Positions 1-46,948 of a stretch of 46,948 nucleotides of DNA are shown here, piece after piece. The notes under the pieces were generated by a model. The model was not told the DNA's origin, searched no databases, and was given only the letters and a program-made list of their open reading frames with translations. The first letter of the stretch is position 1. Every line of letters starts with the position of its first letter. The translations under genes and the position numbers were made by a program. The DNA comes from an uncultured Bacteroidia bacterium (GTDB taxonomy: Bacteria; Bacteroidota; Bacteroidia; Bacteroidales; UBA932). The stretch spans positions 1 through 46,948 of the forward strand of contig CADBFO010000019.1 of the NCBI GenBank assembly GCA_902794005.1, in the 5' to 3' direction.

Positions 1-58
1 CAAGAACCACTTTCTTTCCGGACTGAGTGCCGTCAATCTTCAAAACATTCAATTCCAT
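1..58 (-). CDS. rplD: 50S ribosomal protein L4, N-terminal fragment
   Basis: Only the first 19 codons are in the window; they read MELNVLKIDGTQSGKKVVL, typical of the start of Bacteroidetes L4, a 23S rRNA-binding protein that lines the exit tunnel. The ATG lies at 58-56, two bases after the rplC stop, so the two genes are in one operon. The rest of the gene runs off the left edge. Confidence 0.85.
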   Translation of the reverse strand, partial: MELNVLKIDGTQSGKKVVL

Positions 59-60
59 AA

Positions 61-687
61 TTAGTCCTCCAGAATTAAGTAAGAACCTTTGGCTCCGGGT
101 ACGGAACCCTTAACGACGATGAGATTGTTCTCAGGGATGACTTTGAGGACCTCGAGGTTGAATACCTTCACACGCTCGTTGCCCATGTGACCGGCCATGC
201 GCATTCCCGGGAAAACGCGGGAAGGCCAGGACGATGCACCCATGGAACCAGGGTGACGGAGACGGTTGTGCTGACCATGGGTCACACCACCGACACCGGC
301 GAATCCATGACGCTTTACGACGCCCTGGAAACCCTTACCTTTAGAAGTACCCACCACATCGATGTACTTGACGTCCTCGGTGAAAACGTCGGCCACGGTG
401 ACGGTGTCTCCAAGCTTGAGCTCTCCGGCGAAGTCTGCGGGGAATTCCACAAGTTTCTTCTTGGGAGTAGTTCCAGCCTTTTCGAAATGGCCCTTCAGGG
501 CCGCGCTGGTGCGTTTCTCTTTCTTTTCGTCATAGGCAAGCTGAATGGCGGCATAACCGTCGGTTTCCACCGTACGAACCTGCGTGACAACACACGGACC
601 AGCCTCAATGACAGTGCACGGGATATTCTTCCCGTCGGCACCGAAGACGGAAATCATTCCGACTTTCTTTCCAATTAAACCAGGCAT
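61..687 (-). CDS. rplC: 50S ribosomal protein L3
   Basis: Full-length L3 (208 aa, usual 200-215). It starts [11 protein letters not shown] and contains the conserved block around residues 115-165 ([16 protein letters not shown], then [16 protein letters not shown] and [10 protein letters not shown]), which is the loop that reaches the peptidyl-transferase centre. L3 is an early-binding 23S rRNA protein of the large subunit. In most bacteria rpsJ precedes rplC in the S10 operon. Here no rpsJ is found upstream; a good promoter and an AT-rich block follow instead, so this operon appears to begin at rplC. The ATG at 687-685 is the only sensible start. Confidence 0.97.
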
Positions 688-715
688 TGGTGTTTGTTAA
701 TTAATTGTGCTTTAA

Positions 716-731
716 CCGTAAAAAATTACGG
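716..731. repeat. Inverted repeat in the rplC leader
   Basis: The sequence CCGTAAAAAATTACGG is a perfect palindrome (arms CCGTAA and TTACGG) lying between the predicted rplC transcription start (about 746) and the ATG. It could fold in the leader mRNA and might serve autoregulation of the ribosomal protein operon. That role is inference. Confidence 0.35.
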
Positions 732-752
732 CCCGCACACATTTGCGGACCG

Positions 753-784
753 CAAAGATACGGATAAATATTTGATTTTCCAAA
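753..784 (-). promoter_or_regulatory. Bacteroidetes-type promoter of rplC operon
   Basis: Read on the minus strand: TTTG at 784-781, a 20-bp spacer, then TATCTTTG at 760-753. This matches the Bacteroidetes sigma-ABfr consensus (TTTG, 19-21 nt, TAnnTTTG). Transcription would start near 746-749, giving a leader of about 60 nt. Confidence 0.75.
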
Positions 785-827
785 AGTTATTAACAGCCTT
801 TTTCACAAGTCCCCAGCCCGAAACGGG

Positions 828-915
828 GCGTCGGCCGATTCACAAACAAGTGTGGCCGACTAAGAAGATTCTTCGCTTCGCCCTTCGGCAAGCTCAGGGC
901 GAGGTTCAAAATGTG
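828..915. repeat. Dispersed repeat family 2, partial copy
   Basis: The segment GGCCGACTAAGAAGATTCTT, followed by CGCTTCGCCCTTCGGCAAG, closely matches the left half of the element at 45735-45881. A 7-bp inverted repeat (GTCGGCC at 830-836, GGCCGAC at 854-860) flanks its left end. It marks the boundary between the ribosomal operon and the AT-rich block. A reading frame crosses it on the plus strand but resembles no protein. Confidence 0.6.
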
Positions 916-959
916 ACATGAACCCCGAAAGTTAGACAAAAAACTTTCGGGGTTCATGT
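916..959 (-). terminator. 18-bp hairpin downstream of the barrel-protein gene
   Basis: Perfect 18-bp arms (916-933 and 942-959; core AACCCCGAAAGTT) enclose an 8-nt loop. It lies 29 nt after the stop of the minus-strand gene 988-1641 and is the likely 3' end of that operon. No long U-tract follows, so it could equally be a repeat end that stabilises the transcript. Confidence 0.5.
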
Positions 960-987
960 TAAAAGTGAGTCAACCACATCATAAGTA

Positions 988-1641
988 TTAGAAGGAGAAT
1001 CCGATGGAAGGCCCGATTGAGACGTTTGTACGGGATTCTGTCTTATCGAGATAATGGAATGTCACAGGCTGTATCTCCAGAGAAAGCCCTAAAGACACTT
1101 GACTACCCTTTCCCCCAATCTTTCTAGAAACACCAAAATCAAGTGATGAATAAACGCTTCCACTTATATTCAAAGAATGATCAAGGTTTTTTAAGTAAGC
1201 ATAGTCATCTGGATTTACTGTCGATCCGAAGTCGTATCCTGCAAGAAGATGAAAACTAAATTCTGTATTTTGAAAAGCACCATATCCCACTTTGGCACTT
1301 ACATAGGGGCTCCACTTTTTAGATGGCGCAAAATCATATTTGCCATATAAGTACGGCCGAAATGAATGATGATTATCTGATTGGACGAACACGGCCTCAA
1401 TTCCACTTGGCAGTAATCGACTCTGGAAGAATCCATAGTTGATACCAGCACCAACAGTGATATGGTCAGTAGGTTTATAGCCCCCATATAGATCAACACC
1501 AAAGTGGTTGGAACTGCGATAAGCCAAACTAATTCCATACGAAGCATTTATACCGATTTCATAATGTCGCTTCTCCTGAGCAGAAACCGCAATAATCGAT
1601 AAGAGGAGGCAAAATACGGCTAGAGTAACTCTATTCGTCAT
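988..1641 (-). CDS. Outer-membrane beta-barrel protein (PorT/OmpW-like)
   Basis: A 217-aa protein with a cleavable signal peptide (about residues 1-21, ending VSAQ). The body consists of alternating amphipathic strands separated by turns (YEIGINASYGISLAYR, FRPYLYGKYDF, WSPYVSAKVGYGAF) and ends in aromatic Phe (IGPSIGFSF), as outer-membrane barrels do. The size fits an 8-stranded barrel. It starts 9 nt after the stop of the lipoprotein gene 1651-2652, so the two are cotranscribed, and it precedes the 916-959 hairpin. Base composition is AT-rich compared with most of the window. The substrate or partner is unknown; association with the neighbouring lipoprotein is inferred. Confidence 0.7.
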   Translation of the reverse strand: MTNRVTLAVFCLLLSIIAVSAQEKRHYEIGINASYGISLAYRSSNHFGVDLYGGYKPTDHITVGAGINYGFFQSRLLPSGIEAVFVQSDNHHSFRPYLYGKYDFAPSKKWSPYVSAKVGYGAFQNTEFSFHLLAGYDFGSTVNPDDYAYLKNLDHSLNISGSVYSSLDFGVSRKIGGKGSQVSLGLSLEIQPVTFHYLDKTESRTNVSIGPSIGFSF

Positions 1642-1650
1642 ATCTAAAAA

Positions 1651-2652
1651 TTAAAACTTATATGTGTAAGGAGGAAGAGAAACGCTCGTTGATTCCCAGA
1701 AACCAGGGCCATTTGTCAAATCTAACAGAGCATCGATACTTAATGTAAAGCGTCCTGTGAAGGAATATGCCGGCTCATCTTCTCCGCATTCAAAAAATAA
1801 CGTTCGCACACCAAAATTACTCGTGGTAGCATTAATAGGCCGCCATTGTGCTATGTAGCGATGAGGTGAGCTATCATTAATATAAAATGGATGATAATGC
1901 TTAGCATATTCTCCAGGGCTAAAGCCTGCACTCAAGGTGTATGAACGAGAAATCATCTTCCCGTTATACCATCCGAGAATTCCCTTTTTTCTAAAACAGA
2001 GATCAACACGTCCTATTTTCACAGATGCTTCGGGGTAATCGATTCCTCGGCGTGTAATCCATGCTTTTCGTTTTGAATTAACGTTTTGTCTTTCCTCGGT
2101 CAAAGTAACGAAATCTGAGAATGCTTTTGTTTCAGAGTTTGCGAGAGTATTGTATTCCGGCATACCTAGACCAAGTTCAACAAGTTTATCATATGAACGG
2201 ACGTCACGATAATCAACCTCTTCGCCTGCGATTCTTACTTTCCCTTCTGTATTGAGTAATTTTGCAACAGCCTCGTCGCTTACAGGCAGGAACGCCGCAT
2301 AATCTTCTTCATATTCGGGATAATAGAGGTTAGGAAACTTTGCCTTAAACTCTTCATATCCACCTTCTCGCTGATAATAATCGTCCGCTTCTGCCATGGC
2401 CTGATGGAACTCATCGTAAAGAGACTTGAAGTTTTCAACTCCTGTGGACTTGGTGGCTATTCCCGAACGTACAGACTGTACCGCCGTTAAAAAGTCAGCC
2501 TCAGAGTCGAATGACAGTATTGAGGTACTCACTGAAGAACCTGAAACAATGGTGTTTTCATCGTTCGCAACATTATCCATCTTGTTGCAAGAGATCATGA
2601 CCATAGCTCCCGCCATAATCATGCTAAGGGATGATAAAATATTTTTTTTCAT
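1651..2652 (-). CDS. Predicted lipoprotein of unknown function
   Basis: 333 aa from the MKKN start. It has a lipoprotein signal peptide with lipobox MISC near residues 19-22, so it is predicted to be anchored in a membrane by its Cys. The middle (about residues 60-130) has the pattern FDSEADFLTAVQSV, then DEFHQAMAEADDYYQREGGY, EEFKAKFPNLYYPE and FLPVSDEAVAKLLNTEG. This resembles a Bacteroides lipoprotein family known only as a domain of unknown function; I recognise the style but cannot name it with certainty. A longer frame starts 27 nt upstream, but the promoter at 2679-2709 places the transcript start near 2672, inside that extension, so the MKKN start is preferred. It is followed by the barrel-protein gene and sits directly downstream of the LytS/LytTR pair. 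Confidence 0.7.
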   Translation of the reverse strand: MKKNILSSLSMIMAGAMVMISCNKMDNVANDENTIVSGSSVSTSILSFDSEADFLTAVQSVRSGIATKSTGVENFKSLYDEFHQAMAEADDYYQREGGYEEFKAKFPNLYYPEYEEDYAAFLPVSDEAVAKLLNTEGKVRIAGEEVDYRDVRSYDKLVELGLGMPEYNTLANSETKAFSDFVTLTEERQNVNSKRKAWITRRGIDYPEASVKIGRVDLCFRKKGILGWYNGKMISRSYTLSAGFSPGEYAKHYHPFYINDSSPHRYIAQWRPINATTSNFGVRTLFFECGEDEPAYSFTGRFTLSIDALLDLTNGPGFWESTSVSLPPYTYKF

Positions 2653-2678
2653 CACTTTTGTAGAATAATAATTGGCCA

Positions 2679-2709
2679 CAAAAGTAATGTGTAAGGACTC
2701 TTCTGCAAA
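2679..2709 (-). promoter_or_regulatory. Promoter of the lipoprotein gene
   Basis: On the minus strand TTTG at 2709-2706, a 19-bp spacer, and TACTTTTG at 2686-2679 fit the Bacteroidetes promoter. It lies immediately downstream of the tandem operator-like repeats at 2719-2752. Confidence 0.65.
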
Positions 2710-2718
2710 ATCAGATTC

Positions 2719-2752
2719 GGTGAACCTGACAATAATTCAGGTGAACTTGACA
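2719..2752 (-). promoter_or_regulatory. Candidate LytTR operator: two direct repeats 21 bp apart
   Basis: Two 13-bp copies of GGTGAACYTGACA (2719-2731 and 2740-2752) are separated by exactly 21 bp start to start. On the minus strand they read TGTCARGTTCACC and end about 10 bp upstream of the TTTG box of the lipoprotein promoter. Paired direct repeats two helical turns apart are the known layout for LytTR-domain activators. The LytTR gene itself lies just upstream (2770-3531). Confidence 0.6.
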
Positions 2753-2769
2753 CTTTGAGTGGTTAAAAA

Positions 2770-3531
2770 TCATATATCTAGTAAGGAACGCAATATTTTA
2801 GTACGTTCAGGAGTCATTATGAATGAGACCTTCTCAAAAGGGGAACGAAGGGAAACAGTAAAGTTGCGTCTGGGGCCAGATGTAATTTTTTTGACAAACT
2901 CTATGTTAAGGATTGTTTGTCGATTGCTTCTAAAGAACTGTGCAGGGTCCAAGCCATCCATTAGGTCCTTAAGAGGCATATCTATAGCGGCAAAACTACC
3001 ATCATCCAGATATGCCCGTGTGTAACCTTGCTCGGTGAAAACATAGACCAGGTTTTGTACAGGACAGATCAACGTCTCGTTACCCATGTTACTGAGCATC
3101 AGTCGCTTCCTATATTTTACTTCGCCATGAACGAGTTCGTTAGCCAAAGCCTTCAGAAGAGATGGGTGAATTCTTTCCTGTCTACTTTCGCACTTAATAA
3201 GTGCGCGTTCCAGTTCTTCGGGCACAATAGGCTTCAAAAGATAGTCTGCGCAATTGTATTCAAAGGCCTTCAAGGCATATTCGTCGTATGCGGTCGTAAA
3301 TACAACCATGGCAGGTGTTTCCACGTTGTCGAATACGGAAAAAGACATTCCGTCATCAATCTTGATATCTGCAAAAATGATATCCAGATTCTGATGTTTT
3401 CGGACAGCAGCGATGGAATCGTCGATGTTGCTGGAGAATCCAATGATATCTATGTCCGGACGAAGTCTCTTTAGTTGCATGGAAAGGACCTGTGCCAGCT
3501 TTATTTCGTCTTCAATAATCCAAACTTTCAT
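2770..3531 (-). CDS. LytTR-family response regulator
   Basis: 253 aa. The receiver domain (about 1-115) has the acidic pair E7/D8, the phosphoacceptor Asp in FADIKIDDG (D55), Thr in FTTAYDEYAL and Lys in DYLLKPI (K100). The LytTR DNA-binding domain occupies about 150-250 and includes FFRSNRQTILNIEFVKKI. It is a cytoplasmic transcription factor activated by phosphorylation from the partner kinase. The start codon overlaps the end of the kinase gene by 20 nt, so the two are translationally coupled. Its most likely target is the adjacent lipoprotein and barrel-protein operon, which carries tandem direct repeats upstream (2719-2752). Confidence 0.9.
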   Translation of the reverse strand: MKVWIIEDEIKLAQVLSMQLKRLRPDIDIIGFSSNIDDSIAAVRKHQNLDIIFADIKIDDGMSFSVFDNVETPAMVVFTTAYDEYALKAFEYNCADYLLKPIVPEELERALIKCESRQERIHPSLLKALANELVHGEVKYRKRLMLSNMGNETLICPVQNLVYVFTEQGYTRAYLDDGSFAAIDMPLKDLMDGLDPAQFFRSNRQTILNIEFVKKITSGPRRNFTVSLRSPFEKVSFIMTPERTKILRSLLDI

Positions 3532-4585
3532 CTTTCAGTTCTTCTTCATAGATTAACGGGAGTTGTACGCGAAACATTGTTCCGTCATTCTGAATGACAA
3601 GTTCTTTACCAGAAACGAGCCTTATCCGCTTTCGTAGATTATTAAGGCCGAATTCAGTCGTTTGTAAATAACCGTCTTTTAACGGAACGATATTGTTTTC
3701 AACCACAAGAGTATCGGCCTGCTTATAAATACTGATGTGTAAAAAAAGATTTGACCCATGTCCGTTATGTTTCACAGCATTCTCCACCAATTGCTGAACC
3801 GAAACAGGAGCAACATAGGCGTTTGTTTTTTTTAGAGCTTTATCAATAACAACATCAATTCCTGTATATCGGTAATTAACAAGTGTGATATATTCTTCTG
3901 AAAAGTGGAGTTCCTCCATCAAGGAGATTACGTGTTTTTCGCTATTCTGTACCAAGTAACGATAAATATGAGAGAGACTTTGAAGAAACTTTTCAGCATC
4001 ATCCGGCGCAGTTCGTATCATGCCGCCAAGAGTACTGAAACAGTTAAACATAAAGTGATTATTAGTCTGAAGAGCAAGATTGTCCAGTTTGGATTGGAGC
4101 GCATTTGACTCTTCTGCATGGTGCCTGCTAAGGAGAAAGGATATGAAATACGTAGTGGACAGTACGGTCACAACAGTAAAGTCCGTGGCAAATACACGAA
4201 GGAATAATCCGTCATTATCCGGATAGACTGCTTGATATACCACTCCGATAACTAGTGAAGAAAGCACGTTGAGAAGGGTGAGAACAATTACTTGTATAAA
4301 AGGTCGGGCGAAAGTCCATCTCTGGTTCCAAAAAACACGGATTATGATTTTACTATAAACAAGAGATAATTCCACAAGTACAACAATCTCTATCATATGT
4401 TCTACCATGTCCACTATAATCTCCCGAAACAGGGGCTCACCATGCAATTGACGATAATAGGGCAGATTTAAGATGCACCACACCATCCAACTAAGAATCA
4501 CTGCGTTCACAAGAAGCAAAAGGTGACGTCTCTTTATCTCTTCTTTAGATGTCGATTTCGTGTCGAAAATGCTAAAATGCTTCAT
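3512..4585 (-). CDS. LytS/YehU-type sensor histidine kinase
   Basis: 357 aa from the MKHF start. The N-terminal half has about four membrane segments (roughly 22-41, 55-80, 95-118, 130-153) and no obvious periplasmic sensor domain. The cytoplasmic part has a His_kinase-type block QTNNHFMFNCFSTLGGM with phosphoacceptor His at about 177; the usual NPHF is NNHF here, a small deviation. The ATP-binding region shows VQQLVENAVKHNG (N box) and FGLNNLRKRI. A TTG-initiated extension of six residues is possible but falls inside the promoter box at 4601-4608, so ATG at 4585 is chosen. It pairs with the overlapping LytTR regulator. Confidence 0.88.
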   Translation of the reverse strand: MKHFSIFDTKSTSKEEIKRRHLLLLVNAVILSWMVWCILNLPYYRQLHGEPLFREIIVDMVEHMIEIVVLVELSLVYSKIIIRVFWNQRWTFARPFIQVIVLTLLNVLSSLVIGVVYQAVYPDNDGLFLRVFATDFTVVTVLSTTYFISFLLSRHHAEESNALQSKLDNLALQTNNHFMFNCFSTLGGMIRTAPDDAEKFLQSLSHIYRYLVQNSEKHVISLMEELHFSEEYITLVNYRYTGIDVVIDKALKKTNAYVAPVSVQQLVENAVKHNGHGSNLFLHISIYKQADTLVVENNIVPLKDGYLQTTEFGLNNLRKRIRLVSGKELVIQNDGTMFRVQLPLIYEEELKDESLDY

Positions 4586-4600
4586 CTGATTTCTTTTTTG

Positions 4601-4608
4601 CAAAGATA
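4601..4608 (-). promoter_or_regulatory. Promoter -7 box of the two-component operon
   Basis: TATCTTTG on the minus strand matches TAnnTTTG. No convincing TTTG is found 19-21 bp upstream. The predicted start is about 10 nt before the kinase ATG, so the leader would be very short. Confidence 0.5.
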
Positions 4609-4705
4609 CGACTATTCCGTGGTTCTTTTCTTACGATAGCCTTCTATTTGAAAGCTTGATTGTGTCAAAATGACGTATTTTAGTCATTATCTGTCGTCTT
4701 TTCAC

Positions 4706-4952
4706 ATGAACAATAAGATTATATTGCTATCCTCCATTTTAATAGCAAGTGCATTGGGTGAAAGTTTTGCACAAGCCCCATCTCCCTTGAATCCTGGGAC
4801 CGATTACCCTGATGAGATATTTGTAACGGCCGATGCACGACAACGTTGGGACTGATGCCGTTTTAGGCTCTCTGGCAGGCCTCTATGACCGGATAAGATT
4901 CTATGCAGCGGCCACTCCGGGATCTGTTATCGGCGGAGGGTGTTTCAGCTAA
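4706..4952 (+). pseudogene. Remnant of a secreted/outer-membrane receptor-like gene
   Basis: Starting at ATG 4706 the frame encodes a signal peptide (MNNKIILLSSILIASALG...FAQ) and then DYPDEIFVTADARQRWD before a stop at 4855. A neighbouring frame continues without interruption as HDNVGTDAVLGSLAGLYDRI and on to FYAAATPGSVIGGGCFS, ending at 4952. This indicates a single-base frameshift and loss of most of the gene. DEIFVTA recalls the plug start of TonB-dependent receptors, but the fragment is too short to be sure. It is divergent from the LytS gene. Confidence 0.5.
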
Positions 4953-5060
4953 AATGCCAAAGCTGTCCGGAAAATTATTCCAGGCCGCGGGCGCGAAGGA
5001 GGGCAGTGAGCGCCCGTCGGGCTGGCCGCCAAGTTGTTGACCCTGAGCGAGTTGCAGAGT

Positions 5061-5089
5061 ATTCCTCGTTCGATTTTTGAACGAGGAAT
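5061..5089. repeat. 11-bp perfect hairpin
   Basis: Arms ATTCCTCGTTC and GAACGAGGAAT flank a 7-nt loop GATTTTT. It could be a terminator or a solitary palindromic repeat; no gene ends close enough to decide. Confidence 0.45.
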
Positions 5090-5170
5090 ATGGCGGAAGT
5101 AATTGTGGGACAACACATTAAGAGTCCCTCCACTGTGACATATTTATCCACAAACCGTATGGCTCCTCGA

Positions 5171-5268
5171 CGGAGAGAGATTCTTCACTGCGTTCAGAAT
5201 GACAGGTCTATGTCATTCTGAGGCAGGTTTACCTGCCGAAGAATCTACTTTTTGGTCGGCCCCGTTTC
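5171..5268. repeat. Dispersed repeat family 2, head-to-head copy
   Basis: Two inverted cores face each other: AGATTCTTCACTG...CAGAATGACA, then TGTCATTCTGAGGCAGG...GAAGAATCT. The right part matches the right half of 45735-45881, including the internal hairpin GGCAGGT/ACCTGCC and the end CTTTTTGGTCGGCCCC. It lies just past the truncated 3' end of the guanylyltransferase-like gene and may have caused that truncation. Confidence 0.65.
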
Positions 5269-5297
5269 GGGAGGGGGCAACGTTGATAGTTTTGATA

Positions 5298-5320
5298 TCG
5301 ACAGATTCACAATCTGTCGA
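5298..5320 (-). repeat. Palindrome containing the stop codon of the manC-like gene
   Basis: Arms TCGACAGATT and AATCTGTCGA (10 bp, perfect) surround a 3-nt centre. On the minus strand the TGA stop of the gene 5307-6080 begins in the loop, and the last residues DRL are encoded by the arm. It may act as a transcript end. Confidence 0.5.
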
Positions 5321-6080
5321 TGTCCGCCCAGCCGAAGCGGGCGGGATAGAGCCACGCACGGGAGGTGCGCTCCATGACGCCGTAGTCCAGGGAAACCTTG
5401 GGACACTCGGCATAGGCCCTTTCCAGCCATACGGAGTCCGTGATGTGCTCCTGCCAGCCGCGGAAGAGTTCCGTCACCTCGGGAATGTAGCGCTCCATCT
5501 CGGCGGCGATGGTGGAGGCCTTCCACACGAAGATACCGCTGTTCCAGAAGAATTCGCCGGTGCGGACAAACACCTCGGCCAACTCCAGCGGAGGCTTCTC
5601 CGTGAAGGTTTTCACCTGCAGCGGGCCGGCCATCAGGTGGGCGTTGCGGCCCTCTTTCACCTGAATGTAGCCAAAATTCACGTCCGGATTCTTGGGGACG
5701 ATGCCGAGCGTCATCAGGACATCGTTCTCCTCCACATAGCCGAAGGCGTCTTCCACCGTGTGGGCGAACATGCTTTCGTCCCGGATGACAAGGTCCCACG
5801 GAGTGGCCACGAGCACGGCCTCGGGGTCCCGTGCCAGAAGCGTATAGGCGGCAAGGGCCATGCAGGGGGCCGTCTTGCGGGCGAAAGGTTCCAACAGGAG
5901 GTTTTCCTTCGGGAGCATGGGAAGCACCCGGCGGGCTTCCTCGCCGAAACGGGCCAGGGTCACCACGAGGATATGGTCTTCAGGAACAACCTCGCGGAAA
6001 CGGTCGTATGTAACCTGCAGCTGCTTGGGCGAGCCGGTGCCGTCGGCCATGATGACACAATAGCGGTGAGATGTGCTCAT
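5307..6080 (-). pseudogene. Mannose-1-phosphate guanylyltransferase-like, truncated
   Basis: 257 codons, against about 350 for the family. The core is clearly related: EPFARKTAPCMALAAY (about 65-80), TLGIVPKNP, VKTFTEKP, FFWNSGIFVWKASTI and SLDYGVMERT. However, the signature loop GGxGxRFWPxSRxxxPKQF is collapsed to ADGTGSPKQLQVTYDRF, missing two short pieces, and the usual PSDH is PWDL. The C-terminus stops at FGWADIDRL where the family continues with GTWGS and a further domain; the stop lies in a palindrome beside a repeat. The enzyme would make GDP-mannose, but loss of the nucleotide-binding loop argues against activity. The frame is nevertheless open throughout, so a non-catalytic protein is possible. 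It is the last gene of the cdaA-mutS2-yraN operon, 3 nt after yraN. Confidence 0.6.
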
Positions 6081-6083
6081 AAG

Positions 6084-6458
6084 CTAAACATACATTGGAA
6101 TCCATGCCTGCGGGAAGTATCGGACCACCGTCTCTTTCCCGTCAAACAGGACGGTGACGATGTCGAAATAAACCTCCTTCCCGTCCAGCTGCTTTTTGTT
6201 CAGATATTGAAGGGCGGCGGCCGATATCCGCTTCTGCTTGACGGTGTTCACCTGGTCTGTCACCGAGGTGCTGACGGGAGCCGTGCGGGCTTTCACCTCC
6301 ACGAAATGAAGACCGTCCGGGCCTTCCGAGACAATGTCCAGCTCCAGGTGGCCCGAACGCCAGTTCCGGTCCAGAATCTGATGCCCCCGCGAGAGCAGGA
6401 AATCGCAGGCCATCTGTTCGCCCGCCTCCCCAATCTTGCTGGTTCTTTGAACGTTCAT
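6084..6458 (-). CDS. YraN/UPF0102 family protein (predicted nuclease fold)
   Basis: 124 aa, the normal length. The start KIGEAGEQMACDFLLSRGHQIL and the restriction-nuclease-like core ELDIV...LHFVEVKAR (about 39-59) are characteristic of UPF0102, a PD-(D/E)XK-fold family thought to act on DNA; its function is not firmly established. It lies 15 nt after mutS2 and 3 nt before the manC-like gene, fitting an operon with a DNA-structure protein. Confidence 0.88.
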   Translation of the reverse strand: MNVQRTSKIGEAGEQMACDFLLSRGHQILDRNWRSGHLELDIVSEGPDGLHFVEVKARTAPVSTSVTDQVNTVKQKRISAAALQYLNKKQLDGKEVYFDIVTVLFDGKETVVRYFPQAWIPMYV

Positions 6459-6473
6459 ATTCGGTTATTGGTT

Positions 6474-8987
6474 TTAGTCAAATTTTACAACCGTGACCCC
6501 GGAGCCCCCAAACTGGATGTGCTCGTCGGCCGCCGACTGTACGCCGGGCACCGTGCGGACATACTTCTGGATTTCCTCCCGCAGGGCGCCTGTTCCTTTA
6601 CCATGCAAAATTCGCACCGAAGGAACACCCAACATGATGGCATCGTCGATATAACGCATCACAATTTCCAGCGCATCGTTCACCCGCTCTCCCCGCACGT
6701 CCAGTTCCAGCTTGAAGTTGGCCTTCCGCTCGCTCATGGCGGTATCAATCACCTGGCGGGGACGGGCGGCCGGAGCCTTCACCACGGCCTTGTATTCATT
6801 GGCGGTTATGCGCTCCACGCGGTCCAGGGGAAGCTTGGTGGTAAGGTTTCCCACGATCACCGACACGGCCTTGGTGCTCACGGTGGACACCTCTCCCACC
6901 ATGCCGCCTTCCTTGATGCGCACCTTCTCGCCCACCTTGAGCGGGGCCGAGCGGAAAGCCGCCATCTTGCGCGCCTGCGCCTCTTCCTCCTCCATCTGCT
7001 GAAGCGTCTCCCCGGAAACCCTGCGACGCTTGCGCAGTTTCTCGCGCTCCTTGCGTTCCTTGACGGCCTGCAGTTTCTTGTCGATATAGGCGTCCCGCTG
7101 GGCGCGGCTGTCGGCCAGGGCGCCCAGGAAGCCCTGCAGTTCGGCCCTGGCCTCCTGCGTCTCCTCTTTCCGGGCCTGGGATTCCCTGATGGTGCGGATG
7201 GTGTTTTCCACCTGCCTGTTGGCCCCGTGAATAATCTTTTCCGCCTCGGCACGGGCTTCGTCCAGGATGCGGCGGCGCATCTCCTTGATGTCCTCCAGTT
7301 CTTTCTCGTAGCGGTCGGTCAGGCCTTCCAGGGTCTTGTCCGTCGCGCGGATTTTGGTAAGCTTCTCGTCCAGGGCACGGCGGCTGCGGGCAATCTTGCG
7401 AAGGTTCCGTTCAATGCCCACGAACTGTTCTCCGGCGCGTTCCTCGGCGTCGTGCACAATCTTCTCCGGCATTCCCATCTTCCGCGCCAGTTCAAAGGCG
7501 AACGAAGAACCGGGGAGGCCGATTTCCAGCTGGAACAGCGGTGCCACGGTGGCGGCATCGAACTGCATGGCCCCGTTCACGACACCCGTATCGGCCGACG
7601 ATGCATACAGCTTCAGGTTGGTATAGTGCGTGGTGATGACCCCGTAGGCCCCGCGGCTGTCCAGCTCGTGCAGGATGGCCTCGGCAATGGCGCCGCCGGC
7701 CGCCGGTTCCGTCCCGGAGCCGAACTCGTCGATGAGCACCAGCGTCCGGGCATCGGCCACGGAGAGCATGGCCTTCATGTCGGAGAGGAAACTGCTGTAG
7801 GTGGAAAGGTCGTTTTCCAGGGACTGGTCGTCCCCGATGGAAACCATAATCCGGTCAAAAACAGGCAGTTCCGACGTTTCAGAAGTGGGAATGAGCATGC
7901 CCCACTGGAACATGTACTGGAGAAGGCCCACCGTCTTGAGGCACACCGACTTGCCGCCCGCGTTGGGGCCGGAAATCAAAAGGATGCGTTTTTCGGGGGT
8001 GAGCGTAACCGTCAGGGGGACAATGCTTTTCTTCTCCTTCCGGAGACTCTTTTCCAACAACGGGTGTCGTGCCTTCCGCAGGCTCAGCGACCCGTCTTCC
8101 GACAGCACCGGCATCCCGGCGATATAGTCCAGCGACACCTGGGCCTTGGCCATGTTGAAGTCCAGTTCTCCTACAAAAGCGGCGCCGGCAATGAGTTCCG
8201 GCACAAAGGGGCGCAGGAACTCGGCAAACTCGTACAGAATCTTGGAAATCTCGCGCGTCTCGGCGAAATGCAGCTCGGAAATCTCGTTCTGGAGGGCCAC
8301 AATCTCGGCCGGCTCCATGAAGGTGGTCTTGCCCGTGGCACTCTCGTCATACACGAAACCCTGGAATGCCCGCTTTTTGGCCGATGTCACCGGAATGAGC
8401 ATCTTCCCGTCGCGGATGGCCACCGAGGCGTCGCTGTCCGCAAGCCCCTCCTGCTGCGCCTGCCGCAAAATGGCATTCATGCGCTTGGAGACATTGATTT
8501 CCTTTTCCTTGATGCTCCGGCGAATCCTGTACAGCTCGTCCGAAGCAGTATCCTTGATTTCCCCGTGGCGGTCCAGGATGGCATCGATGCGCCGGATTAC
8601 CTCGGCCGGGGCCGATACGCCCGAGGCCAGATGCTGCAGGTTGGGGTAAATCCCCTCTTTCACGGTGTGGAAAAAGTGCAGGGCCTTGCGGAGCGTATCC
8701 AGCAGCGTGCGCAGTTTCCCGAGGGAAAGCACGTCAATGGAAGCGTTCTTGCCGATGGGTTCCAGAAAGCCGATGGCGTCGATGTATCCGGCCGTCGGGA
8801 AGTTTTCCTCGAACATGAGGATGAGACGCATTTCGTCGGCAAGGAGGTGTCTGCGATGGATTTCCTCCCCGTTTGTGCTGAGCTCCTCCTCCGCCACCCG
8901 ACGGGCGGCATAGTCGGTGGAGCAGCGGCCCTCGATGGCAGCCCGCACTTTGTCAAAACCCAGTTTCGCTTCCAGCCGGCCGTCCAT
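6474..8987 (-). CDS. mutS2: Endonuclease MutS2 with Smr domain
   Basis: 837 aa. The N-terminal core and lever regions lead to an ABC-type ATPase with Walker A GPNAGGKS at 340-347 and Walker B LVLIDEFGSGTEP (acidic pair at about 420-421). A long charged coiled coil follows (about 520-630), and the C-terminal Smr nuclease domain (about 762-837) has LDVRGERV and HGKGTG at 795-800. MutS2 proteins lack the mismatch-recognition domain of MutS; family members bind branched DNA or act on stalled, collided ribosomes. ATG directly follows the TAG of cdaA with no gap, so the genes are cotranscribed. Confidence 0.95.
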   Translation of the reverse strand: MDGRLEAKLGFDKVRAAIEGRCSTDYAARRVAEEELSTNGEEIHRRHLLADEMRLILMFEENFPTAGYIDAIGFLEPIGKNASIDVLSLGKLRTLLDTLRKALHFFHTVKEGIYPNLQHLASGVSAPAEVIRRIDAILDRHGEIKDTASDELYRIRRSIKEKEINVSKRMNAILRQAQQEGLADSDASVAIRDGKMLIPVTSAKKRAFQGFVYDESATGKTTFMEPAEIVALQNEISELHFAETREISKILYEFAEFLRPFVPELIAGAAFVGELDFNMAKAQVSLDYIAGMPVLSEDGSLSLRKARHPLLEKSLRKEKKSIVPLTVTLTPEKRILLISGPNAGGKSVCLKTVGLLQYMFQWGMLIPTSETSELPVFDRIMVSIGDDQSLENDLSTYSSFLSDMKAMLSVADARTLVLIDEFGSGTEPAAGGAIAEAILHELDSRGAYGVITTHYTNLKLYASSADTGVVNGAMQFDAATVAPLFQLEIGLPGSSFAFELARKMGMPEKIVHDAEERAGEQFVGIERNLRKIARSRRALDEKLTKIRATDKTLEGLTDRYEKELEDIKEMRRRILDEARAEAEKIIHGANRQVENTIRTIRESQARKEETQEARAELQGFLGALADSRAQRDAYIDKKLQAVKERKEREKLRKRRRVSGETLQQMEEEEAQARKMAAFRSAPLKVGEKVRIKEGGMVGEVSTVSTKAVSVIVGNLTTKLPLDRVERITANEYKAVVKAPAARPRQVIDTAMSERKANFKLELDVRGERVNDALEIVMRYIDDAIMLGVPSVRILHGKGTGALREEIQKYVRTVPGVQSAADEHIQFGGSGVTVVKFD

Positions 8988-9809
8988 CTAGTTTTTCTCC
9001 TCCTTTTGCATCACCGAATTCAGAATCTTCCTGAGTTCCGGCATATCTTGAACGGTCCGGATTTCGCCTCCCCGGACAAAACTGACGTTGCCCGTCTCCT
9101 CGGAGACCACCAGGATATCGGCGTCGGTGTCTTCACTGAGGCCGATGGCCGCGCGGTGCCGCATGCCGTAGTGGGCCGGAATGTCCGTGCGGTTGGTCAT
9201 GGGGAGCTGGCAGCGGGCGGCGGCGATATGGTCTCCAACGATAATCATGGCACCGTCGTGAAGGGGAGAATTCTTGAAGAAAATGTTCATGATGAGCCGA
9301 CGGTTGATATCGGCCTCGAAACGGTCCCCGGTGGCGATGTACTCTTCCATGGAATTCTTGTGCTGCAGCACGATGAGAGCGCCGGTCTTTTCGGCCGACA
9401 TGGCACGTACGGCCTCTCCCAGCTCTTCCACGCTCTGGCTTCCCATCTTCTCTTCCTTGATGCCCAGGAGGCGGTTGAAAATTTGCCCGCCCCGGCGCGA
9501 GATGCCCGACTGAACGGCCAGGCGGTTCAGCAGATGGCGGATTTCCGGCTGGAACAGGATGATGATGGCCAGCACGCCCACGTCCAGAAGGGTGTTCAGC
9601 AGCACCGTCATCATGCGCATGTTCAAGGCGCTCACCACCGCCTGGAGAATGAGGATGAACACCAGGACCAGAACAATGTTCAGGATCGTGCTGTCTCCCC
9701 GGATGCTCCGGATCAGGAGGAAAATGATGACGGCCACCATGAGAATGTCCAGCAGGTCTGCCCAGCCGAAACTCAAAAAGCCGAATATGCCCGTTGCCTG
9801 TAATAGCAT
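8988..9809 (-). CDS. cdaA: Diadenylate cyclase CdaA (membrane c-di-AMP synthase)
   Basis: 273 aa. Three N-terminal membrane helices (about 15-90) are followed by a DAC domain with the catalytic DGA (HDGAMII, about 185-187) and RHR (GMRHRAAIG, about 217-219). It condenses two ATP into cyclic di-AMP, which in other bacteria controls potassium and osmotic balance and wall homeostasis. The ATG at 9809 is preferred to an upstream TTG, which falls inside the promoter box. It is first gene of the operon with mutS2, yraN and the manC-like gene. Confidence 0.94.
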   Translation of the reverse strand: MLLQATGIFGFLSFGWADLLDILMVAVIIFLLIRSIRGDSTILNIVLVLVFILILQAVVSALNMRMMTVLLNTLLDVGVLAIIILFQPEIRHLLNRLAVQSGISRRGGQIFNRLLGIKEEKMGSQSVEELGEAVRAMSAEKTGALIVLQHKNSMEEYIATGDRFEADINRRLIMNIFFKNSPLHDGAMIIVGDHIAAARCQLPMTNRTDIPAHYGMRHRAAIGLSEDTDADILVVSEETGNVSFVRGGEIRTVQDMPELRKILNSVMQKEEKN

Positions 9810-9815
9810 AGTTTG

Positions 9816-9823
9816 CAAAGTTA
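9816..9823 (-). promoter_or_regulatory. Promoter -7 box of cdaA
   Basis: TAACTTTG on the minus strand ends six bases before the cdaA ATG, implying a leader of only a few nucleotides. No clear TTTG box at the expected distance. Confidence 0.45.
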
Positions 9824-10030
9824 AGAATTATTCTTTATAAAATCCGGCATTTTTTCTTTGGCGGGAAAAGAGTATTTGGATCGACTAAAATAAATCCGAC
9901 CGTTTTTGTCATAGTCATATCAAACAACATGCGTGACAGTCAGCTTGTTACAATATTATTTGTCACACGCTGACCGGGATTTTTCGGTTTTTTGCATACT
10001 ACATTTGTGGTGAACCAAACACCACAAACC
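9824..10030. other. Intergenic stretch between cdaA and a plus-strand remnant
   Basis: No gene seen. At 9933-9974 four 6-base segments (GTGACA, GTCAGC, TGTCAC, GCTGAC) are complementary in interleaved order, so only one of two alternative stems could form easily. A promoter -7 box lies at 10000-10007. Confidence 0.4.
10000..10007 (+). promoter_or_regulatory. Promoter -7 box before the small remnant gene
   Basis: TACATTTG matches TAnnTTTG. ATG follows 23 nt later at 10031. The -33 box is not convincing. Confidence 0.4.
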
Positions 10031-10305
10031 ATGAAAAAAGCCATTATATTTATCGCTACTCTGCTCACTTCCGTTCACGTCTTATCTGTCTCCGAGTTTT
10101 ATACAAACCCTTCTGAATAACATCCCCGCCCTATCATTACCGGAGGGAAGGGCGGCTTTCCAGAAGCACGGCATACATAGAATGCAACAACCTTCTGGAT
10201 ATCCGTGAATACCGCCGGGAAACCATCTCTGCCTACCGCACCCTCTCCACGGTCAACCACCTTCGGGGCCGGCAGTTCCTGGCCGGAATAAGAATGTCGC
10301 TCTGA
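10031..10305 (+). pseudogene. Collapsed secreted-protein gene (signal peptide plus C-terminal scrap)
   Basis: ATG 10031 opens a 29-codon frame, MKKAIIFIATLLTSVHV then LSVSEFYTNPSE, which looks like a signal peptide with a few mature residues and stops at 10120. In another frame, ending with TGA at 10303-10305, the sequence reads NNLLDIREYRRETISAY and then VNHLRGRQFLAGIRMSL, which looks like the last strands of an outer-membrane barrel protein. The pattern matches a large internal deletion with frame loss. It could alternatively be a genuine 29-aa peptide; the promoter box upstream would allow expression. Confidence 0.4.
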
Positions 10306-10332
10306 CACACTGCAAAATCGGCATAATTTTAC

Positions 10333-10340
10333 TATTTTTG
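10333..10340 (+). promoter_or_regulatory. Promoter -7 box of thrA
   Basis: TATTTTTG lies 14 nt before the ATG at 10355, so the leader would be about 8 nt. No good TTTG at the usual distance. Confidence 0.45.
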
Positions 10341-10354
10341 CCGTACAAATTCTG

Positions 10355-12442
10355 ATGCAGAGAATGGTGAGCGTACTGAAATTCGGAGGTTCTTCGGTGG
10401 CGTCGGCCACCAATATGTCGCGTGTGCTGGATATTGTGGAGAAGGAAGCGGCGAAGGGAAAGGTGGTGCTGGTGAGCAGCGCCATCAGCGGTTGCACGGA
10501 CGCCCTCCTGAAGGGGGACGAAAAGAGCCTGGCCGATATGGAAATCCGCCACCGGGACATTGTGACGCGCCTTTTTACCGGTGCCGATCGAAAACAGGTG
10601 CAGCAGCGGGTGGACGAACTCTTCGGGCAGCTGCGTCAGGCCCCCCGCGAAGAGCAGGTGACCTACGGCGAAATCCTTTCCACCACCCTCCTCTGCGCCA
10701 AACTCCAGGCCGAAGGCATCCCCGCCCTCTGGCTGGACTCCCGTGAACTGGTGGTAAAGAGTGACGAGCCCGAAACTTTCAGAAGAATCCGACAGGCCAT
10801 AGAAGGAACGGAAGCCCGAATTTACGTGGCTCCCGGCTTTATCTGCCGGAACCAGGAAGGGAAAATTGATACCCTGGGCCGGGGCGGGTCGGACTACAGC
10901 GCGGCGCTTTTCGCTGCCGCCATCGGGGCCGGAAGCCTCCAGATATGGACCGACGTCCCCGGCTTCATGACGGCCAACCCCAAACAGGTGCCCGCCGCCC
11001 GCACCATCCCCCGGATGTCCTACGCCGCCGCCCTGGACATGGCCTCACACGGAGCCAAGGTGCTGTATGCGCCCACGGTGGCGCCGGCCATGGCCGCCGG
11101 GATCGACATCGAAATCCGCAACACCTTCGCCCCGGAAGGGAAATACACCGTCATCGGGGCCGAAAAAGACCCAGCCCGCTGGATTGGCGTAACCTCCGAA
11201 GGCGGGCACGTGCGCATCGTCGGCACCCGGCCGGCCGGAGAGGAGGGCCTTTCCGCCATGCCCGACAGCGATCGGGCGTCGGCCATGAAAGCCCTGACGG
11301 AAGCGGGAATTGCGGCGCTGAGCATCCGGGCCGACGGCGCCAGCCTGGACATTCAAGTGCGGGAGCCGGTGCTGGAACAGGCCCTGCGCGCCCTGCACCG
11401 GGCGTTTTTCCAAGAACTCCCCGTAGAGGAAATCAAGCTTTTCATCGCCGGCGACGGAGCCGTGGCACAGGCCCTTCTGGGCATGCTGCAACAAACGGCC
11501 GACACGGTAAAAGAACGCACCGGCAAGCTCCTCCGCGTGGTGGGAAGGGCCAACAGCCGGCGCTGGGGCATCGACCTCGGCGGCCGGCCGCAGCTGACAC
11601 AGGACGGGGACTACATCGCCGCCATCCTGCAGTCGGCCCCCAAAGCTTCTCTTTTTGTGGATGTGACCGACAGCGAAACGCTCTATAAACGCTATGGGGA
11701 ACTGCTGGAAGCGGGTATCGGCATCGTGTCCAGCAACCGGCGCTCCATTGCCGTTCCCTATCCGGAATATGCCGCCATGCAGGCCGCCGCCCGCGAAAAC
11801 GGCGTTCCGTTCCGCTACGAAACCACCGTAGGCGCGGCCCTGCCCATGCTGGAATCCATTGCCCGCGGCGCCAACAGCTGCGACGAAATCCTGTCCATCG
11901 AGGCCGTGGTATCCTGCACGCTGAACCAGATTCTGGGAGACTATCGGCCCGGCGGGGAAAGCTTTGCCTCGCTGGTGCGGAAAGCCCAGGCGGCCGGCCT
12001 CACCGAATCCGACCCCCGGCTGGACCTGAGCGGCCGGGACGCCCTGCGAAAACTCCTTATCCTGGCCCGCGAAGCCGGCGTGCAGCTGGAAGAGAGCGAC
12101 GTGGAGATTACCCCGGTGGTGCCGCTCACAAGCGGTTCCGTAGAAGAATTCTATTCCGCCCTGGAAGCGCAGGAGGAGTCCCTTTCCCGTGCCGCCCATG
12201 AAGCCGAACGCCAAGGCTTCCGCCGCCGTTTCGTGGCTTCGCTGGAAAAAACGGCGGAAGGTTACAGGGCCGGCATCGGCATCCGCAATGTGCCGCCGGT
12301 ACATCCCGCCTACCACCTCCGGGGCACCGAGAACGCCATCATTGTGCGCAGCGCCTTCCATCCCTACCCGCTGGTCATCCAAGGCCCCGGCGAAGGCGCC
12401 CGCGAAGCCGCCTCCAGCATCCTCAACGACCTTTTGCGCTAG
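10355..12442 (+). CDS. thrA: Bifunctional aspartate kinase / homoserine dehydrogenase, short form
   Basis: 695 aa, shorter than the usual 810-820. The aspartokinase domain (about 1-275) has VLKFGGSSVA at 7-16 and TLGRGGSDYSA near 173-183. A compressed regulatory region (about 277-352) carries only one ACT-like unit where two are usual. The homoserine dehydrogenase domain (about 358-695) has the dinucleotide loop FIAGDGAVAQ, SNRRSIA and GLTESDPRLDLSGRDALRK. It phosphorylates aspartate and reduces aspartate semialdehyde to homoserine, the first and third steps to threonine and methionine; the first step also feeds lysine. The reduced ACT region suggests altered feedback control. It is followed 6 nt later by a glycosidase gene. 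ATG 10364 is an alternative start. Confidence 0.93.
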   Translation: MQRMVSVLKFGGSSVASATNMSRVLDIVEKEAAKGKVVLVSSAISGCTDALLKGDEKSLADMEIRHRDIVTRLFTGADRKQVQQRVDELFGQLRQAPREEQVTYGEILSTTLLCAKLQAEGIPALWLDSRELVVKSDEPETFRRIRQAIEGTEARIYVAPGFICRNQEGKIDTLGRGGSDYSAALFAAAIGAGSLQIWTDVPGFMTANPKQVPAARTIPRMSYAAALDMASHGAKVLYAPTVAPAMAAGIDIEIRNTFAPEGKYTVIGAEKDPARWIGVTSEGGHVRIVGTRPAGEEGLSAMPDSDRASAMKALTEAGIAALSIRADGASLDIQVREPVLEQALRALHRAFFQELPVEEIKLFIAGDGAVAQALLGMLQQTADTVKERTGKLLRVVGRANSRRWGIDLGGRPQLTQDGDYIAAILQSAPKASLFVDVTDSETLYKRYGELLEAGIGIVSSNRRSIAVPYPEYAAMQAAARENGVPFRYETTVGAALPMLESIARGANSCDEILSIEAVVSCTLNQILGDYRPGGESFASLVRKAQAAGLTESDPRLDLSGRDALRKLLILAREAGVQLEESDVEITPVVPLTSGSVEEFYSALEAQEESLSRAAHEAERQGFRRRFVASLEKTAEGYRAGIGIRNVPPVHPAYHLRGTENAIIVRSAFHPYPLVIQGPGEGAREAASSILNDLLR

Positions 12443-12448
12443 CCATAT

Positions 12449-15400
12449 ATGAAAAGAATCCTCCTTTCCACGCTGGGCATCCTGACCGCTTTCGGTCTTC
12501 AGGCCCAAACCGCTCGCATCCAGGCCGGCAAGGCGGTGCTGGACGCCCCCTTCGGCCCGCAGGACGAGCAGAACTTCGCCACCCCGCCCAAAGACTTCCG
12601 GCCCCAGACCTGGTTCCATTTCATCGGCGACAATGTGTCCCGCGAGGGCATGGATGCCGACCTGGAAGCCATCGCCGCGGCCGGCATTTCCGGCATTCAG
12701 TGGTTTCACGGGGCTTTCGGAGGCCGATGGCCGGGCGTGGAGCAGCCCATCGTCCCGCTCTCCGAAGACTGGGACCGGATGGTGGCCTACCTGGGGGAGA
12801 AGGCCCGCAGCCTGGACCTTCGGCTCACCATCCAGACCTGTCCCGGCTGGGCCATGGCCGGCGGTCCCTGGGTGCAGCCCGAAGATGCCATGCGGGACCT
12901 TATCTGGAGCCGCACGGACGTGACGGGCGGCGCCACGGGCATCCTCCTTCCCAAAGGCCGTCCCTCGGACGAAGACTGGCGGGACTACCGGGACATCTGC
13001 GTCCTGGCCTTCCCCACGCCGGAGGGTGACACGGGAGCGCCCCTTGAACTGAAAGACATCCGGGGCGACGCCGCCTGGACGGCCCTCCTGAAAGGGGAAA
13101 AAGGCGTTACCGAACCCAAGAGCGGCACCCACACCGTCACCTTCCGGGCCGATGCCCCGCTGCGTTCGCTGGAAATGCCCGCCGTGCAGGAACTGAGCCA
13201 CGCATTCTGCAACACCCCGGGGGTCACCATCGACCTTCAGGCCTTTTGCAACGACGGCATGCAGCGGGAAGTGGCCCACGTACGCTTGCCCATGTCCAGC
13301 TGGCAGGACAACGAGCCCTTTGTGGTGGCGCTGAACGAGGTGTCCGACGTCCGGGAATACCGGCTCACCCTCACCAACGAGCACCCGATGAACCTGGCCC
13401 GCCTGCGCTTTTATTCGGCCTCCCGGCACAATGACTGGCGCGCCGCCGGCGGGCGTACCCTGCGCGGCCGGGAAAAGTACCAGGAAAAAGCAAGCCGGGC
13501 CGCCGAAACGTATGTGAATCCAGACGGAATCCTGGACCTCACCGCCCTCATGGAGCCAGACGGACGGCTGAACTGGACGGCCCCGGCCGGCAAGTGGACC
13601 ATTCTGCGCTACGGGCATGTGAACATCGGCTACAAGAACGGTCCCGCCCCGGCCAATGCCACAGGCTGGGAATGCAACAAACTGGACCCCCGGGGCGCAC
13701 GGGTACAGTTCACCAACTATGTGGGCCGCCTCTGCGACGGTCCGCTCCGGGGCAAGGCCGACGGCATGCTCATGGACAGCTGGGAATGCCGCAACCAGAA
13801 CTGGACCGGAGAGATGGAGGCCGAATTCGCCTCCCTCGCGGGTTACAGCCTCCGGCCATGGATGCCCGCCCTTTCGGGCTATGTGCTGGGCAGCCCGTCG
13901 GCCACGGCGCAGTTCCTGGGAGACTGGCTCCGGGTGAAAACCGACCTCTACAACCGGAACTTCTTCGGCGAAATGGTGCGCCTGGCCCACGAAAAAGGCC
14001 TGGACGTACAGTACGAAACCGCCGGCGGAGACATCGTTTCCATGGACTTCATGGAGTATTACAAGTATGCCGATGTCCCCATGACCGAGTTCTGGCATCC
14101 CTTCTCGGAAGGGTACGTGGGCGACCTCAACTTCAAGCCCGTCAAACCCACGGCATCAGCCGCCCACCTTTACGGCAAGCGCCGGGTGGCGGCGGAAAGT
14201 TTCACCTCCTTCGACCTCAACTGGGACGAGCACTGGGAAATGCTCAAGGAAGTGGCCAACCTGAACATGACCGAGGGCGTGACCCACAATGTCTTCCACA
14301 CCTATACGCACAACCCGCAGGTGGGTTTCCTGCCGCCGGGGACCAGCTTCGGAAACAAAATCGGCACGCCCTTCCTCCGGGGGCAGACCTGGTGGAAATA
14401 TATGCCGTATTTCACGCAGTACCTGGCCCGCACCACCTATCTGCTGGAACGCGGTCTCCCCGTGGTGGATGTGCTGTGGTACACCGGCGACGAGGTGGGC
14501 TACCAGAAGCCCGACCAGCGATTCCCCTTCCCGAAGGGGTACAAATACGATTACTGCAATCCGGACGCCCTGTTCAACCGCCTCAGCGTGAAAAACGGAC
14601 GCCTTACCACGGAAGACGGCATCTCCTACGGCATGCTCTGGATTCCGGAAAATGAACGCATGGGGGCGAAGACGGTGGAAAAGCTGCGCGAACTCATCGC
14701 CGCGGGGGTGAAAGTGCTGCTGGGCCCCACCATCACTGCCGGCAGCCTGCAGGCTTTGGGCCTGGAACCCAAGCTTCTTTGCGGGGAACAGCTTCTCTGG
14801 ACCCACCGGAAGGCCGACGGCGCCGAGTGGTACTACATCACCGCCCCTACGGGCAAAGACTTCCACGGAACGGTGAAGCTGCGTGCAAAGGGAAAGGCCG
14901 AAATCTGGGATGCCGTCAGCGGAACCGTGGCCGGCCTGGAAAGCACGCAGGAGGGAGATTATCAAGTGGTCCGCCTGAACCTGGAGCGCGCCGGAAACTG
15001 CTTTGTGGTTTTCCGCCCCGGGAGTACGAAGGCAGCCGTACGGCCGCCGGCAACCACCCGCTCCATGGAGCCGGCCTCCTGGACCCTCAGCTTTCCGAAG
15101 GGGTGGGGCGCTCCCGAAAAACCGCTGAAAATCAAAGCGCTCAAGCCTTGGAAAGAGCTCCCGCTCGGAGAGGAAGGCAAGGCTTTCTCGGGCACCGCCG
15201 TGTATGAGACCGTTTTCACGCTTCCGAAGGCCGGCACATTCGTGCTGGATCTGGGCCGGGTGGACATGATTGCCGACGTTTCCCTGAACGGAACGCCGGC
15301 GGGCGTGCTCTGGGCCGCTCCTTACAAAGTCACCCTGCAGGGGAAAGCCGGCCGCAACACCCTTCGCATCGCCGTCACCAGCACCTGGTTCAACCGCCTG

Positions 15401-15517
15401 GCCTATGACGCATCCCTCCCCGAAGCGGAGCGCAAGACCTGGACCATCGCCGGCCCTGCGGCAGGCAGCCCCCTTCGCGAGTCCGGCCTGATCGGCCCGG
15501 TGAAAATTTTATTTTGA
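12449..15517 (+). CDS. GH106-like alpha-L-rhamnosidase, secreted
   Basis: 1022 aa with a signal peptide (about 1-20, ending LQAQ). The N-terminal half has [31 protein letters not shown] and [18 protein letters not shown], typical of glycoside hydrolase family 106. Candidate acidic residues lie in [12 protein letters not shown] (about 441-452) and [13 protein letters not shown] (about 520). A C-terminal beta-sandwich (about 900-1022; [22 protein letters not shown]) resembles galactose-binding folds. The family removes alpha-linked rhamnose from rhamnogalacturonan and similar pectins; it would act in the periplasm or at the surface. It lies 6 nt after thrA, an unexpected partner. No SusC/SusD genes are next to it. 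Confidence 0.82.
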
Positions 15518-15543
15518 ATAATTATAAATTATATCTACCTTTG
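15513..15543 (+). promoter_or_regulatory. Promoter of rubrerythrin
   Basis: TTTG at 15513-15516, a 19-bp spacer and TACCTTTG at 15536-15543 form a full Bacteroidetes promoter. The TTTG box overlaps the stop codon of the upstream glycosidase. Confidence 0.75.
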
Positions 15544-15576
15544 TGCCCAGTCAAACAACAAATCATTTACAACAAT

Positions 15577-16119
15577 ATGAAAGATCTGAAAGGCACCAAG
15601 ACCGAAAAGAACCTCCAGGAGGCATTTGCCGGTGAATCCCAGGCCCGCAACAAGTACACCTACTTTGCATCCAAGGCCAAGAAGGACGGCTTCGTCCAAA
15701 TCTCCAAGATTTTCGAAGAAACCGCTCACAACGAAAAGGAGCACGCCGAACTCTGGTTCAAGTACCTTTGTGGCGGTGATATCCCCAGCACGGCCGAAAA
15801 CCTCGCTGCCGCCGCTGCCGGTGAAAATTTCGAATGGACCGACATGTACGACCGTATGGCCAAGGAAGCCGAGGAAGAAGGCTTCAAGGAGATTGCCGCC
15901 AAGTTCCGCATGGTAGGCGCTATCGAAAAAGAGCACGAAGCCCGCTATCGCAAGCTTCTGGACAACGTGCAGAAGGAAATCGTCTTCTCCCGTGACGGAG
16001 ACTGCATCTGGCAGTGCTCCAACTGCGGCCACATCGTCGTGGGCAAGAAAGCCCCGGCCATGTGCCCTGTCTGCGCCCATCCCCAGAGCTTCTTCGAGCT
16101 CAAGGCCAACAACTATTAG
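15577..16119 (+). CDS. rbr: Rubrerythrin
   Basis: 180 aa. The four-helix diiron domain (about 1-135) carries the ligands in [22 protein letters not shown] and [11 protein letters not shown]-terminal rubredoxin-like domain has the CxxC pairs CSNCGH and CPVCAHP. It reduces hydrogen peroxide with electrons from the iron centre and protects anaerobes against oxygen. A longer frame starts at 15514, but the promoter (15513-15543) puts transcription after it, so [10 protein letters not shown] is the start. It converges with dapB; their stop codons overlap. Confidence 0.96.
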
Positions 16120-16778
16120 AGCAAGTCTCCGAACTCGTGAACGCCCTGCAATCCTTCGGTAAGCAGAGCGGCCACCACAGCCCCCTTCGCGAAGCCTTCC
16201 CTGGAGAAGGCTTCGTGTTTTAATGTAATCTTGTCACAGGCCGACGTGAAAGCAACCGTGTGGATACCGGGCACTTCCCCTTCCCGGACGGCCGTGATTT
16301 CAGGGGTCTCCCCCAGACCTTCCTCCACGATGGCTCCCAGGCTCTTGGCCGTTCCGGAAGGAGCGTCCAGTTTGTGGATATGGTGGATTTCCTCTATCTC
16401 CGGCGTGTAACCGGCATCTTTGAGCATCTCGGACACCTTGGCCACAGCCTTGAAAAGGGCATTCACCCCCAGCGAAAAATTGGAGGCATAAATCATGGGC
16501 GTACCGGCGTCCAGAAAGCAATCGCGCACCTGGTCCCGGATATCGTTCCATCCCGTGGTGCCGATGACCGCGGCCTTGAAATGCCTGGCGATGAAAGGAT
16601 AATTGGCCCGGAAAGCCTCCGGCGTAGTAAAATCAATGCACACGCACGCTTGGGCCACCGCCGGATCTGTTCCGGTGATATCCTCGCTGGCTTCCACCAG
16701 CTCGATTCCCCGGCCAAGCAATTCCTTTTCTATCATGTGGCCCATCTTTCCGTAGCCACTCAAAATTACCTTGATCAT
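16116..16778 (-). CDS. dapB: 4-hydroxy-tetrahydrodipicolinate reductase
   Basis: 220 aa, slightly short for DapB (about 240-270). It has the nucleotide loop [12 protein letters not shown] at 6-17, IGTTGW at 72-77, the signature [16 protein letters not shown] (about 129-144) with catalytic His132/His133 and Lys136, and SNFSLGVN. It reduces hydroxy-tetrahydrodipicolinate to tetrahydrodipicolinate in the diaminopimelate/lysine pathway. A longer start nine codons upstream is possible, but MIKVILSG is the natural one. It is the last gene of the unit GH20-asd-dapE-dapB, 37 nt after the M20 peptidase gene. Confidence 0.94.
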
Positions 16779-16815
16779 ATTCTCTGTTTTGCCGCCTCGA
16801 CACAAAAACGGCCTT

Positions 16816-17820
16816 TTACAGCCTTGTTCCTGCAGAGGCGGTCAGTTCCTTGTACATTCGCACATACTGTTCCACGGCTTTTTCCAGCTCGGCCGCCAGG
16901 ATGTGCTCGTCGGGCCGATGCGCCACGCGGATGGTCCCCGGCCCGCAGATGATTTTGTGGCCGAAGCCCGTCAGGTGCGGCGCATCGCTGCCAAAAGCCA
17001 CCGGTGCGCTTTCGAAGCCCAGCAGCGTCACATAGCGCGCCGGCGCGTCGCCGCCCCGGGCCACGACGGAGACTGCCTGCTCCCCGGAAAGGACGGCCAT
17101 CCAGTCCTGCACCGCCTGGTCGGAGACGAACGTGGTGCGGAAGTAAAGGCGGCAGCCAAGCTCCGGCGAAAGGATGTTCTGCGGATTGTCGCTGTGCAGC
17201 AGTCCCACGTTCCAGCTGGTTTCCCCCAGCACGGGGTCCTCGCCAAAATCCACGGCTTTTAGCTTGTTATAGAACTCGTTGAACAAATCCACGGCACTCA
17301 CGCCGTACTGCGGGTAGCCCGAATGGAAAGCCTCGCCGTGAAAGCGGAGCTCGTACGACTTCGTCCCCTTTGAGGCACTCGCCATCTTGTTCTCCGTAGG
17401 TTCGCCCACAATGAGAAACGGAGCCCGGAATCCCGTCTTTGCAAAGGCCTTGGCACCCCACGAGCCCGTTTCCTCTCCGGCAAGCAGCAGCAGGCCGAAG
17501 TCTGTAAAGCCGCCGGCTTCCAGTTCCTTGCACGCCGTGTACATCGCAAAAATCTGCCCCTTGGCATCGCAGCTTCCCCGTCCTTCAACCCTGTCCTCAT
17601 GCATCGTCGGGGGAATATACGGCGGAACGGTGTCCATGTGGGTGCAAAAAACCAGCTTCGGGGTGCCCCATTGCAGGAAAAGATTCACCGTGCCGTCCCC
17701 CACCTCCTGCGCCTCGATGGACGGGGCCTCCAGGGTGCGGAGCAGCCAATCGGCCACCTCCCGTTCCTTTCCGGAAGTGGAATCAATGCTCAGCAGTTCC
17801 TTAAAGAATGTCCAGTTCAT
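16816..17820 (-). CDS. M20 metallopeptidase, candidate succinyl-diaminopimelate desuccinylase
   Basis: 334 aa from MNWTFFKELL. M20 features: CTHMDTVPPYI (first zinc His and Asp, about 60-70), GRGSCDAKGQI (bridging Asp), LLAGEETGS (catalytic and zinc Glu pair) and IVGEPTENK; a dimerisation domain sits in the middle (about 155-265). The family includes ArgE and DapE. Position between asd and dapB, with dapD nearby, favours N-succinyl-LL-DAP desuccinylase, but acetylornithine deacetylase cannot be excluded by sequence alone. The frame runs 46 codons further upstream through a dispersed repeat (VILSEAKNL) and into asd; that extension is not accepted. Confidence 0.78.
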   Translation of the reverse strand: MNWTFFKELLSIDSTSGKEREVADWLLRTLEAPSIEAQEVGDGTVNLFLQWGTPKLVFCTHMDTVPPYIPPTMHEDRVEGRGSCDAKGQIFAMYTACKELEAGGFTDFGLLLLAGEETGSWGAKAFAKTGFRAPFLIVGEPTENKMASASKGTKSYELRFHGEAFHSGYPQYGVSAVDLFNEFYNKLKAVDFGEDPVLGETSWNVGLLHSDNPQNILSPELGCRLYFRTTFVSDQAVQDWMAVLSGEQAVSVVARGGDAPARYVTLLGFESAPVAFGSDAPHLTGFGHKIICGPGTIRVAHRPDEHILAAELEKAVEQYVRMYKELTASAGTRL

Positions 17821-17867
17821 AAGATTCTTCGCTTTGCTCAGAATGACAAGGGGGTGCCCGGAATGAC
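17821..17867. repeat. Dispersed repeat family 2 copy between asd and dapE
   Basis: AAGATTCTTCGCTTTGCTCA followed by GAATGACA, then the half-copy CCCGGAATGACCG, abuts the ATG of the M20 gene. It fills almost all of the asd-dapE spacer and provides the upstream sequence where a ribosome site would lie. Confidence 0.65.
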
Positions 17868-17870
17868 CGC

Positions 17871-18860
17871 TCAGCCCAGCCAGCCGCTGGCAAGCAGCAC
17901 CTGGGCAATCTGTACAGCATTGGTGGCGGCGCCTTTTCGGATGTTGTCGGAAACGCACCAGAGGTTCAGGCCGCTTTCCACGGAAGGGTCCCGGCGGATG
18001 CGGCCCACGAACACATCGTCCTTGCCCCAGGCATACAGCGGCATCGGATAAACATTGTTGGAAGGGTCGTCCTGGACCACTACGCCGGGCATATCGGCCA
18101 TGAGCTGACGGGCTTCGCAGAGGTCGTAAGGCTTGCAGAACTCGACGTTCACACTCTCGGAATGGCCGCCTTCCACCGGTACGCGCACCGTGGTTGCGCT
18201 GATGGCGATGAGCGGATCCCGCAGAATCTTGTGGGTTTCGTTCACCATTTTCATCTCTTCTTTGGTATAGCCGTCGGGGAGGAAGGAATCGATATGGGGC
18301 AGCACGTTCATGTCGATGGGATGGGGAAACTTGGTGCCGCTGCCGCCGGCCCGTTCGGCCTCCAACTGTTCGATGCCCCGCTGACCGGCTCCGGTAACAC
18401 TCTGGTAAGTACTTACGACGATGCGCTTGATGCAGTACTTCCTGTGCAATGGTGCCAAAGGCAAGACCATCTGGATGGTGGAACAGTTGGGGTTGGCGAT
18501 GATATGGTCATCGGCCGTAAGGATATCGGCATTGATTTCCGGCACCACCAGCGGCACCGACGGGTCCATGCGCCAAAAGGAGGAATTGTCCACCACGTAG
18601 CAGCCCGTCTCCGCAAAACGGGGAGCAAGTTCGGCCGATGTGGCACCGCCGGCGCTGAAAAGGGCCAATGCCGGCCTTCGGGCAATGGCCTCGTCGGCAC
18701 TCATTACCGTCCATTCCTTCCCTTGGAATCTCACTTTCTTCCCCCAGGAGCGCGCCGAAGCCACCGGCAACAGTTCCGTCACCGGAAAGTTTCTCTCCTG
18801 CAATACTTCCAACATTTTGGAGCCCACCAGTCCCGTGGCTCCCACTACGGCTACAATCAT
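17871..18860 (-). CDS. asd: Aspartate-semialdehyde dehydrogenase
   Basis: 329 aa. N-terminal VAVVGATGLVGSKML (dinucleotide loop at 7-13), catalytic Cys126 in ANPNCSTIQM, the TYQSVTGAG motif, and VEGGHSESVNVEF with the catalytic His. It reduces aspartyl phosphate to aspartate semialdehyde, the branch point to lysine and to threonine/methionine, directly after the kinase activity of thrA. Its ATG follows the GH20 stop by one nucleotide, so it is translated from that transcript. Confidence 0.96.
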   Translation of the reverse strand: MIVAVVGATGLVGSKMLEVLQERNFPVTELLPVASARSWGKKVRFQGKEWTVMSADEAIARRPALALFSAGGATSAELAPRFAETGCYVVDNSSFWRMDPSVPLVVPEINADILTADDHIIANPNCSTIQMVLPLAPLHRKYCIKRIVVSTYQSVTGAGQRGIEQLEAERAGGSGTKFPHPIDMNVLPHIDSFLPDGYTKEEMKMVNETHKILRDPLIAISATTVRVPVEGGHSESVNVEFCKPYDLCEARQLMADMPGVVVQDDPSNNVYPMPLYAWGKDDVFVGRIRRDPSVESGLNLWCVSDNIRKGAATNAVQIAQVLLASGWLG

Positions 18861-18861
18861 T

Positions 18862-20808
18862 TCAGTTCGTTTTAAATGCTCTGTAGGTGTATCCTGCCGC
18901 TTCCCAGCGCGGCATTTCCACCTTCTTTACAATGGAATAGAAGCGGTCGAAGTCGGCCGCGAAAGCCTCGTCCGTAGGCCAGTCGGGACGGGAATTCCAG
19001 GCCCGCTCCCAGATTCCCAGGGCCTTGGGCAGCATCTGGAAGGTGGTATTCTGGAAATTCCGCAGGTTTTCCGACCACAGCAGGGCTTCGGCACCCACAA
19101 TCATTTCCGGCTTCAGCAACTGAGGACGGCCCTGGGCGGCATGCGCCCAGTCCACGGGCGTGTCCACCCCTTCCCAGCGCACGGATTCGTAGATTTTCCA
19201 CGGCTGCAGGGCAAAGGCCTTGCGCTCGTCCACATACCCGCCCCAGTGCAGGCCCACAATTTCCGGATCATCCGTATAGGCAAGGTCCACATAAGCGTTC
19301 TGCACATTGGAAAGCAGCACGGGGATGCCCTCGTTGGCCAGCCTGTAGGTGAGTTCGATATCGTCTCCCCGGGTGCTCCAGGCGTTCACGAAAAGCAGCT
19401 GCTTCTTGAGCGTTTCCAGGGTTTCGGGCTCGATGCCCTGCACCATTTCCTGCCAGCCGGCCAGCTTGATTCCACGCTCCTGCGCCAGCGCCAGGATTCC
19501 CCGGGTGAACTTGTCTTTCATTTGTTTACGGTCACGTCCGGCCCAGGTGCCTCCCGGCACTTCATCTCCGCCGATATGGATGGCCAGAAGGGGTACGCCG
19601 GCTTCCTTGTGCATCCGGATTACCTCGTCGAAGACAACGCCATAGAACTTGTACACGCCCGGATAGTCCGGGTCCAGCACATTGTCCGTGAAGTCCTGGG
19701 CGCTCCAGTAGCGGGACGTATCGGCCGGATCCTGCAGGCGGAAGCTGCTGTCGCCGGTACGGCGCTCGTAGGCCTGCATGGCCTTGATGGAAGAGCGCGA
19801 ATGGCCCGGCGCATCAAATTCGGGCACCACGGAAATACCCCGTTCCCACGCATGCTGCAAAATCTCCTTGTACTCCGCCTCGGTGTAGAAAGTGGTGTTG
19901 CCGATATGGCCGTTGGCCATCGGCTTCAGCGCCCTTGTCTCCTGCAAGTCCCAGTCCGGGAGGGCATGATGGCCGCTGAAGGCCGTCAAGTCCGGCAGGG
20001 TGGGGATATCCAGGCACCAGGCCTCGTCGTCCCCCAGGTGGAAATGCAGCATGTTCACCTTGTAGGAAGCCATGATATCCAGCACTTTAAGCACTTCATC
20101 CTTGCTGCGGAAGTCCCGAACCACATCCAGCATAAAGCCTCGCAGGCCCAGGTCCGGCCAGTCCTCGATGACCATGTCCGGCAGTTCCTCCGGCAGTTTC
20201 TCCAGGGTTTGGCGGGCATAAATCTCTCCTTCCCGGTCGGCAGATTCCACAGCCGATTCCCCGCCGCTGATTGTGATGCGGTACCAGCCGGCAGGGCGGG
20301 GTTCATCGGTCCCGGTCTTTTCGGTGCCGAGGGTCACGCGCTTGGGCCGGGGGATGAGGTCTCCGGGCTGCACCTCGTAGCGGGCGGCATACCAGTCGGC
20401 GCTCACAGGGGTCCCCTTGCGGTCCAGAAAGTGATACGTCACCTCCAGCGGCTGGTCCTCATGCCCTTTCCGCTGCATCACAAAGCCTTCCGGGGCCCAG
20501 GAGTGACGCGGGAGCGGCCGGGCCAGATATTTGATGGTGAAGGTTTTGGACGCATCGGCCGGGATGTCTATATAGCGGGAGGTTCCCTGATAATGCGGCA
20601 TGGCCAGCCCCTCCGGAGAAACCACTTCCAGATTGCCGTAGAGTTCCTGGAACCAGACGCGGGCGCCGCCCGGCACGTTCCGGAGCACCAGCGTATGCTC
20701 TGCGCGGCCATCGGCCCGCTTTTCCCCTTCCGTCCATTCCACCGTAGCCGGTCCGCTGCACGCCATCAGCGCCAGCACCGCCAAAATTCCCCATTTACTG
20801 TGACACAT
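18862..20808 (-). CDS. GH20 beta-N-acetylhexosaminidase lipoprotein
   Basis: 648 aa. Lipoprotein signal with lipobox LMAC, Cys17. A beta-sandwich and GH20b-like region (about 20-215) precedes the TIM barrel (about 220-600), with GFMLDVVRDF, HFHLGDDEAW, VVPEFDAPGHS and the catalytic pair Asp415-Glu416 in HIGGDEVPGG. It removes terminal GlcNAc or GalNAc from glycans by substrate-assisted catalysis, probably at the cell envelope. The stop lies one base before the asd start. No promoter was found upstream; a family 1 hairpin (20842-20862) separates it from dapD. Confidence 0.93.
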   Translation of the reverse strand: MCHSKWGILAVLALMACSGPATVEWTEGEKRADGRAEHTLVLRNVPGGARVWFQELYGNLEVVSPEGLAMPHYQGTSRYIDIPADASKTFTIKYLARPLPRHSWAPEGFVMQRKGHEDQPLEVTYHFLDRKGTPVSADWYAARYEVQPGDLIPRPKRVTLGTEKTGTDEPRPAGWYRITISGGESAVESADREGEIYARQTLEKLPEELPDMVIEDWPDLGLRGFMLDVVRDFRSKDEVLKVLDIMASYKVNMLHFHLGDDEAWCLDIPTLPDLTAFSGHHALPDWDLQETRALKPMANGHIGNTTFYTEAEYKEILQHAWERGISVVPEFDAPGHSRSSIKAMQAYERRTGDSSFRLQDPADTSRYWSAQDFTDNVLDPDYPGVYKFYGVVFDEVIRMHKEAGVPLLAIHIGGDEVPGGTWAGRDRKQMKDKFTRGILALAQERGIKLAGWQEMVQGIEPETLETLKKQLLFVNAWSTRGDDIELTYRLANEGIPVLLSNVQNAYVDLAYTDDPEIVGLHWGGYVDERKAFALQPWKIYESVRWEGVDTPVDWAHAAQGRPQLLKPEMIVGAEALLWSENLRNFQNTTFQMLPKALGIWERAWNSRPDWPTDEAFAADFDRFYSIVKKVEMPRWEAAGYTYRAFKTN

Positions 20809-20841
20809 ATCTTATTGATTTTAAATGTTTTACATTAAGTT

Positions 20842-20906
20842 CTCTGCGCTTTTTGCGCAGAGGATTATCCGTAATTGGCTGGTTTTCAGCACCGTATCGG
20901 CCACCC
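20842..20906 (-). repeat. Hairpin-tail repeat family 1, copy A (degenerate)
   Basis: Arms CTCTGCGC/GCGCAGAG (20842-20849, 20855-20862) with loop TTTTT, then GATTAT and a weakly conserved tail reaching GATAC and GGTGGC right after the dapD stop when read on the minus strand. It separates dapA-dapD from GH20-asd. Confidence 0.7.
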
Positions 20907-20907
20907 C

Positions 20908-21684
20908 TTAACGAAGCAGGTCTTCCAGGTGGACGCTGCCGGCGGTCTTTTCGTCCCGGTATTTCACGATCACGGGGCAGTACAGGTGCACGCCGCTCTC
21001 CAGGGGCCTGCCATTCCGGATGATGGGCTTGGAGCCGCTCACCACCACGGCGTTCCTCGGGACAATGATGCGTCCGTCGGCATTGCGCTTGATGAATTCG
21101 CCGGTGGTGGAGTCGAAGATGGCGGTGGAGGAGGTGATGATGACGCCGGAGGCTATCACCGCGCCTTCCTGCACGACGGTGCCTTCGTAGATGCCGCAGT
21201 TGCCGCCCACGAAAGCGCCGTCCTCGATGATGGTGGGCAGGGCGCCGGCCGGTTCCAGCACGCCCCCGATCTGCGTAGAGGCCGATATGTGGATGTTCCG
21301 CCCCACCTGGGCGCAGGAGCCGATGGTAACGTGGCTGTCCACCATGGTGCCCTCTCCGACGTATGCGCCCACGTTCACGTATGCCGGAGGCATCACGATG
21401 CTGCCGGGAGCAAGGTACGCGCCGCGCCGGATGCTGGAGCCGCCGGGGACGATGCGAACGCCGTCCGCCGCCGTGAATTTCCGCACCGGGAAGGTGTCTT
21501 TGTCAAAGAAGGAAAACTGCCCCTCGGACATGTCCGTGATGGCACCCAGTTTGAAGCCGGCCAGAATCACTTCCTTCACCCATTTGTTCACTTTCCATTG
21601 GCCGTTCACTTTTTCCGCCACGCGGAGTTCTCCCTTTTCCAGGGCATCCAGCACTTTATTGAATTCTGCAAGGGTAATTTCCAT
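20908..21684 (-). CDS. dapD: Tetrahydrodipicolinate N-succinyltransferase family (DapD-like)
   Basis: 258 aa. A short helical N-terminus is followed by a left-handed beta-helix (about 90-215) of hexapeptide repeats: VNVGAYVGEGTMVDSHVTIG, CAQVGRNIHIS, then IIEDGAFVGGNCGIYEGTVV. ASTQIGGVLEP is typical of DapD. It transfers succinyl (or acetyl) to tetrahydrodipicolinate. It shares one base with the dapA stop (TGATG), so translation is coupled. Presence of an M20 gene nearby supports the succinylase variant of the lysine pathway. Confidence 0.93.
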   Translation of the reverse strand: MEITLAEFNKVLDALEKGELRVAEKVNGQWKVNKWVKEVILAGFKLGAITDMSEGQFSFFDKDTFPVRKFTAADGVRIVPGGSSIRRGAYLAPGSIVMPPAYVNVGAYVGEGTMVDSHVTIGSCAQVGRNIHISASTQIGGVLEPAGALPTIIEDGAFVGGNCGIYEGTVVQEGAVIASGVIITSSTAIFDSTTGEFIKRNADGRIIVPRNAVVVSGSKPIIRNGRPLESGVHLYCPVIVKYRDEKTAGSVHLEDLLR

Positions 21685-22556
21685 CAGAACAGGTCTTTAA
21701 GGGTTTGCTTGATCAATTCTTCCGTTGCCCGGGAGGCCGATACCAGGGGCAGGCGCAGGCGGTTTTCCATCAGGCCCAGCTCGGCCATGGCCGCCTTGGC
21801 CGGAATGGGATTGGGCTCCACGAAAAGGGCCTTGAACAGGGGTTTCAGGCGCTGCTCCATTCTGGCGGCCTCTTCCAACTTGCCCGCCTGGATGGCGTGC
21901 ACAAAATCCGCCATGGCCGACGGGAACACGTTGGAAGCCACGGAGACCACGCCGTCGGCCCCCTTCTGCATGAGGGCGAGGGTGTCTTCGTCGTTGCCGC
22001 TGAGGACGGAAAAGCCTTCGGGACGGCCTTCCAGGATGGCCTGGATCTGGTCCATCTTGCCGGAGGCCTCCTTGATGCCCACGATGTTGGGGATGTCCCG
22101 GGCCAGGGCCAGGGTGGTGTCGGCCTCGAGGTTGGAGCCGGTGCGGCCGGGGACGTTGTACAGGATAACGGGCTTGGGAGTGCTTGCGGCGATCGTCTTA
22201 AAGTATTGGTAAATACCTCTTTGCGGCGGCTTGTTATAGAAGGGGACAACCACCAGGAAGGCATCGGCATCCTGCAGCAGGCGCATATTGGCGAGGGTGG
22301 CGTCCACCGAGTTGGAGCCCACGCCGGCCACCACCGGTTTTCCGGCGGCGTGCTGCAAGGCCACTTCCAGCACCTGCAGTTTTTCCGACTCGCTGAGGGT
22401 GGGCGTTTCACCGGTGGTGCCCAGCGGCACCAAGAAATCCGTGCCGGCCGTCACCTGCCAGTCCACCGTAGCGGCAAAAGCTTCATAATCCACTTCGGTC
22501 CCCTTGAACGGAGTAAGCAGCGCCGTTCCGCAACCACTGAACTGTATCGTTTTCAT
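21684..22556 (-). CDS. dapA: 4-hydroxy-tetrahydrodipicolinate synthase
   Basis: 290 aa, standard length. Thr47-Thr48 in PLGTTGETPTL, Tyr133 and Arg138 in LYNVPGRTGSN, and the Schiff-base Lys162 in VGIKEASGKMDQ. It condenses pyruvate with aspartate semialdehyde, the committed step to diaminopimelate and lysine. It has its own promoter box (22574-22581) and is coupled to dapD. Confidence 0.97.
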   Translation of the reverse strand: MKTIQFSGCGTALLTPFKGTEVDYEAFAATVDWQVTAGTDFLVPLGTTGETPTLSESEKLQVLEVALQHAAGKPVVAGVGSNSVDATLANMRLLQDADAFLVVVPFYNKPPQRGIYQYFKTIAASTPKPVILYNVPGRTGSNLEADTTLALARDIPNIVGIKEASGKMDQIQAILEGRPEGFSVLSGNDEDTLALMQKGADGVVSVASNVFPSAMADFVHAIQAGKLEEAARMEQRLKPLFKALFVEPNPIPAKAAMAELGLMENRLRLPLVSASRATEELIKQTLKDLF

Positions 22557-22573
22557 ACGAATCTACATTTTTA

Positions 22574-22581
22574 CAAATGTA
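22574..22581 (-). promoter_or_regulatory. Promoter -7 box of dapA-dapD
   Basis: TACATTTG on the minus strand, 17 nt before the dapA ATG. The -33 box is unclear. Confidence 0.5.
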
Positions 22582-22636
22582 CAAAGAATTTCCGGATAAT
22601 ACACAGTGGCTGCTAATAAAATGATTTTCAGTGTAT

Positions 22637-22713
22637 TACGCATAATCCTCTGCGCAAAAAGCGCAGAGGATTATACATAAACAGCTATGTATCAAGCGAT
22701 TAGTGGCCACCGG
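22637..22713 (-). repeat. Hairpin-tail repeat family 1, copy B
   Basis: Perfect 14-bp arms ATAATCCTCTGCGC (22642-22655) and GCGCAGAGGATTAT (22661-22674) with loop AAAAA. The tail runs right and ends in GGCCACCGG; on the minus strand GGTGGCCACTAA encodes the last residues GGH and the stop of the TPR gene. It lies between the TPR gene and dapA. Confidence 0.85.
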
Positions 22714-23881
22714 ATTGCATGAATTCCTCGGCTTTCAGGGTGCTTATCCTTTCCTGGATGGAGGGAGCGCGGTCGTTTTGGGGGCCGGTCTCTTTCAAGT
22801 ACCGCTCGTAGCACTCTATCGCTTTCCGGTTTTGTTTCAGAAGTTCATAAAGATAGCCCATCTGCACAAAGGCCATCTTGTATTTGGGATTGAGCCGATA
22901 GGCTTCCCTGTAGTGATGCAGTGCCTGAGGCATGTCCTCCGGCCGATGGCTGAAACCCTGGGCATACATCCGGTGCAGTTGGAAAAGCATCATCTCGTCC
23001 GGCTGGCTCATCTCCCAAGCGCGGTCCACCCAAGGTTTCACCGCCTCGAAAGGAAGCATCAAATCCAAGCGGAGGGCTGCGATGTTATAGGCCAGGTTCA
23101 CATCGGAGGAATCGATTTGCCAGGCGGCGCGCAGTTCCTTGTCGGCCCGGTAGGCACGAGGCGTATGCCAGTAGCTCTGACCCAGATAATAGTGGATGGG
23201 ATAAGTGTCGTTACCCAGTTCCAGCTGGCGCTCGAAAAGGGTGGCGGCCGCGTCATATTCCCCTTTCCGATAATGGGCCAGGCCGCACAGCGGAGCCACT
23301 ACCGGGTTGTCCGGATCCTCCTGCAAATAACTGTCCGTGAGGGCGATGGCTTCATCGTAATCCTCCCGTCCCAGAAGGATATCGAAAACCTTGGAAACGA
23401 TGGTGGCGTTCTGCGGCTTCAGGGCCAGGGAGCGCCGATAATACCACAGGGCCGAATCGGCCTGTTCCAGCTGCTTGAAACCGTCTCCCACATAGCCCAG
23501 CACGGCGGGAATGGTGTCCAGCGCCAGGGCCTCCTTGCCGGCTTCCACAGCCTGCTGCCAGGCTTTGACACGATAGAAAATCTGCATTTTACGCAGTTTG
23601 AAAAGGAGGTTGCCGGGAGTACGCAGGGACAACATGTTGTACAGACCTGCGGCGTCTTCGTAGTTGCCGCTCTGAAAATGGCAGTCGGCCAGTTCGGAAA
23701 GCACCTCCACATCCATTCGCTCCGGGGTTACCAGCGTAGAAAGCAGGCCGATGGCTTCGTCCGTCCTGAGGACGCTGCGGAGGTATCGGCTTTGGGCAAT
23801 GAGGGAATCGCGATGAGTGGTCTGCGCACCCAACGGCACGCAGACCATCATCCACAGGACAAGAAGGAAGATCTTTTTCAT
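22700..23881 (-). CDS. Secreted TPR protein in a BlaI/BlaR1 operon
   Basis: 393 aa from MKKIFLLVLW with a signal peptide (about 1-19, ending PLGAQ). The rest consists of tandem tetratricopeptide-like helical pairs, for example YEDAAGLYNMLSLRTPGNL, QADSALWYYRRSLALKPQNA, YDAAATLFERQLELGNDTY and AIECYERYLKE. Such repeats mediate protein contacts; no enzymatic motif is seen. The start overlaps the blaR1 stop (ATGA), so it belongs to the blaI-blaR1 unit. The final residues SGGH and the stop come from repeat copy B. It presumably works in the periplasm with the BlaR1 sensor, which is inference. Confidence 0.8.
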   Translation of the reverse strand: MKKIFLLVLWMMVCVPLGAQTTHRDSLIAQSRYLRSVLRTDEAIGLLSTLVTPERMDVEVLSELADCHFQSGNYEDAAGLYNMLSLRTPGNLLFKLRKMQIFYRVKAWQQAVEAGKEALALDTIPAVLGYVGDGFKQLEQADSALWYYRRSLALKPQNATIVSKVFDILLGREDYDEAIALTDSYLQEDPDNPVVAPLCGLAHYRKGEYDAAATLFERQLELGNDTYPIHYYLGQSYWHTPRAYRADKELRAAWQIDSSDVNLAYNIAALRLDLMLPFEAVKPWVDRAWEMSQPDEMMLFQLHRMYAQGFSHRPEDMPQALHHYREAYRLNPKYKMAFVQMGYLYELLKQNRKAIECYERYLKETGPQNDRAPSIQERISTLKAEEFMQSGGH

Positions 23882-25137
23882 CGTAATTGGAAGATAACCG
23901 GGAAGACCATGGTCACCGGGACGGCCTCGCCTTCGGCATTGCGGCCCGGCTCCCATTTCGGGGAAGCTGTAACCACTTTCAAGGCCATCTCGTCCAAGTC
24001 TTGGCGGATGCCTCTGAGCACCTTGACATCCTTGACGGAGCCGTCCGTATCCACGGTAAAACTCATTATAATACGGCCTTGCACTTTGTCATTGATGGCC
24101 GTTTGGGGATACTTGAGTTGGCTGTTGACCCATTGGGAGAACTCATTGGCACTGCCACCGTTGAACGAAGGTTTCACTCCCACCATGGCAAAGGGGACGG
24201 CACCGGTCAACTCCTCTGCGCTTAGCTTTATGGCTTTTGCGGGAAGGCTCTCCAGCGCCTCGGACTCTTCTGCAGGGACAGGTGTTTCAGCGGTTTTCTT
24301 GGGATTGCAGGCGAACATAAAGGTCGCCAGCACGGGAATCAGGGCCAGATACGACCAGCGCATCCAACCGGCAGTTGTGGGTTTGAGCATCATGGCAATT
24401 CGATTTTTGAGTTTTGCGTGCTGGAAGCCGCTGGCCAGGGAGAAACGCTGTTCCCCCACGGCTTTTCGCACAAGAAGTAATTGATATTGAGTAGCATCGA
24501 TGCCTTTTTGAAGAACTCCCTCATCGGCCTGGTATTCGTGCAGGAGCCGAAGTTCTTCCCGGATAATCCACACCAGCGGATTCCACCAGAAAAGAAGTTG
24601 AATGGGGGAGAAAAGGAGCAGGTCCAGCGTATGTCTGTAGTGCACGTGCATCCGCTCATGGGTGAAGATGGCAGGGTTCTGCTCTAAGTCCTGCCGGCTC
24701 ATCACCACCGTTCGCCCCCAACTGAAAGAGCGCACGTTATTTTCCAGCAAAACCAGGGTACAATCTTCCAGAACGGTCTTTTTTCCGCGACGGATGAGCC
24801 CGTTCACCTTCCGGGCCGATACCAGGTACAGCCCCAAAGAACAGGCGGCTCCGCACACATAGAGGGCCAGCAGGATTTCCGGCCAGGGGAAAGGCTTGGG
24901 AGAAGTTACGGCCCTCTCCCACGCCACGCCCACCATGGAAACCTCCTGGGCGATACCGGCAGCCGTCACGGTTCTGAGCCGGATGACCGGCAGCAGCAGG
25001 CAAAGGTAACTGCCCGCCAGCAGGAGCAAGCGGTTCAGACCGAAGAACGTGGTCCGGCGCATCACGAGCAGGTAGAAGGCGTAGAACAGGCCCAGATAGA
25101 GCCCCGCACGCGCGATATATAAAAGGAACGGCGTCAT
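23878..25137 (-). CDS. M56 (BlaR1/MecR1-like) membrane metallopeptidase with TonB-type C-terminus
   Basis: 419 aa. N-terminal membrane helices (about 5-50 and 85-105), a zinc-peptidase motif HERMH at 160-164 with EADEG-like EYQADEG (about 201-207), a further helix near 262-280 and an extracytoplasmic tail. The tail (about 320-419) shows VQGRIIMSFTVDTDGSVKDV and PKWEPGRNAEG, typical of TonB C-terminal domains rather than a penicillin-binding sensor. It overlaps blaI and the TPR gene by 4 nt each. BlaR1-like proteins cleave the BlaI-type repressor on signal; the signal here is unlikely to be simply a beta-lactam, since no beta-lactamase or PBP is present. Confidence 0.88.
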   Translation of the reverse strand: MTPFLLYIARAGLYLGLFYAFYLLVMRRTTFFGLNRLLLLAGSYLCLLLPVIRLRTVTAAGIAQEVSMVGVAWERAVTSPKPFPWPEILLALYVCGAACSLGLYLVSARKVNGLIRRGKKTVLEDCTLVLLENNVRSFSWGRTVVMSRQDLEQNPAIFTHERMHVHYRHTLDLLLFSPIQLLFWWNPLVWIIREELRLLHEYQADEGVLQKGIDATQYQLLLVRKAVGEQRFSLASGFQHAKLKNRIAMMLKPTTAGWMRWSYLALIPVLATFMFACNPKKTAETPVPAEESEALESLPAKAIKLSAEELTGAVPFAMVGVKPSFNGGSANEFSQWVNSQLKYPQTAINDKVQGRIIMSFTVDTDGSVKDVKVLRGIRQDLDEMALKVVTASPKWEPGRNAEGEAVPVTMVFPVIFQLR

Positions 25138-25493
25138 TTTTTCTCGATTTTGGCAATGAGGTCTTTCAACTGTTGGATATCCATTTTATCCTCCTCCACG
25201 AACTGCGATACCAGGCTCAGGTAGGAGTTGTCATAATAGCGGGCCACCACCTCCGATACCGTATCTCCACGGTATTGCCTTTCGGTGGTTTTCACCTTGT
25301 ACCGGAAAGAGTTGGCCATGGGCTCCCGCTCCAGGAAATCCTTCTCTTCCAGGAACTTGACCAGTGTGGCCACTGTGTTGTAATGAGGCTTGGGTTCCGG
25401 GATGTATGCAATAAGGTCCCTGATGAACATGCTGCCGTGTGCCCAGAAAATGTTCATGAGCATCTCCTCCTTTTCCGTGAGTTTCTGTTTCAT
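25134..25493 (-). CDS. BlaI/MecI-family transcriptional repressor
   Basis: 119 aa from MKQKLTEKEEMLM. A winged-helix DNA-binding domain (about 1-75; HYNTVATLVKFLEEKDFLER) is followed by a dimerisation tail (about 85-119; YLSLVSQFVEEDKMDIQQL). Family members repress their own operon until cleaved by the BlaR1 peptidase. Its stop overlaps the M56 gene start (ATGA). A candidate operator is seen at 25539-25578. Confidence 0.92.
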   Translation of the reverse strand: MKQKLTEKEEMLMNIFWAHGSMFIRDLIAYIPEPKPHYNTVATLVKFLEEKDFLEREPMANSFRYKVKTTERQYRGDTVSEVVARYYDNSYLSLVSQFVEEDKMDIQQLKDLIAKIEKK

Positions 25494-25514
25494 ATGTTTT
25501 GGATGGTTCTGCTG

Positions 25515-25522
25515 CAAAGATA
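25515..25522 (-). promoter_or_regulatory. Promoter -7 box of the blaI operon
   Basis: TATCTTTG on the minus strand, 21 nt before the blaI ATG. The -33 region is occupied by the palindrome at 25539-25557. Confidence 0.6.
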
Positions 25523-25538
25523 CAACAATTTTTCTTAT

Positions 25539-25578
25539 CTCCTAATTTTTTTAGGAGTATTCCGTAGATTTTTAGGAG
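25539..25578 (-). promoter_or_regulatory. Candidate BlaI operator
   Basis: A palindrome CTCCTAA-TTTTT-TTAGGAG (25539-25557) covers the expected -33 region, and a further half-site TTAGGAG lies at 25572-25578, 21 bp from the previous one. Autoregulation by BlaI-type repressors through palindromes at their own promoter is known; this exact site is inferred. Confidence 0.5.
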
Positions 25579-25631
25579 CCTCTGAATGGCGCAGCTGGGT
25601 GGCTGGTATCTCCCTGACTATGAGAATATTA

Positions 25632-25706
25632 CGCATAATCCTCTGCGCAAAAAGCGCAGAGGATTATACATAAACGCATGTGTATCAGATAGTTGGCAGC
25701 CACCCG
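25632..25706 (-). repeat. Hairpin-tail repeat family 1, copy C
   Basis: Arms at 25635-25648 and 25654-25667 (perfect), loop AAAAA; the tail ends in GGCAGCCACCCGG. It lies between the receptor remnant and blaI. Next to it, CCGGGGCGGCCAGAGCAAG is directly repeated 43 bp apart (about 25704 and 25747). Confidence 0.85.
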
Positions 25707-25787
25707 GGGCGGCCAGAGCAAGTCGCCACAATCCGGAGCAAACCGGGGCGGCCAGAGCAAGCCACCACCACAGAGGCGGGAAGGACC

Positions 25788-26157
25788 TTACCAGGCCATA
25801 TCCCAGGCCACACGCCGGGCGCGCTGGCTCTGGGCGGCATTCATCTTGCCGAAGTTCCATTTGACGCCCAGGAGGACGTATCGGCCCATCACCAGGCGAT
25901 AGGTATCTTCTTCATAATTGGCGGTGACGGCATGGCTGCGGCCACGGGTCTGGTTCAGGATGTCAAAGGCCTTGAGGCTCAGGGTGAAAGCGCCGATGTT
26001 CCTGGACACTTCGGCGTTCCAGCGGAATTCCGGCCTGTCGTAGCCGGCGGCATAGCCCCGTCATGCGGTTCTGGAACATGCTGTCGTTCAAGATAAATAC
26101 CTGAGCATGAGCCTGCAGACACAGCAAGAGGAGGAAAAGGAGTATCAGTTTTTTCAT
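25788..26157 (-). pseudogene. Collapsed TonB-dependent/outer-membrane receptor gene
   Basis: From 26157 the frame gives a signal peptide (MKKLILLFLLLLCLQAHAQ) and VFILNDSMFQNRMTG. It then needs a frame change to continue as YAAGYDRPEFRWNAEVSRN, LKAFDILNQ and LVMGRYVLLGVKWNFGKMN, stopping at 25788. The second part is a typical C-terminal barrel end of large outer-membrane receptors. Most of the gene (normally 700-900 codons) is missing. Confidence 0.65.
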
Positions 26158-26213
26158 GATGGCTTCTGCTGCGGGTTGAATGGGATTACATCACCGATAT
26201 CAGACACGAATGG

Positions 26214-27227
26214 TCAACCGGCCTGGCCGAAGAGCCGGAGGTTTTCGAAGCCGGGACGGAGTTCGCCGGCCTCGATGCGGTGGATGATGGCGGTGACTTT
26301 TTCGTTCATCGGCGTAGGAAAACCAATCCTACGGCCATAGGCGGCAATGGCGCCGTTGATGGCATCGACCTCGGTCTTCTTGCCCTTTTCGATGTCCTGC
26401 AGCATGCTGGCCTTGAGTTTTGCGTGCTTTTTGATGGCGATGGGAAGGATCAGCAGCGAGAGGGCCTTCTTCACGGGCCCGTGGTAGTCCAGCAGTTTCA
26501 CGGCGTCCTTGCCCTGCACGGGCTCGATTTTGATGCCGCCTTTTTCGCACACGTCGATGCATTCCTTGATGAGGGCCAGCACCACTTTGCGGGAGGTCTT
26601 GTCGGCCGCCGCCTCGCCAAAGGTGCAGCCCAGCACCGTGCTCATGCCGGAAAAAGCGCTGTTGATGAGGAGTTTGCTCCAGCGGGTGCCCACGAAATTG
26701 GGCTCCACGGTCACGGGGCCCATCAGCTCCAGAAGGGCTTTCACCTGGTCCATATATTTGTGCGGCTTCCGGGCGGTGGTGCCCAGCGAGAAGGTAAGGC
26801 TGTCCGGCGAACTGGTGAGTTCGCACACCCCCGGGCCGATCATCGTCGCCCCCCAGGCCACCGTGCAGCCCAGCACCCGGTCTTCACCCACGATATCGGC
26901 AATTCCCTGCTCCGGAAGGCCGTTCTGCAGGGTGACGATGACACCGTCCGGAGCCAGATAGTCCTTGAGGAAAGTGACCACCTCGGCATTCTGCTGCTGC
27001 TTGGTGAGGAGAAAAATGATGTCATAGAGCCCGGTCATCTTGTCCGGAGTATAAGCGGTGACAGGCTGAATGAACTCCACTGTACCGGTGACATGGGCTC
27101 CCTGCTGCTGCAGGGCCTCCACATGCTTTACGTTGCGGTTGATGAGGTCGATCCTGCCTCCTTTGCGGGTAATATAGGCGCCCAGGATGGTTCCCAGGGA
27201 CCCTGCGCCGTAAATAGCGTTTCTCAT
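26214..27227 (-). CDS. panE: 2-dehydropantoate 2-reductase (ketopantoate reductase family)
   Basis: 337 aa. NADPH loop YGAGSLGTILGAY near the start, LLTKQQQN and LQNGLPEQ, then the catalytic Lys region GTRWSKLLINSAFSGMS and the C-terminal MLQDIEKGKKTEVDAINGAI. It reduces ketopantoate to pantoate for coenzyme A synthesis. Family members can act on other 2-oxo acids, so the substrate is not certain. A start nine codons upstream is possible; MRNAIYGAG is the natural one. It lies between repeat copy D and the receptor remnant. Confidence 0.85.
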   Translation of the reverse strand: MRNAIYGAGSLGTILGAYITRKGGRIDLINRNVKHVEALQQQGAHVTGTVEFIQPVTAYTPDKMTGLYDIIFLLTKQQQNAEVVTFLKDYLAPDGVIVTLQNGLPEQGIADIVGEDRVLGCTVAWGATMIGPGVCELTSSPDSLTFSLGTTARKPHKYMDQVKALLELMGPVTVEPNFVGTRWSKLLINSAFSGMSTVLGCTFGEAAADKTSRKVVLALIKECIDVCEKGGIKIEPVQGKDAVKLLDYHGPVKKALSLLILPIAIKKHAKLKASMLQDIEKGKKTEVDAINGAIAAYGRRIGFPTPMNEKVTAIIHRIEAGELRPGFENLRLFGQAG

Positions 27228-27261
27228 AGTGATTTCTATCTGTTTCTGTATCAATTACTTC

Positions 27262-27345
27262 TGTATAATCCTCTGCTCTTTTTGCGCAGAGGATTATATG
27301 TAAACAGCTGTGCTACAGCGGATTAACGGCCACCAGTTCGGCGGG
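27262..27345 (-). repeat. Hairpin-tail repeat family 1, copy D
   Basis: Arms ATAATCCTCTGC (27265 on) and GCAGAGGATTAT (to 27297) with one mismatch next to a loop that reads TTTTT, the complement of most copies, while the tail keeps the same direction. The tail includes GGCCACCAG, within the last codons of dapF. Confidence 0.8.
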
Positions 27346-28215
27346 GCCGATGAGGTAAACTTCGGTGAAACGGTCCTCCGGGCCAGGGTGGAAGTCCACT
27401 TGCAGCCAGTCGCCACGGCGGCATTGCAGCCGATAGGAGATGTCCGGTCCCGGCGCCCCGCCATTCCCGGCAGGCTCGTTCCCGCCATCCTCCCCGGCTT
27501 CACCGGGAATCGGCCCGGCAGCGGGAATGCCGGCTTTGAAAGCGGCCAGGGCCGACGCCGTGAGGCCGGTGCCGCAGGCAAGGGTTTCGCCTTCCACGCC
27601 TTTTTCGAAAGTGCGCACATGCAGGCCGTCGGCAGCCTGTGCCACGAAATTCACGTTGGCTCCTTCCGGCTGGAAGGCAGGGTCCCAGCGGAGCGGCTTG
27701 GCATCGGCCTCCATGTCCAAGGGTGCCACATCGGCCACAAACTTGACGAAGTGCCGGGTGCCGGTGTTCAGAAAGTAGCCGTCCTTCATAGGCATAATCC
27801 CGTGAACATCAATCATTTTCAGCCGAACCGTCCATTTTTCTCCGGGAATCTCCTGCGACAAAATCTCCGCAGTGTGTTCGCCGTCGGGGGCGAGGAAACG
27901 GTAGATGGCACCATCGGCCGGACGGATGCCGAGGTAATCGGCAAATGCCACGATGCATCGACCGCCGTTGCCGCACATCATGCCGCCGGACCCGTCGGGA
28001 TTGTAGAATTCCATCACGAAATCCGGAGAAGCGGGCCGGTCGGAGACGGGGCGGGTCAGAATCATGAGCCCGTCCGTATGGTACGCGCGGCACAATGCGC
28101 CGATTCTGTCCGCCTCCCGGAAGGGGTCCATGCTCCCCCGTCGGCCGTCCAGCACGATAAAATCGTTCCCCGCTCCGGAGAACTTAAAAACCCGTGGCAC
28201 GTAACTTTCTGTCAT
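27313..28215 (-). CDS. dapF: Diaminopimelate epimerase
   Basis: 300 aa. Catalytic Cys81 in MMCGNGGRC and Cys214 in ETLACGTGLTA; the N-terminus has FKFSGAGNDFIVLD. It converts LL- to meso-diaminopimelate for lysine and peptidoglycan. A Gly/Pro/Glu-rich insertion (about 231-257) precedes the last strands. The C-terminal VAVNPL and stop fall within repeat copy D, so the normal C-terminus may have been replaced. It is preceded by repeat copy E and the aminotransferase gene. Confidence 0.95.
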   Translation of the reverse strand: MTESYVPRVFKFSGAGNDFIVLDGRRGSMDPFREADRIGALCRAYHTDGLMILTRPVSDRPASPDFVMEFYNPDGSGGMMCGNGGRCIVAFADYLGIRPADGAIYRFLAPDGEHTAEILSQEIPGEKWTVRLKMIDVHGIMPMKDGYFLNTGTRHFVKFVADVAPLDMEADAKPLRWDPAFQPEGANVNFVAQAADGLHVRTFEKGVEGETLACGTGLTASALAAFKAGIPAAGPIPGEAGEDGGNEPAGNGGAPGPDISYRLQCRRGDWLQVDFHPGPEDRFTEVYLIGPAELVAVNPL

Positions 28216-28226
28216 TTAATCTCTTA

Positions 28227-28305
28227 TGTATAATTCTCTGCGCAAAAAGTGCAGAGGATTTTGTGTAAACAACTGTATTTTAGGCACTTATCTGCCACCC
28301 TCGGC
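28227..28305 (-). repeat. Hairpin-tail repeat family 1, copy E
   Basis: Hairpin at about 28230-28262 (ATAATTCTCTGCGC, loop AAAAA, GTGCAGAGGATT), slightly degenerate. The tail contains the stop of the aminotransferase: on the minus strand GAGGGTGGCAGATAA encodes EGGR and stop. It sits 15 nt upstream of the dapF ATG. Confidence 0.75.
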
Positions 28306-29526
28306 AGCGGCAGCGGCAGCGTCAGCGGTGGCGTCGGCGGTGGCGTCGGCGGCAGCGGCGGCCTCGCGCACCAGGGCTGCCAGGAGTTTGATGCCGGGCT
28401 CCATCTTGGCTTCATCGACGAAGGAGAAGTTCAAGCGCATGGTGTTGCGATGGCTGCCGTCCGTGTAGAAGAAGGAGCCGGCCACGTATGCCACGCCGGC
28501 AGAAAGGGCCTTGTCGTACAACGCCACCGTATCCAGGGCCGGCGGCAGGGTGAGCCAGAGGAACAGGCCCCCTTCCGGATCGGTCCAGGATACGCCCGCA
28601 GGCATATATTTTTCCAGCAGGGAGACCATGAGGTCCCGCCTCCGCCGATATTCCGCGATGCTCTTCTGCAAATTGGCATCCAGCATCCCCGAGCCCATGA
28701 ATTCCGCCGCCAGGTATTGGTCAAAAACCGGCGGGCAAAGGTCCAGGCACTGTTTGCAGATATAAATCTGTTCCAGCAGCTCTTCCGGGCCGATGATCCA
28801 TCCCAGCCGGAACCCGGGCGCAAAAATCTTGGAAAAGCTGCCCAGCTGCAGCGTGCGTTCCGGGGCCAGCTCCCGGATGGTGGTCACCGGCTCTCCGCTG
28901 TAGCGTAGTTCACGGTACGGGCTGTCCTCCACGATGAGGCAGTCCAGCTCCCGGGCAATGCGCACAATCTCCTGCCGTTCCTGAAGGGTCATCGTCTTCC
29001 CCGACGGATTGTTGAAGTCCGGAATCACGTAGATGAATTTGACGGGAGATTCTTCGCTACGCTCAGAATGACAGGAAGCATGCTCGGAATGACGGGCCGA
29101 AACGGCGGAAATCTCCTGCACCCGGGCCCGGTAGGCCCTGAAACTTTGCAGGGCGCCCAGATAAACGGGATTTTCGGCCAGCACCACGTCGCCGGGGTCC
29201 AGGAACACCCGCGAGCACACGTCGATCCCCTGCTGGGAAGAGGTGGTGATCTGCACCTGCGAAACGGGAACGCCGTAGCGCTTCGCAATCACCTCGCGAA
29301 GCTCCGGAACACCCTGGGTGGCACCATATTGCAAGGCCTTGGTTCCGTATCGGCCCAGCACTTTTTCTGCCAGGCCGGGGATGTCGGCCAGGGGAAAGGT
29401 GACGGCAGCGGGATAGCCGCCGGCAAAGGAACAAATGGCCGAAAGGTCCACCTTGCGGAAAATTTCCCGCACGGGCGAACGCAGGAACGAGGGCACATCG
29501 GCCGAAAAGTATTTGCTGTAATCCAT
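28288..29526 (-). CDS. Class I/II PLP aminotransferase (LysN/MocR-like), candidate DapC
   Basis: 412 aa. PLP-binding Lys233 in LGSFSKIFAPGFRLGW, Asn in DFNNPSGKT, Asp/Tyr in VEDSPYREL and the C-terminal Arg in NTMRLNFSF. It resembles 2-aminoadipate-type aminotransferases. Between dapF and murA, with dapD and an M20 gene in the same run, it is a candidate for the missing N-succinyl-LL-DAP aminotransferase; that is inference. Residues about 143-160 ([17 protein letters not shown]) derive from a dispersed repeat, and the last 24 residues are an Ala/Asp/Thr low-complexity tail ending EGGR, made by a GC-rich microsatellite and repeat copy E. ATG directly follows the murA stop. Confidence 0.82.
   Translation of the reverse strand: MDYSKYFSADVPSFLRSPVREIFRKVDLSAICSFAGGYPAAVTFPLADIPGLAEKVLGRYGTKALQYGATQGVPELREVIAKRYGVPVSQVQITTSSQQGIDVCSRVFLDPGDVVLAENPVYLGALQSFRAYRARVQEISAVSARHSEHASCHSERSEESPVKFIYVIPDFNNPSGKTMTLQERQEIVRIARELDCLIVEDSPYRELRYSGEPVTTIRELAPERTLQLGSFSKIFAPGFRLGWIIGPEELLEQIYICKQCLDLCPPVFDQYLAAEFMGSGMLDANLQKSIAEYRRRRDLMVSLLEKYMPAGVSWTDPEGGLFLWLTLPPALDTVALYDKALSAGVAYVAGSFFYTDGSHRNTMRLNFSFVDEAKMEPGIKLLAALVREAAAAADATADATADAAAAAAEGGR
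29046..29097. repeat. Dispersed repeat family 2 copy inside the aminotransferase
   Basis: AGATTCTTCGCTACGCTCAG followed by AATGACAGG and a half copy CTCGGAATGACGG. Read on the minus strand it encodes [15 protein letters not shown], replacing a surface-loop segment that normally leads into the strand KFIYVIP. Confidence 0.75.
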
Positions 29527-30834
29527 CTAAGCTCTTGTGATATGCGCACCGAGGGCGTTGAGGCGGCCTTCGATGTCTTCGTAACCGCGGTCGATCTGCT
29601 CGATGTTGTCGATGGTGGACGTGCCCTTGGCGCACATCGCGGCCAGCAGCATGGCGATACCGGCGCGGATATCCGGGGACACCAGCCGGGAGGCCTTGAG
29701 GGTGATCCGGTGATCATGGCCGATGACCACTGCGCGGTGCGGGTCGCAGAGAATGATCTGGGCGCCCATGTCGATGAGCCGGTCCACGAAGAACAGGCGG
29801 CTTTCGAACATCTTCTGGTGGATGAGGACGCTGCCCTTGCACTGAGTGGCCACCACCAGCATCACGGACAGGAGGTCCGGGGTGAGGCCGGGCCAGGGGG
29901 CGTCGGCCAGGGTCATGATGGAGCCGTCCAGGAAGGAGTCGATTTCGTAGCTTTCCTGCGCAGGGACGTAGATGTCGTCTCCCTGCTGCTCCAGCTTGAT
30001 GCCCAGGCGGCGGAAGGCGTCGGGAATGATGCCCAGGTCGTAATAGGAGACGTCCTTGATGGTGATGCTGCTCTGGCAGATGGCGGCCATGCCGATGAAG
30101 GAGCCCACCTCGATCATGTCCGGCAGAATCTTGTGCAGGGTGCCGTGCAGGGTTTCCACGCCGTGGATGCGCAGGAGGTTGGATCCCACGCCGTCGATGA
30201 AGGCGCCCATGCGGTTGAGCATCTTGCACAGCTGCTGAAGGTACGGTTCGCAGGCGGCGTTGTAGATGGTGGTGGTGCCCTTGGCCAGCACGGCGGCCAT
30301 CACGATGTTGGCCGTACCGGTGACGGAAGCCTCGTCCAGGAGCATGTATCGGCCTGTCAGGCGGCCTTCCTGCGTGAGGTGGAACGCCCGGCGGGAAGGG
30401 TCATAGGACATTTCCGCGCCCAGCTTTACCATTCCGTCCAGGTGGGTGTCCACCCTGCGCCGGCCGATTTTGTCGCCGCCCGGCTTGGCGAACCAGGCGT
30501 GGCCGAAGCGGGCCAGGAGCGGCCCCACCACCATCACCGAACCGCGGAGCTTGGCGCATTTGGCCACAAACTCCTCGGTTTCGATGTAGGCGGTGTCCAC
30601 TTCGTCGGCCTGGAAGGTGTACATGCCTTTGGCGAGGCGGGTCACTTTGACGCCCATATTCTGCAACAGTTCCATGAGGTTCTTCACGTCCAGAATCTCC
30701 GGGATGTTGCTGATGGTGACGGGCTCGCTGGTCAGGAGCACGGCGCTGATCACCTCCAGGGCTTCGTTCTTGGCGCCCTGCGGGGTAATGGTTCCGGACA
30801 GTTTGTGTCCGCCTTCGATGATAAATTTTGCCAT
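29527..30834 (-). CDS. murA: UDP-N-acetylglucosamine 1-carboxyvinyltransferase
   Basis: 435 aa from MAKFIIEGGHKL. Lys22-Asn23 in GAKNEAL and the catalytic loop at about 117-130, KPGGDKIGRRRVDTH. The position equivalent to E. coli Cys115 is Asp121, a known natural variant that makes MurA insensitive to fosfomycin. It adds enolpyruvate to UDP-GlcNAc in the first step of peptidoglycan synthesis. A 45-codon extension upstream lies beyond the promoter box at 30841-30848 and is rejected. Confidence 0.96.
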   Translation of the reverse strand: MAKFIIEGGHKLSGTITPQGAKNEALEVISAVLLTSEPVTISNIPEILDVKNLMELLQNMGVKVTRLAKGMYTFQADEVDTAYIETEEFVAKCAKLRGSVMVVGPLLARFGHAWFAKPGGDKIGRRRVDTHLDGMVKLGAEMSYDPSRRAFHLTQEGRLTGRYMLLDEASVTGTANIVMAAVLAKGTTTIYNAACEPYLQQLCKMLNRMGAFIDGVGSNLLRIHGVETLHGTLHKILPDMIEVGSFIGMAAICQSSITIKDVSYYDLGIIPDAFRRLGIKLEQQGDDIYVPAQESYEIDSFLDGSIMTLADAPWPGLTPDLLSVMLVVATQCKGSVLIHQKMFESRLFFVDRLIDMGAQIILCDPHRAVVIGHDHRITLKASRLVSPDIRAGIAMLLAAMCAKGTSTIDNIEQIDRGYEDIEGRLNALGAHITRA

Positions 30835-30840
30835 AGTGTA

Positions 30841-30848
30841 CAAATATA
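30841..30848 (-). promoter_or_regulatory. Promoter -7 box of murA
   Basis: TATATTTG on the minus strand, six bases before the murA ATG, again implying a very short leader. Confidence 0.5.
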
Positions 30849-30908
30849 CTCTTTTTTGTCGGATTCCCGAAATTAACGGGGGCGCTATGAATACTGAAAT
30901 TTTTTCCT

Positions 30909-30916
30909 TACCTTTG
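30909..30916 (+). promoter_or_regulatory. Promoter -7 box of the DUF4492-cydAB operon
   Basis: TACCTTTG, 21 nt before the ATG at 30938; no convincing -33 box. Confidence 0.5.
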
Positions 30917-30937
30917 AAACGATTAACCACGGCCAAG

Positions 30938-31186
30938 ATGAAATCCGCAAAAGAACTCCTACTGAGCATCTGGGACTTCTACCGGGACGGCTTCAGGAAC
31001 ATGACCTGGGGACGGCCGCTCATTTGGCTCATTCTCCTTAAAATCTTCATCCTCTTCGCCATTCTCCGTCTGTTCTTCTTCAAACCGGCCATGCGCGGTC
31101 TCACAGACGAGCAAAAAAGCGAGCTGGTGGGTGCACATCTTACAGAAAAAACCTTATCACATACAGATACACTAACCTTTAACTGA
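30938..31186 (+). CDS. Small membrane protein preceding cydA (DUF4492-like)
   Basis: 82 aa: an amphipathic N-terminus (LLLSIWDFYRDGFRNMTWG), one membrane helix (about 29-48; WLILLKIFILFAILRLFFF) and a polar tail. It resembles the small DUF4492 proteins found upstream of cytochrome bd genes in Bacteroidetes. It lies 7 nt before cydA and probably assists or belongs to the oxidase; the role is not established. Larger frames starting upstream run into murA antisense and are rejected. Confidence 0.8.
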   Translation: MKSAKELLLSIWDFYRDGFRNMTWGRPLIWLILLKIFILFAILRLFFFKPAMRGLTDEQKSELVGAHLTEKTLSHTDTLTFN

Positions 31187-31193
31187 TTTTACT

Positions 31194-32687
31194 ATGGATG
31201 TAGTCATTTGGTCTCGCATCCAATTCGCCATGACCGCAGCCTATCACTGGCTGTTCGTCCCCCTTACCCTGGGCCTGGCGCTGGTAATGGCCGTGATGGA
31301 GACGCTCTACGTGGTCAAGAAGGACCCGTTTTGGAAGAAGACGGCACAGTTCTGGATAAAACTGTTCGCCATCAATTTTGCCGTGGGCATTGCCACCGGT
31401 ATCATCCTGGAGTTCGAATTCGGCACCAACTGGAGCAACTACTCCTGGTTCGTGGGCGATATGTTCGGCGCTCCGCTGGCCATCGAGGGCATCCTGGCGT
31501 TCTTCATGGAAGCCACCTTCTTTGCCGTCATGTTTTTTGGCTGGGAAAAGGTCTCGCCCAAATTCCACCTGGCGTCCACCTGGCTCACCGGCATTGGCGC
31601 CACCATATCGGCCTATTGGATCCTGGTGGCCAACGGATGGATGCAAAACCCTGTGGGCACCACGTTCAATCCCGACACGGTACGCAGCGAGATGGCATCG
31701 GCAGCGGCCTTCTGGGAAGTGGTCACCAACCCCGTGGCCGTGAGCAAGTTCTTCCATTCCGTCACCAGCGGCTGGGTGACCGGCGGAGTCTTCGTCGTCG
31801 GTGTCAGCGCCTGGTATCTCCTGAAAGGACGGGAGAAGCACTTTGCGCTGAAGAGCATCCTCGTGGGTGGTCTCGTGGGCCTGGCAGGCAGCGCCGCCGT
31901 CATGCTTTCCGGCGATGCTTCCGGCATCCACGCCGCTGAATTCCAACCCATGAAGCTGGCCGCTGCAGAAGGGCTGGAAGACGGCGGAAAGGGCGCAGCC
32001 TTCACCATCGTCCCGGGCATCAAGGTGCCGCACATGCTGTCTCTGCTCGCCACCCATGACTGGAACGGCTATGTCCCGGGCATCAACGACATCCTCCGCG
32101 GTTACACCGACAATGACGGAAACGTGATTCCTTCCGTGGCCGATAAGATGGCTATGGGCCGCACCGCCCTGGACGCCCTGGCCACCTACAGGGCCAACCG
32201 GGACACCAATCCCGAGGTGGCGGCCGCTGCCAAAGCCGTACTGAACGCCAATGTACAATATATGGGCTACGGCCATCTGGAGAAGCCCGAGGATGTAATT
32301 CCGCCCGTGGGTGTGGTGTTCTGGGCCTTCCGCTTCATGGTGGGTCTGGGCATGCTGCTGGCCCTGGTGCTGCTGCTCACCGTCTGGTTTGCCTGGAAGG
32401 GCAAGCTGGAAGGGTACCGCTGGCTGCTGTGGACGGCCATCTGGTGCATTCCGCTGGTGTACATTTGCGGCCAGTCCGGCTGGATTGTAGCCGAAGTGGG
32501 CCGCCAGCCCTGGACCATCCAGGGCCTGCTGCCGGTGAACGTGGCCATCTCCAGCCTAAGCGCAGGAGCCGTAAAGACCACCTTCTTCGTGTTCCTGGCC
32601 GTGTTCGCCCTCTTCCTCGTGATTGAAATCCGGATCATGTTGCGTGCCATCCGGAAAGGACCTGAAGTTGAACCTGGTAATGCTTAG
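31194..32687 (+). CDS. cydA: Cytochrome bd ubiquinol/menaquinol oxidase subunit I
   Basis: 497 aa, multi-spanning. Conserved IQFAMTAAYHWLFVPLTLG with heme ligand His18, GIILEFEFGTNWSNYSWFVG, FFMEATFFAVMFFGWEKV and KFFHSVTSGWVTGG with another heme-ligand His near 183. GRQPWTIQGLLP is typical of CydA. It oxidises quinol and reduces oxygen to water with high affinity, which fits a nanaerobic gut-type Bacteroidales. Cotranscribed with the small upstream protein and cydB. Confidence 0.97.
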   Translation: MDVVIWSRIQFAMTAAYHWLFVPLTLGLALVMAVMETLYVVKKDPFWKKTAQFWIKLFAINFAVGIATGIILEFEFGTNWSNYSWFVGDMFGAPLAIEGILAFFMEATFFAVMFFGWEKVSPKFHLASTWLTGIGATISAYWILVANGWMQNPVGTTFNPDTVRSEMASAAAFWEVVTNPVAVSKFFHSVTSGWVTGGVFVVGVSAWYLLKGREKHFALKSILVGGLVGLAGSAAVMLSGDASGIHAAEFQPMKLAAAEGLEDGGKGAAFTIVPGIKVPHMLSLLATHDWNGYVPGINDILRGYTDNDGNVIPSVADKMAMGRTALDALATYRANRDTNPEVAAAAKAVLNANVQYMGYGHLEKPEDVIPPVGVVFWAFRFMVGLGMLLALVLLLTVWFAWKGKLEGYRWLLWTAIWCIPLVYICGQSGWIVAEVGRQPWTIQGLLPVNVAISSLSAGAVKTTFFVFLAVFALFLVIEIRIMLRAIRKGPEVEPGNA

Positions 32688-32690
32688 ACT

Positions 32691-33830
32691 ATGAGTTACG
32701 AATTCTTACAGAACTACTGGTGGTGCCTGGTAGCCCTGCTGGCAGGGTTGCTGGTGGCCCTGATGTTTGTACAGGGCGCCAACCTGCACCTAGGAAACCG
32801 CGCGCTGGACGAAGCCCGTAAACGGATGATCCTGAATTCCACCGGGCGCAAGTGGGAACTTACCTTCACCACACTGGTCACCTTCGGCGGAGCGTTCTTC
32901 GCCTCCTTTCCGTTATTCTACAGCACCAGTTTCGGCGGTGCCTACTGGGTGTGGGTGCTGCTCCTGCTCACCTTCGTATTCCAGGCAGTGGCCTACGAGT
33001 TTCAGAACAAAAAGGGCAACCTGTTGGGCGTGAAGGGCTTCCGTATCGCCCTCATGATCAACGGCATCCTGGCCCCCTTCCTGGTGGGAACGGCCGTGGG
33101 AACCTTCTTCACCGGTTCGGATTTCACCGTGAACAAACTGGCCATCGCCAACCCGTCGGCCCCGGTCATCAGTACTTGGGGGAATGGCTGGCATGGCCTG
33201 GAGGCTCTGGGACAGTATCACGCCGTCCTTCTGGGCTGCACCCTGGTCTTTCTGGCAGCCATCCTGGGAGCCCTGTATGTCCTCAACAATGTAGATGATA
33301 AGAAAACTGAGGCCGAGATGCGCCGCTGCATCAAAATGGCAGCCGTCCCCTTCCTGCTGCTCTTCATAAGCTGGACGGGCATCCTGCTTTGCCGCCAAGG
33401 CTTCGCCGTTGATGCCCGGGGCGTGGTTTCCATGGAGCCTTACAAATACCTGCACAACCTGCTGGAGATGCCGGTGGTGCTGGTGATGCTGCTCGCAGGC
33501 GTCGTTCTTGTGCTCTGTAGTCTGTACCTGGGCGCCTTCAGCCAGTCCCGCAAGGGCATCTGGATGGCCATGCCCGGCACCGTGCTGGTGGTGATGAGCG
33601 TGTTCTTCCTGGCCGGTTTCAACGGAACGGCCTACTATCCGTCCTGCACAGACCTCCAGAGTTCCCTCACCCTGCAGAACAGTTCTTCCAGCCGGTTCAC
33701 CCTCACCGTGATGTTCTGGGTATCCCTGCTCATCCCGTTTGTGCTGGCGTATATTGTCTATGCCTGGAGGGCGATGGACCGCAAATCCATCACGGCCGAT
33801 GAAATAGAAAGCACCGACCACAAATATTGA
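32691..33830 (+). CDS. cydB: Cytochrome bd oxidase subunit II
   Basis: 379 aa, about eight to nine membrane helices. It opens YEFLQNYWWCLVALLAGLLV and contains WELTFTTLVTFGGAFFASFP and AVAYEFQNKK, as in Bacteroidetes CydB. It starts 3 nt after cydA. It converges with murB; the two stops are only 6 nt apart with no obvious terminator. Confidence 0.95.
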   Translation: MSYEFLQNYWWCLVALLAGLLVALMFVQGANLHLGNRALDEARKRMILNSTGRKWELTFTTLVTFGGAFFASFPLFYSTSFGGAYWVWVLLLLTFVFQAVAYEFQNKKGNLLGVKGFRIALMINGILAPFLVGTAVGTFFTGSDFTVNKLAIANPSAPVISTWGNGWHGLEALGQYHAVLLGCTLVFLAAILGALYVLNNVDDKKTEAEMRRCIKMAAVPFLLLFISWTGILLCRQGFAVDARGVVSMEPYKYLHNLLEMPVVLVMLLAGVVLVLCSLYLGAFSQSRKGIWMAMPGTVLVVMSVFFLAGFNGTAYYPSCTDLQSSLTLQNSSSSRFTLTVMFWVSLLIPFVLAYIVYAWRAMDRKSITADEIESTDHKY

Positions 33831-33836
33831 CGGCGG

Positions 33837-34895
33837 TCACACGTGCTCCACCTCGGGGTGCAGCGTGATACCGTATTTCTGCGCAATGGCCTGGATGACT
33901 TGGTTCTCCAGGCCAATAATGTCTTGGGGAGAAGCTGTGCCTGAGGCGTTTACCGGCTGCCCGGGATACACTTGCGCACCGCCGTTGCGGGCGCCCTTGA
34001 AACCACACTGGTCGATCATCCATGCGGCCGGGACTTTGATGCTGTCTCCCACCTCGAAGTGAGGGACGGCGTAGTCGGGGCCATTGTCCTCGCGGGCGAT
34101 GGCCACGATACGCTCGAAGTGCCCGCGGGAGATGACGGGATTGCAGAAAAAGCTGCCCGCGCTGCCCAGCTCTTCCACGGCCGGAAGTTTGGCCTGCCGG
34201 ATGCCGATGATGGCCTCCCGGATGAGCTGCGGGGTGAGGGATTCTTCGCTGCGCTCAGAATGACAGGAGAGAGAAGCAGAATGACAGGAAAGGGCTTTGC
34301 GGACGCCACCGTAGTCCAGTTTGGGCCGGGGTGTGCGGCTGAGGCGGTAAGTGACGGCGGTGATGATGAATCGGCCTTTCCACTCCGTCTTGAAACGGGA
34401 GGTGCGGTAGCCGTACCGGCAGTCGGCCGGGTCGATGTCCACGAACTGTCCGGTGGTGCGGTCATAGGCCCGGATGCCGGCGATGATGTCTTTGGCCTCC
34501 ACGCCGTAGGCGCCGATGTTCTGCACGGCCGATGCGCCCACCTCGCCGGGAATGAGCGACAGGTTTTCCGGCCCCCAGAGGCCCTCGGAGGCCGCCCAGG
34601 CGCAGAAATCGTCGAAGACAACGCCGGCGCCGAGGGTGACAGATTCTTCGCTTCGCTCAGAATGACAGGAATGGGAGGAATGACAGATGGCCACATGAAG
34701 GACTGTGCCGGGGAAGTCTTTGGTAAAGAGGAGGTTGGAGCCGCCGCCCATCACCAGCACCGGCCGGGGGAGGGCGCTCCAGTCCAGGGCCGCCAGGTCG
34801 GCCTCTTCCGTCACTTCCACAAACAGGGCGCACTTCACCCGCATCCGGAAGGTGTTCCGGGCGGAAAGGTCATAATATGGGGTCTTTGATATCAC
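33837..34895 (-). CDS. murB: UDP-N-acetylenolpyruvoylglucosamine reductase with two repeat-derived insertions
   Basis: 352 aa. FAD-binding [10 protein letters not shown] (about 48-57), [19 protein letters not shown] (115-133), catalytic Ser248 in [10 protein letters not shown] and the C-terminal HPEVEHV. It reduces enolpyruvyl-UDP-GlcNAc to UDP-MurNAc. Residues 71-85 ([15 protein letters not shown]) and 204-219 ([16 protein letters not shown]) are encoded by family 2 repeats and fall in loops of the FAD and substrate domains. The reading frame and all key motifs are intact, so it is probably functional. The start is GTG, overlapping the aspS stop (GTGA). Confidence 0.92.
34235..34290. repeat. 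Dispersed repeat family 2 copy inside murB (C-terminal half)
   Basis: GATTCTTCGCTGCGCTCAG then AATGACAGG and a half copy AGCAGAATGACAGG. Encodes [16 protein letters not shown] on the minus strand, between a strand and the helix TPQLIREAI. Confidence 0.8.
34640..34692. repeat. Dispersed repeat family 2 copy inside murB (N-terminal half)
   Basis: AGATTCTTCGCTTCGCTCAG then AATGACAGG and GGAGGAATGACAG. Encodes [15 protein letters not shown] on the minus strand, just before [12 protein letters not shown]. Confidence 0.8.
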
Positions 34896-36667
34896 TGCTG
34901 CGCCGGGGGGGTCAGGGCAATCTGAAGCTCGTCCAGCTGGGTCTGGTCAATCTCGGACGGGGAGTCGATCATCACATCGCGGCCCTGGTTGTTCTTGGGG
35001 AAGGCGATGTAGTCGCGGATGGTGTCCTGCCCGCCCATGAGGGCGCACACGCGGTCGAAGCCGAAGGCCAGGCCCCCGTGCGGCGGAGCACCGAACTTGA
35101 AGGCGTTGATGATGAACCCGAACTTGTATTCCGCCTCTTCCGGACCAATCCCCAGCACCTCGAACATACGCTTCTGCATGTCGGCGTTGTGGATACGGAC
35201 GGAACCGCCGCCCAGCTCGTTGCCGTTCAGGACGAAGTCGTAGGCATTGGCGCAGACGCGCTCCAGGTCTTCTTTCTTGTCGCTGTAGAACCACTGCTCA
35301 TGCTCCGGCTTGGGCGCGGTGAAGGGGTGGTGCATGGCGTAGAAACGCCGGGTTTCGTCGTCCCATTCCAGAAGCGGGAAGTCCACAATCCACAGCGGAG
35401 CAAACTCCTTGGGGTTGCGAAGGCCCAGGCGGCCGCCCATTTCCAGACGGAGGACGCCCAGCATGGTCTGCACTTTGCGCTTGGACGGGCCGCTCATCAC
35501 CAGCATGAGGTCGCCGGGCCGGGCGCCGGCCTTTTCCGCCAGTTTGGCCAGGTCGTCGGCCCCGTAGAATTTGTCGATGGAGGATTTGTAGGTTCCGTCG
35601 GCATTGACTTTCACGTATATGAGGCCTTTGGCGCCCACCTGCGGGCGTTTCACCCATTCGGTGAGCTCGTCAATCTGCTTGCGGGTGTATTCGGCCGCGC
35701 CGGGGACGCAGATGGCGCCGATGTAGGCGGCATCGTCCAGGACGCTGAAGCCCTTGCCTTTGGCGGCCTCGGTGATTTCGTGGATGGTCATGCCGAAACG
35801 CACGTCCGGCTTGTCGGAGCCGTAGTTGTCCATAGCGTCGTACCAGCTCATGCGGAGCATGGGGTTGGGAATGTCCACGTCCAGCACGTTCTTGAAGATG
35901 GTGCGCATCATGCCTTCGAACATGCCCAGGACGTCTTCCTGCTCCACGAAGGACATTTCGCAGTCGATCTGGGTGAATTCGGGCTGACGGTCGGCGCGGA
36001 GGTCTTCGTCACGGAAGCAGCGGACAATCTGGAAGTAGCGGTCGTAACCGGCCACCATCAGCAGCTGCTTGAAGGTCTGGGGGCTCTGCGGCAGGGCGTA
36101 GAACTGACCGGGGTTCATGCGGGAAGGAACCACGAAGTCGCGGGCGCCTTCCGGGGTGCTCTTGATGAGGTACGGGGTCTCTATCTCCATGAAGCCGTTG
36201 GCGTCCAGGTAGTTGCGCACTTCGTGGGCCACGCGGTGCCTCAGGGCCAGGGCGCGCTGCAGCGGGCCGCGGCGCAGGTCCAGGTAGCGGTATTTGGCGC
36301 GCAGGTCCTCGCCGCCGTCACTCTCCTCCTCGATGGTGAAGGGCGGGATTGCGCTCCTGTTCAGAATGTTGATGGCCGATACCCGGATCTCGATGTCGCC
36401 CGTAGGCATTTTGGCGTTCTTGGCTTGACGTTCCACGACCTCACCCTTGATCTGGATCACGAATTCGCGGCCCAGGGAGGTGGCGGTTTCCACAAGGTCC
36501 GCAGGAGCATCGGCCTCCACGACCAGCTGGGTGATGCCGTAACGGTCGCGAAGGTCCACGAACGTCATACCGCCCAGTTTACGGGCTTTCTGAACCCATC
36601 CGGCCAGGGTCACCTGCTGTCCCTTGTTCTCAATGCGGAGCTCTCCGCAAGTGTGTGTTCTGTACAT
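34892..36667 (-). CDS. aspS: Aspartyl-tRNA synthetase (bacterial type)
   Basis: 591 aa. OB-fold anticodon-binding domain (about 1-110; [20 protein letters not shown]), class II motif 2 [18 protein letters not shown], a GAD insertion (about 290-410) and motif 3 [16 protein letters not shown]. It charges tRNA-Asp. It overlaps murB by 4 nt, so the two are coupled. The ATG at 36667 follows the promoter box at 36707-36714 by about 40 nt. Confidence 0.97.
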
Positions 36668-36706
36668 GATTTATGCTGTTTTTGTCTATTGCGTTGTAAC
36701 AATCTA

Positions 36707-36714
36707 CAAAAATA
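36707..36714 (-). promoter_or_regulatory. Promoter -7 box of aspS-murB
   Basis: TATTTTTG on the minus strand; no clear TTTG at 19-21 bp. Confidence 0.45.
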
Positions 36715-36833
36715 GCAAAAAAAGCCGAAATACGATGCTTTGCGCCCGGGGCGCGCCGGGAGATGCACCATCCCCGCCATCGCATCCGCTTCGGAACCGG
36801 ACTTTTACCGACATTTCAAGAAGGATAATTTAT

Positions 36834-36841
36834 TATCTTTG
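36834..36841 (+). promoter_or_regulatory. Promoter -7 box of the HAD-rsmA operon
   Basis: TATCTTTG lies only four bases before the ATG at 36846, so the transcript would begin at or next to the start codon (leaderless). Confidence 0.5.
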
Positions 36842-36845
36842 CAGC

Positions 36846-37955
36846 ATGAAACATTTTGTACTGATTGTTTGCATTGCGCTGGCGGTAGTGTCGTGCCGGG
36901 CCCCCAAAACCCTCATCGAAGGGTCCTGGGACCCGGCCGTACGGGAGTCGCTGAACACCCTCCTCGCCTCGGCGGAACCGGGCAGTTATGCCGTCTTTGA
37001 TTTTGACAAGACCTCCATCGTCCACGACGTGACCCAGGCTCTCTGGGTATATCAGATTGAGCATCTGCGCTATGCCGATGCCCCCAAGCACCATTTTCTG
37101 GACGGCATTCCGGACCCGTCCCGCCTCATTCCCGGAACAGAGGTTACGTTTGCCAAAATGGGCGAAATGCTTCAGATAGAATACAATTTGCTGCGCAATT
37201 TCCTGGATCACGGGCAAAGCTGGAACAAGATTTACGAGATGGTCCTGTACCAGGATTTCCGCGCCCGCATGTTCTCCCTGCTGGTGGGCATGGACGAAGC
37301 CTTCGGCGAAGAAGTCTCCTACCTCTGGATGCCGGGCCTGCTGGCCGGTTATACGGAAAAGGAAGCCCGCGAAGTGGTGCACGATGCCATTGTAGAGCAT
37401 CTGGGGGCCGATAAGCTGGCCGTCGAGGAGTGGCGCTCCAAGGACGGGAAATGGGGCGGCATGGTGGAACGCGGAATCTACTTCTCCCCGGAGATGAAAG
37501 ACCTTTTCCATTGCCTGAAAGCCAACAAGATTGAGGCTTACGTATGCTCCGCTTCCCTGGAGCTCATCGTGGAAGTGCTGGCCTGCGATCCGGAAATCGG
37601 CGCAGGGCTTCCGCCGGAGCAGGTTTTCGGCCTTCGCTTTGTTCCTTCGGAGCCGCTGGAAGCCCGGTATGACAGATCCTATGTGCAGCCCATTGGCCCG
37701 GGAAAAGTAACTTGTATCCAAACGTTTATGGCCCCTTCGCACGGGGGCCGCGGACCTGTCCTCGTGGGCGGCGATTCCAACGGTGACGTTCCCATGCTCA
37801 GCGCTTTTGAAGACATGCAGCGCGGCCTCATTATCGATGTGGGCCGCCGGGCCGATTCCGCCATCGGCCAGCTTGTCCATTCCGGCGACGGCCGTTATCT
37901 GGTGCAGCCGGCTTTTGCCAAGGCCGACGCTGCCGTGGAAGGAGGAGGAATCTAG
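36846..37955 (+). CDS. HAD-superfamily phosphatase lipoprotein (phosphoserine phosphatase-like)
   Basis: 369 aa. Lipoprotein signal with lipobox VVSC (Cys17). HAD motif I FDFDKTS (51-57; the usual second Asp is present), motif II region YVCSAS and motif III/IV GGDSNGDVPML. It should be an envelope-anchored phosphohydrolase; the substrate is not evident, with phosphoserine or phosphocholine-type monoesters plausible. The last codons (AVEGGGI) contain GGAGGAGGAA, a strong Shine-Dalgarno for rsmA, which starts just after the TAG. Confidence 0.82.
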   Translation: MKHFVLIVCIALAVVSCRAPKTLIEGSWDPAVRESLNTLLASAEPGSYAVFDFDKTSIVHDVTQALWVYQIEHLRYADAPKHHFLDGIPDPSRLIPGTEVTFAKMGEMLQIEYNLLRNFLDHGQSWNKIYEMVLYQDFRARMFSLLVGMDEAFGEEVSYLWMPGLLAGYTEKEAREVVHDAIVEHLGADKLAVEEWRSKDGKWGGMVERGIYFSPEMKDLFHCLKANKIEAYVCSASLELIVEVLACDPEIGAGLPPEQVFGLRFVPSEPLEARYDRSYVQPIGPGKVTCIQTFMAPSHGGRGPVLVGGDSNGDVPMLSAFEDMQRGLIIDVGRRADSAIGQLVHSGDGRYLVQPAFAKADAAVEGGGI

Positions 37956-37956
37956 C

Positions 37957-38865
37957 ATGGAAGTTCGCGCCAAAAAGGCCCTCGGCCAGCATTTTCTCAC
38001 CGACCAGAAGGTGGCCCGCGCCATCGTCGATGCCTTGGAACCTTTCCCGACAAAGCCTTCGCTTCGCTCGAAGGCGCCCGGGGGCGCCCGGCCGTGCCCG
38101 GGTCTTTTGCAGAAAGACGGAAAGAGCCTTGAAGCCACAGGGGGGGCGGGTGAATCCTATTCCCCCGTATTGGAAGTCGGCCCCGGCATGGGGGTGCTTA
38201 CGCAGTATCTGCTGGAGCGCGGCGACATCGACCTCCGGCTTGTGGAAATTGACTCGGAGAGCGTGGAATACCTTCTCACCCACTTCCAGGGCATGCAGGG
38301 CCGGCTCATGGAGGCCGATTTCCTCACGCTCCGCCTGGAGAAAATCTTCGACGGGGATTTCGCCGTCATCGGCAATTTCCCCTACAACATCTCCTCGCAG
38401 ATCTTTTTCAAAGTGCTGGATTACAAGGACCGTATCCCCGTCGTGGTGGGCATGGTCCAAAAAGAGGTGGCCGAGCGCATCGCCTGTCCGCCCGGTTCCA
38501 AAACCTACGGCATCCTGAGCGTGCTGCTGCAAGCCTGGTACGATATCGAGTACCTGTTCACCGTGGGGTCCGGCTGCTTTGCCCCGCCGCCCAAGGTGGA
38601 GAGTGCCGTCATCCGTCTGCGGCGGAACGCTCGTGAGTCCCTGGGCTGTGACGAGGCTCTGTTCAAGACGGTGGTGAAAACGGCTTTCGGCCAGCGCCGG
38701 AAAATGATGCGGAACCCCCTGAAGCCCCTCGCCCGCGCCAAGGCCGACCGCCTGGGCTGGTCCGAGGATGAGCTGGCCGCCTTCCTGGCCCGGGACGTCT
38801 TCTCCCTTCGGCCGGAACGGCTCGGTGTGGAGGACTTCATCGCCCTCACCAATCTCCTGGCTTAA
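37957..38865 (+). CDS. rsmA: 16S rRNA dimethyladenosine transferase with a loop insertion
   Basis: 302 aa. N-terminal VRAKKALGQHFLTD, SAM motif I VLEVGPGMGVLTQYL (about 71-85), motif IV VIGNFPYNISSQI and FAPPPKVESAVIRL near the C-terminal domain. It dimethylates two adjacent adenines in helix 45 of 16S rRNA. Compared with other RsmA proteins, about 40 residues (30-69; FPTKPSLRSKAPGGARP...GESYS) are inserted between the first helix and motif I. Start ATG 37957 has a very good Shine-Dalgarno (37938-37947), unusual here. Upstream frame extension overlaps the HAD gene and is rejected. Confidence 0.94.
   Translation: MEVRAKKALGQHFLTDQKVARAIVDALEPFPTKPSLRSKAPGGARPCPGLLQKDGKSLEATGGAGESYSPVLEVGPGMGVLTQYLLERGDIDLRLVEIDSESVEYLLTHFQGMQGRLMEADFLTLRLEKIFDGDFAVIGNFPYNISSQIFFKVLDYKDRIPVVVGMVQKEVAERIACPPGSKTYGILSVLLQAWYDIEYLFTVGSGCFAPPPKVESAVIRLRRNARESLGCDEALFKTVVKTAFGQRRKMMRNPLKPLARAKADRLGWSEDELAAFLARDVFSLRPERLGVEDFIALTNLLA
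38044..38163 (+). repeat. Inserted segment within rsmA
   Basis: About 120 bp not present in typical rsmA genes. It contains AAAGCCTTCGCTTCGCTCG, related in style to the family 2 core, and a palindrome GGGCGCC / GGCGCCC near 38078-38092. The frame is preserved. Confidence 0.5.
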
Positions 38866-38920
38866 CCCCTTGCTTTCTGGTTTTACCCAGCGCATCCTGG
38901 TTTCATGATTTCCAGGCGTG

Positions 38921-39111
38921 CCTTGCCTGTCGGTTTCATGATCCACGGGCGCGCCTTGCCGGTTTCACCCACTGCCTCCTGGGCTCACCCAGCCTGCCGA
39001 CCGTGCCTTGCCTGTCGGTTTCATGATCCACGGGTGCGCCTTGCCGGTTTCACCCACTGCCCCCTGGGCTCACCCAGCCTGCAGACCGTGCCTTGCCTGT
39101 CGGTCTCACCC
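38921..39111. repeat. 85-bp tandem repeat
   Basis: CCTTGCCTGTCGGTTTCATG recurs at 38921, 39006 and (truncated) 39091, an exact 85-bp period with two full units. Within a unit the motif GGTTTCA/GGCTCAC recurs irregularly and continues to about 39180. Confidence 0.8.
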
Positions 39112-39477
39112 CTTGCCTCCTGGTCTCACACCCGTGCTTCCTGGTTTCATCCCTTGCCCCCGGTCTCATGATCCACGGGGGCTTTAAACTGCTTGGGCGA
39201 TGTCCAAGGTATCTGCGGGGCAACGGCAGGCATTTACGGGCCCTTTCACGGAGCCCGAAAAATGCCTGTCCGTAGCCGACACGCCTGCTTATGCGTGGCG
39301 GCGGTGCCAGGCAGGCCAGGTGGCCGCCGGACTGCTTCCTTTTGGAAAAACCTCATCGGAAAGTCCTAAGGCTGAACCTTCGGGACAGAAACGAAGCCAT
39401 TACTTTCCGCAGGGTTCATAAGCTAGACCTTTAGAAAAAGGTAGTGGCACGTAATTCATTGTGTAGCAAGATTTTAT

Positions 39478-39552
39478 GCATAATCCTCTGCGCAAAAAGC
39501 GCAGAGGATTATATACAACACGTTGACTATCAATTACTTCATGGCCACCAGA
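39478..39552. repeat. Hairpin-tail repeat family 1, copy F
   Basis: Perfect arms at 39480-39493 and 39499-39512, loop AAAAA; the tail contains TTGACTATCAATTACTT and ends GGCCACCAG at about 39551. Not next to a recognised gene. Confidence 0.85.
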
Positions 39553-39741
39553 CAACACCGAGGGGGTACCTGACCAAAGGGAGACCAGTCGAAGGGCCAC
39601 CTGATCGAAGAGCCGAACAGAACAGCTGTCTAGTCCTGATGTAAGTTTACCGAAGTTGAACAGTAAGTAGTTAGGACGTAGAAGTCCTGATATCGGTTTA
39701 CATTGATGTCGCGAGGATACAATATTTTCGCGGCATTTTTA

Positions 39742-39961
39742 TCACGGCACCGCCGCCGCTCGATAAGCAGGAGCGGCGGCTCCAACACGGCCGGCTCCGG
39801 TGGGCTCCGGGCAAGGGCCCTCCTCCCCGGCCGGTTGTTGCCGGTCTTGCCTGAGGGTCCAATGCAGCCTGGCCTGCATGAGGACAGCAGGGATGGCAAG
39901 CAAGTAGCTGAGACAGAGATACTTACGCATAATCCTCTGCGCTTTTTGCGCAGAGGATTAT
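39742..39961. repeat. Long direct repeat, copy 1, ending in family 1 hairpin G
   Basis: About 177 bp from TCACGGCACCGCCG to GAGACAGAG, followed by the hairpin, matches 40291-40518 with only four scattered substitutions, at an offset of 549 bp. It includes a perfect 10-bp inverted repeat GCCGCCGCTC/GAGCGGCGGC (39752-39780). Confidence 0.85.
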
Positions 39962-40000
39962 TGACAAACGGTTGACTATCAGTTGCTTGGCTGCCACCCG
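39926..40000. repeat. Hairpin-tail repeat family 1, copy G (inverted loop)
   Basis: Arms 39929-39942 and 39948-39961; the loop is TTTTT, the reverse complement of most copies, although the tail (TTGACTATCAGTTGCTTGG, GCCACCCG) runs in the usual direction. Confidence 0.85.
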
Positions 40001-40113
40001 TGCCTCTTTTTATAGCAGCGGTGTGCACGTAATAGGGCGTTTTGGTACAGGAGGGGCCGAAAAACGTGGCGGCGCAGACGGCGTGGTAACCTCAGAGGGC
40101 TGTATTGCGGCCA

Positions 40114-40290
40114 CGTTGACACCTGGAGGGGGGCAGGGGGGCGTTTTTCTGTCAACGTAGCAAGGCTTTTCGCTGAGTCGGGCCATTTTGCTGCCGCGTT
40201 GACACTTGGAGTGGCGCCGGGGGCCGTTTTCCCGTCAACGTAGCAAGGCTTTTCGCTGAGTCGGGCCATTTTGCTGCCGCGTTGATATTT
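40114..40290. repeat. 83-bp tandem repeat with internal inverted repeat
   Basis: Units begin at CGTTGAC at 40114, 40197 and 40280 (the last partial). Each full unit holds CGTTGAC...GTCAACG, so it could form a hairpin, and then GTAGCAAGGCTTTTCGCTG. Confidence 0.8.
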
Positions 40291-40518
40291 TCACGGCACC
40301 GCCGACGCTCGATAAGCAGGAGCGGCGGCTACAACACGGCCGGCTCCGGTGGGCTCCGGGCAAGGGCCCTCCTCCCCGGCCGGTTGTTGCCGGTCTTGCC
40401 TGAGGGTCCAATGCAGCCTGGCCTGCATGGGGACAGCAGGGATGGCAAACAAGTAGCTGAGACAGAGCCGTTTACGCATAATCCTCTGCGCAAAAAGCGC
40501 AGAGGATTATGCGTAAAC
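40291..40518. repeat. Long direct repeat, copy 2, ending in family 1 hairpin H
   Basis: Second copy of the segment at 39742. The six bases just before the hairpin core differ (CCGTTT versus ATACTT), and this change extends the H stem. Confidence 0.85.
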
Positions 40519-40550
40519 AACTATGTGTCAGGCGGTTGGCGATCACCAAC
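40470..40550. repeat. Hairpin-tail repeat family 1, copy H (longest stem)
   Basis: Perfect 22-bp arms (40470-40491 and 40497-40518), GTTTACGCATAATCC... on the left, loop AAAAA. The tail has ACTATGTGTCAGGCGGTTGG and the variant end GATCACC. This copy best shows the full palindrome. Confidence 0.9.
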
Positions 40551-40661
40551 CTAAACGTCAATCGTTTCCGGAACTTGTCTGATGAGGGCACAGATCTCTG
40601 CCACGCACGCTTGGAGCCGATTGTTACCACTTTCGCACGGAACAATCAAGAATTTGCGTCT

Positions 40662-40682
40662 GTGCTTCAAGAGTTGAAGCAC
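40662..40682. repeat. GTGCTTCAA hairpin, first copy
   Basis: GTGCTTCAA, spacer GAG, TTGAAGCAC: perfect 9-bp arms with a 3-nt centre. Confidence 0.6.
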
Positions 40683-40771
40683 GGTTTGGCGCGTGGAGGG
40701 CAGAAAACGTGCTTGAGGTGGGGTTCCGGCAGGGGGGTGAAGCACGATAAGGGCAAGCCAGGACGTAAAGT

Positions 40772-40792
40772 GCGCTTCAAGAGTTGAAGCAC
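40772..40792. repeat. GTGCTTCAA hairpin, second copy
   Basis: Same hairpin 110 bp further on, with one arm substitution (GCGCTTCAA). Confidence 0.6.
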
Positions 40793-40820
40793 ACCCCGAC
40801 AAGCGACAACGGTAACAGGC

Positions 40821-41130
40821 AAGCCGACGGCAAGGCAGCGAAAAGGGCAGAGGCAACGGGGCGAAACAACGGTAAGGCTAGGCGAGACGATGAGGGCGAG
40901 GCAAGCCGACGGCAAGGCAGCGGAAAGGGCGGAGGCAACGGGGCGAAACAACGGTAAGGCTAGGCGAGACAACGGTAACAGGAAAGCCGACGGCAAGGCA
41001 GCGAAAAAGGGCGGAGACGACGGGGCGAAACAACGGCAAGGCTAGGCGAGACAACGGCAAGGCAAGCCGACGGCAAGGCAGCGGAAAGGGCGGAGACGAC
41101 GGGGGCGAAACAACGGCAAGGCAAGCCAAT
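40821..41130. repeat. 80-82-bp tandem array next to the MBOAT gene
   Basis: AAGCCGACGGCAAGGCAGCG recurs at 40821, 40903, 40984 and 41064 (periods 82, 81, 80), and a shortened last unit starts at 41123. The plus strand is purine-rich with sub-repeats such as GGGCGAAACAACGG and GGCTAGGCGAGAC. It lies just beyond the MBOAT stop, in its presumed 3' untranslated region. Confidence 0.85.
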
Positions 41131-41161
41131 GACGGGGGCCAACGGCCAGTCGGCCGGGGGG

Positions 41162-43096
41162 CTAGAACTGGAAGTAGATGAAGGATTGGAGGTCGGCGGT
41201 GATGAACTGGAAGAAGAAGACCACGATGACGACCACGACCACGGCCATCCAGAACAGGGGCAGGCGGGCGAAGACGATGCGATAGCGGCGTTTGAAGCGC
41301 TCGGGCAGCCAGTGGACAAGCATGCCCAGCACGAACACCAGCAGAACGGTGCGGTGCTGCCAGGCCATGGCAGGCACCAGGGAAAGGTTCCAGGCCGAGC
41401 CGATTTGGTTAACCATGTTTTTGGCGGTGTTCCAGGCCTGCTCGTTGGCAAGGGCCGGGTCCAGGTTGGAGCCGCTGCGGAAAAACAGCCGCGTGAAGGT
41501 GATGAACACGAAGGTCTGGAAAATATCCCATGCGCGGGAAATCCAGCGGGCACGGGCCGAAGGCAACTGCACCGGAATCACCGCCCCTTTGGCCGTCAGC
41601 GCCGGCGCTTTGACCACCGCATCCTTCCCCAGGACGGCCCAGCGGTAGCAGTACTTCACGAAAGTCCCCACCCAGATAATGAGCAGCCACACCGCGAACA
41701 TGTTCCACACCGGGGCGTGCGTCCATCGCACCAGCAGGGCGCTTATACTCATGAGAGAACTGATCAGCAACAGTTTCTGCAGCATGCTCCGCTTGGTCCA
41801 AATCTTATAGATGACCATGCCGATGCCGTTGAGACCGCCCCAAATCATGAAATTCCAGCTGGCTCCGTGCCAGAGGCCGCCCAGCAGCATGGTGTTCATG
41901 GAATTGATGTTGGTGGTGATGAGCTTGCGGTCCCGGGGCCGCTTCCAGGCCCATAGGCCGATGCCCGCCGCCAGAACGAACACCCCGAACGCCACCCACC
42001 AGCTTCCGCTGAGGAAACTGCCAAAAACCGCCACCGCCGCAATGATGATGAACGTCCCCACCGTGGCGCTGCGGTTGCCGCCCAAGGGGATGTACAGGTA
42101 ATCCCGGAGCCATCGGCTCAGGGTCATGTGCCAGCGGCGCCAGAACTGCTGCGTGTTCACCGCCTTGTACGGCGAGTCGAAGTTCTTGGGCAGATAGAAT
42201 CCCATGAGCATGGCGACGCCCGTGGCGATGTCCGTGTAGCCGGAGAAGTCGGCATACACTTGCAGGGAATAGCAGAAAAGGGCCGACAGGTTCTCAAAGC
42301 CGCTGTACATCAGAGGATTCTCAAATACGCGGTCACAGAAATTCACGGCCAGGTAGTCGGCCAGGATGAGCTTTTTCAGCAGGCCGTTCATGATCCAGAA
42401 AATGGCGATTCCGAACCATCGGCGCGAAAGATTATAGGGCTTGTGAAGCTGCTGGATGAACTCTGAAGCGCGTACGATGGGGCCGGCCACCAGTTGCGGG
42501 AAGAAGGAAAGGTAGAAGCCGAAGTCCAGAAAATTCTCCACCGGGGAGATGTGCCGCCGCTTCACGTCCACCACATAACTCACCGCCTGGAAGGTGAAGA
42601 AGGAGATGCCAACCGGAAGGATGATGGCGTCTGCCCGGAAGAGGGATGTGCCGGTGAGCATGTTGAGCCACTCTCCCAGGACATCGTGCACCTCCAGGTT
42701 CAGCCCCAGGAGATTGTTCACGAAGTCCGTAAGGAAATAGGCGTATTTGAAATAGGCCAGGATGCCCAGGTCCACCACGACGCTGAAGGCGGTGAGGGCC
42801 GATCGGCCTTTTTCCGAACGGATCCGATGCAAGCATTTGGCCGCGAAGAAGTTATAGACAATCACAAAGAGCAGCAACGCCAGAAAAACGCCGCTGGTCT
42901 TGTAGTAGAAGAAAAGCGAGACGGCAAAGAGGTATCCGTTGCGCAGCAGCGCTTTGGAATGGAAAAGGGAAAAGACGGCGAACACCAGCGCGAAGAACGC
43001 CCAGAAATAGAACTGGGTGAACAGCAGCGGGTGGGCCTGGTCAAAAGACAGCAGGCTCACGAAGAACTCGCGTATGATTTCCCGGAGACTGTTCAT
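41162..43096 (-). CDS. MBOAT-family membrane O-acyltransferase (AlgI/DltB-like)
   Basis: 644 aa, polytopic. The MBOAT core shows LPVGISFFTFQAVSYVVDV (about 161-179), FFPQLVAGPIVRASEF, WRRWHMTLSRWLRDYLYIPLGG and LLGGLWHGASWNF with the conserved active-site His (about residue 405). It moves acetyl groups across the membrane for O-acetylation of an extracytoplasmic polysaccharide. It overlaps the upstream SGNH gene by 4 nt; two SGNH proteins in the operon are likely the periplasmic partners that place or remove the acetyl group. The glycan is unknown. Confidence 0.92.
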   Translation of the reverse strand: MNSLREIIREFFVSLLSFDQAHPLLFTQFYFWAFFALVFAVFSLFHSKALLRNGYLFAVSLFFYYKTSGVFLALLLFVIVYNFFAAKCLHRIRSEKGRSALTAFSVVVDLGILAYFKYAYFLTDFVNNLLGLNLEVHDVLGEWLNMLTGTSLFRADAIILPVGISFFTFQAVSYVVDVKRRHISPVENFLDFGFYLSFFPQLVAGPIVRASEFIQQLHKPYNLSRRWFGIAIFWIMNGLLKKLILADYLAVNFCDRVFENPLMYSGFENLSALFCYSLQVYADFSGYTDIATGVAMLMGFYLPKNFDSPYKAVNTQQFWRRWHMTLSRWLRDYLYIPLGGNRSATVGTFIIIAAVAVFGSFLSGSWWVAFGVFVLAAGIGLWAWKRPRDRKLITTNINSMNTMLLGGLWHGASWNFMIWGGLNGIGMVIYKIWTKRSMLQKLLLISSLMSISALLVRWTHAPVWNMFAVWLLIIWVGTFVKYCYRWAVLGKDAVVKAPALTAKGAVIPVQLPSARARWISRAWDIFQTFVFITFTRLFFRSGSNLDPALANEQAWNTAKNMVNQIGSAWNLSLVPAMAWQHRTVLLVFVLGMLVHWLPERFKRRYRIVFARLPLFWMAVVVVVIVVFFFQFITADLQSFIYFQF

Positions 43097-44283
43097 CGGC
43101 GGTAATATTCATCCATGATGGCATCGAACAGAAGGTCTCCCACCAGCCGGTAGCCATTGGGCGTGAAGTGGACTTTGTCGGCCTGGGCCAGACCGGCCTG
43201 CTCCCAAAGGGCCATGGAACCGGAACCGCCCATCACCTGATACCAGTCCCAGAAAACGGCATGGAATTCCTTGGCCAGATCGCGGAAGGCGTCCTCGACC
43301 GCCCGGGTGTGAGGGTTGTTCTCCCGGCGACGCCAACTGTCGTTGATGCCGCTGAACAGGATGGCGCAGCGGGGATTCACCCGGCGAACGCGCTTCACCA
43401 GCTCACGGTAATTGGCCTTGAAGCGGCGTACGTTGAAATCGGCCCCTTGAATATCGTTGATGCCGATGGAGAAGATAACCATGTCGGGCATCACGCGGTG
43501 CATCTCCTGCTCCCAGAGGTCGCATTTGAGCCAGGAATCCGTGGTGGCGCCGTTCACGCCCGCCTCGCTGAGCGAAAAACCGCCGCCGGGCTTGTCCAGA
43601 TACAGCCCGCGCAGAGAGTAGGAGCCCTTCCCGGTAAAGGCCAGCTGAATCCAGTCGGTGTAATAAGGGAGGTCGAAGTGCCTGAGCCCGGCGGTGCCCA
43701 CTCCGCGGAGGGTATCCCGTCCGTTCAGCAGCAGGACAGGCTCCAGCGAGCCGCCGCCCAATACGTCCACCTTGTTGAACGTGTAGCGCTGTTGCAAAAG
43801 CCGCTTTTCCCGCGGCACCAGGTCGATGACCACCCGGGCCGATGTGTCCTGTGCCGTCACCGCCATTCCGGCCAGGCCCAGTTTTTCGTCGCCCGGCTTT
43901 AGGCAGTTGACACCCTCCCAGATTCCCATAAAAGAGCTGTTGTAACTCACCGGGGTGTTGGTATGGGCGGCCGAGAAAGGGAAAACCAGTCCCCGCCCCC
44001 CGGCGATTCCATAGCGGAGGCCCAGGAAATTGCGGCGCAGGCGGTCGCTGAGCGTCCCGCCCTGTATATGCGAGCCGCCCACATGGAGGATGCGGACATC
44101 CCCGCCGCCGGTGAGCAGAAGCGTATCCAGCTTACGGCAGAAAAGCTGAAAATCCGGCGCCGAACCGGCTGGCATCTGGAGATAATTGAGGTCTGTGCGG
44201 ACAAAGGGATAACGGGGCTGTCTGCGAGCCTGGGAAGGCAGCAGGAGCAGCAAAAAAAGAACCGTTAGAACCGCTTTCCTCAT
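43093..44283 (-). CDS. SGNH/GDSL-type hydrolase, periplasmic
   Basis: 396 aa with a signal peptide (about 1-19). Block I is HVGGSHIQGG (about 67-76), with Gly-Gly-Ser in place of GDS; block III IFSIGINDIQGADF and the C-terminal DKVHFTPNGYRL supply the Asn and the Asp-His pair. A central beta-rich part (about 150-235) may bind carbohydrate. Probably transfers or removes O-acetyl groups together with the MBOAT protein. ATGA overlaps on both sides show translational coupling. Confidence 0.85.
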   Translation of the reverse strand: MRKAVLTVLFLLLLLPSQARRQPRYPFVRTDLNYLQMPAGSAPDFQLFCRKLDTLLLTGGGDVRILHVGGSHIQGGTLSDRLRRNFLGLRYGIAGGRGLVFPFSAAHTNTPVSYNSSFMGIWEGVNCLKPGDEKLGLAGMAVTAQDTSARVVIDLVPREKRLLQQRYTFNKVDVLGGGSLEPVLLLNGRDTLRGVGTAGLRHFDLPYYTDWIQLAFTGKGSYSLRGLYLDKPGGGFSLSEAGVNGATTDSWLKCDLWEQEMHRVMPDMVIFSIGINDIQGADFNVRRFKANYRELVKRVRRVNPRCAILFSGINDSWRRRENNPHTRAVEDAFRDLAKEFHAVFWDWYQVMGGSGSMALWEQAGLAQADKVHFTPNGYRLVGDLLFDAIMDEYYRR

Positions 44284-45701
44284 GGCTGCATGGCCTTTTT
44301 CACCCGATCCTCCGGAAGGGTTTTCCGAAGCCGGTAAAAATCATAATACGTGAGGAAGGAACGGGACAGCGCTTCTCCCACCCGCCGGGCGCCGGCCGGC
44401 GTAAAGTGGATGTAGTCCGGTCCGGCATAGGCCGGGCGATGCTTGACCCACTGGACCATGGAATTTTCGCCGCCCATCATGCGGTAGAGGTCCCAGTAGG
44501 CGGCATCGTTGCGCAGAACCGTGGCCTTGAGCGAATCCACCATCTCCGGCAGATGCGGCCAGGTAACAATGCGCCCGTTCACGCTCTTTCCCATGTCGGA
44601 CGGGCCGATAAACAGGATTTTGGCCTGCGGGGCCACCTCGTGAAAGTAGGCGAGCTGCTTTTGGATTTGCTCCTGATACTGCTCGATGGTCTTGGTACTG
44701 CGCACCATGGGCATCATATTTCCTCCGAACTGGAGGATGATGAGCCGGGTATCCGTAAGGGTGAAACAGTCTTCCATGAGCGGCTTGGAAATGCGGGAGA
44801 AAATCGTCCCGGAGCTGCCCCGGAGCGGAATGTTGTCCACGGCTACGCCGCCGGCTCCGTCGGCCCCGACCGCGTAAATCTCGGCACTGCCCCTGAAACT
44901 GAGGGTGGCCTTCCGCACCGGACGGCCGAAGTTCCAGGTGACCAGGGTGCCGTTCTCCCCGTTTTCCACCACGGGAACGGGCTTCAGCGTATCCGAAACG
45001 GCTTTTACCTCCAGGCTCTCTCCGCGGCCGTACAGGACCGATACGCTTTCGAAGGTCTTGACCCCTTCGCGGGCAAGTTTGTTTTTGGTGCCGCGCAGGC
45101 TGATGGTGCCGCCCCCGGAAAGCTTCACCACCTGGGCCAGCATGCCGTACCGGTTGTGCCCCGCCCGCTGGGTGGTGGAATCTCCATACATGGTATATTG
45201 CGCGAAGCCTCCCGAGGCCGATTTGTAAATGCTGGCCGAAGGGACGTTGCTCACGGCCGGGAAAAGACCGGTTCCGCCGCCGCCGAAGCGCTCCTGCAGC
45301 TCCTGCCTGAGGTCCTGCGAAATGCGGTCCATCTCAATCTGGGAGTCTCCGTAATGCACGATGCGGACCGGCCGGTCTCCGGCATTCTCCATCCGGAGGA
45401 AAAGGGTGTCGAAGAAATGATAGTCATCCTCCGGAAGAAAAATCCGGTCCGGGTTTTCGTAAAAAAACTTGCGGTAATAGCTGAGGGTGTCTTCCTCCAT
45501 GCGGAAGCGCCCCTCCACGGCGTTGAGCACGGAATCCACGTCCACCTTCTTCTCTCCGGCCTCCTGCGCCATCCGTTCAAAAGAAGCGAAACGAAGGTTC
45601 AGGGGCCCGAGGGGTACGCCCTCGGCCGGGGTCACCAGCCACAGCAAACCCAACATGGCAAACACGCCAAGGAGAAAAAACAGAACTTGCTTCGCTTTCA
45701 T
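44280..45701 (-). CDS. SGNH/GDSL-type hydrolase, membrane-anchored or secreted
   Basis: 473 aa. An N-terminal hydrophobic helix (about 5-24) serves as signal peptide or anchor. Block I VHYGDSQIEMDRIS (about 115-128) carries the GDS serine; block III region LIILQFGGNMMP and the final DYIHFTPAGARRVGEALS give the catalytic Asp-His. It is a paralogue of the next gene, with which it shares architecture. First gene of the O-acetylation operon. Confidence 0.86.
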   Translation of the reverse strand: MKAKQVLFFLLGVFAMLGLLWLVTPAEGVPLGPLNLRFASFERMAQEAGEKKVDVDSVLNAVEGRFRMEEDTLSYYRKFFYENPDRIFLPEDDYHFFDTLFLRMENAGDRPVRIVHYGDSQIEMDRISQDLRQELQERFGGGGTGLFPAVSNVPSASIYKSASGGFAQYTMYGDSTTQRAGHNRYGMLAQVVKLSGGGTISLRGTKNKLAREGVKTFESVSVLYGRGESLEVKAVSDTLKPVPVVENGENGTLVTWNFGRPVRKATLSFRGSAEIYAVGADGAGGVAVDNIPLRGSSGTIFSRISKPLMEDCFTLTDTRLIILQFGGNMMPMVRSTKTIEQYQEQIQKQLAYFHEVAPQAKILFIGPSDMGKSVNGRIVTWPHLPEMVDSLKATVLRNDAAYWDLYRMMGGENSMVQWVKHRPAYAGPDYIHFTPAGARRVGEALSRSFLTYYDFYRLRKTLPEDRVKKAMQP

Positions 45702-45708
45702 GGAATTG

Positions 45709-45716
45709 CAAAGGTA
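45709..45716 (-). promoter_or_regulatory. Promoter -7 box of the SGNH-SGNH-MBOAT operon
   Basis: TACCTTTG on the minus strand, eight bases before the ATG. A TTTG lies at 45733-45730, but the 13-bp spacing is too short. The adjacent repeat element (from 45735) occupies the region where the -33 box should be. Confidence 0.45.
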
Positions 45717-45734
45717 CGGATTTTATTTACAAAA

Positions 45735-45881
45735 AAGGGGCTGACTCAAAAGATTCTTCACTTCGCCCTTCGGCAAGCTCAGGGCAAGTTTCAGAATGAC
45801 AGCCTTATGTCTTTATGACGGCCTTATGTCATTCTGAGGCAGGTTCACCTGCCCAAGAATCTACTTTTGAGTCAGCCCCTT
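45735..45881. mobile_element. 147-bp MITE-like element with 17-bp terminal inverted repeats (family 2, complete copy)
   Basis: Perfect inverted ends AAGGGGCTGACTCAAAA (45735-45751) and its complement (45865-45881). Inside are AGATTCTTCACTTCGCCCTT, then CAGAATGACAGCC, a spacer with TTATG repeats, and the opposite core TGTCATTCTGAGGCAGG with a GGCAGGT/ACCTGCC hairpin. No coding capacity. The dispersed family 2 pieces elsewhere match its inner parts. No clear target duplication was recognised. Confidence 0.75.
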
Positions 45882-45903
45882 CATTCCGTGGAAAAGGAGA
45901 ACA

Positions 45904-46890
45904 CTACAGGTTGGGATTCTCCTTGCACCACTGGGCCGTGGCGGGAACGATTCCCAGGCCGATAATCTCGTCACGCATCTTGCAAAGGTGCTCATAGGAA
46001 GCGTCCAGTGCGGCAATCTCCTCGGCGGTACCCTGCGGAGCCGTGAAGTGGCAGCCGGTGGCGTCGATGGTGGTGGGCATGGCCATCATCACATTCTTGT
46101 ACTTGCCTTCGTTCACATAGGTGCCGGCAGGCCAGGTGAACACCTCGCCGCCCATGGCGGCCTCGATCATCTTCACAGCCTGATAGGCAGGGCTCTGGAA
46201 GGAGCTGCGGCCACGGAGCTTGATGATATTGGAACCACCCTGGATGGTGTTGTGCTTGATTTCTGCGAAACGCTCTGCGCTGAGACCCATCTCTGCGAGG
46301 GGCTTTCCGTCAATCTTCACCTGGGAAGCGAATACGGCCATGGCCTCTCCGTGACCGCCATAGGTGTGGGCGCCGGTGACCTTGCACTGCTGTACGCCGA
46401 ATTCCTGGGCCAGGGCTTCCTGCAGACGGGTGCTGTCAAGGGCGGCCAGGGAGGTGAGGCGGGACGGCTCCAGACCGGAGTGGATGAGAGCGGTAAGGGC
46501 GGTGACATCGGCCGGGTTGAAGATGACCACGACGAATTTGGCGTCCGGGCAATACTTCTTGATGTTGTCACCAAACTCGGCGGCAATCTGGCAGTTGCCC
46601 TTGAGGAGGTCCTCACGGGTCATTCCCTCTTTACGGGGAGCTCCGCCGGAGGAGATGATGTACTTGGCGTCCTTGAAGGCGACGGCCGGGTCGATGGTGG
46701 CGGTAAGGTTCACGCCGGGGAAGGCGCAATGGTCCATTTCCGCGAGGACACCCTTGAGGCCGGGCTCAAAGATATCGTACAGGCAGATGTTGGGAGTGAG
46801 ACCGAGCATGCAGGCAGTCTGGGCCATGTTGGAGCCGATCATGCCGGCGGCGCCCACAATCAGGAGCTTTTCATCAGTAAGGAATTTCAT
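45904..46890 (-). CDS. mdh: Malate dehydrogenase
   Basis: 328 aa from MKFLTDEKLLIVGAAG. NAD loop GAAGMIG at 13-19, GGAPRKEGMTREDLLKGN (substrate loop Arg residues), NPADVT, and catalytic His in TGAHTYGGHGEAM. It interconverts malate and oxaloacetate, in anaerobic Bacteroidales mostly in the reductive direction towards fumarate and succinate. A 12-codon upstream extension is rejected since the ATG at 46890 gives the family start. The promoter box lies about 45 nt upstream. Confidence 0.96.
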   Translation of the reverse strand: MKFLTDEKLLIVGAAGMIGSNMAQTACMLGLTPNICLYDIFEPGLKGVLAEMDHCAFPGVNLTATIDPAVAFKDAKYIISSGGAPRKEGMTREDLLKGNCQIAAEFGDNIKKYCPDAKFVVVIFNPADVTALTALIHSGLEPSRLTSLAALDSTRLQEALAQEFGVQQCKVTGAHTYGGHGEAMAVFASQVKIDGKPLAEMGLSAERFAEIKHNTIQGGSNIIKLRGRSSFQSPAYQAVKMIEAAMGGEVFTWPAGTYVNEGKYKNVMMAMPTTIDATGCHFTAPQGTAEEIAALDASYEHLCKMRDEIIGLGIVPATAQWCKENPNL

Positions 46891-46935
46891 GACAGTATCG
46901 TTTAAAAATAAAGATTCTTCGCTCATTCAAGACGA

Positions 46936-46943
46936 CAAAGATA
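46936..46943 (-). promoter_or_regulatory. Promoter -7 box of mdh
   Basis: TATCTTTG on the minus strand near the right edge; the -33 box would lie outside the window. Confidence 0.55.
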
Positions 46944-46948
46944 CGAAA

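Follow-up and report, generated by a model that had tools for sequence, protein, structure and literature searches.

The hairpin repeat that occurs eight times in the window analysed here (a stretch of 46,948 nt) is very probably a REPIN-like element belonging to a RAYT gene, which lies between two copies of the element on contig C15 of the same genome (G000). Several features by which REPINs are recognised are found: many short palindromic inverted doublets in intergenic positions, a Y1/HUH transposase gene of the RAYT kind, and cognate copies flanking that gene. This REPIN/RAYT system has an unusual architecture, and it may be that the copies resident in a genome are retooled together with the transposase.

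At a length of 109 nt, the element forms an imperfect palindrome that reads, from the outside inwards, as a tag (GGTGGC), an arm with the motif YAAnnnnYTGAnnnTCARnnnnTTR and half of a central hairpin (AATCCTCTGCGC-A5-GCGCAGAGGATT), followed by the mirror image. Both halves fit a single consensus, built from 79 untruncated copies out of 81 listed in the genome, so that the whole looks like two inverted REP-like halves around the hairpin. The outer tags pair with each other and give terminal inverted repeats (GGTGGC/GCCACC); the most uniform part within G000 is the central hairpin. An arm search of the window allowing up to 3 mismatches gave 24 matches (3.4 expected), and the whole hairpin at the same tolerance gave 78 genome matches per strand, against 0 for the reversed control. 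Two of the listed copies, C9:65990 and C42:13, lie at contig ends and are probably one copy counted twice. Within the window, Rfam gave no match at gathering score. The earlier note had described eight copies with arms ATAATCCTCTGCGC/GCGCAGAGGATTAT and a 5-nt loop, and these are present, some with altered arms; the repeat is real, only larger and more symmetrical than described, and the eight are part of the 81. The tail that had been placed always on the same side is present on both sides, and hence the element has no orientation.

Table 1. Copies of the element in the window, with their central hairpins and gene settings.
Copy	Positions	Strand	Central hairpin	Setting
A	20798..20906	none	20836-20868	between dapD and GH20 gene
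B	22604..22712	none	22642-22674	TPR gene stop 22700-22702 inside; next gene dapA
C	25597..25705	none	25635-25667	between panE and blaI
D	27227..27335	none	27265-27297	dapF ends inside (last codons; stop 27313-27315)
E	28192..28300	none	28230-28262	aminotransferase gene stop 28288-28290 inside
F	39442..39550	none	39480-39512	repeat-rich gap, convergent genes
G	39891..39999	none	39929-39961	gap of copy F; in 260-nt duplication
H	40440..40548	none	40478-40510	gap of copies F and G; second copy of 260-nt duplication

Copies A-E sit at the gene junctions to which they had been assigned, with a short called ORF (25788-26009) separating copy C from panE, and in copies B, D and E, where the tail had been said to overlap the gene end, the stop codon is inside the element. 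The stop of dapD (20908-20910) lies 1 nt beyond copy A, whose right arm holds the ATG (20806-20808) of the GH20 ORF. Copies F-H share one repeat-rich gap of 2.3 kb between convergent called genes (38865 and 41162), and the two stretches of the 260-nt duplication are 88% alike. Pfam supported the gene names checked, with matches to the EPSP-synthase family (murA-like), aminotransferase, DAP epimerase, PanE/ApbA, penicillinase repressor, BlaR1 peptidase M56, TPR, DHDPS, DapD-type N-succinyltransferase and GH20.

Genome-wide, the copies are biased towards gene 3' ends and away from divergent gaps: 27 of the 75 that could be placed (of 81) are in convergent, 43 in tandem and 5 in divergent gaps, compared with 14, 66 and 20% of free intergenic bases. 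Of the 76 copies that are not at a contig edge, 75 are outside called genes or at their margin. Twenty stop codons of neighbouring genes fall inside 19 of the 81 copies, 9 of the 20 at a conserved TAA. The idea of a portable element that supplies gene ends holds in part. Gene-end placement and stop-codon supply are both known habits of REPs, the former being reported for ordinary REPs in the available part of PMC3733652.

The host is a rumen Bacteroidales genome with two RAYT-like (REP-associated) transposase genes. One, of the domesticated type, is flanked by the copies at C15:28223 and C15:29965 and takes its stop codon from the TAA of an adjoining copy; the second Y1 gene has no R1 match beside it, which was counted against the REPIN reading. 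The flanked gene encodes 306 aa from M52 of a 357-aa ORF. Its product matches Pfam Y1_Tnp slightly above the cut-off and NCBIfam REP_Tyr_transpos at 2e-12, which is below the curated cut-off, and its predicted structure (pLDDT 89.8) has as best PDB match 4er8 (E 6e-6), in which a REP-associated transposase sits on a REP hairpin. A stretch of 307 residues from C51, one residue ahead of the likely start, was used for the transposase alignment (A3), the structure model and the PHROGs scan. Among the 15 aligned sequences H59, H61 and Y119 are invariant, with DHxH in 13 and NHxH in 2, Y-x-x-NN in all 15 and NNP in 13. No W is invariant between HxH and Tyr, where a WQ motif is listed in the available text of PMC6006769, and this we counted against the REPIN reading. 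The gene had been suspected to be broken in RGIG3283 and RUG487, but the stops in question precede the true start (M52 of the query), and the reading frame is open in both. In the close clade a 215-aa protein is encoded upstream of the RAYT, with no match in Pfam, NCBIfam or PHROGs and a poor structure model (pLDDT 46.7).

Element and transposase are also linked across relatives. In the first relatives search (E up to 1) R1 matches adjoin the gene in 15 of 24 RAYT loci, on both sides in 9 of them, and in 10 of 24 at E up to 0.01. Nine of the 24 loci had no R1 match in that first search, and a RAYT relative occurs in 14 of the 27 element-negative genomes of genus g1 as well as in 10 of 10 element-positive ones (p 0.006); the nine loci and the 14 genomes were both counted against the REPIN reading. 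The RAYT is flanked by elements of its own lineage in G000, G005, G019, G061, G062 and others. Across the genus the tag and central stem of these flanking elements vary but stay complementary, with strong covariation, and the arm motif is constant. In the outer and central stems 81% of cells are paired (50.5% when shuffled) and there are 259 double changes (90 when shuffled; reached by 0 of 500 shuffles), in an alignment (A2) collected with a model that itself scores pairing; one of five covariation measures, pairs with any double change, stays within the shuffled range, its value being reached by 50 of the 500 shuffles. Along the same lines, RAYT identity is tracked by the identity of the tag (r 0.41, p 0.008) and of the stem (r 0.52, p 0.003) in Mantel tests over 12 RAYTs, and not by the arm motif (r 0.07). 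By these tests element and transposase coevolve. The tag core is GTGG in 115 of 158 halves in G000 and CTGG in 102 of 116 in G005, other lineages have different tags, and RUG487 elements have no consensus tag. The departure of the architecture from the canonical REP (GT[AG]G plus a short hairpin), with tags in other lineages that are not GTRG, was likewise counted against the REPIN reading. Arms folding as hairpins were considered for G000 and RGIG3283 and dropped, there being no covariation in either or among the RAYT-flanking elements; it is strong only in RUG487, where the element forms three separate hairpins, mostly untagged.

A glimpse of the history of individual copies comes from sites shared between species. 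Twenty-six element pairs share both flanks with the sister MAG, which shows that sites can be old; in these pairs tag and arm-motif columns differ at 0.16 and variable columns at 0.43. The dapF end (the site of copy D) is filled in four species (also in RGIG3283, G005 and G064) with three tag/stem types. Fourteen sites are common to G000 and RUG487, tagged in the former and in the latter mostly untagged with arm hairpins. For RUG487, sharing a site does not make the arm sequences significantly more alike than they are at randomly chosen sites (0.620 v 0.638, p 0.16), so that these copies may reflect either descent or replacement. The conservation of the core stem between G000 and RGIG3283 was left out of the evidence because an exact match to the stem had served to retrieve the RGIG loci. 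We consider it possible, and propose only tentatively, that resident elements are retooled in place genome-wide, either by RAYT conversion or by selection as valid RAYT substrates with a gene-end role. On this reading, old copies that occupy one gene end in different species would bear the tag, the central stem and even the fold type of the local lineage, with compensated stem changes and hybrid, half-converted copies among them.

Spread by insertion, as the earlier note had suggested, is plausible because the element belongs to a RAYT-like system, but the sites compared with the nearest relative are mostly shared and no clean filled/empty pair was found among relatives, which we also counted against the REPIN reading. 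One apparent empty site is ambiguous, and in RGIG3283 copy A has been lost in part, the sister MAG retaining only the right part with an ATG. We infer that the element is mobile: the RAYT would bind the folded single strand (tag plus stem), cut beside the tag and occasionally copy the element into replication-exposed DNA. Insertions beside stop codons would survive, as they do least harm and can supply a new stop, and resident copies would stay matched to the resident RAYT over the long term through selection on a shared function or RAYT-driven conversion.

That the element works at mRNA 3' ends, as a terminator or stabiliser kept there by host selection, and that the RAYT is no more than its historical source, is a rather unlikely alternative. 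It would account for the position at gene ends, for the stable folding of seven of the eight window copies (z -3.2 to -11) and for the lower divergence of tag and arm-motif columns in the sister-MAG pairs. Copy E, however, folds at a z of only -1.8, and the placement of ordinary REPs, which is alike, can be mere tolerance (PMC3733652, in the part available). None of 158 readings has a run of four T within 12 nt after the central stem; past the outer end such a run is somewhat commoner than in random, mostly coding, 12-mers (19 of 158, 12%, v 4%), but 88% of outer ends are without one. The element therefore does not display the GC-rich hairpin followed by a U-run of an intrinsic terminator, and the transcript-end role proposed earlier finds no support here. 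Moreover, a host terminator would not need a tag and stem that track the RAYT.

The same tracking makes it very improbable that the element is a MITE moved by an ordinary DDE transposase with no RAYT tie, for all its terminal inverted repeats and dispersed copies; RAYT genes flanked by the elements of their own lineage also speak against it, in a search that covered this transposase family. Even less credible is a family of translated C-terminal peptides comparable to the Rickettsia palindromic elements. One reading frame is mostly open (V-A-x-K/N-x-L), but its stops show no clear deficit against the number expected from column composition (left halves 14 v 13.3, sd 3.0; right halves 7 v 11.9, sd 3.0), host-gene stops occupy seven different element columns, and nearly all non-edge copies are located outside called genes or at their margin.

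Among known systems the closest are the REPIN/RAYT (TnpA-REP) systems, such as those of Pseudomonas fluorescens SBW25 and Stenotrophomonas, with which ours shares an inverted palindromic doublet, many intergenic copies, a copy-flanked transposase gene, RAYT-REP coevolution, placement near gene 3' ends and stop-codon supply (PMC3116915, PMC2817692 and PMC3733652, each in part). A further parallel, described in the available part of PMC3686654, is that related strains can have REPs of different classes next to their orthologous RAYTs. Here, in contrast, the element has 109 nt, arms with a fixed motif, outer tags that pair mutually and a central hairpin that is its most uniform part within G000 and varies between lineages, besides the largely tagless three-hairpin form of RUG487. 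In the available text of PMC6006769, TnpA-REP subclass 2.6 (RAYT group 5) of Bacteroidetes has 'atypical secondary structures' and subclass 2.4 'double foot' REPs, with NHxH, WQ and YIHxNP or YIxNNP as subclass signature motifs. With these subclasses our system shares the phylum, the NNP two residues after Tyr (13 of 15), flanking structures with copies elsewhere and, for most G000 tags, a fit to GT[AG]G and C[TC]AC at opposite ends. It differs in the lack of an invariant W, in its lineage-variable tags and in a transposase whose close relatives fall, within the sampled genomes, in a single genus; the structures are compared by description only. MITEs of the ERIC/NEMIS type are short imperfect intergenic palindromes of 70-300 bp. 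They are named as a class in PMC3733652 (available part) and share this form with our element, which differs from them in its link, within each lineage, to a Y1 transposase.

Uncultured rumen Bacteroidales thereby gain a defined REPIN-like architecture, where the available text of PMC6006769 speaks only of atypical structures. RAYTs have been described as domesticated transposases, the exact function of which is not known (PMC8049555, in part). If resident copies at fixed gene ends do change their recognition sequence with the transposase, it would become testable whether dispersed REPINs are mere passive debris or sites at work, which have to keep their match with the RAYT protein.

The hairpin repeat of the window is real and above chance (24 arm matches vs. 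3.4 expected), and a search of the whole 2.06-Mb genome (G000), allowing up to three mismatches, gave 78 hits per strand against none in the reversed control. The earlier note had read the eight window copies (A-H) as a one-sided gene-end cassette; the tail it described was seen correctly, but a second one was missed, and the element has two. We extracted 81 copies with their flanks; two of these, where contigs C9 and C42 end, look like a single copy. The consensus of the 79 untruncated copies has a first half GGTGGC NNN TAA NNNN CTGA TAN TCAG NNNN TTACGTAT, followed by the centre AATCCTCTGCGC AAAAA GCGCAGAGGATT and then the mirror image, about 109 nt in total. The extraction was ungapped, and the conserved parts fall at equal offsets in nearly all copies; 151 of 158 halves carry the outer tag, [GC]TG[GA][CT]. 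The exact hairpin (AATCCTCTGCGC-N5-GCGCAGAGGATT) appeared only in two rumen Bacteroidales MAGs, the sister RGIG3283 and RUG487, in a scan of genome contigs that possibly did not include G000 itself. Another dispersed family, GATTCTTCGCTTCGCTCAGAATGACAGG together with its inverse, is scattered outside the 109-nt element.

Coordinates of other repeats, transposase neighbourhoods and RAYT-side hits omitted from the alignment
Feature	Location	Coordinates	Remarks
GATTCTTCGCTTCGCTCAGAATGACAGG family	window	854-913, 5179-5263, 17823-17871, 29048-29096, 34240-34288, 34642-34690, 45739-45879	
Four tandem units rich in AGGCAAGCCGACGGCAAGGC	window	40817-41131	~80 nt each; same gap as copies F-H
Tandem duplication	window	38917-39086	85 nt at 96%; gap of copies F-H
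Tandem duplication	window	40097-40262	83 nt at 86%; gap of copies F-H
Element copies flanking the RAYT gene	C15	28223 and 29965	
215-aa protein gene	C15, locus L068	1986-2633 (-)	
Second Y1 gene	C6, locus L067	880-1752 (-)	290 aa
Omitted RAYT-side hits	L103	1402	
Omitted RAYT-side hits	L104	2436 and 2570	
Omitted RAYT-side hits	L153	1267 and 3121	
Omitted RAYT-side hits	L154	1397	
Omitted RAYT-side hits	L194	4544	

A search with Y1_Tnp found two genes in G000, on contigs C15 and C6. The C15 gene lies between two element copies, one of which supplies its final codons and its stop, GGT GAC GAA TAA. Its product, which likely starts at M52 of a 357-aa ORF (306 aa), matches Pfam Y1_Tnp and, below the curated cut-off, the NCBIfam model of REP-associated tyrosine transposases (RAYTs; 2e-12). 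HxH and Y-x-x-NN are invariant among 15 aligned transposases (NNP in 13), and the best match of the predicted structure (pLDDT 89.8) is 4er8, the structure of a RAYT in complex with a REP hairpin. Just upstream, within the same element pair, is the gene of a 215-aa protein without known family, whose homologues (57-80% identical) were found in the close clade alone; tblastn did not find it in more distant RAYT loci. The Y1 gene on C6 matches the NCBIfam RAYT model weakly and no element adjoins it.

Under strict filters, elements were found in 10 of 61 genomes, all in the same genus (g1), where a RAYT relative was present in 10/10 element-positive vs. 14/27 element-negative genomes (p 0.006), although a laxer scan shows a RAYT-side element in several of these "negatives", e.g., G004. 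Four further genomes of the genus also have element and RAYT; in one of them, G065, the RAYT match is weak (3e-7) and no element hit was found beside it. Element counts in these two scans cover both strands, with at most 63 and 150 candidates scored per genome, respectively. In a sample of 295 genomes from the order, the RAYT matched G000 and 30 others, all 30 weakly (best 5e-11), so that within the genomes sampled its close relatives occur only in the genus. At E up to 1, 15 of the 24 loci of the first search have an element hit no more than 0.3 kb from the RAYT gene; at the stricter E up to 0.01 the number is 10. Nine loci have hits on both sides (E up to 1), the far hit being up to 0.75 kb away where a companion gene lies in between, and 1.1 kb away at L110. 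They also adjoin the RAYTs of RGIG3283, RUG487, G063, G064, and G066.

The proposed association with gene ends was borne out in part. With genes called by a simple home-made hexamer-score caller on fetched stretches, 75 of the 81 copies could be placed (five others are at contig edges and one falls within a called gene). Of the placed copies, 27 are convergent, 43 tandem and 5 divergent vs. 14, 66, and 20% of free intergenic bases (convergent enrichment p 1e-6, divergent depletion p 1e-3). Among the gene ends that face a copy, 40/97 3' ends vs. 8/53 5' ends have it within -25 to +10 nt. Twenty stop codons fall inside 19 copies, nine of them at the conserved TAA, and three start codons also do. 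G005 behaves likewise, with 20/25/3 among 48 placed of 58 copies and seven stops inside. This bias matches the placement, including the supply of stop codons, described for ordinary REPs in the accessible text of PMC3733652. At copy A, the downstream GH20 ORF begins within the element; RGIG3283 lacks most of this copy, yet, read by eye, keeps the part bearing the ATG.

Many sites are shared with RGIG3283. Its loci are those with the exact hairpin, and absences are visible only inside them; 34 of 65 colinear pairs pass the flank filter, 26 on both flanks. Between the members of these 26 pairs the variable arm columns differ at 0.43, compared with 0.69 in non-orthologous pairs, so these copies are of common descent. 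The tag and arm motif differ at 0.16 and the 20-nt flanks at 0.42, a value inflated by indels; in tags, orthologues are hardly closer to each other than random pairs (0.18). Fifteen pairs with G005 pass the filter, three on both flanks, and their variable columns differ at 0.62 vs. 0.70 in random pairs. G005 tags are CTGG in 102/116 halves (GTGG in 5) and its stems CTCGG in 110 (CTCTG in 5), whereas G000 has CTCTG in 158/158; five G005 copies are hybrids. In G000 and RGIG3283, with one tag and stem type, the element forms the end of dapF (copy D), and it does so too in G005 and G064, each with its own type; the arms can be aligned by eye.

In RUG487, of which 39 of 40 hits were read, neither a consensus tag nor outer-stem covariation was found; covariation lies instead in the arms, which form hairpins (nine arm pairs, z 4.3-8.2). 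Many arms at its loci (L196-L228) are near-perfect hairpins of differing sequence, which could come from selection or from a palindrome-perfecting copying error. At 14 sites common on both flanks, the tag is in 27/28 halves in G000 vs. 5/28 in RUG487, and arms pair in 73/196 vs. 138/196 cells. In their variable columns, these sites show no significant excess of similarity over random ones, which counts against simple descent; the change may thus have come about gradually, through replacement, or because favoured places received insertions more than once.

Its anatomy, its transposase, the way copies flank that gene and the coevolution of the two make this a REPIN/RAYT system, of unusual architecture. 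As far as their accessible text goes, coevolution of RAYTs and flanking REPs (PMC2817692; PMC3686654) and compensatory REPIN spacers (PMC3116915) had been reported before, and PMC6006769 describes Bacteroidetes RAYTs that have "atypical secondary structures" on their flanks and further copies of these elsewhere, the comparison with ours being by text description only. The literature searched, with most subscription papers outside it, gave no account of an element built like this, nor of dispersed copies that change in concert while their sites stay fixed.

The structure was studied on an alignment of 31 RAYT-flanking elements (21 loci), without the seven further hits at these loci that the table lists. 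Outer tag stem and central stem together are paired in 81.1% of cells vs. 50.5% in shuffled alignments, with 259 vs. 90 double changes and a covariation of 0.744 vs. 0.216 (0 of 500 shuffles in each case; the covariation of slid controls stays at or below 0.229). Counting the pairs that show any double change does not separate real from shuffled alignments (26 vs. 24.1; 50 of 500 shuffles reach it). The arms of these elements show no covariation, singly or cross-paired; the model that gathered the hits contained all stems and so biases somewhat toward pairing, yet the arms were equally exposed. The motif YAAnnnnYTGAnnnTCARnnnnTTR is kept across them. At 12 of the 21 loci, identity of the tag (r 0.41, p 0.008) and of the central stem (r 0.52, p 0.003) follows RAYT identity; no such relation holds for the arm motif (r 0.07) or the variable arm (r -0.06). 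From these sequence comparisons, tag and stem look like the lineage-specific recognition part, and the arm motif like the part shared by all.
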